A stretch of 64,000 nucleotides of DNA, from NCBI GenBank assembly GCA_947172415.1, contig OX359191.1:7487130-7551129 (forward strand), written 5' to 3'. Both the position numbers and the translations under genes were made by a program. Each line of letters opens with the position of its first letter. The first letter of the stretch is position 1. Source of the stretch: Chondrosia reniformis (lineage: Eukaryota; Porifera; Demospongiae; Chondrillida; Chondrillidae). The notes beneath the pieces were generated by a model. It was not told the DNA's origin. It saw only the letters and a program-made list of their open reading frames with translations, and ran no database searches. Below are positions 1-64,000 of the stretch, piece by piece.

Positions 1-366
1 TCTGCTATATATTTTCTATTTTACGTTACTCAAATAATGGGTTCTGGGGTACCTACCTATACGTACATTTAATATGCAGGTATGCATGTGAATCATAAAG
101 CCACACACCAATATATGTACCACACTATTTATGTGTTGTGACTTAAACAATGTCATAATGTATATAACACCTACTAAGTAAGCAGCTTATACCCCAATGG
201 AAGGGGAAAAGGTAAATTGAATTACAAGTATGTGTTCGAAGGAGCAGCTCATACGTAGATATTCTGAACTCAGTAAGGTTGACAATACTGTAGATCATAC
301 TTTTATAACACACCAACTCTGTAGCTACGTACTTTATTCAACTGTATAGTATTAGCAAGTCTGTAC

Positions 367-1110
367 CTTTTTATTCTCCCACCACAGCTTTCTCTTCAGA
401 TCCCTAGCACCTCTTTGGAAGTGTCGGGCATTGTAGTTCAGACCCTCTGAATGAATGCCAGCAGCAAGCAGTAATGCATTATTTACGTTTAGTCACATCA
501 TATCGCCTGACCTGCTTTTTCTTCCATGTCATCTAATTTCTGTTCTCTGTCCTGTAGCTTTCTCACATTCTCCCTCTGGACATCCTTGACCTGTAGTTCA
601 GTAAACACAGTATACCACAGTAGAAGTGCTTGTGTGAAATATACGTACCTTATATACGTACTACAGTATCATCCCTACAATAAACTAATTCATAACATAT
701 GAATATACGATGATAAGTTTGCCCATTACTCAAGCTACCCAAACCAGTACCACTCAAGCTACACAAACCAGTACCACTCAAGCTACTCAAATCAGTACCA
801 CTCAAGCTACACAAACCAGTACCACTCAAGCTACACAAACCAGTACCACTCAAGCTACACAAACCAGTACCACTCAAGCTACACAAACCAGTACCACTCA
901 AGCTACACAAACCAGTACCACTCAAGCTACCCAAACCAGTACCACTCAAGCTACCCAAACCAGTACCACTCAAGCTACACAAACCAGTATCACTCAAGCC
1001 TGCTAGAAAGGCAGACGGATGTCAAACAAGTTGACATAATCCTTCTCAATACAATAACACTTACATTTTCCACTTTGTTTTGTAAATTCCTGACTTGTTC
1101 ATTTGAAGAC
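367..1110 (-). CDS. VAMP/synaptobrevin-like R-SNARE (copy A), 3' part beyond the window
   Basis: R-SNARE of vesicle fusion. Three exons are visible on the minus strand: 1110-1065, 590-512 and 446-367. They encode a short N-terminus (SSNEQVRNLQNKVEN), the SNARE core with the zero-layer arginine in LQDREQKLDDMEEKA, and the juxtamembrane motif RKLWWENKK. Exon lengths (46, 79, 80 nt) and phases match the two VAMP genes at 7927-8752 and 8974-10939, so the three are paralogues. The membrane-anchor exon is not found between 1 and 366 and must lie outside the window. The first coding exon begins with a lone G before TCT, which implies a start codon split AT|G by an upstream intron, as in the other copies. 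One candidate donor is GCAT|gtatag near 1410, but this is uncertain. Orthology to a particular vertebrate VAMP is not claimed. Confidence 0.88.
725..1000. repeat. 24-bp minisatellite in the VAMP-A intron
   Basis: About eleven tandem copies of a 24-bp unit containing CTCAAGCTACACAAACC. Single-base variants occur among copies. It lies in the intron between the exons at 1065-1110 and 512-590. Because 24 is a multiple of three it creates open frames on both strands that are not genes. Confidence 0.95.
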
Positions 1111-1722
1111 CTAAATACAGCGCAAGTTACAATATACTAAGGTAATATATACATAAACAGATGAAACTTCAATAAAAAGAAACTGATGATAGATATGGTG
1201 GTACGGTCATAATACATACAGAGTACATCAAAACACATACAGTTAGTTAAATATTGACTTATAAGGGTAGCCATCTAGTAGACAAGGGTCTCTGAGTCTC
1301 TTATAAGCAACACAAGTGTGATTAGAAAACCTATAATAAGTATCTGATCAGCGAAAGCACGTAAACACGTATATTGGAGAGATTATCTATCGAAGTAAGG
1401 ACAGCTATACATGCATTTCTATAGAACAACTACTCTCAGCCAAGCACCTCTTTTCCTGCGAACTCGAAGGGAAACTAATGGTCTAAACGATGTCACCTCT
1501 TCACGTACAAACTAGATTCTAATCTCCCTTGAGAGAAATTAACAATATTGCGAGCTGTTTGCATGTCAGGAGGAGTTAATTATAGGACCATTAGAATTAC
1601 AGGTTTGCCGTTACCCTGCGGAACTTACATGGTTAACTTCTTCGCTTAGGAATGCTCTTATTAAAGAGGCGTGGCTACGTACAAGATAAGAAATGATAGG
1701 GATTTACTCACCACATGCGAAA
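1111..1722. promoter_or_regulatory. Shared upstream region of VAMP-A (-) and TARDBP (+)
   Basis: About 600 bases between two divergently transcribed genes. It must hold the TARDBP promoter and the 5' untranslated exon of VAMP-A. No TATA box or other motif is clear enough to place a start site. An in-frame ATG at 1693 lies upstream of the chosen TARDBP start. Confidence 0.4.
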
Positions 1723-4700
1723 ATGTCTGGTTTTGTGCGTGTTACGATTGATGAGACATTAGCCGACGATGCTATTGAACTGCCAACAGAAGAAGATGGA
1801 AATCTTCTCTTAGATTCGTTAAAGTCTCAGTTCGAGGGAGCGACTGGGTTAAAATACAGAAATACCGAAACTGGTGGATGGAGGGGAGTTAGACTTTCGG
1901 AAGGCGCGCTTCACCCGCCTCTTGGACTGTGGGGAGATACGCTGTACATTGTAGTTGCGCCGAATATCAAGAAAGAGCACAGCTCAGGTAAACGTGATCA
2001 AAGGAATGCATTTAAAACCTGATATTTGATGTAGGCGTACTTTTCAACAAGTGTGATGTTACATGTATTGTGGATAATAGTTTCATTGCAATGTTATATG
2101 TGATTTGTGTTTGTACTTGATGTTGTCATGGTTACCATTAGATCCAGTTAAGAGGAGGATGATGGATGACAATGAGGTGGACAGAGCTGCCAAGAACCCT
2201 CGTCACACCGCTTGGGTCCAGATGGACCACTATTCTCCACAGGAACACTACGAGCAGTACCAGTATTCTGACAAGGAACCAAAGGACCTGATAATCCTGG
2301 GACTGTCCTATGAGGCCAAAGAGGAAGATGTGAGAGAACATTTCTCAAGTTTTGGAGAAGTGGACTTTGTGTCCGTGAGTTACTGTATGCCATTGTTGTG
2401 TTGTGAATATAAAAGTACATATGTGTAAATGTACATAACTTTAGTGCCCCCTTGAAATTCCCATTTGTCATATGTTTCAGTTTCTGAACTTCTTGTGACA
2501 TATGAATAATCTAAACACTGCTTAAGGAAATAGGGAAAAAACCCTAGAGCTTTGGATGAGGATACAGTTTCATACCTTTCCTTTTCCACAGAGCTAGAAA
2601 TCTGTTTCAGTGAATTCTACCATTCGTCGGTGAACCTGGGAGTCTCTGTCTTCTCTTCTTCTCTGAGTCCTATATACGTATACTTTAATGATGGCCAAAG
2701 AATTGAACACTTCAGTTGTAATATCTTTACTTGTTTCTGCCTGCTAGAGTTTATGTGGGAGTATACGGTTATTACCATCTTATGTAATATCTCTGTTTAC
2801 CTATGTACATTCAGCATAGGGACACAATAATAATTAACACACCATTTTTCTTACATGCTATACATACGTATATCTCCTTCAGAGTAAAAGACCTATAGGG
2901 AACTAAACTAGTAAGAGCTTTGGATGAGGATACAAGAGGTTTCTCCTTTTACTCTTCTTTTTCTCCACTGGGCTAGACAGCTGTTTTGAAGCTTTTCTCT
3001 ATATATCAGCTTGTAGTGTTAATGCCCTGCTATTTGTGTGTAAACATGCGTAGGTGAAGATGGACACTGCTACTGGTAGACACAGAGGATTTGGATTTGT
3101 GCGAATGGCAAATGCCGAGGACCAGAAGAAGATATTTGGAATGGAACACACAATATGTGGAAGGAAGTGCGAACTGCGTCAGCCACGAAAGGTACATACG
3201 TCATAACAATTTATTACAATTCACGGGTTCTCTGTTTGTTACTCTGCTCATCCCATTCAACATATTTAATCTATGTACGTTTATGTATATATACGTATAT
3301 TGCATTAATGTGTGCATTTTGGGAGAAAATAGAGGTATAAAAGTTTATAAGTGCAGTAATAATTAAATTGTCTCAAGTACTACATGTGGAATTCTCAAAC
3401 AAGCTATTCTGTGGATGAGTAATGTGTATGTATGTATGTATGTATGTATGGATGGAGGTTCTCTTTATCAGAAATGACCAATCCTTTGCTTAGGATTTAA
3501 ATGATACTTTGTTGGCTTTCACCTTTAGTCAGTTAATACTGCCACTTGCTATAAGTACGTACGTAAAATTCAGAATAATCTAAACACCTTTTTCTGACAT
3601 GCTACATCTGCTTTAGAGTAGTGGCTTATACTCAGCGAACTAAGCCTAATGAGAACTTTGGATGGGGATACAAGTTTTTTCCTTCTCTTCTTCTCCACTG
3701 GGCCAGACAGCTGTTTCTGGGAATTTCACCCTTCATCTGTTACCCTGTGACTCCTTGCCTCTCTGTGCTAAACCTTATACAGTGGAACGTTGGTTATACA
3801 ACGTTGATTAACCGAACTGTCAGTTATCTGAACGTTTTTTAGTATTGCATAATACCAAAATGGCTACTGCTAAAAGGAAGCAAACGGTGATGACACTTAC
3901 GGAAAAACTGAATATTTGCGAACGACTGGCTAGAGGAGCCACGGTAACATTACTATCCAAAGAATATGAGGTAGGAAAGTCGATTTTATGCGTAATGAAG
4001 TCAAATTGAAACAGTTTGCTTTGAAATTAGACGGCTGCAATAGTTCAACTAAGCGGTGCACTATGAAATCTGCAAAAGATACCACTCTAGATGATGCCTT
4101 TTTTATGGTTTACCCGTATGTCTGTGTGTCTATTCTTACATTGTTTGATCATATGAACAATTTGATTTTATGGCAACGTCAATCCCCTATTAGTTCATAA
4201 AATTGAAGTTCCACTGTATATACAATTTTGGTGCCAAAAATTAAAATTAAAATTAAATATGTAGGTGTTAGCTAACACAAAGTATGCCACATCAAATCAG
4301 AAACATCATCTGAGTCTGTTTTATTTGTGTTCTATTACAGTCTGCCAAGCCAAACAGGCTATTCATTGGCCATCTCCCAAACAACGTGACTGAGGCAGAA
4401 CTGAAGGACCATTTTAAGAAATATGGAATGCTCAGGGATGCTTACATTCCTAAACCGTTTAGAGCCTTTGCCTTCATCACGTATGACACTGGAGATGAGG
4501 CTGAGAAGGCCCTAAATGATAAGCATGTCCTTAAAGGTGAGAGATGCACTAAATGTTCTAACATTGTACTTCCTATATCACAAGGTATTTAATGTCACTC
4601 TTGAAATAAAATTTTATTTGCTTTAATGGTAAGTGTGTTGTAGAACAGTAAATATACTTAATCTGTGTACTATTTGTATTTAAGGATTCATAGAATAGTT

Positions 4701-5762
4701 GCAACTCAAGTTACATATGTTTAAATTCATATTTTAAAACAGAATGATTGGATTTTATTTTTGGCAATTTATATCTACCTACGTAATTATTTAGCTAAAT
4801 TGTATTCATAGGCTGGTGGTTGATAAATGACTCTTTAATTAATACTCACTAGTCAATGGAATAGACTTGTTTATTTTTATTGTATTGCATGGATCTGTGC
4901 GTTAATTTTGCTAAGTTGAATTTTAATTGATTGTCCAATCACAGCACTAGAAGAGCAGCTATGGGTAACTTTATTAAGCTTACCGTACTTAATGTACATA
5001 TAGTATATAATTAACTGTCCAATCACAGCACTAGAAGAGCAGCTATGGGTAACTGGTTTGAACAACTTTATTAAGCTTTGTGTGCTCTTAAGCTACTTAA
5101 TGTGCGTTTAGTATATAATTAGCTTTCCAATCACAGCACTACAAGCTAAGGGTTACTGGTTTGAACAATTTAATAAAATGTTATGCTTTGAAACTACGTA
5201 CTTAATGTGTGTTTCTTTCATTTTTCATGTTTTAGTACAAATTGCAGTCGTCCATGTCATTTTACTGTATAATGTTTCACTTTCATATATCTTGTTACTG
5301 TGCTTGTTTATATTTCGGTATGTACGTATGTTAGCTGCATCACTAGTACTACCAGAATGGTAGTACTTGTAAGTTAATTTTTTCTATTCTCTTAAAGGGA
5401 CTCCACTTAATGTTACCATAGCCCAGCCTCGGGACAAGTCCAGTCCCTCTGGTCCACCTGGAATGCCCCACTACACGCCCTCATCATATCAACAGCCACA
5501 CCCATCTCACGCTCTCCCGGGCCACCAGCAAGGGGGAGTAGTAACATATCATCAGCAGCACGTGCAGAGCGGAAATCCTTCCCAGACTCCACCCACAGGC
5601 AATAGTGGATTTTGGTCAGTTGGAAATCAGTGGTATCAATCACAGCAGCCACTTGATGGTAGCCCCGCCCTCTACCCCTCCCAGTCATCTCCAGCTGTTA
5701 TCTATACCAATTCAACAGCTGTTCCCCCACAGAGGATTGGACACTCAAGGCCTCCTCGGTGA
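1723..5762 (+). CDS. TARDBP: TDP-43 RNA-binding protein
   Basis: Nuclear RNA-binding protein controlling splicing and RNA stability. Five exons: 1723-1987, 2148-2374, 3054-3191, 4341-4536, 5398-5762; 396 residues (human 414). Residues 1-88 match the TDP-43 N-terminal ubiquitin-like oligomerisation domain (GLKYRN, RGVRLSEGALH). A basic patch VKRR near 89-92 sits where the nuclear signal lies in human TDP-43. RRM1 (about 135-210) has LIILGL and RGFGFVRM; RRM2 (211-275) has RLFIGHL and RAFAFITY. The C-terminal 120 residues are Q/P/S/G-rich low complexity, less glycine-rich than human. ATG 1723 was preferred over in-frame ATG 1693 because homology starts there. Introns 2 to 4 carry dispersed repeats and a Tigger-like element. 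Confidence 0.95.
2534..2615 (+). repeat. Dispersed repeat copy, TARDBP intron 2
   Basis: Contains GAGCTTTGGATGAGGATAC followed by a pyrimidine-rich run and a CCACAGAGCTAGA segment. Related copies lie at 2875-2990, 3600-3725 and 49962-50082. The family is unrecognised. No terminal repeats were found. Confidence 0.6.
2875..2990 (+). repeat. Dispersed repeat copy, TARDBP intron 2
   Basis: Fuller copy of the same family: AGAGTAAAAGACCTATAGGG, then the GAGCTTTGGATGAGGATAC core, a CT-rich run and CCACTGGGCTAGACAGCTG. Confidence 0.65.
3600..3725 (+). repeat. Dispersed repeat copy, TARDBP intron 3
   Basis: Third local copy: CTTTAGAGTAG, the GAACTTTGGATGGGGATAC core, CT-rich run and CCACTGGGCCAGACAGCTG. 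It ends just upstream of the Tigger-like element. Confidence 0.6.
3780..4216 (+). mobile_element. Truncated Tigger/pogo-like DNA transposon
   Basis: A 437-bp element in TARDBP intron 3. The ends are inverted (CAGTGGAAC at the left, GTTCCACTG at the right) and each is flanked by TA, the target duplication of the Tc1/mariner superfamily. From ATG 3860 it encodes about 49 residues resembling the CENP-B/Tigger N-terminal helix-turn-helix (TLTEKLNICERLARGATV, then LSKEYEVGKSIL), ending at a stop near 4006-4008. No DDE catalytic domain remains, so it is a non-autonomous remnant. Confidence 0.8.
4925..5175 (+). repeat. Three diverged tandem copies in TARDBP intron 4
   Basis: A segment of about 80 to 100 bases beginning TCCAATCACAGCACTA and running through GGGTAACT, TTTATTAAGCT and TACTTAATGT is repeated three times with divergence and small indels. 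No coding potential. Confidence 0.75.
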
Positions 5763-6600
5763 TCCTCCCTCAAGAGGATTTTTATTTTTCACTTCCCCTT
5801 TCCCTTCTTCTGTATGATTGTGTGTTTTCTTGCATGTTGCTTTAGTTCTAGATAAATTACTAATTCTTGGTCTTCTTGACTTCTCTTAGTGACTTTAGAG
5901 GGTGTCTACACCTAGATTTGTAAATGTAGAGTGACTGTAGATGTGAGATGGGTGGTGAAGGAAGGTGGTCACATTTGAGAGTAAGACAAATAACATCTGT
6001 GGCACTGGAGTGACAGATGGCTTAGAATGTTGAGACAATGGAGTGACAGATGGCTTAGAATGTTGTGACAATGGAGTGACAGATGGCTTAGAATGTTTTG
6101 ACAATGGAGTGAAAGATGACTTAGAATGTTGTGACAATGGAGTGACAGATGACTTGTGATGATTGTGACCGTGGAATGACAGATAAATCTGTGGTAACTG
6201 TGACAATGGAGTGACAGATGACTTGTGATTACTGTGACAATGGAGTGACAGATTTCTCAAAGTTATAATGGAGGCGTTATGGATGACTCTAATTGATTGT
6301 GAATGTTTACCAACAAAGTGTGAACAGTGATTTAGTGTGATGTGGTGTAGTGGAATGAGTTACCAGAAAATGACCAGATGACAGTGACACCTGCACTTAT
6401 GGTAGATGAATATGCATGTACGTATTTTTGAAGTGTATGTAATTGTTATTGAAGGGGAGTGAATTGAGTTACAGTACATAAATAGGTTAGGACTCTAGGT
6501 ACTTAATTCTATTTATAAGTACAGTAAAGAGGGAGTTTGAACTTTTAAGGAAATGTTAGTTTCACTTACAAGGTAAGAACTAATATTTGGGAAATAAACA
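5763..6600 (+). other. TARDBP 3' untranslated region with minisatellite
   Basis: Follows the TARDBP stop codon. From about 5985 to 6250 there are diverged copies of a roughly 33-bp unit built on GACAATGGAGTGACAGATG. AATAAA at 6593-6598 is a plausible polyadenylation signal. In vertebrates the TARDBP 3' UTR mediates autoregulation by TDP-43; whether this one does is unknown. Confidence 0.5.
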
Positions 6601-6949
6601 GGAGAGCCAGGAGTATTAACTCAGAACCTCTTTAGAAGAGCTGAGACACAGTAAACTCTGCCAAGGAACTCTGATTCTGCCCAGAACCTGAACAATGTAA
6701 GTTTTCTTAATTATTTATAATGACTAATAATTCTTTAGAACTTACCTTTAACTATCAAGCATTTATTAGCCACTCTCCTTCAGATTAAACTAAGGAGTTA
6801 AGGCTTCTACTTAAATAGTTTTTAGGGTAGGTGTTGCTCTCACCACTGAAATCTATCCATCCTTGTTTAATTATAAACAGCTTGTTCTCCCTCTCCTAGC
6901 CCAACTCACCCTGTCTATAGCTAATTTACCTCTCTTCATATCTGATTCA

Positions 6950-7245
6950 CTTTCCCCTTACCTGATTCATCCTCTCCTCACCTGATTCACCATCTCCTCA
7001 CCTGATTCATCCTCTCCTCACCTGATTCACCATCTCCTCACCTGATTCACCATCTCCTCACCTGATTCATCCTCTCCTCACCTGATTCATCCTCTCCTCA
7101 CCTGATTCACCATCTCCTCACCTGATTCATCCTCTCCTCACCTGATTCATCCTCTCCTCACCTGATTCATCCTCTCCTCACCTGATTCACCATCTCCTCA
7201 CCTGATTCACCATCTCCTCACCTGATTGACTGTCCTCACCTGATT
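6950..7245. repeat. 20-bp minisatellite between TARDBP and VAMP-B
   Basis: Fourteen or so tandem copies of a 20-bp unit, CCTGATTCAYCMTCTCCTCA. Copies differ mainly at two positions. Intergenic. Confidence 0.95.
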
Positions 7246-7926
7246 CACCCTGATTCATCCTCTGAATCTACCCTATCCACATACAACCATGGTCCCTTTA
7301 AACTTGTTAGTATTTTTGACTACTACGATTACCATCAGTTTTATTTACTCCCTCCATTCTATTCAAAAGTTGTTTGTAATGGAATAGAAGGTCATTTAAG
7401 TGTTTGTACATCCCAGAAACTGTCCAAAGTAGGAATTCCTAGTACACAATACCCAAGACTGCCAATGTAACCATGGCAACTACCACTACAGCAAAGTGTT
7501 TATTCCTGTTTATTACCATCTACAAGCTGTATAGTCAGCTAATAAGTATATGTAGTAGTCCAATACATATAGGAAATACCTATACAAATATTCTTTGGGA
7601 TGGCTGAGCCCTTTGTGATCATCTTTATTTACTATGTGCTAACAAATGGTAACCAGACCACAACCTACATACTGAACACGGGCACATGAAGTGGAAAATA
7701 TGAAACCAATAATCACTAGGGTTATACCCATGGTGACCGTTCTTAGCCACTGAGTAATTTCCTTTGTACTGTATACCAGTAGTATTTGACTGTTTAAAAG
7801 ATGAATTGTATGTACGTGATGATGAACCACTCAGAAACTCCATGCAGTTATTAAAAATGGGTGGAAATGTTCTGCTGATGAAATGGTTCATCACGGCCCT
7901 GATCCCTTGCATGTCTTGCCGTACAG
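7246..7926 (+). other. Upstream region of VAMP-B with its untranslated first exon not located
   Basis: No protein-coding exon recognised. The VAMP-B first exon should end in AT before a GT donor; candidates are TAT|gtacgt near 7811 and CAAT|gtaacc near 7467. Neither can be confirmed from sequence alone. Confidence 0.35.
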
Positions 7927-8752
7927 GTCCAACTATGGCAGTACCCCAGGATCTGGTCCTGGCCTTAAGGCAGTGAAGACGCTGCAAGCAAAGGCAGATG
8001 ATGTGAGTTGTGTTTATCAGTATCAGCACTTGACTCTGGATTTTACCCCGCCCACTAATGTCACCTAATGGGCCAATGGGCGGGACTTAATTGGAACCAG
8101 ATTCTTCCATTTATCCACTCAAAAAGATGGCTGAGCCATAGACAGCTGTTTTTTGTCCTTATTAGTATGTGTTGGAAGTCTACTCTGCTAATAAGGACTC
8201 CCAAAAGCTAAAAAGCTTGTGGTTTCCTTATCAGCAGATAAGGCAGAGAGTGTTGTATTTAGTATTTAGGGAGTAGTGAATAGAAAAGATGTCAACATTG
8301 ATTATGTTGTGTTTGCTTTTAGGCTAAAGATGTTATGAAGAAAAACATAAAGACGGTCATGGAAAGGGAGGAAAAACTGGAGAAGTTAGAGTTGAACGCA
8401 GGTTGGATTTTAAACTTGTAGATAAATTGCTTGGTAGCACTTGTGTACTTGTATTCTCAGAGTATCTGAAGAAAGGTGGTGCCTCCTTTGAGAAGGGAGC
8501 ACAGGAGATGAAGACCTCCTTAAAATGGAAAGTCTACAAGGTTAGTAGTTGTGGTTTCCTTTATCTTTTTAGTTTGAATATTCTCTGTTTTACAGAAATG
8601 GATCATTTTGATCACACTCATAAGTATAATCCTCTTAGTAATTATTGGTAAGTCTTGCGACATTGAATACTCTATAGTTATTTACTGATTTCTTGTGTGT
8701 CTTAATTGCAGGTATTATTGTTGCTGTTGTGGTCACTCAGTTTAAGAAATAA
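7927..8752 (+). CDS. VAMP/synaptobrevin-like R-SNARE (copy B)
   Basis: Tail-anchored vesicle SNARE of 109 residues. Exons: 7927-8002, 8323-8401, 8461-8540, 8596-8647, 8712-8752. The first base (G) completes an ATG whose AT lies at the end of an upstream exon; counting it gives 330 nt in frame. A short N-terminus (SNYGSTPGSGPG) is followed by the SNARE core with the zero-layer arginine in VMEREEKLEKL, a linker (KTSLKWKVYK), one strongly hydrophobic helix (WIILITLISIILLVIIGII) and a tail ending QFKK. Length is typical of VAMP3/VAMP8. The juxtamembrane WW pair of copies A and C is replaced by KWKVYKKW, and the normally acidic position before RADA is altered, so this copy is the most diverged of the three. 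Confidence 0.88.
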
Positions 8753-8973
8753 AAATTCTCACTTTTTGTCTCTTTGAACTTGATATGCACTTAGGTTTCG
8801 ATTTTATATAACATTCTCGTAACTTTTTTTGTTTGATTTCCCGTGGAGTGTACGGGGATGTGGTCCTCGTGACTAATGATGTAAATTTTGCTACTATTTT
8901 GGGTCGGTTACGCCCTCAAGGAACAATCCAAACCACTCGTACGATCGGAAGTCAAATATTGTTCAATAGCGCA

Positions 8974-10939
8974 ATGTAAGTTTCGTCTTTTTTAGACTGG
9001 TTTATAAAGTCATTATTGTTCTCTTTGTACGATATTAACTGTGTGTCATTTTACTTTCCAGGCTATAAATGTGTGTGTTTTTAGTTAAGATAAATATCAC
9101 GCTTTAGGTCGTACGGTGGAACGGATCAAAGTCAGTCTAGGATCTCTGATCTTAGCAACAAAGTCGAAAATGTAAGTAAGTTCTGAATGGACAGTAGGAG
9201 TTTGTTAACTAGAATAATTAAAGTAGAGTAGCCATTTTTAATTCATGAACACACGTGAGACATCCATGTGTATACGTGTATGCGTTACCTGATTTTGAGA
9301 ACTAACTGAGCATTGTGGGGGCGAGCCTGAGTGTGTGCAGTGCCCTTTTGCGCTCTCTCCTTACGCGCAACATGTCTTGTCTCTGTTCTGTCGTTTGTGA
9401 GGAACACTGGGAACATTTAGATGTGTAGTCAGACATTTCCACATAGTGCAATGTACTGAAGGTAGCTAGCTATAGTCATGTTTGGGCAAATGTAGGTATA
9501 AGCAGAGAGCTCAACTTCATTTTGTTTGACTAAACTGTTGGTGGAAGCTTTCTGCAGTGATGTGCTAGGGATTCGCAAACGGCAACCATGTTAGCACGCC
9601 ATTTTGTCATTATCAAATATACAGTCAGACATACATTTATATAAACAGACAAATTTGCCATTGACCACGTAAGTGTGGGGCTCGCTCAGGTTTGTCCCAA
9701 ATAGAAGTTATAGCTAGCAGAACATATTCATGATTCTACAAGTCATTGATTAGGGAGATGGAATAGCAGACAGTTACATTTCCAACGTTTGTAGTATCAA
9801 GCGTTCCATAAGTTAGCACAAGAGATGTACAACTTATCTATCTATTAATCCAGGTGAAAGGTGTTATGAGAGAGAACATCAATAAAGTGGTTGAAAGAGG
9901 AGAGCATTTAGATGACCTGGAGACCAGAGCAGGTTAGATGTCTAGGTATCACATGATTAACGTGTGATCATAATAAGAGGCACTTTGGCATCTTATTGTA
10001 GTTATACAATGATGTATCCCACTGAAAACTCAGTAAATGCCTATAAGCTTGTGTTATCCTGCGAAAATGCAAGGGGTGGAGTGTATAACTATTACTTAAT
10101 GAAGAATTTATCATATACGTCTTTACAATTTAGTATGTGGGGCTGAACTTAAGCTCTATCCAATCTTTACTAATATTGTATGCAAACATCCTAGCACAGG
10201 TTTATGGGGCTATGAGGTAGATGCTTGCATTCAAATAATACCTTGAAGTTTATTAATACACTTGCTTTCCAACATATTGCATTCCTTGTTGGGACATCCC
10301 CCTTATAATAAAGGAATCATACATTTGTTGTTAATATGTAGATCTCTTAAACACAAATGCTGGACACTTTCAGAGAAGTGCTCATAACCTGAGGCGCAAG
10401 CTTTGGTGGCAGAATGTTAAGGTAAAGTATACAATTTTAATATAGAGTGGATGGATTGTTAAAATGGAAGTTGAAGGAGTGGATTGTTAAAATGAAAGTT
10501 GAAGGAGTGGATTGTTAAAATGGAAGTTGAAGGAGTAGATGGATTGTTAAAATGGAAGTTGAAGGAGTGGATTGTTAAAATGGAAGTTGAAGGAGTGGAT
10601 TGTTAAAATGGAAGTTGAAGGAGTGGATGGTTAAAATGGAAGTTGAAGGAATGGATTGTTAAAATGGAAGTTGAAGGAGTGGATTGTTAAAATGGAAGTT
10701 GAAGGAGTGGATGGTTAAAATGGAAGTTGAAGGAGTGGATTGTTAAAATGGAAGTTGTCTTCTCTTTCCTTTTAGCTGTGGGTGATACTCATTTTCATTA
10801 TTGTTGTGATTCTTGTCATCATTATTGGTAAGCGTTCCTGAAATCTGATTTAAATAATAATACAAATATTTACTATAATATAAACCCACTTGCAGTTGCT
10901 ATTATTATTGGAGTTGAAGTTAACAAGCCAAAGCAATAA
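8974..10939 (+). CDS. VAMP/synaptobrevin-like R-SNARE (copy C)
   Basis: Tail-anchored R-SNARE of 106 residues. Start codon AT at 8974-8975, G at 9108. Coding exons: 9108-9171, 9854-9932, 10342-10421, 10776-10827, 10896-10939. Donor GCAAT|gtaagt and acceptor tttag|GTC split the ATG. The protein has SYGGTDQSQSRI, a SNARE core with the zero-layer arginine in VVERGEHLDDLETRA, the juxtamembrane RRKLWWQNVK typical of VAMPs, a hydrophobic anchor (VILIFIIVVILVIIII) and tail NKPKQ. Exons of 79, 80 and 52 nt and their phases equal those of copy B. The intron before the anchor exon is filled by a minisatellite. Confidence 0.92.
10445..10756. repeat. 28-bp minisatellite in the VAMP-C intron
   Basis: About eleven copies of a unit containing GGATTGTTAAAATGGAAGTT, ending only some 20 bases before the acceptor of the transmembrane exon. 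One unit has an extra four bases. Confidence 0.95.
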
Positions 10940-11625
10940 CTTTGAAGAACCAAAGGCCAAGATACAGCACCTCAATTTTGCTAATTTCATTATTGTCTAG
11001 TTTGCAAACTTCATGTGTACATGTTCCAGACTTAACCTTTATCATTACCAGCATGCATTCCATTCAAACAAGTATATCCCAAAATTGATAAATGTAACAC
11101 TCTTATTCTGTACACCTGGTAAATGTTTCAAAGCTGTTAACTTGATTGAGAGACCATTCAAGTGCAAGAGGGAATAAATAATGAAGAAATGGATTACCAC
11201 ACGGTAATGAGAAGGGTGTCCTAGGACTCAGGGAGGGTTGTGATTTTGCATCAATGATTGATGAAGTTTCTGATGCTGGCAAGGGTGTTATTGGAATAAT
11301 TAATAGTGCATGGTATGCTGTTGCTCAATGCACTGTTAAGGTTGCAATTGGTATATGGCATGGACTGTTTACATTTTACATATGCATGATGGTAGTCTTA
11401 CCATGGGTAATTGATTTGACAAATACTACACTATAGCTGTAATGCTAATGTTAGTTCTTCTAAACCGGTGACGAGCTGTTGGATCCAGAATTTAAACTCG
11501 CATATATATAACCAGTTCAAACGAGCACGGATGTCACGTGACAGCAAAGTATTTAACCAAATTGAGCAAGTTCTATTTATTAGCGTACGTTGCCCTACAA
11601 TGAATCTTTAGAAGTAAAGCCGGTG
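10940..11625 (+). other. VAMP-C 3' UTR and OGA upstream region
   Basis: AATAAA near 11175 could end the VAMP-C transcript. A frame opens at 11254-11436 but shows no recognisable domain and no splice continuity. The OGA promoter must lie in the last few hundred bases. Confidence 0.4.
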
Positions 11626-14600
11626 ATGAGCGAAGCGAGGAAGTTTCTTTGTGGAGTAGTTGAAGGTAACACTCTTCATCTTCTGTTCTGTTTATTAGAT
11701 AATTTCTCACGTCCTTTTGAAATACGTAGGTTTCTATGGACGCCCATGGACGTTCGAACAACGAATGGATCTCTTCCAAAAGTAAGTTTGATATTTTGTG
11801 ATCAAATTATTCTAAGAGTATCCTGTTGTTGGTGGGTAATAGTTATCTTTTATCCTGCTAGAATGAGGCGATGGGAGATGAACGTCTTCCTGTACGCCCC
11901 CAAAGACGATAGTAAACACAGAGTCGACTGGAGAGACCTTTATACCCTGGAAGAATGTCGTAAGAAACTGTGACAGTAGATCTGTTTTACCCAAATAGAG
12001 CAAACTTATGTCCCATAAAATTGCCAATGGTAATGGGACTTCCCAGCCTGTATTGAAAATTGATTAGAATTAGGAAAGTTTAGTGTCGAGCTCATAGAGT
12101 GACCTATGTTTCTAGCCTTTACACTGTGCCACAGCTCAGTATATTAATCTCCCCTTCCAAGTATTATGTGTATGTACAACCTGCATGTGTCCTCCTGATC
12201 ACCAAGTAAACAATGATGTGATTGATCGTCCCCATCTTCCAATTAATTAGATGAGCTATCAAGGTTGATTAAGGCTTGTTCTGACAGTGGTCTGAAGTTT
12301 ACCTATGCTATAGCTCCTGGACTTGATATTGTGTTTTCGGGAGAGAGGGAGGTGGTGACACTAAAGAAGAAACTTGAACAGGTACAAACATCACCAGATA
12401 GTAGTTTATTATGAGGAGGGGGAGGAGTGGGCTAAATTTTGGCAGCCTGGGAGGTGGGCGTATCAATTGGTTTGAGCAAGACCTACACTGTACAATTGTA
12501 ATGTTTACAATAGTGTGGACACCTAATTTTGATTATCATTCTTTTAAATAACATTCTGCAGGTAGTTAGTCTGGGTTGTTCAAGTTTTGCCATCTTGTTT
12601 GATGATATTGACCCAATTTTATGCACTGCTGATGCCAAAGTGTTTGCTACTTTTGGTCATGCCCAAGTAGCCATTGCAAATGAGCTTTTCAATCACTTAA
12701 AGAAGCCAGAAATCTTCATGTTTTGTCCAACAGGTGAGTACACAGGGGATTTCCCTAGGAGTCTACAGTTTTTCTCTGGTCATTGAACTGCTGAGTTAAT
12801 GCGCACATTTTATGTATACATGATATATTTGTGCAATCTATTAGAATACTGCTCTTCAAGGGCTGAACCAGCTGTCAAGGATTCACAGTACCTAAACACT
12901 ATTGGAAGTGACCTGGACCCGGGAATTGACATACTCTGGACTGGTACATTGCTTTTCTACTCTCTTGTCCATCCTGTTACATGATCCTTGTTGCCTGTCA
13001 TGTGATATTATTTCCTGTCATGTGATATTATTTCCTGCCATGTGATATTATTTCCTGTCATGCGATATTTCCTATCATATGATATTTATTGTATTTCCCT
13101 TCTCATTATCACATGATAAATACTGTCTGTCATACGTCTTTCACAAAATAGGCCCGAAGGTGATATCCAAGACAATCTCACTGCAGAATATTCTAGACAT
13201 CACAGCTGTTTTAAGAAGAAAGCCCATAATTTGGGACAATTTGCATGCCAATGACTATGACCAACGTCGTCTCTTCCTTGGTCCCTATTCTGGCCGAAGT
13301 GTGTCACTGATTCCAAAGCTTAGAGGTGTCTTGACCAACCCCAATTGCGAGTACAGTGCCAATTTTATTCCAATTCACACCTTGGCCCAGTGGTCCAAGT
13401 GTTTTCCTCGGAGAAACAGTGAAAAGGTAGAGGAGCAGGAGGAATCGGAGCATGAAGATGATGACGAGTACATGCATGACTCGCAGAAGACAGATTTGGG
13501 GAATGTTGACCAAGGAGTGGACTGTGAGTACATCTATGAGCCTCGGAGAGCTCTAAGAACAGCCATTGTTGACTGGTTGGCTGAATTTACCAAACATTCA
13601 AAGAGAGAAAAGTCAAAAGTGGGTAAAAGTGAAGCGGCAAAGTCACTGAACTCTACAGACGACACCACAAGCGGCAGTAATTCTGATCCTCTCCCCTTAA
13701 TGGGAGTGCCTGTTGAGGGAGGGAGTGCAAAGGAGAACAGCATGGAGACGGCAGATTCGGATCAGCACAGTGATTCTGGCATGTCTAGCCCAATGGAGGT
13801 GAATGAGGTGCAAGGAACAGATGGGATGGACAGTGTTAGCCATACCGATCAGAAGAAATCCACATCACCTCTGCCGGAGCTGCCACAAGAGGAGGATGCA
13901 GCAAAGAAGAAAGAAACACAACAGTTTACTTTGGATGATCTAAACATTTTAGTAGATTTTTTTTATCTCCCCCATAAATATGGTCCTCATGGTGTAAAGA
14001 TGCTAAAGGCCTTTTCCAGTATTAAGTCGTCTTCTCCATCTCAGGAGGTACTGCAAAAGTATCATGCCATGTTTGAGAAGATCAAAGGTGATCTTAACAA
14101 ACTTGACATTGTTCAGGAAGAAATGGAGCATAAAGTAAGATTATAGTATCTGCAAGTTTCAAACAATACTTGAATTGTTAAGTATACCAAAAGCCTGTAA
14201 TTGGCAGCTATCGTTATCTGATTTCTTCTGTGCCACCTTGTAGGTCTACATGTGGTACAGGGAGAGTCTCTTATTCAAGAGGAGCTGTAAGGAGATCTGT
14301 CAGATGTTCTCCCGTCTGACTTCCATCCCCAACAGACCTCTCCTGTATGATATATATCCGTATGTGTGGGACGCCAAGGAGGCTGTGATGCTGCTTGACT
14401 GCTATGTTTCGTGGCTAAGTAAGTAGAATTTAGAATTATAGCAGTTGAGTTGAACTGTGTGCATTCCCATAGTTGCTGGTGGAGGTGAAGATAAGGATGA
14501 CTCATGGTTGCCTCCGGATGTTGAGCCCTTTGTACTGCGAGGAGGTATAACAGCAGCCATGCATGTGAGTTCCTATGCAGTCTCTCAAGCCAGCCCACTA

Positions 14601-16192
14601 GTAAACCTCTGCAGCATTCATCCTCCATTTTCTATTACTCAGCGGCTACTTCCTCAATTGAGTGGCTCTGACGAGTTCTTCCACAGAAAAGCTCCACATC
14701 CTTCTCCTCAAATCTTCACCATCCGGCCCTACAGACCAGAAGATAAAGTTAGTAGGGGAGAAATGATCATCATTCCACTTCTTGGTTTCCTTGACTAATC
14801 AGTAGCTATATTTAAAGTTCTTTCTTTAATTCTTCAGGAGCTGGTCTACAAGACCTGTTTGTTGACTGGAGATGGAGGAGCTGATGGCACACATCTGTTT
14901 ACTAATTATCCCAATTTATTAGGGGACAGGTAACCATAGCAACATGTCTCAACATGTAGGCTCATAGTGCCACTCATGTTGGATCTCTGATCTCTTTAGA
15001 TTTGTTGGCCCCTATACAAAGTTGTGCCCAAGTCTGTCCTTTGTACTTGAAGATGATGAAGGAGTGTGTGGCTACGTGCTGGCTGCACTAGACTCAAAAG
15101 CATTCTATGAACAGTTTGAGAAGCAGTGGGCTCCAGAGGTTGCTAAGCAATACCCAATACCTCAGTTTGGCATCAAGGAGTTTACACCTGAAGAGGTAAG
15201 TTGTAACATTTTAAAACTGATCTTATATTCTTAGCAGTGGCAGCCATTTTGGTTGGTTACTAGCTTGTATTCATGAGTAAATGTCTTTTACCACTTATTT
15301 TACAGGAACTAGCTTATAATTACATCCTCCACAATCTCATTTTACAGGAACTAGCTTATAATTACATCCTCCACAATCTCATTTTACAGGAACTAGCTTA
15401 TAATTACATCCTCCATAATCTCATTTTACAGGAACTAGCTTACATCCTCCATAATCCCAAGTTTCTCCTCTCTGGCTCTGTGTATGAGAAATATCCATCT
15501 CATCTTCACATTGACCTGATGCCCAGGGCCCAGGTACCCCCATACATGTACTTATCCAATACAGCAGATTTGATTGCATAATGGCTCCATTGCTGCTATA
15601 CTTTGTAGGGTAAAGGTGTAGGCAGTCGGATGCTGAGGACCATTCTATCAGCTCTCAAAGCTAAAGGTTGGTCCACTAACACTATCACCAGTGTGCATGC
15701 AGTATCGAAGTGTTGTTCACTTTATGTTAGTCACCTTACAAATGCATCCAGCTGTGGTGCTGCTGTTCCTTGACTACATAGGACCTGAATGTACGTAGAT
15801 AGACATACTATATATCAGGAATTGAATACGTGTCTCTAAAGAATATAAGATTTCAAATTGTATGAAATTCTACAAACACTTTTGATTTCTTTATAATTAT
15901 TATAGACAGTTATGACTAACAGCTTTATATAGCATTTCAGTTTCTTTGTACACAGAATTCTCTTCTATTCACCTAGCTTTTTTGTGCACGCTATTGTGTC
16001 TATAGTTGTATGTCTGACCACATTTGCTCTTTCTGTAAAGGTTCAAAGGGCGTTCACTTGGAGATGAATGCTAGTAATACAAGGGCACTAAAGTTCTATC
16101 TCAAATTTGGATTTTCAGTTTTGGACCTGAATGAAGAGCAGAATGTAGGGCAGGCTTCCGATGATACCCTTATACTGGGTAGAAAATTGTAA
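11626..16192 (+). CDS. OGA: Protein O-GlcNAcase (GH84 plus acetyltransferase-like domain)
   Basis: Removes O-GlcNAc from serine/threonine of nuclear and cytoplasmic proteins. Fifteen exons: 11626-11665, 11730-11781, 11862-11959, 12251-12381, 12562-12733, 12845-12943, 13152-14134, 14244-14418, 14473-14564, 14643-14747, 14838-14929, 15000-15195, 15432-15533, 15609-15666, 16041-16192; 848 residues (human 916). The GH84 domain opens with FLCGVVEGFYGRPW; LYAPKDD, the catalytic Asp pair in LFDDID (about D121-D122) and WDNLHANDYD (225-234) are intact. The long exon 7 also encodes the acidic, disordered insert. The C-terminus is GNAT-like, with FTIRPYRPED and GKGVGSRM. Exon 13 has four alternative acceptors (15306, 15348, 15390, 15432). 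The 78-nt intron 14565-14642 is stop-free and in frame. Confidence 0.95.
12995..13085. repeat. Short tandem repeat in OGA intron 6
   Basis: Four to five imperfect copies of CTGTCATGTGATATTATTTC, about 20 bp each, upstream of the large OGA exon 7. Confidence 0.85.
15295..15470 (+). repeat. 42-bp tandem duplication of an OGA splice acceptor and exon start
   Basis: Four copies of the segment ending tttacag and starting GAACTAGCTTA, at an exact 42-base step, with the last copy lacking the AATTAC of the others. Each copy has its own AG acceptor. The unit is 14 codons without stops, so use of any of the four acceptors keeps frame and adds 0, 14, 28 or 42 residues. Confidence 0.93.
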
Positions 16193-17257
16193 CACACCAT
16201 ATTTTATAATTAATGAAGACTATTTATCTAAGTACATTAATACATGCGTACATTAAATTTATAATCATCCTCTACCAAAGAATTTTATGATTACAATGAA
16301 TTTTGAAACAATTCCTTATTCTTGTTTAATTCCTCTTTATTTAAACGTTTAAAAACATTTATGATACATGTCTGTGTCCTGCAACACATTGCAGCGATCC
16401 AAGGGACATGGGCAGGCCTTTGGATTATAATATTTGTATATGCAATAATTTACAAAAGTATACCGAAAGCTTACATAGATGTATGAGGTTATATCTCATT
16501 ACGAATTCATCATCATTCAACAATTGGGATTGTATATCCACTGCACAATGATCATTTTTGTTTGATAATTTTGAAATATAACAATAAAATTGCTATATAA
16601 AAGCAGGCATTCCAATCGAATGAGTGGTGTGACTTGGTTGACCTCTTGAGCTAGCTACTTGAGCTATGCTCACGTGATCATGACCTGCCTACTTGCAATA
16701 CTCTTAACTCTGGTCAATCTCATGCTGGATTTCATGGGCATGAACAGTAATGCCATTTATAGGATCACCTCTCCTCACTGCATGTTTGTGCTCCCCAAAT
16801 CTCACCTTAAGGTTCTGTTGCAGTCCTTGCAAGGGTTTTACTTTCTTCCTTTTAATTGCTCAATTGCTCTTTCGTTTACTTTCCTCCTTTCTTCACTTTT
16901 TTCCTTTTCGTTTTATATTCCTTCCTTCGTTTTTTCTTTTTTTTCTTTTTCGTTTTACTTCCTAAATTCCTCCTTTACTTAAACACGAATGACATTTATG
17001 ATATGTGTCTGTGTCCTGCAACATTGCAGCAATCCAAGGGTCACTTTGGATTATTGTAATACTTGTTATGCAATAATTTACAAGAGTATACTGAATGCTT
17101 ACATAGATGTATGCATTTGCGATGATATTTTAATGTATATCTTATCTCATTATGAATTCGACAATTGGGATTGTATATAACCACTGCACAATGATCATTT
17201 TTGTTTGACAATTTTGAAATAATACATGTACATGATTAAATTAAAAAAAGTCAATGA
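16193..17257. other. Gene-free stretch with a diverged direct duplication
   Basis: OGA 3' UTR then no coding exon recognised. A block at about 16345-16590 (TGTCTGTGTCCTGCAACA through CACTGCACAATGATCATTTT) recurs at about 16978-17225 in the same orientation with small indels. Between them is a pyrimidine-rich run (16840-16980). Confidence 0.7.
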
Positions 17258-18240
17258 TTAAAATAAAAAAAGTCCAACAAGTTCTTCATGGTTGTAAAGA
17301 GACCAGAGAGTTTCTTCTCCTTGTTGCAACAGTACTTCGTTTCGCATCACTTTACTGAGTGTAGTAAAGGTGACCCCAGGGCACACCACGAGGAGGTAGA
17401 AGTACTTCGTGCCCCAAATGGCCTCCGGTTTCTCAACTCTGTTTGACACTTCCACTACTTGCGTCGTAAGAGAAGTTGCACGGGAGCGATCCGGCGTACC
17501 TGACCGACCTCTGACCAGTTACTAGTCTTGCCCTGCCACGCTACGAACAGAACAAGCCCGACCCTGGCGGACCACAAACTCCCACCAATGAGAATCATCA
17601 TGTGCACACAACGTAGCTTGGGAACACTGCACACAGACTTTAACTCATTGGGATCGGCCAGGCGCTTTAGAGTAGGGACCCATCAGTTCAATGAACTATA
17701 AGAAAAGAATTCAAAATACATGATATACAATGAAATACTACATTGATGCATGGATAGGAAAACTGAATACAAATTGAAATGCATATGCCTTCCAAACCAA
17801 CCTGAAGCTGCAGCCTACAACAGGGGTTCCTGACCGACTACGTAGTGGCACTGGACCCACGCTCCTCCAGGTACGGGTCGTATAGCAAGAATCCGCAAGT
17901 GCCAATTTAACACACAAGCAGGATTAATAGTGAGATACATCTCCAGGCACTAACCCATAGGTAGAGAGACCACCCCACTATACGAACACCGATGACCCTT
18001 TGTCGCATGGTACCATGGTCGTGCTCCTACCACGGTTGGCGCATCGATCCACACCAAAGTAGACCTCCAGAGTTGATAGCCCGGAGGCCAAAGACTGAAA
18101 TTTTCCTCGACTATTTATTAGAAATGGTCGGCGGGAAACATCGTGAACTTGGCGGAAAATCATGGAATTAAAATTTTGCTTATTGTTTTCGAGGTCCTTT
18201 TCAAGAACAATAGACAACATGCAGAACATGACCCGGCCTA
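17258..18240 (-). other. Unassigned coding-like minus-strand region
   Basis: GC-richer than its surroundings. On the minus strand open segments look protein-like: 17530-17258 (includes AIWGTKYFYLLVVCPG, VTFTTLSKVMRNEVLLQQG and LWSLYNHEELVGLF), a segment near 17670-17510 (LADPNELKSVCSV, LVLFVAWQGK), one near 17910-17850 (CGFLLYDPYLEERGSSA) and 18229-17978 starting MFCMLSIVLEKDLENN. I could not join them into one model with consistent phases, and recognise no domain. It may be a decayed gene, an unknown multi-exon gene or a transposon fragment. Confidence 0.35.
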
Positions 18241-20991
18241 TTCAGCAAGTTGTTATTGTTATTGAGTTTCGACTAGAAATCAATCATGGCTATCCAGCGA
18301 AGCAAATCATAATTGTACAGTGACCCCATGAATAGAAATGCTTAATTAATAAACAAGTTATCATGCAGTATCTTAATGAACCTCTGATTATTTCAGCAGT
18401 GATCTTTTATTTCACAAGCTCTTGCAAGTGCATGAATCGACATATCAATCGGCATGTTTCATGCACAACACAGGACAACGTCATAAAGATAATATCATGC
18501 ATATTTATTTAACAAAAATTAAAATCACTTGCTATTTGGGCTATTGTGTTAGCTACTTAGTGAGAATCTAGCATACACAGCTAAATCCTCTATTGCTCAA
18601 TCAATTTGTGAATCCAAAATGGCCGTTGCTCAAATATTGCCTAGTTAGAGGAACTTGGGCGTTGTCCATGCCTAAACTACACTCATTGGTAAGTCATTTT
18701 GTTTAGAGAATCAGACAAACTATATAGCTACTATTAATGAGGTCTATAATGTTTCTTTTTCTTTTAAGTTATAATGTTTTATAATTAGCATACATATTAA
18801 TCAGCATCTTTACCTCATGTAAAATACTTTTTACTTGTGAGACTCTTCAAAATGTAATTTGTACTTAACATTTAGATTAAATTTTGATTAGACAAGTATA
18901 TGTTTTATTCTATATTTGATTTTGCTGTACATAGATACCAAACCAAACAACTTAAATTTTAAAATAGGACATGTTGCTAGGTAACATTCTATTTATAGAA
19001 TTGTCATGGAAGTCAAATATTAGTTACCTAGCAACATGTCCAATTTTAAAATTAAAGTTATTTGGTTCCCTTCTTGTTCACTTTAAGGTATGTACCACAT
19101 TCTAGCAGCTTTGTATGCGCTTGTTTGTCTTGTAATTATTTACAACTTTGTTGTTACTCCTTTATGAACTCATAGGACTTATCAGAATGCACTGGACATA
19201 TCTCAAATGACAAGTTTGACTGAGAAAGTGACAAATAAATGAGCAAGATGGTGGGAGATGCTACAAGTTGTGAGGTTTTGGTACTTAAGAATCATGCAGG
19301 TTATTAAATAAAGTTAATATGTACTGTAGACAACTTCATAGTTACATGGGAATCATTCATGCCCTTAATAAAGTTCATTTGTACTTTATAAAGTTTAGGT
19401 TATACCAGCTAAGTTAATGTTCTAATTGTTCAGTTGCAGGCTGAATTGATTGTATGGATTGCAGCTGTTGCTATGGCAATCTTGTTATTTAGATGTAACC
19501 ATGGTAATTTGTACTTGGTTGGTTGTATATATGAACTTTTTGCTCTTAAATGTCAGGCATGTTTTCCTCAAGTCTGACTAGAATGATAAGAATAGTTTTT
19601 TTATTGTTGTCTATATCGGTCCAGGCCAATAATAACAGTAAATTTTCAGTATGTTTATTTCCAGGTTCATACTACTGTGAGTTTTTTTGTTTCTATAACA
19701 CTAGCTAAATTTTGTGTCTTAAAGTGGTACATGATATAGGTTAACCAAAGGAATCCCAAACTTGTTTTTTTTTCATACAGTTTGGCTTTTGTCCATATCT
19801 CTTGGCTAATGTTCTCCAGCCAAACCAGACATGCGGCAGTGCTCAGCTGGAGAGCTCCTTGGCCACGTACAAGCCATTTAACAGGTCACCAATTAGTTTA
19901 AAGTGTCTGTCCTGGAGCCATGGCCAGGAATCTGGCTCTGTTAATGTCGAAGTGTAGCTAGCTGCTTGGGTTTTTAATAGTGTGATCCTTGTTCCAATTT
20001 TAGTTTAAAGTAATGCCCTGGGGCCTGGTACCTTTTAGTTTAAAGTAGGGCATGTCAGTTTGTATTCTTTATGTGATAATCATTTCAGATATTTGTGATC
20101 GACTATTACTTAGAGAACTTGTTAGAATGTTCTAGAATGAATGTTCTAGTTCAGATTATTGTTATGAACAGTTATGGGGAATAACAAAGAACGATGGCAG
20201 GTTTAGTACAAAGCAACTCAGTAACTGTCCTATGACAGGGAATGATATTTGTTACAATAGCCACAGTTCAATAAGAACTTTTCAGAATAGAACCAAAGTT
20301 GCCATTGAACCAAACCAATTATTGGCCAATATATGTGATAATCTCAATGTCCCAATGTCAGGTTTGCTGGTAAAAGAGTGCATTTTATGGCCATGTACAA
20401 GCCATTTAATAGGACAGCAATTAGTTTAAAGTATCTCTATGCCCTGGAACCAGATATCTGGCTGTTCCTGTTGAAGTGTAACTATCTGCTTGGGTTTCAT
20501 AGTGATCCTTGTTCCAATTTTAGTTTAAAAAAGTAAGCCCCCATGCAAAAAGCTTTTGAAATTATAGAATTTGCAACTGTTACATCATCTTATCATTGAT
20601 CTGTAAAGAGACTACATGATCACTGTCTTGTCTTGCTACTTCTTCCACTCATGCTATAATTGCTGTTGCAGCACTGCCACTGATCCTTACTTCTAACATT
20701 TTTTAAATGTGTTCATTTTACTTGTAAGTATAATAGAATAAATATTTCTTTAAACACTTCAAGACATTTGGTATATAAAAAATCAAGACATTTGGTATAC
20801 AATCAAAATACAGCTCATTAATAACCTGGTATATATGTGTACACAGTCTACATATTATTAGAGATGTTGCTATGATGACTCTGGATTTAAAAGGCCTCTT
20901 TCAACTTCCAATTTTTAGGTCTGGAATGGGAATGGTCTATGAGCAGCAAGAGAAGTTTGATCTAGCTTGCACCCACTTGTTTGTACTGTGA
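18241..20991. other. Gene-poor intergenic stretch
   Basis: No confident exon on either strand. It holds a foldback element (18939-19069) and a direct duplication: about 19860-20010 (GTACAAGCCATTTAACAGG through TTGTTCCAATTTTAGTTTAA) recurs at about 20394-20527. A hydrophobic stretch at 19440-19500 (LIVWIAAVAMAILLF) has splice-like edges but no partner exon. Confidence 0.55.
18939..19069. mobile_element. Small foldback (inverted-repeat) element
   Basis: Arms of about 45 bases: GGACATGTTGCTAGGTAAC at the left and GTTACCTAGCAACATGTCC at the right, extending outward to AACCAAA / TTTGGTT, with a spacer of about 40 bases. MITE-like; no transposase. Confidence 0.8.
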
Positions 20992-22508
20992 TTATGTAAA
21001 AATACCATTTTCACTCAATACAGCCACAAACTTATCCATAAAATCTTTAATTTCCTGCAAACAGAAATGAATCAGTGAAGATAAATCTGATATGATTTGT
21101 AAAATAACTTACTACAAAAGGATTGATCACCCTTGGTGATGGCTTTTTCTTTATATTGATACCATGGATTACTGTTATATTTGTTGTGGATTCAAACTCT
21201 GATATGTCCTGACTTGATATGACTGCCTCATTAGCGTCCCACCTTCAGATAGAGCACACAAATTAGGTAAAGCAAAGAGCATATAGCAACCTAAAACTGA
21301 GACTCACTTAGTACCAACAACCATTGTGATTGGTTTTGATTCACTCTCCTTTACTCCATCGATCTACATACATGTATGTATTAAGTATTGCACATAGGCA
21401 TACCTTTCATCAAAATGACACTGAAGAAATGCTACCTGGAGGTAAAGTGTACATCACCGGATGTCTTGAAAGGGAGTTAATTGGACTACACATGTATTGT
21501 ACATGTACAAAGGCTATATGACATGCAGAGGTAATTATTGGGAGATATTATATAGACCCGACCACCATTGTCTTGCTTTAGGGTACCCCATACAGGACTG
21601 AGGTACAAGTCTGCTTACCAAATGAGACAATGTATCAAGGCTATTCTTGTCTGTAAAGCTGAAGCAAAACAGACAAACTGTAGCATTTTTCACAAGTGCT
21701 GGCTTGATGTAGTCATACTGAGAGAAAGAAGAGGTACCTGCATCCCAAAACTCAATATACAACAACCGAAATGGATTCTGGGACCCGACTACCTTCAAAC
21801 ATGAAATGAGAGTTAAATCAATAACACAATCATGCTGATGATGTTACACTATTATAGTTTTTAATAAAGCCATTAAACAATTTAAGCTTTTAGGAATGTA
21901 CCAACCTTAATGGGCCAGTACATTGAGGATACACTATATCCTAACGTTGCACTGTACATGTCAGATAGGCCTAATGGAGAGGAGAATACCAAACCAACCT
22001 TATACATGTAGTAAGGTGAATAAGAAGATTTCTGAATGTATTGTTGTATATAATACATATTAATGATGTCATTTTATGTATCTTAAATAATACGTACCTT
22101 GTAGATTGTAAGACTTATTTACAGTGTACTCACAGACAGTACCATAATATAACATAGATCTAGATTATATTGCCTAGGATGCCATATAAGGAATTTAATA
22201 GACATAATTATATTCACAAAAGTACTCACTATATCCGCAGAGTTTGGCCACCAGACTCGATTTACCCACACCAGCCTTCCCAAATAAGGACACTTTGACA
22301 GGTACAAGAGTGACAGCATGCTCGAAAGATGGAGGGAGTGACGGCTGCTCGAGGAAACCTAACATAAAGCACATTTTGCAAAGTTTGAAGGAGTTGAATA
22401 ATAGTATTATAAGAAATTACCGAATATTTTTCGTTCACCGTTTTCGTTCATTAAAGACTTAAACAGCACATCGTCCACCTTAAAGTCTTCCTCGTTTATT
22501 GTGGCCAT
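20992..22508 (-). CDS. CPLANE2: CPLANE2/RSG1 small GTPase of ciliogenesis
   Basis: REM2/Rab-like GTPase that works with the CPLANE complex at the basal body. Exons on the minus strand: 22508-22421, 22358-22230, 21970-21906, 21792-21619, 21348-21308, 21242-21113, 21054-20992; 229 residues (human 258). The P-loop is GKAGVGKSS (56-64), switch II region carries the family's IEFWDAG in place of DTAGQ, followed by VCLFCFSFTDKNS. MVVGTKWD corresponds to the base-binding (N/T)KxD motif, with W between K and D. The acceptor of the 41-nt exon 5 (aaag) is weak, so that junction is least certain. The DAG in place of DTAG is a family trait also seen in human RSG1 (FWDCG). Confidence 0.88.
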
Positions 22509-22822
22509 ATTGCTGCACGGAGGCAGTAAGGGAATTTCCGAAACGATTGACCTCCATAGTACGTATGCGTATTAGGGCCTACATATATTTCCACGCCTAC
22601 CGATCATATTATATTTTTATACCAGTATTTAATGTATACATTTAGAGCTGCAACTCTTGCAAATGGGCCTATATATATACCTTTGGCTCTGTACATATAT
22701 GCATCCTATGAATTGATATATATAGTAATGATCCGATCTAAAGTTACATGTATATGTAGACATCACTTCTTGGGGTGATATATACAGATTTTTAACAGTG
22801 CAAACTTTTTTGAAAACTAAAA

Positions 22823-24833
22823 TCAAAATTTAAAATAACAGTTCTTTAGTTTAGATCTATTAATAATTTTAATCATATCTTTATCAAATGATTTGGTTCC
22901 ACAAATCAATACAAAGGTTTTGTGTGAAGCGTCAAAAGATGTTTGGTTCATTATGATGTCATCATTCAGCCTCCCGTACCAGACCTTGTCGCCATATTTG
23001 ATTAAACCAGGATCTCTCTGTATAGTTTCAGCTGTCACCTAGCACAATAGAGCACAACAGAAGAGATGAATTTCTGGATACTAGTTATTACATAATTGGG
23101 GAATTCAAGATAAAATCTCATACTATTAGGATGTCTAATGTCCCGTGAAATATTATTGCTAACAAGATACATATAAATCAGTAATGGATAGCTTATTCAA
23201 CCACTTTGCAATTGTGAACTTAAGTGACAGAACTGACTTGACTTAAGGAATAGGTGACATGAAAATTCCAGAACATTTTAAATTCATCTAAAAGTGTTTT
23301 CATGAGAATCTCATGTTGACTCCGGCAGGCATACATCAAGTGCATAATTGTCTCATCTTCCTCATTTTCAAGTATAGACCTAAGGAGATATGGACTCATT
23401 CAGAAATGTTCAAGTCTTATACATATCATGTTCATTCTAGAACACTTAATTGTGATGTACATGGCTTGTTTTCCCAATCTGATAGTAGACAGTGATTTGC
23501 TACAAGTACAGTACCTAATAACTTGCACCATTGGAGCCACGCCTGTTCCACATGCAAGCATTAAGAGATGCTTGTACTAAATTAAGAAAATGTAAGAACG
23601 TGAACATTAAAAATTAGAACAAATTATAAATTTTTAAATTGTGCACATTGGTTCAAACATTTTAATTGTACAAGTATACCTTTGAAGGATCATGCACAAA
23701 TGATCCAAAAGGTCCTTTCCATTCAACTGAAGTGCCAATCCTCCACTTTTCCATCTCTTTGGACATACGACCATCTTTATATACCTACCAATAACAATCA
23801 TGGCTATAAACAGGTGTATGTATGCATGTATCACAACATCACAAATCAATACAGCTATCAACAACTACGTACCTTAATGGAGTGTACACTAAAATATACA
23901 TATGTCAATAATTCTGTTTAACTTTGAATTGGTTCATCTTGAGTCTTGTGAGTGTCTAGAGGCCAAGTTCACTGAAGAAGACCCTTAGGGTTAAAACATC
24001 TGAAGAAGAAGAAGAAGATAAACCAACTGCGTCTCTAGACGCCCACAAGACTCAAGATGAATCAATTCAAAGATAAATCTAGCGTAGTTAGAAGAAACCC
24101 TTATCATCTAATTATGTTTAACTTTTCTTATACACCAGAAGCTTAGAAAAACTTTCCCCAAACTTACTTTGATTATAACCTCAAACCAATCTGACTGGTG
24201 GAGAGCACTAATTGGAGTGTACTGCCGAGTTATTGCTTCACTGTTATCATTATATATTCTAAAAATATATATATAAACATGGTTGTTATAAACATGTACT
24301 GGGACCGGGTTAATAGTTATTAGCTTGTGTATACATATATACCGTATATGTCCGAATAGATATATAAACATACAGTACTGTAGAGACCCTGGATATACTC
24401 AAATTACAGGTACTATATGCAGGCTACTGGACGATTATTCCAAATAATAAGCTGATAGAGTGTGTATATACTACCACAGAAGTGCTGACCTAGCTACCAC
24501 ATGCTGGCCAGACAATAATCCCAGGGTTGTACCCTTTGGGAGGCTGAACCTGTAAATATTAGTATTAAAAGTGTCTGGCCTGATATCCGAAATCTCGAAA
24601 GCGGTATATCTAGCTGGAGACACGGCTTGATGAGGAGATAAAAGCGAGTTAGAAGACGCAACTGTTTGTACGTGGATTTTTCTGTCTTCAGGCGTCATTT
24701 TCTTAAGTTTCATCCATCTCTCCAATTCACCCTGGTAGATGTCAAACACGCAGGGCGTACATCCAGTCCCGCAACAGTCGCTCTGCAGCGGTTCTTCCGG
24801 CTTCTCCGGTAACCAATCATCACAGTCGGCCAT
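22823..24833 (-). CDS. CYB5RL: NADH-cytochrome b5 reductase-like protein
   Basis: Flavin-dependent NADH oxidoreductase family. Exons: 24833-24490, 24258-24168, 23784-23680, 23576-23515, 23379-23238, 23038-22823; 319 residues, close to human CYB5RL (315). The N-terminus carries the cysteine motif CCGTGCTPCVFD of the oxidoreductase-like domain. FAD-binding motif RQYTPIS and NADH-binding motif ACGTGVAPM are intact, and the C-terminus has LICGTKSFDKDM and ends in an aromatic residue. The first donor (CTAG|gtcagc) is chosen because it restores R-IYND in frame. The stop is 314 bases upstream of the CPLANE2 start and the ATG is 109 bases from the EBNA1BP2 stop, all on the same strand. Confidence 0.92.
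23922..24072. mobile_element. Foldback element in a CYB5RL intron
   Basis: Inverted arms of about 40 bases: TTCATCTTGAGTCTTGTG at the left, CACAAGACTCAAGATGAA at the right, with a spacer containing a (GAA)n tract. It lies between exons 2 and 3 of CYB5RL. No transposase. Confidence 0.8.
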
Positions 24834-24942
24834 TTAAAAACTCACATGGGGAAATAACCTCAATTTAATTTGTACGGCTTCGAATTCATAGCTGTACAAT
24901 CATTGCAATAATTTCGACATGATAAAAAGACAATATTCTAGA

Positions 24943-26944
24943 TCAACGTTTTCGTCTTATTTGTCTTTGTTTGGCTCTTCTAGACTTTCCTGGTCGCTTA
25001 GCAACCTTTCTTTTCTTGTTTCCCTTAGGTTGATTGACTGCTGGATGGAAACTTCTCATGTCTGCAGAGGATTCTGCAGTGTTTTGCTTGCTTCCTCTCT
25101 TCTTTCCCCCAAAGCCAAACCTCTTATCCTACAAGTAAACAAAATAAGAATTCTTTTTTATTCCTAAAACACTATACACTCTCCACAAAGAGCTTATAAA
25201 TCCTAGCAATGTTCTTCAAAGGCACACATCATGTATACAATGGAAATAAAATTACAAATATTTACTGTATGAATATGACAGTGAAGGGAATACATACAAT
25301 AAGAAGCTGGCAAGAATCAACTTCAAACAACCCAACTGAACAACACACATGCCAGTGATTTGTAGACTGTTATATAATAATTATATAATAATAATAATTA
25401 ATGAACAAATTTCTGACTTCCCTTGTGCATCAGACCAAGTTGTAGTCATTACAACATATAACATCCACACATTAAAGCCTGTTTATGTGTGTAATATCAA
25501 CAACCAACGGCAGGAGAGGAGGATCCAACAACTACACGTACACATGTGTACATATGTCTACTTTGAGTTATGTACCATTAACAACACAAACAAAAACCTT
25601 CGTCAATCTTTTCTTTGATTTCTGTGGCTGTCTCTTTCCACTGAAAGGTACCTTTTCCACTTCATTGTCCACTTCAACATTAAAACTGCTATCATCATTA
25701 TCATTGAGAGAATCCAGTTTGGAAGCATTCACTTTATGAGAAGAAGAGATGATGCTAATCAGTCAATTAACTATTCACATTGGAATTTTCAAAATAATAG
25801 TTTTACCTTTTTTTAGTCTTTTAACTGCCTGCAATGATTTTGATTTCTCTTTCTGTCTCTTTTCAAGTACTTCCTGCTGAATCTTTTTACCAAATTTCTT
25901 CATTTCTCTCATTTTTCTTGCCTTTTCAGATTTTTCAACTCTTTCTTTCTTTAAAAGTAACTGTTTCCTCACCTGTCATTGGCAAATCATAACATCTGAA
26001 AGAAGTAACAGAGGAAAATGTTAAAATTACCTTTTGCATGTGTTCATCAGTTTTGACCATTTCAGCAAAGTAGTCATCAGGTCGAGAGGCAGCTACACCT
26101 TCCTCCTTCAGCTTCTTCAGTCCAGCTAGAGTGCCTGATAGTGCCTGGTGATAGCTACGTAGAGATAATGTAGAAATACAGCTAGATAAAATGTAGAAAG
26201 AAAATGAAGAAATACAGCTAGATAAATGTGACCAATAAACTATCTTATGTAGGGATCATTGCTATGGAGACCTTCCAGATTGGAATGCTTAATAAAATAT
26301 CAGAACATTTCTTATTTAATGAGTTGGGTTGGATTGTAAGAATCTTAACACAACGTGTCTCACAAGTGCATTTCTCTTTTAAAGTCATCCTCCACATCCT
26401 CGCCATCCAGCCCTTCCTCTTCAGAAGCAACTTCATCACAGGTCACGTCCAGTCGCTGTACCCAGTCCAAGTGGCCCTGTGAGAACTGTGACAGCTTCTG
26501 CTGCAGTCCCACCTATATAACATCACATATGTGCAGTTCAATTGATGATCCAGAACAGTCGTCTATATGACCCATCAATAACAGTGTTACCAAAGAAACA
26601 GACTTTAAACCATGCTATGTACATACGTACGTACATATATAAATTTCGTATCCAGTGCAGGAATGTGCAAACTAAACTCACTGGATTATTAACATAGATC
26701 TTGGGTTTGGATACAGGTTTGTACAACCCTGGGGTGAGGTCGCCTTTGTTGAATGCCGCTTCAATCTGCATAATCACAAGAGAATGGTAAATGACATGTT
26801 AGCGGTACAGCATACAGATAAGCAAAACTATAGAGTACATCTACGAAATAATATTGCTAAAACTACTGCACTTACTTCGTAGTCACTGTTATCTTCACTG
26901 CTTGAAGAGTTTACACCTAATTCTATTCGATCCACCGCGGCCAT
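24943..26944 (-). CDS. EBNA1BP2: EBP2 ribosome-biogenesis protein
   Basis: Nucleolar factor needed for 60S subunit and rRNA processing. Exons: 26944-26876, 26765-26682, 26512-26364, 26154-26031, 25972-25807, 25731-25598, 25128-24943; 303 residues (human 306). Conserved blocks: GLQQKLSQF, LDWVQRLDVT, DDYFAEMVKTDEHMQKVRKQ, a charged helix KARKMREMKKFGKKIQQEVL, then KRFGFGGKKRGSKQNTAES and a lysine/arginine-rich tail (KRPGKSRRAKQRQIRRKR). The intron separating exons 1 and 2 is about 110 bases. Its start codon is 78 bases from that of UBE4B on the other strand. Confidence 0.95.
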
Positions 26945-27022
26945 TTTTAAGCAGTCTCTGCGTTAATTTCCGTTAGTAACCTTTGAGGTGACTATATACA
27001 CGTAGCAGTACGTAAATAAAAT
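26945..27022. promoter_or_regulatory. Probable bidirectional promoter, EBNA1BP2 / UBE4B
   Basis: Only 78 bases separate the two divergent start codons. No TATA box stands out. At least part of each 5' UTR must overlap the other's promoter. Confidence 0.6.
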
Positions 27023-30000
27023 ATGGACGACTTAACTACAGAAGAGGTTAGCATTTCATTGACTACACTTTCATGTATATTATTATTAATGAAATGAACA
27101 CTCTATGTGTATGTATTTGATATGGTGTGTGTATAGGTATGCTATTCAAAATGCGAGACATTGACATTGTTTCAATGTTAATTTTTGTGCCTATTGATAA
27201 AGAGCACGGTAATTTATCCGTATGCCATGTAGATTCGACGCAGGCGTTTAGAGCGTCTCAACAGACTAGGAGGGCAGACATCCTCCCCGAACCCGAGCGC
27301 TGGTGCCCGGGTAACCAACAGCCCCCGGTCTGGGGATCCCCCTTCTCTAAGCACTGATGTAGAAGCAAGCGGTGGTTCCCGACCGCAAGATGATGACAGT
27401 CAAGTGAGTCACATTTCAGACTGTTTATCACTCTAACACATGTTGCTAGACACTCTATCAGAGCTTATTGCCCTGTACCAGGAGCTAGCTGTCACGGCCC
27501 ACTGATAACTACTTCTAGTCCACCATGTTTGTCCTGTATAGTGTGTTATATGACTTCCAGGTAGATCCATCCTTAATGTACTTGTAGTTGAGGTCTCTTC
27601 AGTTCTTCTCGGTACTGCTGTACTGTATAGTGTGTTATATGACTTCCAGGTAGATCCATCCTTAATGTACTTGTAGTTGAGGTCTCTTCAGTTCTTCTCG
27701 GTACTGCTGTACTGTATAGTGTGTTATATTTGTATGCAACCCAGAGCTGCAGTTACATAGATTTATTTGGTTTCCAGAGTTCCATGGATGTCAATCCAGT
27801 TACCATGGATACCAATCCTACACAAAATAGCCTTGAGATCCTGGAATCAACACCCCATTCATCCCTAGAATCTCATCCCCTTTCGTTGTTAGAAGGTTCT
27901 ACCCCTGTGATAGGATCACAGGATTCTACTTGGTCATCCAAAGGGAAAGTCCCTCGTATTCACAATCTAATTGAAAAGACTTTCAAAGTTAAGCTTCAAG
28001 TAAGTCATTCTGCATGTGACCTACAGTGTTGTTACTGTATTTAGCTATATATTAGTTTTACTATATACGTACGTATTGATGTGCATGTATATACATGCAC
28101 TATTATATTGTAGGGATCCATTCAGTCTAATGATGCAAGTCAGGACCTTTTAGAGCTGCCAGAATGTGCTCAGCTCTTGGAGAATGCAGAAACCAATGGT
28201 ATGGTATTTCTCTACACTGTCTCACAACTAGACCTTATCTTAGTATCCTTATTTAGAGTGTAGTTGGGATTACCATTGTGTGTTCATTTGAATAGTGCTT
28301 GAAGACAACTTAGAGGACTTTCTTAATCAGTTGATTTTGGAAAGAATTTCCTTTTTTGTATCTTTGGATGTGATGAATGATGAGACATCAAAGATAGATG
28401 AGGCTTCTACTAAGAGAGCAGTGGATCAAGAGGAGGTAAGCTGTTTTGTACATATTATGCTTTCCTTTAGCCGTCTACTTGTATCCATCTATCAACTTGC
28501 CTATCCATCCATCCATCCATCCATCCATCCATCCATCCATCCATCCATCCATCCATCCATCCATCCATCCATTCACTCATCCTTCCTTCCATCCATCCAT
28601 CCATCCATCCATCCATCCATCCATCCACTCACCCATCCTTTCATCTCGTAATTGTAGGGAATTGCTATTCCCACTCCGTCCCATTCCCAAAGTGGAGAGT
28701 CTGATTCTTTTGGGACTCCCAGGAGTCTGGCTGATGCAAGACGTAAGGATCACAAGGACAGTGTGCTGGCATACCTCATTGACAGCTACTCCAGGGCCAC
28801 GCAGGAGGAGAAGAGAGTAAGGCAGTTCACTTGGAACTAGTTACAGTTCGACCATATCTGGTCACACTTCTGTTAGCATGCTTTTCCTCTTGTCTGCAAT
28901 AGAAAAATGTACCATCAGAACATAAAGTGGCTCTCTCCTGTATAAAGAGGATCTGTGTCTCTTATAGTTCTCTGGTTCTCATGGGAATGTTTGACGATGA
29001 GCACACACCTAAATGGTAATGCACAGCTACTGTACTCCCATCTCTGCAGAATATCGGGCACAATATTATTGTATGTATCTCTCTGTATATACATATGTAT
29101 GTATGTACGTATGTACGTATTTGTATGTGCATGAGTGAGGTCTATGATTGTCAGATTGTTCTCATAAATGAAATTAATGAAATTAACACTAATTAATGAA
29201 ACATTATTGAGTTTGTAGTTAGTATAAGAGAGAAAACATGAAGTTGCTGTGGCAACTGTAGGTCAGTGGCAGAGCACTGGTGGTCATAACCATCTGTTCT
29301 GGATTCCATTCCCACAGTACGTAGTTGCTTCTTTTGTCTCTTTACCTCTTTCCCTCTTTACCTCTCGATGTTTTGATTATCATTTCAATTATTCATGCAC
29401 GTGCGTACATATGTAGATATGTATACCATTCTGTAAATCCATCATTACTAAGATAATATGGAACACTTGTGAATATCCCTCCATATCTTAGGGACTTAAC
29501 GGGTATCATGTACCATGGGTGTCCCTTCACTTGTAAAAACAAATTATGTTTGTACTATTGCAGCAGAACAATGCATGAGTTAATGTGCATGTATTATTTA
29601 GTTCAAAGTCTGTGTGCTTGTGTATGTGTGACCGTACCCCTGTATGTTGCAGAAAAATTTAACATTTTATGTACACGTGTATATCAGTTGAATACGAAAT
29701 TAAACATAATACAATACATGTGTTTTGATGCCTCATCTTTTAGTAATGAAATTCAATTTTCAATGACATTCATTAGATTCTATTGTACTGTGTAAATTGT
29801 GTTTACAAGAGTAGAACTACCTTTCTACTTATGTATGTATACATTGATAAGTGCCTTTGGACAAGAATGTATATAAAATGTGATGTATGTATGTAGCTGG
29901 TATATGAAAGATAATCAGATATGTGCTATGTTTCCTGTCACATGATGTCATGTGACAATCAAGTGATATGGAAATTCAGTGTACATGTTAATGACTCAAG

Positions 30001-33000
30001 AGACAGAGGGTTACTATTGATGCATTTTAAGTGAAAAACAACAGAGACACAAGTGGAAATGTATTTACCAGTCAATTTATCTCAGTAGGAATATCAATAA
30101 AGCATTTTACCATGGTTTAGGTAATTGGTCATCAGTTCAGAAATTCTGTATATACAAGACACCAGAGTGTACTGATGTCAGTTATGTATCTGATCTATTT
30201 CATGACATTTAAGGTTATTGGAACTGATCTATGTATGTCATGATGTCTGAGACCGTTTGAAAGTCAAAAATAATCTTATTTAGATAGGTGCAAGATGAGG
30301 AAAGGAAACATGATGCATTATGATTTTTTTTAATTTTTTTAACCTATTGAATTACTTAAATAAATGTTTGTTTATCATACAACAGCTGTTGCAGCCAGAT
30401 CCAATTCGGGGAAGCAACTGATTTAACATTTAATTCTAAGAATTTCTATATGGTTCTGCAGGCAATTGGCAACTCATTGTATCACTGATATGTCATATGT
30501 CAGGTATCTAAGCATACACTAAAGAGGATGGCAGACACTCTGTTGGCTGGGAGGAGTTTCTTCCCAAACAGTGCAGTTACCCAGACTGATAGGATATATA
30601 CACTATATACGAATAAGAGGGATATGTATATAAGTGATATAGGATATATATATATATATATATACTATATACACTATACGAATAAGGGTATATGTATGAT
30701 ATATAGGATATATACACTACGAATAAAGGTATACATATAGTGATGTACGTAAGTACATACATACATAGTTCACAGAGGAGGGAGGGCCCCTCTTGCCATG
30801 AGATTTTGACCTTCCTCCAACTTGTCCTTCAACCCTATTAGAAATATGAGACCAGTTCATGTAAACAGGATGTCATGTGGCCCCCTTAATACACCTCTGT
30901 ACACATGCTCTTAATCCCGCCTCCACATATTGACCTCTTAATCCCACCTCCACATATAGATCCTGTAATTCATCTTTTGTGTCCATTCTATGTAATCCTA
31001 TTGGCCATATTGTTCAATAGAGCCCTATATATGGAGAACATGAAACTACATTACTACAACAATGTCTTGGCCATAACATTGCCTTATGGACAGTCTTGTA
31101 TTGTAATGCTTTAAGTAGGAAGCAGGCAGAGTATATATATGAACTATGTGATGTCCTCTTCCTGTAGTTCATTGGCTTCTACATACACATGTTATTCATT
31201 AATTCATTAACCTTTTTATAGTGCACACTGTAGTTTGCTGACTCAGCACTTGTTGACGGAAGGGAATGTACCAGTCCTACCACCTCTCTATGTGTCTGAT
31301 CTGGTGCTTCATTGCTACTCTGAGGTGGATGGTGACTATAACCCCCTGACACTGGTAAGACCAACGCTTCTTATGCATGTCCCCATTATTAAAATTTATT
31401 TACCTACCTGTGTTGCTGTGTTGTTTTGCTTATTTAACCTGTTGACGTCAGAGGGTAGGTGGGAATTTTTGACACACCAATGACAGCCCCTAGTTAGGTA
31501 ACCTAGAAGTGACCAACATCATATAATTGATTGGTTCTTCATACCTTAGTCTAAACTTTGTACAGATGGGAAATCATTGATAAACCCCCTTAATGGAGCT
31601 TCTTTGTTGATCTCCCCCTACTGAGTGTATTATGGGTATTTGGGGGCTCTACTGTAATTGCATTAAATATTAACTGTTATTTGAGAGCTCTGGTTATCCC
31701 CCGTCAGTGTTTCACCTTTGATCTTGGATGGGAAGGGTACAGTTATTTTGCCATAGTATACCATACCCAAAACGAACTTGTACGTACCTATGTTTATAGA
31801 TTTAGTAGTGATCGATGAAATACAGTTTATCTTAATTATCCTTAGCTAAATGTGACTTCCTTTTCACTTAATTGCACATGATCCATAAGACTAGTGTGTT
31901 TATAGATATAGTATGTTTATATAGTGATAGTCACATGATCCATAAGACTAGTATGTTTATAGATTCTTTCTTTAAATGCTGTAATTGTAGGAATTTGTTT
32001 TATGTTTTTAGCTTCAATTGATCTAACATGCCTTAATTTCCTTCTCTCTGTCTACAATGGCCTCCTAGTTTGTCCTGCCTACAAGCTCTCACATGTCTTC
32101 ATCTCTTTCATCTTTTCCCTTCTACAGGTGTTCAAACCTATACTAAGTGACATTAGGAGTGAAATGACCATTAAATCTGCAGTTAGTGACAGATTTAATG
32201 TACCCATACAAACTCTAGCAGACCTGTTGGAAATAAAAGCCCAGGGGGCTACTAACTCCTGGCCTATCTGTGAACTTGTATGTGCAATGGAGAACTGGTT
32301 GCCATCGGTTACAGTCAACGGACACAAGTTGCAACATGACACCTTTTTGGGGCCATTCTTTGCACTTTCAGCCATCTCAGACGACAGTGTGAGTTTACAG
32401 AAGGTTACACGCATGTTCATTAATTTTCTGAGACCGACATTATATCCGTAGTGTTCTTAAGGAGAACCTGAGATAGGTTCTGCTAAATAGGCTTTAGCTT
32501 AGGAGGCAGAGCATCAATGTGCAAAGCCAAAGGTTGTGAATAGCAATCCTTCCATTTACAGTGTCTAGCTACATACGTATATGTCAATAATCGACTACTT
32601 ATACATGTATTATGTATGTATGTATGTATGTATGTACGTATGTATGTATGTATGTATGTATGTATGTATGTATGATTTTTAGTTCCACACCTCCATCCTC
32701 TCCATCCTCCCATCCTCCCCATGCTCCCATCCTCCCCACACTTCCATCCTCCTTACGTTCCCATCCTCCCCACACTCCCATCCTCCCCACACTCCCATCC
32801 TCCCCACTCTTCCATCCTCCCCACACTCCCATCCTCCCCACTCTCCCATCCTCCCCACTCTCCCATCCTCCCCACTCTCCCATCCTCCCCACTCTCCCAT
32901 CCTCCCCACTCTCCCATCCTCCCCACTCTCCCATCCTCCCCACTCTCCCATCCTCCCCACTCTCCCATCTACATGCTTTAGAAGGAGGTGGTGGAGAAAC

Positions 33001-36000
33001 TGTACATTAAAGAATCAATAGCCACTAATTTGAAAACCATGAGTGCCTCCGTTGAACAGCAAATATCATCTACAAGGGTCAGCTAAGCTTACAATTAACA
33101 CACGCTACACCATTCCCTTCAATTGTGTGTCTCAGAGTTGTGTACACATGTTATCCCTATATACGTACACAGGTATACTTGACTAGGTCAATTGTACGTA
33201 ATTGAATTAAATTGAAAATAGATCCGTTTTTAACTTACATGTCTGTTTAATTATAATTAAAGACTCTAGTAGTATGTTCTGTATCTTTTCACATGGAGCC
33301 GACCTTTTCTCCAGGTATGCATGATATCGGTTAATGTTTGGTATTCATAATGATGCTAAAAAATTGTTTTGATAAGACAGACTGGTTATTCCCAGTTTCA
33401 GGGTCTTAGGACTTCCCAATTATAGTTTACTTATTAACTCCCAAGTCTGTGACATGTATGTACTACCCACCGACCTACAGTGCTACAAGCTTCCTTCAGC
33501 TCTAACACTGTCCTCCACATACTTGTGTAGGGCAGAGTAGAATTTGAGGTGACGTATTATCATAGTTGTAGTATCACCTAAAATTGTTTTGAGGGGTTTG
33601 AGTTTCTGGTAAATCCCTATAAATAGCATTCCAATGCCCTCATTATACATTGTCAACAGTACTTTTCTATTCTTTGATCAGCAGTGGAGCTGATTCATTT
33701 GTATCATTATTACAGCTCCTAGCTGATATAGTGTTACTTTTGCGACTCTCCTTGGTGCCACACTTCTTTGAGTTATACGTGGGGCAGTACCTCTTCAAGT
33801 ATCATGAAGGAGACATTCAAATTGGGACTTAAAACTTTGGTTGCTGTCTTTTAAATATGTAACAGCTGCCTGGTAGTACCGTAGCAACTATGGTCCAACT
33901 TCCTAATATGGTCATGCTACAGGATAATTATTGTGACTAGCACTTGAGATGATAGGAAGATTTATTATTAAGTGAATCTTCCTTTCTGCAAAGTGACAGG
34001 GGAACTTGCAAAGGTCACAGCACTACTACTATATGAAGTGCATCCTGCCAGAGGTCATGAATCATTAGTGTACCTGGAGGCATTATATTGCATAAGTCCT
34101 GCATGTCTGTAGGTATCTTAGATATCATAATGAGCATAATAGGTCTTAAATTTAGATGGGAGGAGAATCCTACCTGGTTATCCTAGTGTGCATGATATAA
34201 TCCATGCAATCCTACATACGTAGCTAATGAATTGATTTAATTACCAGCTTGTGTGCATGCTAATACAACATTTGAGTGTCTTAGATGCCATTTGGTGGTA
34301 TTTTTAGAATATTTGGACTGTTGGGGTCTTCAACAAATCTCTTATCTGACAAATAATTTTAGAAATTAGAATCTTTAGACACTGAAAAATCCAAAAGAAC
34401 AACCATCCAAAAGTGCCAAATTAATAATTGTGTACAAAATATCAGCTAATCAGCTAGTTAATGAGTGTCTTGAAAGTTTTATGGATTAGTAATATAGCTA
34501 TAAAAAAATGGTGAATAGTTCTACAAATATTTTCCTACAATTTTGCTATTGAGCTATACTATTAAGCTCTGACTTTCATCACTGAGGACTGCAGAGACAT
34601 GCGACGGCCACCAAAAAACTCCCAATAGACACCCGTCTTATCAACAGATGTGCTGCCAAGGAGATACTGTCCATTCAAGTTACTATATCCACATTGCTGG
34701 CCATAGTACCACCATCCACCAGTATATTTAACAGCACAGTTAACCTTGTATGAGAAATCATTGTCGTTGTCTGTTGTACTGAAAAGTACTCCACTGAGAG
34801 CAGTGAGAGGATCGCCTGCAGGGCTAGAGGGATCATACCCACTTATAATCAACTTGTACTTTGAAGCCTCATTTCCGATTTTGAAATGATCAAAGTAACT
34901 GAATCCAGTCATCTCTCCATTGTTAAGGCCAACATAGAGCTTGTTTGTAAGATCTGGGTCGCACATGGTAAGCTGGTGGATCTTATCAAGACCAAGCCAG
35001 AACTCTCCCTCCAGCTCCCCAAAACCTTCCTTGTACTCCTCCCAGTTTCTCTCAAAGCTGATGTCTCCATTGAATCTCCTCTGAATCACTGTCCATCCAC
35101 TTTTTTCTCCAGACATCTCACAGTAGACTGGAAAGGGCAGTCTGTTCTGGCAAGGCTGGACCACGTAGATCCCATCCTTCACATGACCATCCTCATAGGC
35201 ATCCTGGCAGTCCCTGTAGTACCTGACTGCATACCTGCTCTCGTAGGGCAGACCCCTGGTGTTGTGGTTGTATGTTCTGTTGAGTACCTTTATGATTCCT
35301 TTGAGTGCCTCTGTCAGTTCTCCAAGGCTCTCCTCTCTTTCCAGGACACCGGTATTCTGGTGTGTGTCATTGGTGTCTGGTGAGAGTGTGCTCACTGGTT
35401 TGGATATTGGGTTTGCTTTGAGTAATGTCCAAGCAAAACTGACTAAAATGATCTTTACACTGAAAAGGAACATTCTACAAAGAATCAAAATAACTTTACT
35501 GAAGAGTGGTCACTTGTTAGCTTTGATTATAATTTCCAAGAATTTGAGTTCGTTGAATGATTTTCAGATAAAAAGTCTTTGTGCTAAATAATAAAAAGGA
35601 AATGTTCAATTTTCACATTTGTTCAGTTCAAGGGAGGTGTGTACTTGATACACCCCTTCTGCCTTAAGGCGAAACTCACATTGAATAATCAAGTTGTAAG
35701 GTTTCTCAAGTCCGATTGACTCCTAAATAAACTGCTTCATGTTGCCTGTGGCTCCCTTTTTATATTGTAGACAGGATTCTTGGGGAATTCCATGATGTAA
35801 TATTGTGTAGTTGTTAAGTATGTCATCGATCATGTGATGTTTGGAATGTGTGGTATCTCGGTTTTAACCACATCCTGGATGTCACCTAAATGGGTAATGA
35901 ATTCACATCATGACTCACTTCCCTACTAAAGTATGACCTCAGTGGTAATTGTCAGTGGCATAACATTCATGGATGAATGTTGCCATAACAGTTTGGAATG

Positions 36001-39000
36001 GAGGAAACCTGTGGAAACTAATTTTTATTAACTTGACCACATGCATTTGGAAGGTTTAAGTGTTGAGATAGCACTATTAAGGTATATTAAGTGAGTATTA
36101 AGTTTAAAGCTATTCTTATTAAGGTATTTTCTAGCTGTCTCCATGTATGAAAGGCTTGATGCACTCAACTTAGACTTCAATGGTTCTAGTTAAATGTAGT
36201 CATATCTAGATGTTGAAATGGTCCTTATTATTGACATTGTTGGACTATGTGTGCATAGACCATTTACCAAATTTCCTCTTGCTTCAGTTTATTAAATTTC
36301 TTCAGGTCTCTTATTTCACTCAATATCAGCTTTAAAATGTTAAAATGTAAAATGTTATGACAAATTCCAACTAGTGAATAGCATTGAATTTATTGTTTAC
36401 TAGTTATAAATATTGTAAGCTGAAAGATGTTTAATTAGAAGAGAATTTGAAATGTTACAGTTGCTGGTCACCGGTCACCGTGTACAACATTATTGTTACA
36501 AGTATCAGGATATCAGGAAATCTTATTTAAACTGGGGAGGCCAATAGCCTGAGGCTACTACAAAGGCACCCAGTACAAAAACAACAATATGTACAATAAA
36601 TAAATAAAATAGAATTGTCAATTCGGTTGTATGCATATTGTTACATAATACAAATTGTCGCTCATGCATTAGAATAAAAACGTTTACATAGTTCCGTAAA
36701 ATTGTTGAGGCTGAGGTTATATAAGTATATTAGTGTCGGTTCACATCTGTACTGATTGTTCTAGAATGATCTGGTGAGGATTGTGAAGGCACTGCTGAAG
36801 TGCCTCAGCACTAGGCAGCGTATGATGGAGTATATAGCAGCAGTAGTCTCCACCAACATGGCACGGGCCAAAATGAGAGTGAGTCGATGTGCATGCAATA
36901 CTGGGGTATTAGGGGTCCATGGAGCTACGTACGTACAATTTACAGCATGCCCAAAGGCCTTCTCCACATTCAGTGAGTACAGCAGTACTCTCTAATTTAA
37001 GACTAAAGGAGGGCTGATTGTGAAATTTTTATCAGGTACTGTCTGGTTGATATTACGTGTATCTACTTTTGTCAGATGGACTATAAAGTTTGCAGTTCCA
37101 CTGGCTTCATGGTCAATGTCCTTCATGTAATGCAATCTCTCTGCAGCAAGGTCAGGGTGGATTCTGTAAGTCACCACACGAGTGTAGTCTTTGGGGGGAT
37201 AGTGTTTACCTTACCTGTCTTGTACTGTTACACTACATTAGGTGGATTATTATTACCATGGCAACCCTGAGAGTAGAGTAAATTTTGACAAAGAGACCAG
37301 GATTGCAGCTACTGAACAGCAAGTAACAGATTGGAAGCAGTCACTGGGTCAGTTGGTAACAATGTCTCTGTACATGTAGGTGTGTATTTCTATCAACGAC
37401 CATCAAACTTATTGAACTTATGTATGTTGCTGATGTTCAGTAAATCATCTACCATTAAACATTTTGCAACAAATTCTCCATACTCTTTCTTGTGTGTAAC
37501 TGTATATGAATGTAAGTGTCCATGAGTGTACGTACATATGAATGCATGTATATAAGAGAAAAATAAAAATTTTCTACAAAAATAGTGAAGATGTAGGGAT
37601 GGCACAAAAAGCACAGAAACAAGAAAGGGATGTTACACAGTGAAGCATTAGCTATATATACATGAATCATACAACACCCTTGCTTGTAGGATTCATGTAT
37701 ATAGCTAATGCTTCACTGTGTAACATCCCTTTCTTGTTTCTGTGCTTTTTGTGCCATCCCTACATCTTCACTATTTTTGTAGAAAATTTTTATTTTTCTC
37801 TAGTTTCTGTACTTTTTATGGAGCATAAGCTAGGAATTCGATTGTATTTAAATCCATTTTGGTTTCGCAATGTTCGACTGAATATGACGTCATTAAAATG
37901 GCGAATTTATCGAGGCCTTGACTCTGGGGCCATGAAAACCGTCATACTCAATTATAGCGTTATCGCTCTCGCTTCTACAAAAGAATACAGCTCGGAAAAT
38001 TTGCAGTAGTTTCGTTTAACAATTAGTCCAAAAGCTTATATAGTTTTTTAGTTATGGCTGACGAAGAATAAGAAGAAGAAGAAGAATATGAAGAAGACGA
38101 AAATGGCAATTTTTAAAGTTTATTATTTCGCCAGCGGGACATATTCGCTTGCCTTTAAGGTCTATTTAGAGTATGTGTATTGTATATTTAGCTATACATA
38201 GCCTTGTTTTGTCGATTTTCGGCCTATTTCGGGATTTTGCTCCTATACCGATGTATGGGAAAAACGAAAAAAACCGCGTCATCCCTACATAGGGAGTACT
38301 ACCGTACTCCCTGATAGCTGTTAACTGTGTTAAGTATGCCCTGCTTGCTCTGCAGTGGAGAAGGAGCTACTGAAGGAGATTAAGTTTCCAACCGAGTGTT
38401 TCTACTTGACTGCCGATACACACCATGTGACCCTCTTGCCGAGTATTCATCTTTTTAAACGCAACACCAAAGAACTACATCACATTAACCAGGCTATTAA
38501 ACAGATTGAGACTCAGGTCAGTATTTGGTCATGTTTCTTACTCTTGAATCTAGATGTGAAACCTATTCATCTGTAAAACTATTATGAAAACTATCGGAAC
38601 ACCTCAAGTTAAAAATGTTTTGACATACATGGGGCAACTAGAAACACACAGAGACAGTCCACAAGATTACACAACTGATCTCTACTTAATACATTTTAGA
38701 ATTTTAAAAGTACCAGATGAAAGAATGTACATACGTACGTACATACATGCTTATAACCCTTAATTCAACTCTGACCCATTTCCCCTGTCTGTACCCTCTG
38801 ATACTGAGCCGCACCTACCTACAAGGGCTGTGTTGCTTGTCTATATTGTCTGTTCTACTAGGCCCTTGTCCACTGGACCAAGAGACTAAGGGGCTACCAG
38901 CTACTTGTTTATAGCCTACATACTTCTCTCTTCTCTCTCTCTTCAAGTTTAGTTCCCCTATAGGCTTTTTTTACAGAATAGGCATAGCATGTAGGAAATG

Positions 39001-42000
39001 GTATATTTGAATTTTCATACATGCATCCCTTCAAGGGTTGACACACATGTCTTGTATACAAATAGGTACATGCAAATACTTTCTATTTCTATTACAGGAG
39101 AAAGGTACCAAACAAAATGTGTTACTAGAGAAGTACAGGAGTAGATTAAAGCACGTGGTCATGAGACAAGCCAGTCTGGACAGTGTTCTTACAGAGAGCT
39201 CCTTTCTCTCCAGCTCTCTGTCTTTCTACAGTAACTTGGCAAAGTGGATAAACACACTATTGTTGGGCGGTGAAGAAGCTGATGTTAGGTACAGTCATAT
39301 ACGTAACTGTATGCACTTTATTCTGTAACCGTTTTAGTCAATCCTGGATCAGTTCCACAAGATATAGTATGGACAGGAAGTCAGTTATCCAAACTTCCAT
39401 TATCCAATATCATTGCACAATCGCCACTATCGCTATGGTTACCATGGTATTAGTTAATAGACTTCTCTTACAGAAGAAGTGAGCTATTAATCAGAAACAG
39501 ACAAAACTCAGTGATTACCTTAGCAGACTGTAACTGATAACAAACAAATTGCCCATAATAATGTTACATATTTTTCATGAAATTGTTACATATTTTTCAT
39601 GTACACACTGTCAACTGCTTTAGCAATGAGCTCATTTAAATTATCAAAACTTCAATTATCTGAACACCCCCTGGTCTCAGTGTATTTGGTTGAATGACTT
39701 CCTAATATATTAGGCTTTTGAGATGTGAAAGTAGTTAGACTTGTTCGTCCAGTTCTACATTCAAATGGCTTGAGTTTTGATAAAAGGTTATATAAGCGAA
39801 TACATATGTATACATGTATTAAATTAAAATGATGTACAGTATATATAGAGCAGTGACTGATGATGTAATATCTATATATATATATATACACATATTTGCA
39901 TCAGCAGTAGTTAGTGTGTATGTTTTGTGAACATGATCTGTAGTTTCCCGTTTCCTGCCTACATGTATGGCTTAATGGAAAAGCCATATCTAGCATATTT
40001 TCTACACTGCAGTGTCGTAAGACTTCCACTTTAATTCCCTGTATGTAACATAACATTTACATAACTGGAATTATTGCATCAACCATTTTATATCATAGAA
40101 CAGGCTTTATGCAATAGCTCCTTTTTAATATGAACACTTAGCATGTACGTAGCCTCCACCTTCACTTATTACTGAAACCACAAGTGTATATGCTGTAAAC
40201 ATCATCTACGATGTATGTCTTTCTACATAAGGTCCCTTGCAGTGTTATAGTGCTATTTAACCCCGCCTCTTGTAGCTTGGCAACCCTATGTAGAGTAGAT
40301 GGTCATTCACTGTACGGTGCTTCTCTTCGGTATTTGTAGGGAACTTCCAACAACTGATGAGCCTCCAGTTGATTTCACCGTCCTGCCTGAATATTTCATT
40401 GATGACATGGTGGATTTTGTCCTCTTTCTGGCACAGTCAGTAGACATTTTTGATTATGACCCAAATTTTGCACTAATGTCTATCTATGGGTTGTGTTGTT
40501 TAGCTTTTCTCCATCAACTCTGGATGATCCTAGTCTGCCACATATAGTGCCTCTAATAGTGATCCTACTCTCCAAAAATGGCTACCTCAGGAACCCCTAC
40601 CTCTATGCCAAGTTGGTGGAGGTCGGTCCTGTTCTGTCACTCTAGTAGTAGAATATTGCAGGGTTGGTTTGTTTGATCTGATGTATGCAGATAGTCTTTG
40701 TGATGACACCTGGAATTCAGAGGAGGCAGCATTCCCTACTGGACCAGTTTCAATACCACAGGCTGGCCAACAACCTGGCAACCTCACTCATGAGAATCTA
40801 CATAGGTAATCAATAGGCCACTTCGCTTTACAGGTTCAGCTCAGCTTCTCAAAATTGCACGCATATCCTCTATTTAGGGATCTTATAGTTTATAAACTTT
40901 TTTGTTCATTCTTGAAGGTCTGCATTTTTTGTATAGATTGTGAAGCAATGGGTGGATCAAATGAATTTTTTGACAAGTTTAGTATTCGTTATCATATCTC
41001 AGTCATTCTGAAAAAGCTCTGGGAAGTGCCATCTCATCGTGGAGCAATCATTGTGGCCAGCAGGTAAGAGGTCTATCTCTCACTCCTGCTTGATCTTTAG
41101 GTACATGCTGCTAACACCATTGCCTTCTCAGAATCTGTACCGGTTTCTTCCTTATTTTCCTTCCGCTGTTTGAAGATTTAGGTTTTGAATATTTGTAGAT
41201 AGATTATTCAGTGATCTCCTTATGTGTAAAGTATTTTTGTATATTGGTTGTATTTAGGAGCTTGAGTGACAACTCCAGGTTTGTTCGTTTCATTAATATG
41301 CTAATAAATGACACAACCTTTCTGTTGGATGAGTCAATGGATGCCTTGAAAACGATACATCAAACACAAGAGGCCTTGAAAGACAAGGAGTTGTGGAATT
41401 CCCAACCAAGGGTGAGTGAGTGTATCCCAATTAATGCCCATCATTGTCATTATTCTATCCCCATTGGGATGTCACCATATCAATGTTACTGTCACCATCA
41501 CACTATCACTTCATAATCTCACAAAGCAATTTCACTTCCCACAGGAGCTGCAGCACTCGAGACTGCATCAGTTGGATCAAGATGAGAGAATGTGTAGATC
41601 CTACATGACCTTAGCCAATGAAACAGTGTCTGTGTTTCATAAACTGACTAAACAGATCAAAGAGCCCTTCCTTAGACCAGTAGGCATTTGTAGGTCACAT
41701 GATTGTCATCAGATTGTCATGTGATACATGTTTGACTCCTCAGGAGATTATTGATAGAATGAGTGCTCTGCTGAATTACAATCTAATGAAGCTCTGTGGT
41801 CCTTCCAACAAAGGACTAATTGTAAGCTACTGCACACAGACTACTTAATTGACAAATATACACCGTTTGTATGATTTGATATGTTCAGAGTACTTGGTAA
41901 TGAAGGCTTGTATACTCTGTGCACATCACAGGTCAAAGAGCCGGAGAAATATGGATTTGACCCCAAATATCTGCTGAGTCACCTTGCAGATATCTACCTT

Positions 42001-43508
42001 CATCTAAATTCAGATGAGTTTGCTAGGGCGGTGGCACGGGATGAGGTATGGCATTTTTATAGTCACATGATAGTCACATGATTATCATAATATATTTTCT
42101 TGTTTTCTGTACATACCAGCGAGCATATAGGAAAGAGATATTGGAGGAATGTTGCTGGAACCTGACAAGGACTGCCATGAGATCAGAAGTGAATCCCATA
42201 GCTGGAGATTGAAAAAGAATATAATTTTATTGTATTTGTACACATTTTAGGAGATGATTCAAGAGTTACAGCAGTTCAATAAATGTGTTTATGAATATGC
42301 AGTAGCAGCCATGAAAGAAGACATCACATTTGATGATGTCCCAGATGAATATAAAGGTTAAATTAAGTCATATCCTTTTAAGCCTTAATTTAGCCACCTT
42401 CCCCTTCACCTCTTACCTGCCCCCTCCCACCTCTTACCTGCCCCTCCCACCTCTTACCTGCCCCCTCCCACCTCTTACCTGCCCCCTCCAACCTCTTACC
42501 TGCCCCCTCCAACCTCTTACCTGCCCCCTCCCACCTCTTACCTGCCTCCCACCTCTTACCTGCCCCCTCCCACCTCTTACCTGCCTCTCCCACCTCTTAC
42601 CTGCCCCCTCCAACCTCTTACCTGCCCCCTCCAACCTCTTACCTGCCCCCTCCCACCTCTTACCTGCCCCCTCTCACCTCTTACCTGCCCCCCCCCCCCA
42701 CCTCTTACCTGCCCCCTCCCACCTCTTACCTGCCCCCTCCCACCTCTTACCTGCCCCCTCCAACCTCTTACCTGCCCCCTCCCACCTCTTACCTGCCCCC
42801 TCCCACCTCTTACCTGCCCCCTCCCACCTCTTACCTGCCCCCTCCCACCTCTTACCTGCCCCCTCCCACCTCTTACCTGCCCCCTCCCACCTCTTACCTG
42901 CCTCCCACCTCTTACTTTATTTCCTTTGTGATTTTTTAACTAGATCCACTGATGGATACTTTGATGGAGAATCCAGTTCGGTTGCCGAGTGGTACAATAA
43001 TGGAGAGATCAGTGATATGTAGACACTTACTAAGCAGTGAAACGGATCCCTTTAGCAGACAGCACCTTACAGTAGATATGTTAGAGCCTGGTAAGAATGT
43101 GGATACTTGAAGGTAGCACCTTACTGTAGATATGCTAGAGCCTGGTAAGAATGTGGATACTTGAAGGTAGCACCTTACTGTAGATATGTTAGAGCCTGGT
43201 AAGAATGTGGGTACTTGAAGGTAGCACCTTACAGTAGATATGCTACAGCCTGGTAAGAATACTTAAAGGCATGATTGATATCAATGTGAGGCTAGGGAAA
43301 AAGACAAATAGGACAGATGCATCTTCTAAAATACAATTTTTATATACAGTACCTGTATCAATATAGTACAGGAGACTGTGCATGTGTGGTAATTAGATTC
43401 TTTAATTGTCACACCTTTTGAAATTCCTTCTCAGTTTTAGAACTGAAATTGGAAATTAACAAATGGAAAGAAGAACAACTCAGTAAACACAAAATGGACT
43501 CCTCTTAA
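27023..43508 (+). CDS. UBE4B: U-box ubiquitin ligase / E4 factor
   Basis: Ubiquitin chain elongation factor (Ufd2 family). 28 exons: 27023-27046, 27233-27403, 27778-27999, 28114-28198, 28296-28435, 28658-28816, 28903-29015, 30462-30503, 31222-31354, 32128-32388, 32982-33077, 36765-36878, 37076-37165, 37242-37347, 38356-38516, 39098-39288, 40340-40435, 40504-40621, 40691-40805, 40937-41063, 41258-41411, 41545-41679, 41744-41821, 41932-42045, 42120-42188, 42251-42356, 42944-43090, 43435-43508; 1146 residues. The N-terminus [11 protein letters not shown] matches vertebrate UBE4B, followed by S/P-rich sequence. The Ufd2 core is clear ([34 protein letters not shown]-like [11 protein letters not shown]). 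The U-box (about 1074-1122) has [17 protein letters not shown] and TDPFSRQHL. Exon 8 (42 nt) and the donor of exon 25 (gtgaat) are the weakest calls. Confidence 0.95.
27535..27730 (+). repeat. 89-bp tandem duplication in UBE4B intron 2
   Basis: Two near-identical units at an 89-base step (GTGTGTTATATGACTTCCAG at 27541 and 27630) and the start of a third at 27719. The lack of differences suggests a recent duplication. Confidence 0.93.
28497..28628. repeat. (CCAT)n microsatellite, UBE4B intron 5
   Basis: Nearly pure CCAT repeat with one interruption (CTCATCCTTCCTT), ending about 30 bases before exon 6. Confidence 0.97.
29235..29320 (+). mobile_element. tRNA-derived SINE-like sequence
   Basis: Contains an A-box-like GGTCAGTGGCAGAGC (about 29260-29275) and a B-box-like GGATTCCATTCCC (about 29301-29313) at tRNA-like spacing. 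A related diverged sequence is at 46440-46530. It does not fold as an intact tRNA by eye. Confidence 0.45.
29321..30461 (+). other. UBE4B intron 7, remainder
   Basis: Intron sequence without a recognised exon. Holds TATG-rich short repeats near 29090-29130 (just upstream) and many TACGTA-type palindromes. Confidence 0.5.
30588..30735. repeat. AT-rich tandem repeat, UBE4B intron 8
   Basis: Three diverged copies of a unit with GGATATATACACTATA and CGAATAAGGG, including a (TA)n tract. Confidence 0.8.
32490..32550 (+). mobile_element. Possible tRNA-derived SINE fragment
   Basis: A-box-like TAGCTTAGGAGGCAGAGCA (about 32494-32512) and degenerate B-box-like GGTTGTGAATAGCAATCC (about 32532-32549). 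It sits just after UBE4B exon 10. Confidence 0.4.
32608..32676. repeat. (TATG)n microsatellite
   Basis: Tandem TATG/GTAT with one C interruption (GTACGTATG), in UBE4B intron 10. Confidence 0.95.
32693..32970. repeat. 15-bp minisatellite, UBE4B intron 10
   Basis: Eighteen or so copies of CCCATCCTCCCCACT and variants, ending about 12 bases before exon 11, so it forms the polypyrimidine tract. Open frames in both strands (P/S/H-rich or G/W/E-rich) are repeat artefacts. Confidence 0.95.
33078..34561 (+). other. First part of UBE4B intron 11
   Basis: No exon required: exon 11 and exon 12 join in phase and match the vertebrate protein without a gap. A stretch at 33717-33835 after an acceptor-like ttacag reads [18 protein letters not shown] but has no place in the protein. 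Confidence 0.5.
34562..35488 (-). CDS. Fibrinogen-related secreted protein nested in UBE4B
   Basis: Single-exon gene of 308 residues on the strand opposite to UBE4B, wholly within its intron 11. The N-terminus is a signal peptide (hydrophobic [14 protein letters not shown]). A spacer with N-glycosylation sites (NDT, NRT) precedes a complete fibrinogen C-terminal domain from about residue 88: [38 protein letters not shown], the calcium-loop region [14 protein letters not shown] and [19 protein letters not shown]. Such FReD proteins act as lectin-like or adhesive recognition molecules; the ligand is unknown. A second ATG at 35473 directly follows an acceptor-like tttgtag, so a 5' UTR intron is possible and that ATG may be used. 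Confidence 0.9.
   Translation of the reverse strand: MILCRMFLFSVKIILVSFAWTLLKANPISKPVSTLSPDTNDTHQNTGVLEREESLGELTEALKGIIKVLNRTYNHNTRGLPYESRYAVRYYRDCQDAYEDGHVKDGIYVVQPCQNRLPFPVYCEMSGEKSGWTVIQRRFNGDISFERNWEEYKEGFGELEGEFWLGLDKIHQLTMCDPDLTNKLYVGLNNGEMTGFSYFDHFKIGNEASKYKLIISGYDPSSPAGDPLTALSGVLFSTTDNDNDFSYKVNCAVKYTGGWWYYGQQCGYSNLNGQYLLGSTSVDKTGVYWEFFGGRRMSLQSSVMKVRA
35489..36764. other. Remaining UBE4B intron 11 / upstream of the nested gene
   Basis: Expected to hold the promoter of the nested fibrinogen-domain gene. No exon, repeat or element recognised. Confidence 0.45.
37555..37801. mobile_element. Near-perfect inverted repeat, UBE4B intron 14
   Basis: Two arms of about 113 bases are almost exact reverse complements (left AGAGAAAAATAAAAATTTTC, right GAAAATTTTTATTTTTCTCT), differing mainly by a TA indel. 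The spacer is about 21 bases. In the pre-mRNA this would make a long hairpin. CpG-containing, element-like sequence continues to about 38291, where TCATCCCTACAT mirrors ATGTAGGGATGG at 37590, so the palindrome may be one end of a larger element. Confidence 0.88.
42400..42915. repeat. 21-bp minisatellite, UBE4B intron 26
   Basis: More than twenty copies of CTCCCACCTCTTACCTGCCCC with indel variants; it fills most of the intron before the U-box exon. Frames open across it are not coding. Confidence 0.96.
43062..43262 (+). repeat. 54-bp tandem duplication of the exon 27 / intron 27 junction
   Basis: Four copies start at 43062, 43116, 43170 and 43224. Each contains the end of UBE4B exon 27 (AGTAGATATGYTAGAGCCTG) and its donor gtaaga. 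The last copy is truncated. Only the first donor (after 43090) gives the conserved protein; reading on meets TGA in the first repeat unit. Confidence 0.93.
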
Positions 43509-44802
43509 TGTATATAATATCTGTGCATTTGGTTAAAATTCAACTTTATTAAATTAAGGATTCTTTATTTGGACATTATCTCATATTAATGTTGAATTCA
43601 AAGTGAATGTACATGAATTGTCTAAAACCTGTAATGTATGTCTTTATATTTCTGTGTTTATATAATTATGATTATAATATGTACATAATAGAAATACAAG
43701 GTATTTTGCTATTGGAGGGTCTGTTTTGATGTTTGTCACATGAATATGTATGTAAATCAGTATTTACAGCCCTCAATGTACGTACATTAAATTCTGATAT
43801 ACAAAGTGAATGTATGGCGAGAGATAGGGCAAATTATAAGCTCCATCAAAATTTCAAACTCATTGGACATGCTCTATAGATGTCTGTGAATGCTTCATAT
43901 TGTTACTTTCACAGCCCTCACTGTACATTAAATTCCAGTTAATTTAATTCCAGACCAGTGAATCATTCCAAGCAATTTTACACACATACGCAGTATTTCC
44001 AATACATCTCAAAACTGTGGAAAATGGATAAAAGCGTGTATGTGTCTTGGTGGAGGGAGGAGAGCGACTTTTCATGATACAGAAAACTAGAGATAGTGCG
44101 AGGTCCGATATTTATCGCCTGTACGATATTAATGTCTACGATCGATATTTAAACTAGGCCGGCTGTACCAGAATTTAATGGGCTGTAACTCTATCAAATG
44201 GAAAGATATACAAAGTTAATGTATGGTGAGAGATAGTGCAATTATTATATAACTTGCTTCAAAATTCTAAAACTCATTGGGCATGATTCATAGTGGCCTG
44301 TGAATGTGGGCACCAAGTACTATAGCTTCATATATTTTGATTTGACAGTTTTAACCCTAAATGTACATTACATTCTGGTATATAACTTAATGTATGGTGA
44401 TAGATAGGGCAAATGTTGACATACTTCAAAATTTGTAAAACTCGATCATTGGGCATGCTTTATAATTAATAGAATAAGGATTTTTAGGATAAGAATTTAA
44501 GAAAAGCTCAGAAATTTAATGTATCTACATAGTATTGAAACTCTGTAAATCAAATAATATGTGATTCATATACGTAGTATGACTCTATGGAATTTATATA
44601 TATGAGGTTTGACTTTAAGCTTTGTCATCATAAAACTTATAATTCTCTTAATTCAATGCTTATCTAGCTCCCAAAATTGAATTTTGTAATGTGTTTTTGT
44701 AAGGGACTCACTACATGTATATTGTTATATGCTACGTATATGTGTTCATCAGTATATTATTATGAAGAAACATACAAGACACAGAAAGAAATAAAATGAC
44801 AA
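43509..44802. other. Intergenic region between convergent UBE4B and CEP83
   Basis: No exon seen. Three diverged copies of a segment containing AATGTATGGTGAGAGATAG and AACTCATTGG.CATG occur at about 43780-43900, 44190-44300 and 44385-44465. Confidence 0.6.
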
Positions 44803-47800
44803 TCATTCTGTTATCTGAGTAGATGTTGACATGTTACTAGTGCTATCTTGCTCGTGTAGTCTAACATCTTTAGAGGATCCCCTTACTTGTTGAGGAGTTA
44901 GAATATCCAATAATTCCTCTGTCTTCTGATCCTGCGGACCCATTGGCTATATAATATAACAATATATGTACTATAAAATGGAGATATGCACGTACAGGTA
45001 GACTCTCAAAGCTACGTATATATAGCAAGCTAAGAGTGAGTGTTCAGAACTCAGGATGTAGAAATGAGCATCATACATATACGTAACTAGAATTCAATAA
45101 TACACTTTCAATATTGATGGCAAAAAACACAATAGTTGACCTATATACGTACGTACATATATTACATGAGTGAGTGCTTCAAAAATATACAATGAATAGA
45201 TATTGACATTTACGTATATGTAGTTGTTTTCCAGTGGCACAAAAGACGCTCATCAATAGTCTCTAGATGTCCAAAAGATATTATAACCAGGGCTGTATAG
45301 AGGGGGGGCAGCCCCCCTAGACTTTTGGGAACCCCCTAAACTGCTTTGACCATTACCCCCTAAATTTTGATTACCTGTAATGTACTGAATAGGTGATAAT
45401 CCATTGCAGATTCTACTCCAAATCCAGCATCATTAGGTGCACTGGTTGGTGCTTGATTCAGCAAGAGGACCAACTGCCTATGACGCTGATGTAACTGAAA
45501 TACACAGGGAGCAACACAAGTGGAAAATATACAACAAATACTTTTATAGTACTAATCATATTGACATATGCTCAAGTATACAGGTAGGCACGCAGGTATA
45601 ACGTACATTTCCCCTAAATTCAAACTTGCTGACTATAGTCTTGTATAGTCAAATGTATTACCTACATTTACTAAAGAACGCTATATGTAGCTACTTACAG
45701 AGTTCATCTTCCTCTTGGATTTTTGATTTTCAAATGTAGCACTTTTACTAAATATGTAATTGTGTATATTATTGTCAAAACACACACACAATATCTACAC
45801 AGATATACTATACATGTACTAACTTTAGAGCATCCTTCTCCATTATCAGCTTTTGGTTTTCTGCTTTAGACAGTTCTAGTGAATGCTGCAACTCTACTAT
45901 CTTCCTTTTGTACAGTTTCATTTTCTTTAAAGAATGTAGCAACAGGATATCATGATTCAATTACAACTCAACATTGCTCCTGATAGATCAGCCCCGCCCC
46001 AATATATGTACCTTTTTAGCATCCTCTCTACACCCAACCAGCTCATCCTGTACCTGGCTCAGCTTAGCCTCTCCTTCAGCTAGCTCCTTTCGGAGGTGTG
46101 TCCTTTCCCTTTCCTCCTCCCCCTGCACTTCCTGCAGCTTCCTAGTGTGATCTGTTCTTAGGGTGGCAAGATCGTTCTGTGCTGTAGCCAGCTTCTGCTG
46201 AGTCAACTGCAGAGCTAGCTGGTGCTGGTGCAGCTCATCTGCCACTTCATGTTCTCTTTGCTCTAAGCTACATGGATGAACCAAGATTATATACAACAAT
46301 ATCTTCACACATACGTACGTACACTGAGTGTCAGCTTGTTCTGATGTATAACAACATTACTAATTAGTAGCAATTGTGACCAACTATAGTATACACACAC
46401 AAGTAATTAGTTTGTAAGTAGTTAGCATAAGAGGGAGGCACATATGAACAGATGTGGCAATTTCAGTTCAGAGTGAACACTGGTGGTCAAGTCAAAAGCA
46501 ACTGTCCTGGGTTCACTCTAAGTGATTGCTTTTTTCTCTCTTCATGATATTTGATTGTGATTACTTGTGGTTTCTTTATCACCAGATAATCCATTCAATA
46601 CTAAGTAGCTGGGTGTAGATATACTGAACCACTGACCTTAGCACTTGGCTCTTCAATTTAGCATTTTCCTTGCTAGCTTGTTTTAAGCTCCTGAGCTCAA
46701 TTTCCAAGCCTTCAGTACTGTGCTGCTGCATTGAAATCTGCTTCTTCAAGATGGCCACTTCTCCCTCTAAGGCAGCCTTCTCCTTCTGACACTCTGCTAA
46801 TCTCTCTTCTAGCTCCTGATCAAGGAAACAGTAAACCAGTGGGTCACTGTTAGAAGCAACTCAAGTATCAGTGGCATACGTACTTGTACAGCTTTGCTGT
46901 TATCCGCAAGCTTTTCTGCCTTTTCTTTTTCAAGAGCTGAAAGTTGTTCCTCCAAGTCTGACTTCTGCTGCTGAATGGCATACACCTTAGACCACTCCTC
47001 CTCACGAACTTGAGAGAGCTGCTCTTCAACTTCAATGTCCTGTTGGAGAAAGCAGCTCGGTCAAAAGGTCCTAGAACCTTTACTCATCCTTCTTACCTTA
47101 GAGGCAAGTCTCTTCTGCTGGTCTTGCAGCATGTTCTGTAGGACTTCTATTTGAGCTACTTGCGATGCAATCTCTGATCTCATTTCATCTTTCTCTCTCT
47201 CCATCACACTGCACTTTTGGGCATGACTGAAGGTAGACACATTACACTGGATAAACTACAACAAATGTTCATTCTACTAAAATGTACTGACTTGATTTTC
47301 AATTCAGAAATTTCAACCTTCCTTGAGTGGGACATGCTGTCTATTTCACTACATCACATTACATAGCAAAAAGGAAAGAGGTACGCAGGTAAAAGTAAAA
47401 AGTATACCAGTGACTGGTTGCCAAGTAATGATCTTGACCCACTCTTCCCTCCCAATAAAATATATACGTATATACATATACATAAGCCTTTTATCCAACT
47501 TGTTTGATACAGTTCTAGCATACATATACATATATCTGTGTCTCCATATAAACCATCTATGTATGTATGTATGTATGTATGCATGTATTAAGGTACATAT
47601 GCACTGCATAGAACCTTTTTAGAGATATTATTTCCCTTTCTTTCAACTCTACTCTTCTACTTTGTTCAAGAAGTTGATTTTGTATAGTGCTGACTTCAGA
47701 CTGTAACTGTGCTACCTGTTCCTCTAATATCCCTCTCTCTTCTTCAGTAGCCTTTCCCTGCACCTCCAGAGATGCAATCTTCTTGAGGTGCGCCTGAGTA

Positions 47801-50800
47801 GAGTGGCTGTACTCTGTGTCTTTGGCATTAATAGTATCGCTCGCCTCATCTAGCTCTGAAGTCAAGATGGAGACCTTGTGCTGTAGCTACATATTATAAC
47901 ATGAAAACAGTTACGTAAGTAAATATATTTATTTTATTTAGAATATGTATGACTTCTGGATTACTAAATTTTTTATTGATCCATTGATCAAGATTTTTTG
48001 AAAACTGAGTACATTCAGTGGGGGATATGTACGTATGTATGGATACAGACCTCTGCATTGTCTCTTTGTAGTTGTCTTATCTTCTGGATCTCTGCTGGTA
48101 CATCTCTCTTGACTTGAGTGAGAAGCTCCATCTTGTCCTTCATCAGAGACTCAATCTACAAGCATACAAGGAAATGTTGCCATGGTTATAGAGACTTGAT
48201 CTGTCATGCCGTAAAAGTTCCCCCGCCGAATTAGTTCCCCCGGGCCTAAAACGGCAGCGTAGTGCCTGCCGAATCGGTTCCGCTTTGCCGAATTTGGCCC
48301 CCCATTCATTTACGCCATTAAAATTGGCGGGCACAGTAGAGGTGTGACGACTATACAAGGCGTAATCGTCATTTCTTCGAACGAAATCAATTGCGAAGCC
48401 GACATTTCTTAGAACGAAATCGATTGCGAAGCCGAGATGAGCGAGGAGAACAGTGGCGATAGCGTTCTAGAGGAAGTGGAAGTCTGTGCCCGAACAGTTT
48501 GTACAGATTGTTCACGACAACAACCACTGGGTCTGCACATCCAATCGTAAGTGCCAAAGTGGGGAAGTTGAAATCTTCGATAGCTTAATGCAGACAAAAG
48601 TCTCCACCACAGTCCGTAGGCAGCTTGCGACCATACTGCACACCCTAAGGCCGAGAATGACAATGACGAAGGTGTGCGTACAGCAGCAAACTGTGGATCA
48701 GATTGTGGACTTTTCGCCATTGCATTTGTCTTCTATATATAATATTCTATATTTGTCTTTGCTATATTTCACTATTTACATGTTCTTAATTATCCTTACC
48801 TTGTACACACACATACACAAGTAAGTACCTAGTTTGAGAGGGGGAACCAAAATAGACAAGGGGGTCCAATTTCAGCAACCAAATTGGTTCCCCCAGGAAC
48901 CAATTTGGTTGCTGTTTTGGTTCCAGGGGGCCTATTTTGGGGGGGGGCCAAATTCGGTATGACAGATCTGCAAGACAATGTTGCTATGGCGCTACCACAT
49001 TATGAAAATCTTACAATGTCACTAGTTACATACATATAACCCTAAATACGTATAGACACTCTTGGGCAAGTAAAATACTTTATTTGACTAAGTTACTGAA
49101 CTTTCCATCAAAGTTTCCGAACATTTTGGTCTGTAGACCTCACATCAGATGAAAAAAAAGCAATAAAACTTGACATCTTGATTGTAGTGCTATGGAAACC
49201 TCAATAATGTAACCAAATCATTCGAACTACGCATACTGAGATTCATGATTAAAAAGAACATCTCACTTCTGCGGAATGATTTGCCTGAAGCTCCTCCATC
49301 ATTGTCTGATGCTGTGACTCTCTCACTTCATACTCGCTCTTCAGGAATGAATAATTGTACTTCAACTTATTGTAATCACTACATATGTTTAGCCAGAAAA
49401 CAGCATTTATATATACTGTAAATACTTAGGTAGTTTGGAGGTCATGAACAGTGCCATGCTGAATTAATGTTTGGCATAATATTTCCCATGATGCCATCTC
49501 ATGTACATTTACACATCTCACACACAAACAGGAGTACAGTAGTTGTCACAATGCTGCAAGAGAACATATGTATGATTTCTTATACACTTTGACATGTACT
49601 TGATTGTTGTTGAAGTCGTATTTATCCATATATAATATATGGATGCCGTTAAAGTGAAAAATTGCCAATCGACAGCCAACAAAACTCCAAAGAAAAAAAG
49701 TTGGGCCATACCGAATGCTACCATCCACAGAACATACATATGTAGCTCTCAGTGTGGGTCTTGCATCCTTCCATCACCATCTTATACAACACATCACATG
49801 TAGACGCAGCCTCACCCTTTAAAGGAATCCAGTTCAGCCTCCATTTCTGAAAGATACTTTGTGTAAGGTCCTTCGACATCCCTCAGGAGCTGTGACTTTA
49901 TCAACTCCACTTTATCACCAGTTAAAACCTGTAACATACACCAACATAATCTAACACACCATTTTCTTACATGCTACATCTACTTTAGAATAAAAGACCT
50001 ATATATAGGCAACTAAACCTAGTGAGAGCTTTGGTGAGGATACAAAAGGTTTTCCTTCTACTTCTCTTCTTCTCCACTGGGTCATATGTATGTATGTATA
50101 AATTTTATAAAGGGTGGAACATACATAGTGCTAAGACCTAGATGTGGAACATACATAGTGCTAAGACCTAGATGTGGAACATACATAGTGCTAAGACCTA
50201 GATGTGGAACATACATAGTGCTAAGACCTAGATGTGGAACATACGTAGTGTTAAGACCTAGATGTGGAACATACGTACATAGTGCTAAGACCTAGATGTG
50301 GAACATACGTAGTGCTAAGACCTAGATGTGGAACATACATAGTGCTAAGACCTAGATGTGGAACATACATAGTGTTAAGACCTAGATGTGGAACATACAT
50401 AGTGCTAAGACCTAGATGTGTAGCCAGTGAATGTTCCAAAAAGTGTCATTAGTAGAAGGGAATTGCTCACTCTAGAGAATATTTAGGATCGAAAGGGAAG
50501 AAATTTAGGTTGTCACTAACTACTGTTGGAATACGATTATGTGAAACGAATGAATGTCTACAAGAGAGAAGACACTCATATTCTCGTGTTTGTCTGACCT
50601 GTTGCCTCAATTTCTCGCATTCCTGTATCCTGTCATCCCGCTCGCGTTGTAAAGTGGCTATTATCTCTTCCGACTTGTTTTGCAGGCGCTTGTAGTCATC
50701 TTTCAAGACACTGTGTTCAACGCCTAACTGCGCATGACTCTGGAGGAGATACAGTAAAGCAATCGCGATTGGTACTTTATCAAACCTGCGCAAATCATCT

Positions 50801-51051
50801 TCTTTTTGCGGGTAAATTTAAAACACTGTTAATAGGCACTAGACATTAACAGTACTCAGTTTGGCAATAGGTTTGCTCCTACTAACCTCTTGGAGAACAA
50901 TGTGTTGACGTTTTAAGGTTTCAAAGTTCAACTTGTGCTTTTCTGCATTCCGCAACCTCTGGTCCACCATTACAGACTCAAGCCCAGAACCTCCTAATCC
51001 TCGATCATCTCTTGTAGTTTGAATCAATGGTACTCTATTTTGAACGTCCAT
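44803..51051 (-). CDS. CEP83: CEP83 centriolar distal appendage protein
   Basis: Coiled-coil protein that anchors the mother centriole to membrane at the start of ciliogenesis. Fifteen exons: 51051-50887, 50739-50599, 49928-49816, 49378-49267, 48155-48051, 47886-47615, 47336-47292, 47226-47097, 47039-46884, 46806-46637, 46267-46012, 45924-45824, 45747-45699, 45494-45375, 44946-44803; 692 residues (human 701). Diagnostic blocks: VDQRLRNAEKHKLNFETLK, VLTGDKVELIKSQL, YNKLKYNYSFLKSEYE near the N-terminus and LHQRHRQLVLLL near the C-terminus align with human CEP83. The 50-residue block between LQE and VLT has the same length as in human. Nearly the whole protein is heptad-rich. Intron 4 carries a C48-protease transposon and intron 2 a minisatellite. 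Confidence 0.92.
46440..46530 (+). mobile_element. Possible SINE related to 29235-29320
   Basis: Shares GTGGCAA, ACTGGTGGTCA and a B-box-like GGGTTCACTCTAA with the sequence at 29235-29320; also shares flanking text (AGTTAGCATAAGAG). Lies in a CEP83 intron. Confidence 0.4.
48198..48968 (+). mobile_element. DNA transposon with inverted ends and a C48-type protease remnant
   Basis: Bounded by inverted ends GATCTGTCATGCCG (left) and CGGTATGACAGATC (right), inside CEP83 intron 4. G- and C-rich subterminal repeats (AGTTCCCCC, AATTGGTTCCCCC) are typical of its ends. It contains the broken protease gene at 48424-48740. Superfamily not assigned. Confidence 0.75.
48424..48740 (+). pseudogene. Ulp1/C48-like cysteine peptidase fragment, frameshifted
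   Basis: From about 48484 the frame reads VPEQFVQIVHDNNHWVC, then GEVEIFDSL and VCVQQQT, matching the His and Asp regions of Ulp1-like (C48) peptidases found in transposons. After QQQT the expected SDCG catalytic cysteine motif is present but in another frame (GSDCGLFAIAF, about 48691-48723), so a frameshift breaks the gene. Upstream sequence from an ATG at 48437 is in a third frame. This is a decayed passenger gene of the element at 48198-48968. Confidence 0.72.
49962..50082 (+). repeat. Dispersed repeat copy, CEP83 intron 2
   Basis: Same family as the three copies in TARDBP introns: TTTAGAATAAAAGACCTATA, GAGAGCTTTGGTGAGGATAC, CT-rich run, CTTCTCCACTGGGTCA. Confidence 0.65.
50112..50420. 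repeat. 30-bp minisatellite, CEP83 intron 2
   Basis: About ten copies of a unit containing ATAGTGCTAAGACCTAGATG. Point variants (CATA/CGTA, GTGC/GTGT) and one four-base insertion. Frames open across it are artefacts. Confidence 0.96.
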
Positions 51052-51187
51052 TTCTGTGTCCTTTGGTAGATGTATTGAGATTAAATATGAAATGTAATAG
51101 ATTATAGAAATACTGCCATTTAATGCGAATATCACCTAGGCAACAGCTTACTTAATCGTTTCCTAACGCGTAAACAAGAACGCAACG
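51052..51187. promoter_or_regulatory. Probable bidirectional promoter, CEP83 / p53-family gene
   Basis: The two divergent start codons are 136 bases apart. It includes an AT-rich half next to CEP83 and a CpG-containing half (CCTAACGCGTAAACAAGAACG) next to the p53-family gene. No TATA box identified. Confidence 0.6.
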
Positions 51188-54100
51188 ATGAGTGGTAGTG
51201 GTTCTACATCTCCTTCAATCAAATCCAGCGAGATAGGGAGCCCGAATGGTGAACCCACGGGAATTCCTAACAGTCAAGACTCTGTAGTTCGCATAGTAAG
51301 CAGTTTTATGCAAAGTCAGGGCAGCCAGGAAAGCCAAGGGACGGCGAGGTGAGTGTGAGTGAAGTATCACGGCTTACTTGGCTCCTTGCGCGCGCAAACA
51401 ATTGTCACATCTGGTGTGGTCCATTGATAAAGGATGTATCATAATTTAGTGTCCTCTAATTAATGCTAAATGAATGCCGCATTATGCAGCATGAATCGAA
51501 TTGATTATGTGCTATTTCAATTTGTCGTATGTTTCGTTACAGTGGAACTGATCACATTTACGCATCAAATCACTATGAGGTAGACAATGAGCACCTAAGA
51601 GGTATGCTTGTTGACAAACAGGGTTAATGTATACATATGTACATATGTAGCATGTATGTATATGTGTGCATGTATGTGTAACTTTAATGTGAGCAATGTC
51701 ATATATACTCCCTTTTAGAACAAATGGAATATTCAATTCGTCATCGTCTGGTAAGTTCTCAATATGTTTATCTCTGCAAATATTGTGGTTTGGGATGGTG
51801 AATTATTCATAAATGATCCTGTACAAGTAGGGGTGATTGATTTGTTTCTATGGGTCCTCTGTAAATTGGTTTGTTCTTGAAACCAACCACTAATAATTGC
51901 TGTGGTTTAAGGATAATTGATTGTTGGGCTTGCCCGGGCAAGTGGCTGAAGGTGTTTTCCATTGGGAACTACCATTGAGCTGTATGATGTCATTCCTGAA
52001 CACAACCCACAAGACACGCCCAACATAGCTGCTTACTAAATGTTTAGTGAGAAATGCTGAGTCAGCAAATTTGTGGGAACTGCTTTAGTTGTGTGTAGCT
52101 GTCATGTAGTATTGTTGTAATGTCAGTGTTTTTGTATTAATTGTACCCTGTATATACTGATAAATAACAGTTAAGCCTAAATCAATTGTATTACAAGGGT
52201 TTTAGTTTGAGTGATGTTCAACTGGGTCTACAGTTTTTAGACAAGTTTTTAAATGTAGCTGTCATTTGGCACCAGAATAACTGGAACAGACAGGCTTATT
52301 GCTATAGCAACATTTTAGTCCTTTTTGTACTTGTAATTCATGTGGTTCTCTGACTCAATGAGTTTTGCGGGTGACCAGTACTGTATCTCACCATCTGACT
52401 GTAATAAAGTAAGACCCGTCACTTTCCGGTCCTGTCTCCTCAAATTCTACACGGATAGTTCTTAAATAATCACTTTACTTCTCTATAGGATATCGTACAA
52501 GGTGCCACTCCACAGATGCAGGGAATGTTTTCACAGCAACAGATACCCTTACAGGTCCGTACTGCTCTCATTCTCCTCAGTAGTTGATCCATCTCCTTTC
52601 TCTTTCTCTATGACTTATCCAAGTATATAATCTCAACATACACTTACTTGCAGTGCTATTTGTTGTCTTCCCGTAGTACGAGGGACACCCGTACATGTTT
52701 GTACCGTCTCACATGCCAGCCACACTGATAAGTCCTCAGGGCATGCCGAACAAGTAAGCCTTTCTGTTACATTTTAGTATGTTAGTGTGAATGAGCTCTA
52801 TTCTCCCTACTTATTTCCTCATCTGTTCAGTGTGTCTAATTTTCATATGCACGTCAACCCATAAGTTCAGGAAAATGGTGTTTTATAACAAATTGAATAT
52901 ATTATTATTGTTATTAGAGTGCATTGTGTGCAAAGCACACAAGAGACTAATAGCTAATGCATCAACCTTGTTATTGTACTAGTGAATGAAATCCTTTTGT
53001 ATATAGCCTCAGTGAACCCTCAATTTACAAATTTGGCCTTCTCTTTGGGCCAGATGTGAGTTGCTTGACTTTTCAATTAGCTTTTCATAGCTTATTGAAA
53101 TACATGTTTCAATGTTTGTTACCATAGCAACCAACAGCTAAGTCATCTCCTCAGACTGTAAGTTTCAATCTGTGTTTGTTGCTCTGTTTATTTGTGCATG
53201 TCTGGGCATATTTGTGTTTGTGTGGTACTTACGTATGTAGTTGAATTTGTTGAATTATTAATAGTTGTACCTTTTTTGGTGATTTGTCAATATTTCTCTG
53301 TCGTACACCATTCCTATGTGTTTATTGTAGTACTCCCATCGACTAAAGTTGTTTATTGCAAAGAGATCTACCAGATGCACTCTGGTCTTTTCATTTGAGC
53401 GTAAGTAAATGCTGTGTTTTCAAAACAATAATCTGCTGACTTACTTAATTTGTAAGGAAGTTATGGGATATACGTATATACGTACATATGTACATCTTAA
53501 ATGGTGTTCCTCATTTCTCTTCCCAGAGCTACCTCCGGAAGGCTCAAGAATCAAAGCAATAGCTGTGTACAAATCGCCAGTGTTGCTGAGTGAGAATGTG
53601 GAGTGCTGTGCCTCGCATAGGGAAGAAGGAAGCAAGGAAGGTCAGTGCAGACAGTATGTGTTAGGATAACCCAGTAAATTCAGAATATCCTATATTCTGT
53701 AGTTGGGGCTGAACTGGCAAGCCATTTTGTGCGTTGCCTGGATAAGGGAGTACAATATGAAGGTCCAAACCCTACCACAGGCCATCGGAACCAGATGGTC
53801 ATACCTCTCTCCTCTTTGCAGTGTAAGCCACTCTCTCTTCAGTTCATAAAGTACACATATGTATATACGTACAGTTGACTCCTGATATAACGAACACCAA
53901 AATCCCAGCATAATTGTTCTTTATAAAAGAAGTTCTTTATAATCAAATGTACTTTATTTGTATATAATTATACAAATAAACTACTCATCAGTGCAGTATG
54001 AATACAGTAGAATGCTTACAAAATTAAAATTACGTAAAATAGTATATTAATGGTACTTAGGGTGGACTTTTCAACTGAAAATTCGTCACAAATGCCGTTC

Positions 54101-57100
54101 TCCTTCCTCCCTTTATCCACTTGGTCCAGTAACTTGGGTTTAAGAATGATAAATACAGCCATTTTTGGCTTCACACATACATCATAAGTTAACACGTTCG
54201 TTATAATAGAAGTTTGTTTAGGGGTGTTTGTTATAAACAGAAGGAATTGAATGGACAGGAAATTGTTTTTGACAATCGTTGTTATAACCCAAAATTCGTT
54301 ATGAGCGAGTTCGTTATAAGTGGAGTCGACTGTATGTAGATTGCTCTTTTTGCTTTTTTTTTGATATTCATATATAGCTTCGGTGGAAGTGTTGAATGCA
54401 CAGACAGAAGATGTTGTATCACCAGGGGCAACCACAAAGTGTTACACCTATACAGGTATATTTATCTTTCCCTGCTATACATGTGAATTACCAAAACAGT
54501 GTAAGGGAGTAGTACAGATACTGTTTGGATTGGAAGTACCGTAAGTATAAAGTCTACGCCATATATGGCATGTATGCGTATGTTTATATATTACCCAATC
54601 TTACATACATATGTATGTACGTATGTGCATATCTTGTATATGCAACCCAATCTTCACAATCTTCCATCACAACCTTCCCAATCTTCCATCACAACCTTCC
54701 CAATCTTACACCTTGCATTATGATTACAAAGGATCCTGCTCCTGTCCATTGTTCAAACAGTGTTTAGGGGAAATGGTGTGTTTCTAATGTGTTTATAGTC
54801 TCCCGGGAGGAGGGTACTTCCCCATAGCGAGGACATCCTTGGATGTGCGTGTCTGCTCCTCCACTGGCAGAGACAAGGATATACTTGAGTCTCGTCTGGA
54901 GGGACAGGCCAGTGAGAGTGAGGAGAGGAAACCTGGAAAGGGAAAGTCCCGCAAGAGGAAGGGTGAGGCACACAACTTTCTGTCCCAAGCTGAGATTATT
55001 TTGACAGGCATTGATTTGATACCTCTGTATACTAGTCCATACACCTTAAGTTTTATCTAACATTCTTTTAACCACAATATTTTACTTATACCTGTAATTA
55101 TAAATCACAATCTATTACCCTCGCATTCGATTTCCAATGTACAGTATTTGTTTACAACTAAACACATCTTTACAGATGCTGTGGTTCAAGACATAGTCGT
55201 GTCCTCTAAGAGGTCAAAACTAAATGATGAAGATTCAGATGAAGAAGGGGCATACACAGTCACTGTATGTTACCGTGAGCATGTACATACGTATACGTAC
55301 GTATATATAGGAAAATATACATAAAAACGTATACACAAATATATTTAAGCCCACACATACGTATTGTCCATATTAATGAGCAATTATTAGAAGTATATTT
55401 AGGGAAATTTGTGATATTGCCTTAATATCAGTTATGTCCTAATAAATATGAATGTCCCAAAGAGTGTCCACGTACATGTACGTACATGCACAGATTAACT
55501 TAGGAGAGCATTTACGTATGTACGTATACAATTCTTGGTTGATTAATGAAATGACGGTACACATAGAAGTGCTCCTCTGTAGACCAAACACAAGGATATT
55601 TACCAAATGTTGGAAAAGATAAAGAACTCTCTAGAACTGACCAAATGTCTGACAAAGGAACAGCTTTCCCAGGCTGCCAAGGATGGGTGGGTCTTGTGTG
55701 TAGTACACTTAAGAGTGCTCTTGATATTAATGTATGTACAAATATAGTGATTTAATGCCTGTATGAGAGTACATGTGTGTACAGTAGAACCTGTGTAAGT
55801 GATCACCTCCACATTACGGTCCACCCTTGACATTTAGAGAGGTGGCTGCATTATAGAAAGCCTCATGTCCATTTGTGTACAATTATGTGCCAGGACCCCA
55901 AGTTCTGATGGTCCCAGCTGGCTACATTAGACAAGATCACTGATATAATATAATCTTTGTTATTCAGGCAGACAAATGAAGAAATATCAAGAGGTTACAT
56001 ATCCACTGGCCTATATGCTAAAGGGGTAGTGGAAACGGCAGAAACGGCGGAAAGCACGAAAATGGGCTTGTCTCAAAACCACTAGTCAGGGGGAAATGCA
56101 TGCAGCTTTCTAACTAATAGCGCTGCAGTAGCAGCGATGGATGGAGCCCCTTAAAGCTGTCCTTTGGAGCGAATGCCTATAAGAAAGGCTTGGAAACGTT
56201 AACGAACGGCCGCGAACGATAAAATGGCCGTATATGACGTAATAAAATGTCCGCATGTTGCAAAGCTTGGCTTTGGGCTGATCCTGGGTAAAAGAGGCTT
56301 GGGATAACCCGTTTGTAGCGTCAGGATTTAAGAAGGTTGGTTATGAAAGCAATCCTTCCTAACGGATACACGTGAAGAAAGTCACCCCAAGCAGTGGGCG
56401 GTAAAATGGCCGTCTAGCTATAGCGTTCGTGTGCAAATACGTCCGTTTTTGGGCAGAGCTGGCCACAGAACGTACATAATTGCACCAGAACGCTCTAAAC
56501 AGAACAACTCCTACTAGCCGCAGGCATGCATATTAGCCAGCTAGCTTATCAATTGACGTTAGTTAGTTATACTATTACAATATATAGCTGATTTACTACA
56601 CTGTGTTTAGTTATGATGCGCTTAAGGCTGACCTGTCTTAGCTCGCCATACTGTTCGCCATTTTCGCTTGCGTGCAGCCATTTTTTCGGTCTCTGTCGCT
56701 GTTTTTAGATGTTCACACAAAAGGACGGCCTTACGCGCTCTTAGTTAGAAAGCTGCATGCTAGTTTCGTGGCTTCGTGACAAGCCTCCTCGGCAATTTTC
56801 ACGGTTTCCGCCATTTCTGCCGTTTCCACTGCCCCCATGCTAAACAACTCTGTGTGACTGTTGATATCTTTGTGGTCTTTCTGCCCTGCTCATAGGATAA
56901 TACTACCTGATGTGTGCTCTCCATCATCTCAAGTTGGAGATGGAGAAAAACCATCTCAGTCTAAAGATGAAAATATTCATAATTCAGTAGCAGAGTAAGA
57001 GTTTATTTACAGACACGACAGTTGCTACCAGATTAGAGTGATAATTAAGCAGCGATAATACACAAACCACAACCATTCTCCTATTGTCATTGTGCACTCA

Positions 57101-57620
57101 TAAAATGGTTCATCTGCCATCGAGCTCTGACACCACAGCTGAGCTTCCTTTACTTTTAAACATACAAATAGCTAACCAGACACACTGATTGACTGAGGGA
57201 TTGTTCTCTACTTTTTCTTTTTTTTTCCTTTTCTTACAGTTTGCTGAGGTCACTTGGCTTAGAGAGACATATAAAAGTCTTTAGAAAATTGGGAATTGTG
57301 GATTTATTTCAGTTGGAAAATTTGAGACATGAAGTCAGTATTTATAGTATTCCCCTGTGTGTGTTGTCTTAACAATGTGCTGCTATTCTTAGACTCTCAG
57401 AGAGGCCAAGATTCCAGAGGAAGATATAAGGAAGATTGTAGTGGCTATCACCAACTTACCAATTCCTGGTACTGAGGCAACCAGCAGCAGTCAAATATCC
57501 TTGCTTGGAGGCACTCAGCAACCACAATACACGGAAACAATAGAGTTTAGGATGCGCAGAAACTTTATAGCTACTGATCATGAACCACTTTTTAATGGAG
57601 AGTTGAATCTTGATGATTAA
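51188..57620 (+). CDS. p53/p63/p73-family transcription factor with SAM domain
   Basis: Eighteen exons: 51188-51348, 51543-51601, 51719-51750, 52489-52554, 52677-52753, 53007-53055, 53128-53157, 53331-53400, 53527-53640, 53703-53822, 54378-54455, 54510-54540, 54799-54962, 55176-55264, 55583-55686, 56896-56994, 57240-57333, 57393-57620; 554 residues. The DNA-binding domain (about 158-325) has YSHRLKLFIA, PPEGSRIKAIAVYK, the first zinc pair in ECCASH, ASHFVRCL, ATGRQ-like TTGHRNQMVIPL and ARTSLDVRVCSSTGRDKD. The tetramerisation helix region KHKDIYQMLEKIKNSLELTK (from 383) matches p63/p73, and a SAM domain follows (448-500: LLRSLGLERHIKVFRKLG, LREAKIPEEDIRKIV). The order TA-DBD-tetramer-SAM is that of p63/p73. 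Exon 12 (31 nt) is the least certain; the second zinc motif CxxxC is not recovered. Confidence 0.9.
53871..54333. mobile_element. Non-autonomous Tc1/mariner-like element in a p53-family intron
   Basis: Inverted ends of about 25 bases: CAGTTGACTCCTGATATAAC at the left and GTTATAAGTGGAGTCGACTG at the right, each flanked by TA. Internal sequence repeats GTTCGTTATAA-type motifs. No transposase. It sits in the intron between DNA-binding-domain exons 10 and 11. Confidence 0.8.
56015..56844. mobile_element. Non-autonomous hAT-like element in a p53-family intron
   Basis: An 814-bp element (56023-56836) with long inverted ends: GTAGTGGAAACGGCAGAAA at the left mirrors TTTCTGCCGTTTCCACTGC at the right, and the match continues inward past GAAAGCTGCATGC. 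It is flanked by 8-bp direct repeats ATGCTAAA (56015-56022, 56837-56844), the duplication length of hAT elements. It is GC- and CpG-richer than its surroundings and encodes no transposase. Confidence 0.82.
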
Positions 57621-57807
57621 GTACAAAAGCAGATTTTCACCACTTTTATTTTGCATCATGTTTTGCACTCTTTGTAACACGAGAGAATTTGTTATTCGAG
57701 ATACCTATACTGTATACAGCCATACAACTTGCTGGGAAATAAAAATGGCTGCGGTAATGAATTAAACGGTTGTCATAGCAACAGCAAAAAGGCTGTACGC
57801 TCCCAAA
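57621..57807 (+). other. Short gap between the p53-family gene and the CCDC63/ODAD1-like gene
   Basis: 187 bases serve as 3' UTR of one gene and promoter/5' UTR of the next. AATAAA is at about 57739-57744. Confidence 0.5.
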
Positions 57808-60800
57808 ATGTTAAAGCTACAAAACCGATACACCGAAGACACTGATCCAGAGGCCGACAGTATGGGTAAGATGAAACTTTTCATACATCAGTCGGCTTTA
57901 ATAAAAGCTAAGCTTTGAACTCGTGTTTCTTGTGCAGCCAAGGAGGAGCTTGCCAAACTCCAGCGGCAGTACAGGATCATTGAAGATACTCGCAAGTCCT
58001 TCACTGATGAAGCTCAGAATACCCTACGAAAACACAGGTTAGTACCTCTGCCTTAAATGGTTTCTGTGGTATTACCTAGCTAGTGGTCTTCTGTAGGGCA
58101 ATGATAGAGATGCTGGAAGCAGAGAGTAGGGATTTGAAGAAAAACCTCTCCCTCGCAGAGAGTCGACAGAACAAGCTTAAGGACCACGATATAACAGAAA
58201 AACTCGAGGAAAAGCTTAAAATGAAGCAGGAATATGAGGCCTTAATCAAAGAAGAGCAAAGAAAGATTACGGAGCTTGATAGGAGTATAAGAGAAGTAGA
58301 AAAGAAGATTAATGTAAAGAGGAAAGATATGGGAGGGTAAGCAGTAAGACACTTGAAAAACTAGTGATATTAATTATGTACTGTGACAGTATACCACCAT
58401 ACTTGGATTTGTTGTTGTTGTTGTTGTTGTTGTTGTTAAGAAACTATTAAACGTAAAATTTGTTCCCTGGTCAGAACAGTGTCACTCAGATGTGGTATAT
58501 ACTTACACTTTAATAATGTCAAATGTGATTGTCTCTTGTTGTATATAGTGTTCACATGAGTCAACAACAACATATTGCTACTCAGAAGAAGATTAGAGTT
58601 CTGGAGAATCGTCTGGATAATGCCTTGAAAAGGTTCAACACTGGTTTAGCTGATAATGGCAAGCTGAGAACGCAGATTGATCACTTGAGGCAGGAGAGAC
58701 AAGTGTTTGAGAACATGTACAAAAGGCTTCAGAGGGTAAGGCCTTGACAGCTATGAACTGTTGTACTTACATATACGTACGTATGTAGATGATTGCTAGA
58801 AACTCATCTTAATTGCCTACATACGTACGTACGTACCTGGGAGTACAAATGTGTAGAAATTGTCACATCTGATACTGAACAACATGTGTATGTACGTACA
58901 TACATATATGTAAAATACTTTTGTTTCTATATGTACGTATGTACTTAATACCTGTGGTATAGCAAAACAGGATTGGACTATAATCTGAATGCATATGTGC
59001 CTACGTACGTATATGGATACTGCTTTTTATTTAGAATACATCTTACTTGCCTACATTAGGAGCTAAATGAGTGCAAAAGAGAAATGGGAGAAGTTATTGA
59101 GATGTCCACTCAGGCCTACGATTCAAGGTACGTGCTGTTGGATAGAGCGTTACCTGAGTAGGTCTGAACTTGATAGATGTCTTGTGTTTGCATGCTATAG
59201 AGATGATGCTCAATCCAAGATTGTGGCATTGAAAGAAAAGATGGACAAAGAACTAACCCAATACAATGCTGAGATTAAGGAGTTGATTCGTGTCATTGAT
59301 CATGATAGAAAACTCAAGGAATTCATGTCCAAGAAAGGTATGCAGATGTGTGTACAGTGTCTACGTATGTATGTCCGGTGTTAATAGGATAAAGTGTTCT
59401 TTGTACAGATCAAGAACGCAGTGAGGCTCATGAGCAGATTGAAGAGATGAAAAGGAAGAGGGAGAATGAGAAAGCTGATGAAAGAGAGAGAACAGTAATG
59501 GTAGGAACACAAAGCAATGCAGTTTAAAAATATTCCGTGTATCGGTATACCACGCTATAGACCATACCTCCCTCTTGTTTCTATTCTGCATAGTCTTATG
59601 AGACCGGGTTCCAGAGGATCCAGGAGGCTACAGGAATTGTTGACATTGATAAGCTGGTCATAAAGTTTATAGAGGGTGAGGCTGACGTTACTTCGCTGGT
59701 TGGATTGTTTGAACAGTGTTGACACCTTTCTTGTTTAGTGGAAGATCAAAACTTTGCCCTGTTCAACTATGTCAACGAGCTTAACAATGAGATAGAAGCA
59801 ATTCAAGAACAAATTATGGATGTACGTATGTACCCTACATCTCTCTTTTATACATTTAGCCATCCACTTAGCCATCTAGCTATATGTCTAGCTAACTGCC
59901 CTGGAGTGGCCATCTTACTCTAGGTGCTTCATTCATTAGAATTAATAAAGCCATGTGTCCTTTGTGTGGTTACATAATGTTTTAGATAAAGAATGAAATA
60001 GAGGCCTTTAAGAACCAGGGAGTGGCTATGGAAGAGAGACGCAAAGTTATCCTCAGGGAGATGGAAGGAGAGCTTGCAACAACAGAACAGCAATGTATCA
60101 AATTTGAGAACAGAGTCTCCTCAACTATGAGAATTGTCGAGCAACTCAAATCAGGTACAATTCATCATCTTTACTAAGCTTCTTCAGTAAGGGTTAGGGT
60201 TAGATAAATTTGATGTTTAATTACAACAAATTCCTCCTTGAATGCCTAAGTCCCCTTAATAGAGTTATTCCTTTTACCAGCTACTATGCATACAAATTTA
60301 GAATGTATCCATTTAAACAAAGAGATGTCTCTTAACTTCTCACTGGACAGGTGTGGAATCTCTCTTCAACAAAGTTGGTTGTGATAGCAGTGCCATTACA
60401 GACATGTTGGGAGGTCAAGGTGGAGTCTCTGAGACGAACATTCTTCAGTACATGGGGATTATTGAACAGAAAGCTAATGAGCTGTTACAGTTGCACTCTT
60501 ACTCCAAGGCAAAGGAGACAGGTGACACTGCCACAATGGCTGCCTTCCTGGCCACCAGAGCTCCAAAGGTCACAGCCGGTTCACTCTCCATCCAGCCTCC
60601 TTCGACTGTGTAAGCTTATCAATGGACAGTACAAACGAAATAGACACTAGAAAAGAATATAAATATATATATACATCTTTGGAATAACATGCAACTTATT
60701 AATGTGTCTTCTCTTATTTACAGAGATGAATATGACTCTGATGCATCTATTGAGGACGAAAACAAGCCACTGACGCAGGAAGACCTCAGAAATAGACTTG

Positions 60801-60998
60801 CTAAAAGAGTGGTAAGTATGTATGTGTGCAGTTGTGTGACGTTAGGATTATCTGTAAACCATTATCTCTTGTCTCTTGGAACAGTTGGTGCAGAAGGAGA
60901 AACTAGCTGGAATAAGCTCTGATTCTCATCCGCCCACAACAGCTCCCGGGACAACCGCTCTTTCCACCAGATCAGGAAGAAGAACCAGCGTCAAATGA
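57808..60998 (+). CDS. CCDC63/ODAD1-like outer dynein arm docking protein
   Basis: Coiled-coil protein of the family that docks outer dynein arms on ciliary doublets (Chlamydomonas DC2, human CCDC63 and ODAD1/CCDC114). Exons: 57808-57865, 57938-58037, 58097-58336, 58549-58735, 59060-59127, 59201-59337, 59409-59500, 59594-59675, 59739-59821, 59986-60154, 60351-60609, 60724-60811, 60885-60998; 558 residues (human CCDC63 563). Family blocks: ELAKLQRQYRIIEDTRKSF near the start, KIRVLENRLDNALKRFN with LRTQIDHLRQERQVFENMY, ELIRVIDHDRKLKEFM, and EDQNFALFNYVNELNNEIE. Length favours CCDC63 over ODAD1, but a sponge gene may be pro-orthologous to both. Confidence 0.87.
58408..58437. repeat. (GTT)n microsatellite
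   Basis: About nine GTT units in the intron after exon 3 of the docking-protein gene. Confidence 0.95.
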
Positions 60999-61331
60999 AC
61001 AGAAACTGTCATATACGTATACAGTACATGCATAACATTCCTCCGAATTACTAATTACTAATTGGCGATTGACTACGTATATATGCGTCAGGTGACGTCA
61101 GTAATTAGATGGCGTACGAATAGGGGTTCCCACGTAAAATCATTTTAATTTGATTTATTTTCTCTTAGCGGCTACCTCCATTGTTCGGAAGTCACCAGAG
61201 ACTGGATCGTCCCACAATTTATAAATCTTGATACCCTAATCGTCCCAGCTTCCCCGAAATTGTTTTATAGTCATAACTGAGTGGACGGTGATACAACTTC
61301 ATCTCGACTTCTCCATTATCCTTAATCAATC
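60999..61331 (+). promoter_or_regulatory. Intergenic region upstream of atypical PKC
   Basis: 333 bases from the docking-protein stop to the atypical PKC start. Contains GGTGACGTCAG near 61090, a CRE-like TGACGTCA palindrome; function not shown. It includes the atypical PKC 5' UTR. Confidence 0.4.
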
Positions 61332-63216
61332 ATGACCCAGCCAGATCCGATACCAGTTAGATTGAACTTCAAAGGGTAAGTTTTACAGCTCATTAAGGTA
61401 TCATTGCGTACAAGTTCGTGTAGTGGTGTCTGTAGCGGGCTGTGTGTGCGTATCTATGGTGTGTGTGAGGACGGCGAGGAAGCCTTTGAGACGAGAGACC
61501 GCGAGAATGGCAAGTTGCTATGCTCATAATGAAATTATCCTAAAGATTTAGTATTTGGGAAAAGCATTTCCTATGAAAGTGGGCTTTGTAGCGGATAATT
61601 AGGAACTAAGAAAGGTATGAGTGAAAGGTGATCAGTGAATACAAAGCGAAAATGTTTCAGGTTAACCTATGAAGCGTATGTTTAGTATACTTTTCGAATA
61701 TTTCTTCGCATTTGCGAGTTTCAACTTTCCTTTTATACGTGTTATTAACACCAAAACCAAGTTGTTTTGGTATGTATATAGCTATGTTTTAAGCTAAAGA
61801 AATGAGAGGAGTTAGTTAGCAGCCTAAACAATGTGAAGTGTTGTGTTATACTTGTACCAGTTTATCCAACAATCGATCCCTGGTCATGCATGAAATAGAT
61901 TTCTCATTCCTTTGTGTATTATGTAAATAGGGAGTTATGTAATGAGTTCATTTGTATGTTTCACATGCAGAGGTGACCACCTGAATGATGTCATGTGGAG
62001 GTGTTCTATATATAGCATATTTGCACCTCATTTAGTTGATATGTATACAATGCAAGTGATAACCTCTAGGCACACAATTCTCAGAATCTCATATAACTGA
62101 TTATTTCATTCTATTCAGACGTGAATCACGATTTTACCTTGATCCCCGTACTCCCCTGGAAGAAGCTCGTAAGGAACTTCGCTCACAGTGTACCCTCAAA
62201 TCAGAGACCCCTTTCAACCTCAAGTGGCTGGATGTGGAGGGAGACCCCATCAGCGTAGACACACCTCGAGATTGGGATGAAGCCATCCGACTGTACATGT
62301 ACAACCAAGAGACTGAACTAATTCTGCATGGTCAGTTGAAGGGGAGGCTTTTAAGGACTGTCTTTAGTATAGAAATGGTAGTTCTTCCTGCATTTAGATT
62401 ATCTAAAGCCAAAAGATGCCCATAGTTACATTTAATGTTGATATTCAAACCTTTAATACTGGTTGAAAGATGAGCCACCCCAAAAACTAGGTATTGTTTA
62501 CAGTAAACAACAATAAACTTGTATCAATTTTTTCTGTAGTATTTGAAGGTGATCCGCCAGTTCCTGGCCAACTGTGTGAAGGAGAAGATCGTAAGTGAAT
62601 AGACAAAGCTCTGATGGGAGAGCAGTTAATGTACTGTTCTTCCTGTATCTCAACAGGAAGTATTTACCAAAGAAGAGGAGCAAAGAGATGGAAGAAAATC
62701 AAGAGGATTAATGGTCATGCGTTTGTGCCCAAGAGATTTGCTAATGCCTACTGTGCCATCTGTGATGACAAGATTTGGGGACTTGGCAGACAGGTAACGG
62801 AGAGAGAGAGAGGACATTTTAGCATTGTGCAACATCTTATCTTGCTTTAATCTGTTGCCAGGGTTACAAGTGTCAAGCTTGCAAGATGACTATTCACAGG
62901 AAGTGCGTCTACTACCTCCGTCAAATCTGTGAAGGCCATCCCGTTAGAACTGGTTTTCTGTCTAGTTTGTGTGTGTGATTATATGATTCTGCTCCTCATT
63001 TAGCCTGTTGTGTCCGCCGCTTCTCGACACACCCATGAAGGACCAGAGGTTGTTAGCAATAACCAAGTTACCAAGAGCAACCACCACAAAGGAACTGATG
63101 AGTACAGCGGACACCTGCCTGACAACTCTGATGTGATTGGGGAATCTCAAATCACATTGGATCATTTCAATGTTTTGAAAGTCATTGGGAGAGGAAGCTA
63201 CGCCAAAGTGTTGATG
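61332..63216 (+). CDS. Atypical protein kinase C, 5' part (gene continues past the window)
   Basis: Serine/threonine kinase of the PAR polarity complex, one gene corresponding to vertebrate PRKCI/PRKCZ. Exons: 61332-61375, 62119-62330, 62540-62590, 62657-62793, 62862-62942, 63004-63216. The PB1 domain (about 10-95: [31 protein letters not shown]) binds PAR6. The pseudosubstrate is [13 protein letters not shown], with alanine at the phospho-acceptor position. A single C1 domain follows ([23 protein letters not shown]), with one residue fewer between its first His and Cys than in human. The last exon ends inside the kinase glycine loop ([12 protein letters not shown]). The following intron is a minisatellite that runs off the window. 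Confidence 0.94.
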
Positions 63217-63282
63217 GTATGACAGATGTGTCTGTCCACAATGTAGAACATCTTTTATGGCTAAAAACTCTAGTTGGGTCTA

Positions 63283-64000
63283 ACTGTCCCCAATTTGTCT
63301 TCCATAGGTCCAACTGTCCCCAATTTATCTTCCATAGGTCCAACTGTCCCCAATTTATCTTCCATAGGTCCAACTGTCCCCAATTTATCTTCCATAGGTC
63401 CAACTGTCCCCAATTTGTCTTCCATAGGTCCAACTGTCCCCAATTTGTCTTCCATAGGTCCAACTGTCCCCAATTTGTCTTCCATAGGTCCAACTGTCCC
63501 CAATTTGTCTTCCATAGGTCCAACTGTCCCCAATTTGTCTTCCATAGGTCCAACTGTCCCCAATTTGTCTTCCATAGGTCCAACTGTCCCCAATTTGTCT
63601 TCCATAGGTCCAACTGTCCCCAATTTGTCTTCCATAGGTCCAACTGTCCCCAATTTGTCTTCCATAGGTCCAACTGTCCCCAATTTGTCTTCCATAGGTC
63701 CAACTGTCCCCAATTTGTCTTCCATAGGTCCAACTGTCCCCAATTTGTCTTCCATAGGTCCAACTGTCCCCAATTTGTCTTCCATAGGTCCAACTGTCCC
63801 CAATTTGTCTTCCATAGGTCCAACTGTCCCCAATTTGTCTTCCATAGGTCCAACTGTCCCCAATTTGTCTTCCATAGGTCCAACTGTCCCCAATTTGTCT
63901 TCCATAGGTCCAACTGTCCCCAATTTGTCTTCCATAGGTCCAACTGTCCCCAATTTGTCTTCCATAGGTCCAACTGTCCCCAATTTGTCTTCCATAGGTC
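63283..64000. repeat. 30-bp minisatellite in an atypical PKC intron, truncated by the window end
   Basis: Twenty-three or more almost identical copies of a 30-bp unit containing TCCAACTGTCCCCAATTTGT and CTTCCATAGG. Three of the first copies read TTATCT instead of TTGTCT; nearly all the rest are identical. Long open frames on the minus strand are artefacts of the 30-base period. Confidence 0.97.

Follow-up and report, generated by a model that had tools for sequence, protein, structure and literature searches.

The 64 kb of Chondrosia reniformis DNA analyzed here, which we call the window (chromosome 3, or C3, 7.487 to 7.551 Mb), is most plausibly an ordinary sample of a chromosome-scale bilaterian-cnidarian-sponge ancestral linkage group (BCnS ALG) occupying distal C3 from about 7.3 to 9.1 Mb or beyond, with its gene order scrambled and its spacing given by a 117-Mb genome; we assign this reading a probability of roughly 0.8. 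Under this reading, interchromosomal exchanges are seldom fixed, so genes would keep their chromosomal membership over hundreds of millions of years, and intrachromosomal rearrangements would shuffle gene order. The unit would have been doubled twice in vertebrates, so that one sponge gene may have co-orthologues at 1p36 and at 3q26-29, 17p13, and 12p13. The tight spacing would be a consequence of the small genome and not of a kept cluster.

Gene content of the window

Identities were assigned by Pfam searches on exons joined within the window and by comparison with solved structures; exon edges come from gene-finder models and are approximate, and some exons were read by eye. The window opens with a VAMP (R-SNARE) gene (352..1102, minus strand; Synaptobrevin, 1.9e-16 on joined exons) followed by TARDBP (TDP-43; 1693..5762, plus strand), the latter name being borne out by TDP-43_N (6.7e-23) and RRM_1 (1.6e-28) matches. 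The first gene had been named VAMP3; it is an R-SNARE of the VAMP type, with near-equal scores against VAMP2 (43.6 bits) and VAMP4 (41.5 bits). Human VAMP co-orthologues are VAMP3 (1p36.23), VAMP2 (17p13.1), and VAMP1 (12p13), and TARDBP is at 1p36.22. At least one extra R-SNARE gene, absent from the original prediction, lies at 8.3 to 8.75 kb (8329..8752, plus strand; Synaptobrevin, 3.4e-16 on joined exons), and a third R-SNARE-like exon (9866-9934, plus strand) was recognized by eye only. OGA (O-GlcNAcase; 11641..16134, plus strand; NAGidase, 3.1e-53), with its first and last exons read by eye, has its human counterpart at 10q24, outside 1p.

Four genes between 21 and 43 kb keep the names first given to them. 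The closest solved relative of a small GTPase (20995..22299, minus strand; Ras, 1.7e-10) is CPLANE2, also called RSG1 (structure 7q3e_D, 55.1 bits), with Rab9A as the runner-up at 26.8 bits. The neighboring CYB5RL-type gene (23337..24833, minus strand; exons below 23.6 kb read by eye) carries Oxidored-like (1.1e-12) and FAD_binding_6 (7.6e-21) domains, its top solved relative being cytochrome b5 reductase 1, and EBNA1BP2 (24943..26944, minus strand) matches Ebp2 over profile positions 4-246 of 246 (3.9e-71). UBE4B (27023..43110, both ends approximate, plus strand; N-terminal exon by eye) contains Ufd2P_core (1.5e-44) and a U-box (7.2e-17) that is closer to UBE4B (72.8 bits) than to UBE4A (49.7 bits) among solved structures. 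In human, these genes are at 1p36.13 (CPLANE2), 1p32.3 (CYB5RL), 1p34.2 (EBNA1BP2), and 1p36.22 (UBE4B). Nested in the UBE4B span on the opposite strand is a fibrinogen-domain gene (34562..36046, minus strand; Fibrinogen_C, 1.8e-61), which did not appear in the original prediction and which, having no single human orthologue, was excluded from all counts.

A coiled-coil gene without a named relative (45988..51051, minus strand), CEP83-like by eye only, matched no Pfam family and none of 2,321 candidate proteins at an E value of ≤0.001; among solved chains, it matched only designed or unrelated ones, above an E value of 0.2. The gene that follows (52358..57620, plus strand) belongs to the p53/p63/p73 family; its joined exons carry a P53 domain (1.6e-11; 44.9 bits, cut-off 27) and a C-terminal SAM_1 domain (7.1e-5; 23.5 bits, cut-off 23). 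It had been called TP73; the evidence supports the family and the SAM domain, and the best 60 of 99 matches to solved structures are all p53 chains, from 4.9e-7. Searched across the genome by itself, the P53 domain gave matches on C13 only and missed this gene because its single exons are too short. Human co-orthologues are TP73 (1p36.32), TP63 (3q28), and TP53 (17p13.1). An ODAD1/CCDC63 gene (57808..61035, plus strand; ODAD1_CC, 1.8e-45; CCDC63, 97.9 bits; CCDC114, 94.0 bits) corresponds to human genes at 19q13 and 12q24, outside 1p. The last gene is the 5' part of an atypical PKC (aPKC; 62119..63222, plus strand; PB1, 1.5e-5; C1_1, 2.5e-13), the kinase domain lying past the window end; PKC iota (134.1 bits, then PKC beta at 78.6) agrees with the PRKCZ/PRKCI identity proposed earlier, and the human co-orthologues are PRKCZ (1p36.33) and PRKCI (3q26). 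OGA, ODAD1/CCDC63, and the coiled-coil gene at 46-51 kb had been omitted from the original prediction.

That prediction described a condensed block of ancient synteny with human 1p. The genes do not form an uninterrupted run of conserved neighbors (a microsynteny block): the run is broken by OGA, by ODAD1/CCDC63, and probably by the coiled-coil gene. Nor is the condensation supported, as 64 kb of this genome carries about 9.5 genes on average (117.37 Mb, 17,340 genes; PMC12181767). The whole genome comprises about 1,834 windows of 64 kb.

A 1p co-orthologue is nevertheless present for 8 of the 11 counted families (VAMP, TARDBP, CPLANE2, CYB5RL, EBNA1BP2, UBE4B, p53-family, and aPKC), the other three being OGA, ODAD1/CCDC63, and the unnamed coiled-coil gene, which was counted as non-1p. 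Human 1p holds about 5-7% of human genes; against this share, 8/11 has a P value of about 3e-7 (range, 8e-8 to 1e-6), uncorrected and for a window chosen post hoc. Families taken as single copy give 5/7 on 1p (P = 6e-6 to 3e-5 for the same share, uncorrected). Multiplied by the 1,834 windows, 3e-7 becomes about 6e-4.

Placement of 1p36 families in the genome

Nine 1p36 marker families (MTOR, MFN, UBR4, CAMTA, DNAJC11, EMC1, EXOSC10, MTHFR, and ENO) were picked with no list fixed beforehand, and orthology was assigned by family. Seven were placed; UBR4 gave no outcome, and the EXOSC10 domain had no match in the genome search. EXOSC10, MTHFR, and ENO, together with UROD, PRP38, and TOP1, were run once the first five placements were known. 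C3 holds five of the seven placed families (nine asked), compared with 8.0% expected from its share of the genome (P ~ 6e-5): MTOR at 7.31 Mb, MTHFR at 8.49 Mb, CAMTA at 8.53 Mb, EMC1 at 9.09 Mb, and MFN at 9.10 Mb. With orthology by family, this is linkage beyond chance on one chromosome between sponge and human. The CAMTA placement is a single weak exon match (31.6 bits, one internal stop), and the MFN model also gives matches in two of the 14 control genomes of bacteria and archaea. The five markers span 1.79 Mb (7.31-9.10 Mb; P = 0.0055 for such a short span on C3), which suggests that mixing on C3 may be incomplete. Two 1p36 families fall elsewhere, DNAJC11 on C4 and enolase on C6 (human DNAJC11, 1p36.31; ENO1, 1p36.23), and the single non-1p control family, TOP1 (20q12 in human), was placed on C12.

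Local density and extent of the linkage

CAPZB (1p36.13 in human) begins 2.4 kb past the window, and OPA1 (3q29) is located 19-24 kb downstream; MFN, p53, and aPKC likewise have co-orthologues on 3q. The comparison area covered 200 kb flanking the window plus 80 kb sampled elsewhere on C3 and yielded 11 named families, 6 of them database supported (CAPZB, TLE, OPA1, SF3B2, FARSB, and SCO) and the rest being SCLY, EFHD, FTSJ1, FOXRED1, and vigilin. Just one of the six is a 1p family, a low number that counts against the preferred reading. A ten-gene tandem family, collagen-like, fibrinogen-like, GH16, and VWA-like genes, and other unnamed predictions were excluded as having no single human orthologue or name. 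Three names were read by eye: vigilin, which showed just a KH domain, and SCLY and FTSJ1, whose Aminotran_5 and FtsJ matches, respectively, fell below cut-off. FOXRED1 and the plus-strand gene at C3:8.011 Mb matched no Pfam family. For EFHD at C3:8.715 Mb, the best 60 of 62 matches were calmodulin and other EF-hand proteins, with no EFHD; the name was unconfirmed and was therefore dropped from the firm count. No gene could be named in the 20-kb samples taken at 3.0 and 5.0 Mb on C3; a reverse-transcriptase-like reading was seen by eye in the second.

The window appears denser in 1p families than its surroundings, at borderline strength: 8/11 compared with 1/6 database-supported families outside (Fisher P = 0.050 two-sided, 0.043 one-sided), or with 2/11 when names read by eye are included (P = 0.030) and 1/10 when EFHD is removed (P = 0.0075), all of these P values being too small since the window was picked post hoc for its 1p density. 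This would be expected if the window and CAPZB had retained more ancestral neighbors than the rest of the C3 part, through slow local rearrangement or selection for shared regulation. We consider such a remnant unlikely: restricted to 1p36 proper, the difference is nonsignificant (6/11 versus 2/11, P = 0.18, or versus 1/6, P = 0.30), non-1p genes break the run, and the 1p36 members are about 14 Mb apart in human, in what appears to be another order. It is just as doubtful that the distal fifth of C3 forms an island in which one ALG has stayed largely unmixed and selection has held the 70-kb VAMP-CAPZB interval together as an unusually dense remnant, with the p53-family, aPKC, TARDBP, and UBE4B genes near neighbors since the sponge-human ancestor.

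The original prediction extended the linkage to 1p as a whole, and the adjoining of EBNA1BP2 (1p34.2) and CYB5RL (1p32.3) in the window speaks for the derivation of the entire arm from one sponge-grade linkage group. Human UROD is at 1p34.1, PRPF38A at 1p32.3, and PRPF38B at 1p13; in C. reniformis, UROD is on C13 and the PRP38-family genes are on C6 and C13, that is, none of three on C3, a difference from the 5/7 of the 1p36 families that is not significant (P = 0.17). We consider human 1p very improbable as one ancient unit, with EBNA1BP2 and CYB5RL as the weak members of the 1p set; what survives of the claim is chromosome-scale linkage with human 1p36 and the regions paralogous to it. Least probable of all is an apparent cluster produced by chance together with a free choice among several co-orthologues and among 1,834 windows: three of the eight 1p families have at least two human copies on offer and two clear non-1p genes, OGA and ODAD1/CCDC63, had been passed over, but markers that were not picked by the earlier reader fall on C3 (5/7 placed, P = 6e-5), and the P value multiplied by the number of windows is still about 6e-4.

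Relation to published linkage groups

A sampled ancestral linkage group, the reading we prefer, agrees with the report that demosponges carry BCnS ALGs with linkage retained irrespective of order (Schultz et al. 2023, PMC10232365). As in that study, where genes share a chromosome across sponges, cnidarians, and bilaterians with their order lost, genes here share C3 in what appears to be a different order; two ALGs may also occupy one chromosome (PMC10232365). That work includes Ephydatia and a cladorhizid sponge, whereas ours concerns C. reniformis and a handful of genes. One chordate linkage group can give rise to up to four vertebrate segments through the 2R duplications (Simakov et al. 2020, PMC7269912), and the VAMP, p53, aPKC, MFN, and CAMTA co-orthologues on 1p36, 3q, 17p13, and 12p13 would resemble such copies. 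In the accessible portion of PMC7269912, the term 1p36 is absent and no CLG letter for it was found. Conserved adjacent pairs have been described in Capsaspora, Ephydatia, Rhopilema, and bilaterians, with proximity preserved over a period as long as this one or longer (Copley 2025, PMC12728501); those pairs are direct neighbors in several species, whereas no pair from the window is known to be adjacent in human. The same paper argues that the significance of such linkages is overestimated (PMC12728501). A literature search for an ALG study of C. reniformis, a 1p36 paralogon, or a 1p36 gene list returned nothing usable among the matches listed.

The principle of shared linkage in demosponges is already published, and C. 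reniformis is a further example of it: a concrete, checkable instance of deep chromosome conservation in one more demosponge, in which the label human 1p is corrected to 1p36 plus the regions paralogous to it. There is also a hint that the group is restricted to a single chromosome end in the sponge, a restriction that would make the timing of a chromosome fusion within sponges testable.

Genes in the window

Genes were called by combining a sequence-trained gene finder with stop-to-stop readings, Pfam and solved structures, and all eight families named in the original prediction were found. From left to right, the genes are VAMP (−), TARDBP (+), a second and perhaps also a third R-SNARE (+), OGA (+), CPLANE2 (−), CYB5RL (−), EBNA1BP2 (−), UBE4B (+), a coiled-coil gene of no named family (−), a p53-family gene with SAM (+), an ODAD1/CCDC63 gene (+), and atypical PKC (aPKC; +), which extends past the window edge; opposite UBE4B, and within its span, is a largely single-exon fibrinogen-domain gene (window 34562-36046, −). 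OGA, ODAD1/CCDC63, the coiled-coil gene, and the fibrinogen-domain gene were absent from the original prediction. The 3′ end of UBE4B is uncertain; a 54-base unit in 3.7 copies (window 43061-43260) overlaps the end of its U-box exon. After the first aPKC kinase exon, a 30-base repeat occupies window 63277-64000 and continues onward (24 copies at 99% inside the window), and its open reading on the minus strand was called a gene by the gene finder, probably falsely. Minisatellites with units of 17-30 bases also occur inside and between genes (window 728-999, 6942-7251, 10452-10757, 32693-32969, 42407-42915, and 50114-50420).

The Pfam call for the p53-family gene reached 44.9 bits on joined exons, and a P53-domain search of the whole genome missed this gene, its sole match being on chromosome 13. 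This weak second match (C13:6826411-6826833, −; 26.3 bits) contains three in-frame stops, and the frame could represent exons or a diverged p53-family copy. It suggests that the family is more than single-copy in C. reniformis, and either copy could be the counterpart of the vertebrate genes.

Linkage with human 1p36

We counted 11 families (VAMP, TARDBP, OGA, CPLANE2, CYB5RL, EBNA1BP2, UBE4B, the coiled coil, p53, ODAD1/CCDC63, and aPKC), with neither the additional R-SNAREs nor the fibrinogen-domain gene included. The following figures are all uncorrected for window choice: 8 of the 11 have a human co-orthologue on 1p (chance 8e-8 to 1e-6, allowing several human copies and a 1p share of 5-7% of genes), as do 5 of the 7 families taken as single-copy, coiled coil included (6e-6 to 3e-5), and 6/11 fall in 1p36 proper (2.5e-6 to 1.7e-5 if 0.6 of 1p genes are in 1p36).

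As an independent test, human 1p36 marker families, none from the original prediction, were located in the whole sponge genome. MTOR (7.31 Mb), MTHFR (8.49 Mb), CAMTA (8.53 Mb; a weak single-exon match), EMC1 (9.09 Mb), and MFN (9.10 Mb) lie on chromosome 3, DNAJC11 on chromosome 4, and enolase on chromosome 6; EXOSC10 had no match in the search of the sponge genome. Chromosome 3 thus holds five of the seven placed families versus 8.0% expected (P = 6e-5), and these five flank the window on both sides at 7.31-9.10 Mb (P = 0.0055 for so short a span). The single control family, TOP1 (human 20q12), is on chromosome 12. Since further human copies of MFN, CAMTA, and enolase are located on 3q, 17p13, or 12p13, the test addresses the paralogous set rather than 1p36 alone.

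Linkage with 1p as a whole, as originally predicted, is not supported. UROD (human 1p34.1) is on chromosome 13, and of two PRP38-family genes (human 1p32.3 and 1p13) one is on chromosome 6 and one on chromosome 13; the linkage is therefore with 1p36 and not all of 1p, although with so few genes a formal comparison does not distinguish 1p36 from the rest of 1p (P = 0.17). EBNA1BP2 and CYB5RL, the window genes from 1p32-34, may have shifted along human 1p or be present by chance.

Surroundings on chromosome 3

Nameable genes in the 100 kb on each side are SF3B2 (DUF382, 2.6e-47), SCLY (a weak call), CAPZB (F_actin_cap_B, 2.7e-101; human 1p36.13), which starts 2.4 kb past the window end, TLE (98 bits to TLE1), OPA1 (OPA1_C, 2.9e-43), and FARSB (PhetRS_B1, 2.1e-22). 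Further 20-kb samples at 8.70, 8.00, 5.00, and 3.00 Mb added SCO, which is database supported, and vigilin, FTSJ1, FOXRED1, and EFHD, read by eye. Among database-supported families, 1/6 outside is on 1p versus 8/11 in the window (two-sided P = 0.050), and with eye-read names the outside count is 2/11 (P = 0.030), or 1/10 without EFHD (P = 0.0075); because the presence of 1p genes is what singled out the window, its greater richness in 1p families is suggestive at most, and the strict 1p36 versions were not significant (P = 0.18 and 0.30).

Upstream of the window, C3:7418439-7455863 carries ten tandem genes in the same orientation that have in common long PPLQTQQ-type repeats and a conserved stretch, of which about 150 residues were compared with Pfam and matched no family; two of the genes are separated by a short SAM reading (1.3e-9). 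At C3:7577425-7583023 (−) are two similar adjoining genes, one assigned by Pfam to glycosyl hydrolase family 16.

Gene packing and probable retained linkage

The assembly comprises 117,379,552 bases in 15 contigs (chromosome 3, 9,415,654; chromosome 13, 6,903,244), and the published description of odChoReni1.1 (Chondrosia reniformis) gives 117.37 Mb in 14 chromosomes plus a mitochondrial contig, chromosomes 3 and 13 of 9.42 and 6.9 Mb, and 17,340 protein-coding genes (PMC12181767). These published figures average ~9.5 genes per 64 kb, so the close packing originally read as condensation of human megabases is attributable to the small genome.

Demosponges are described as carrying the bilaterian-cnidarian-sponge ancestral linkage groups, with linkage but without order; one chromosome can hold two groups, and interchromosomal exchanges are thought to be seldom fixed (PMC10232365). 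Bony vertebrates are described as having four copies of most such chordate units, after two genome duplications (PMC7269912), and caution about the statistics of such linkages has been published (PMC12728501). The window is most likely a sample, some ten adjacent genes long, of a part of chromosome 3 rich in one ancestral linkage group, in which shared linkage would have been retained and order would not, as in the published pattern.
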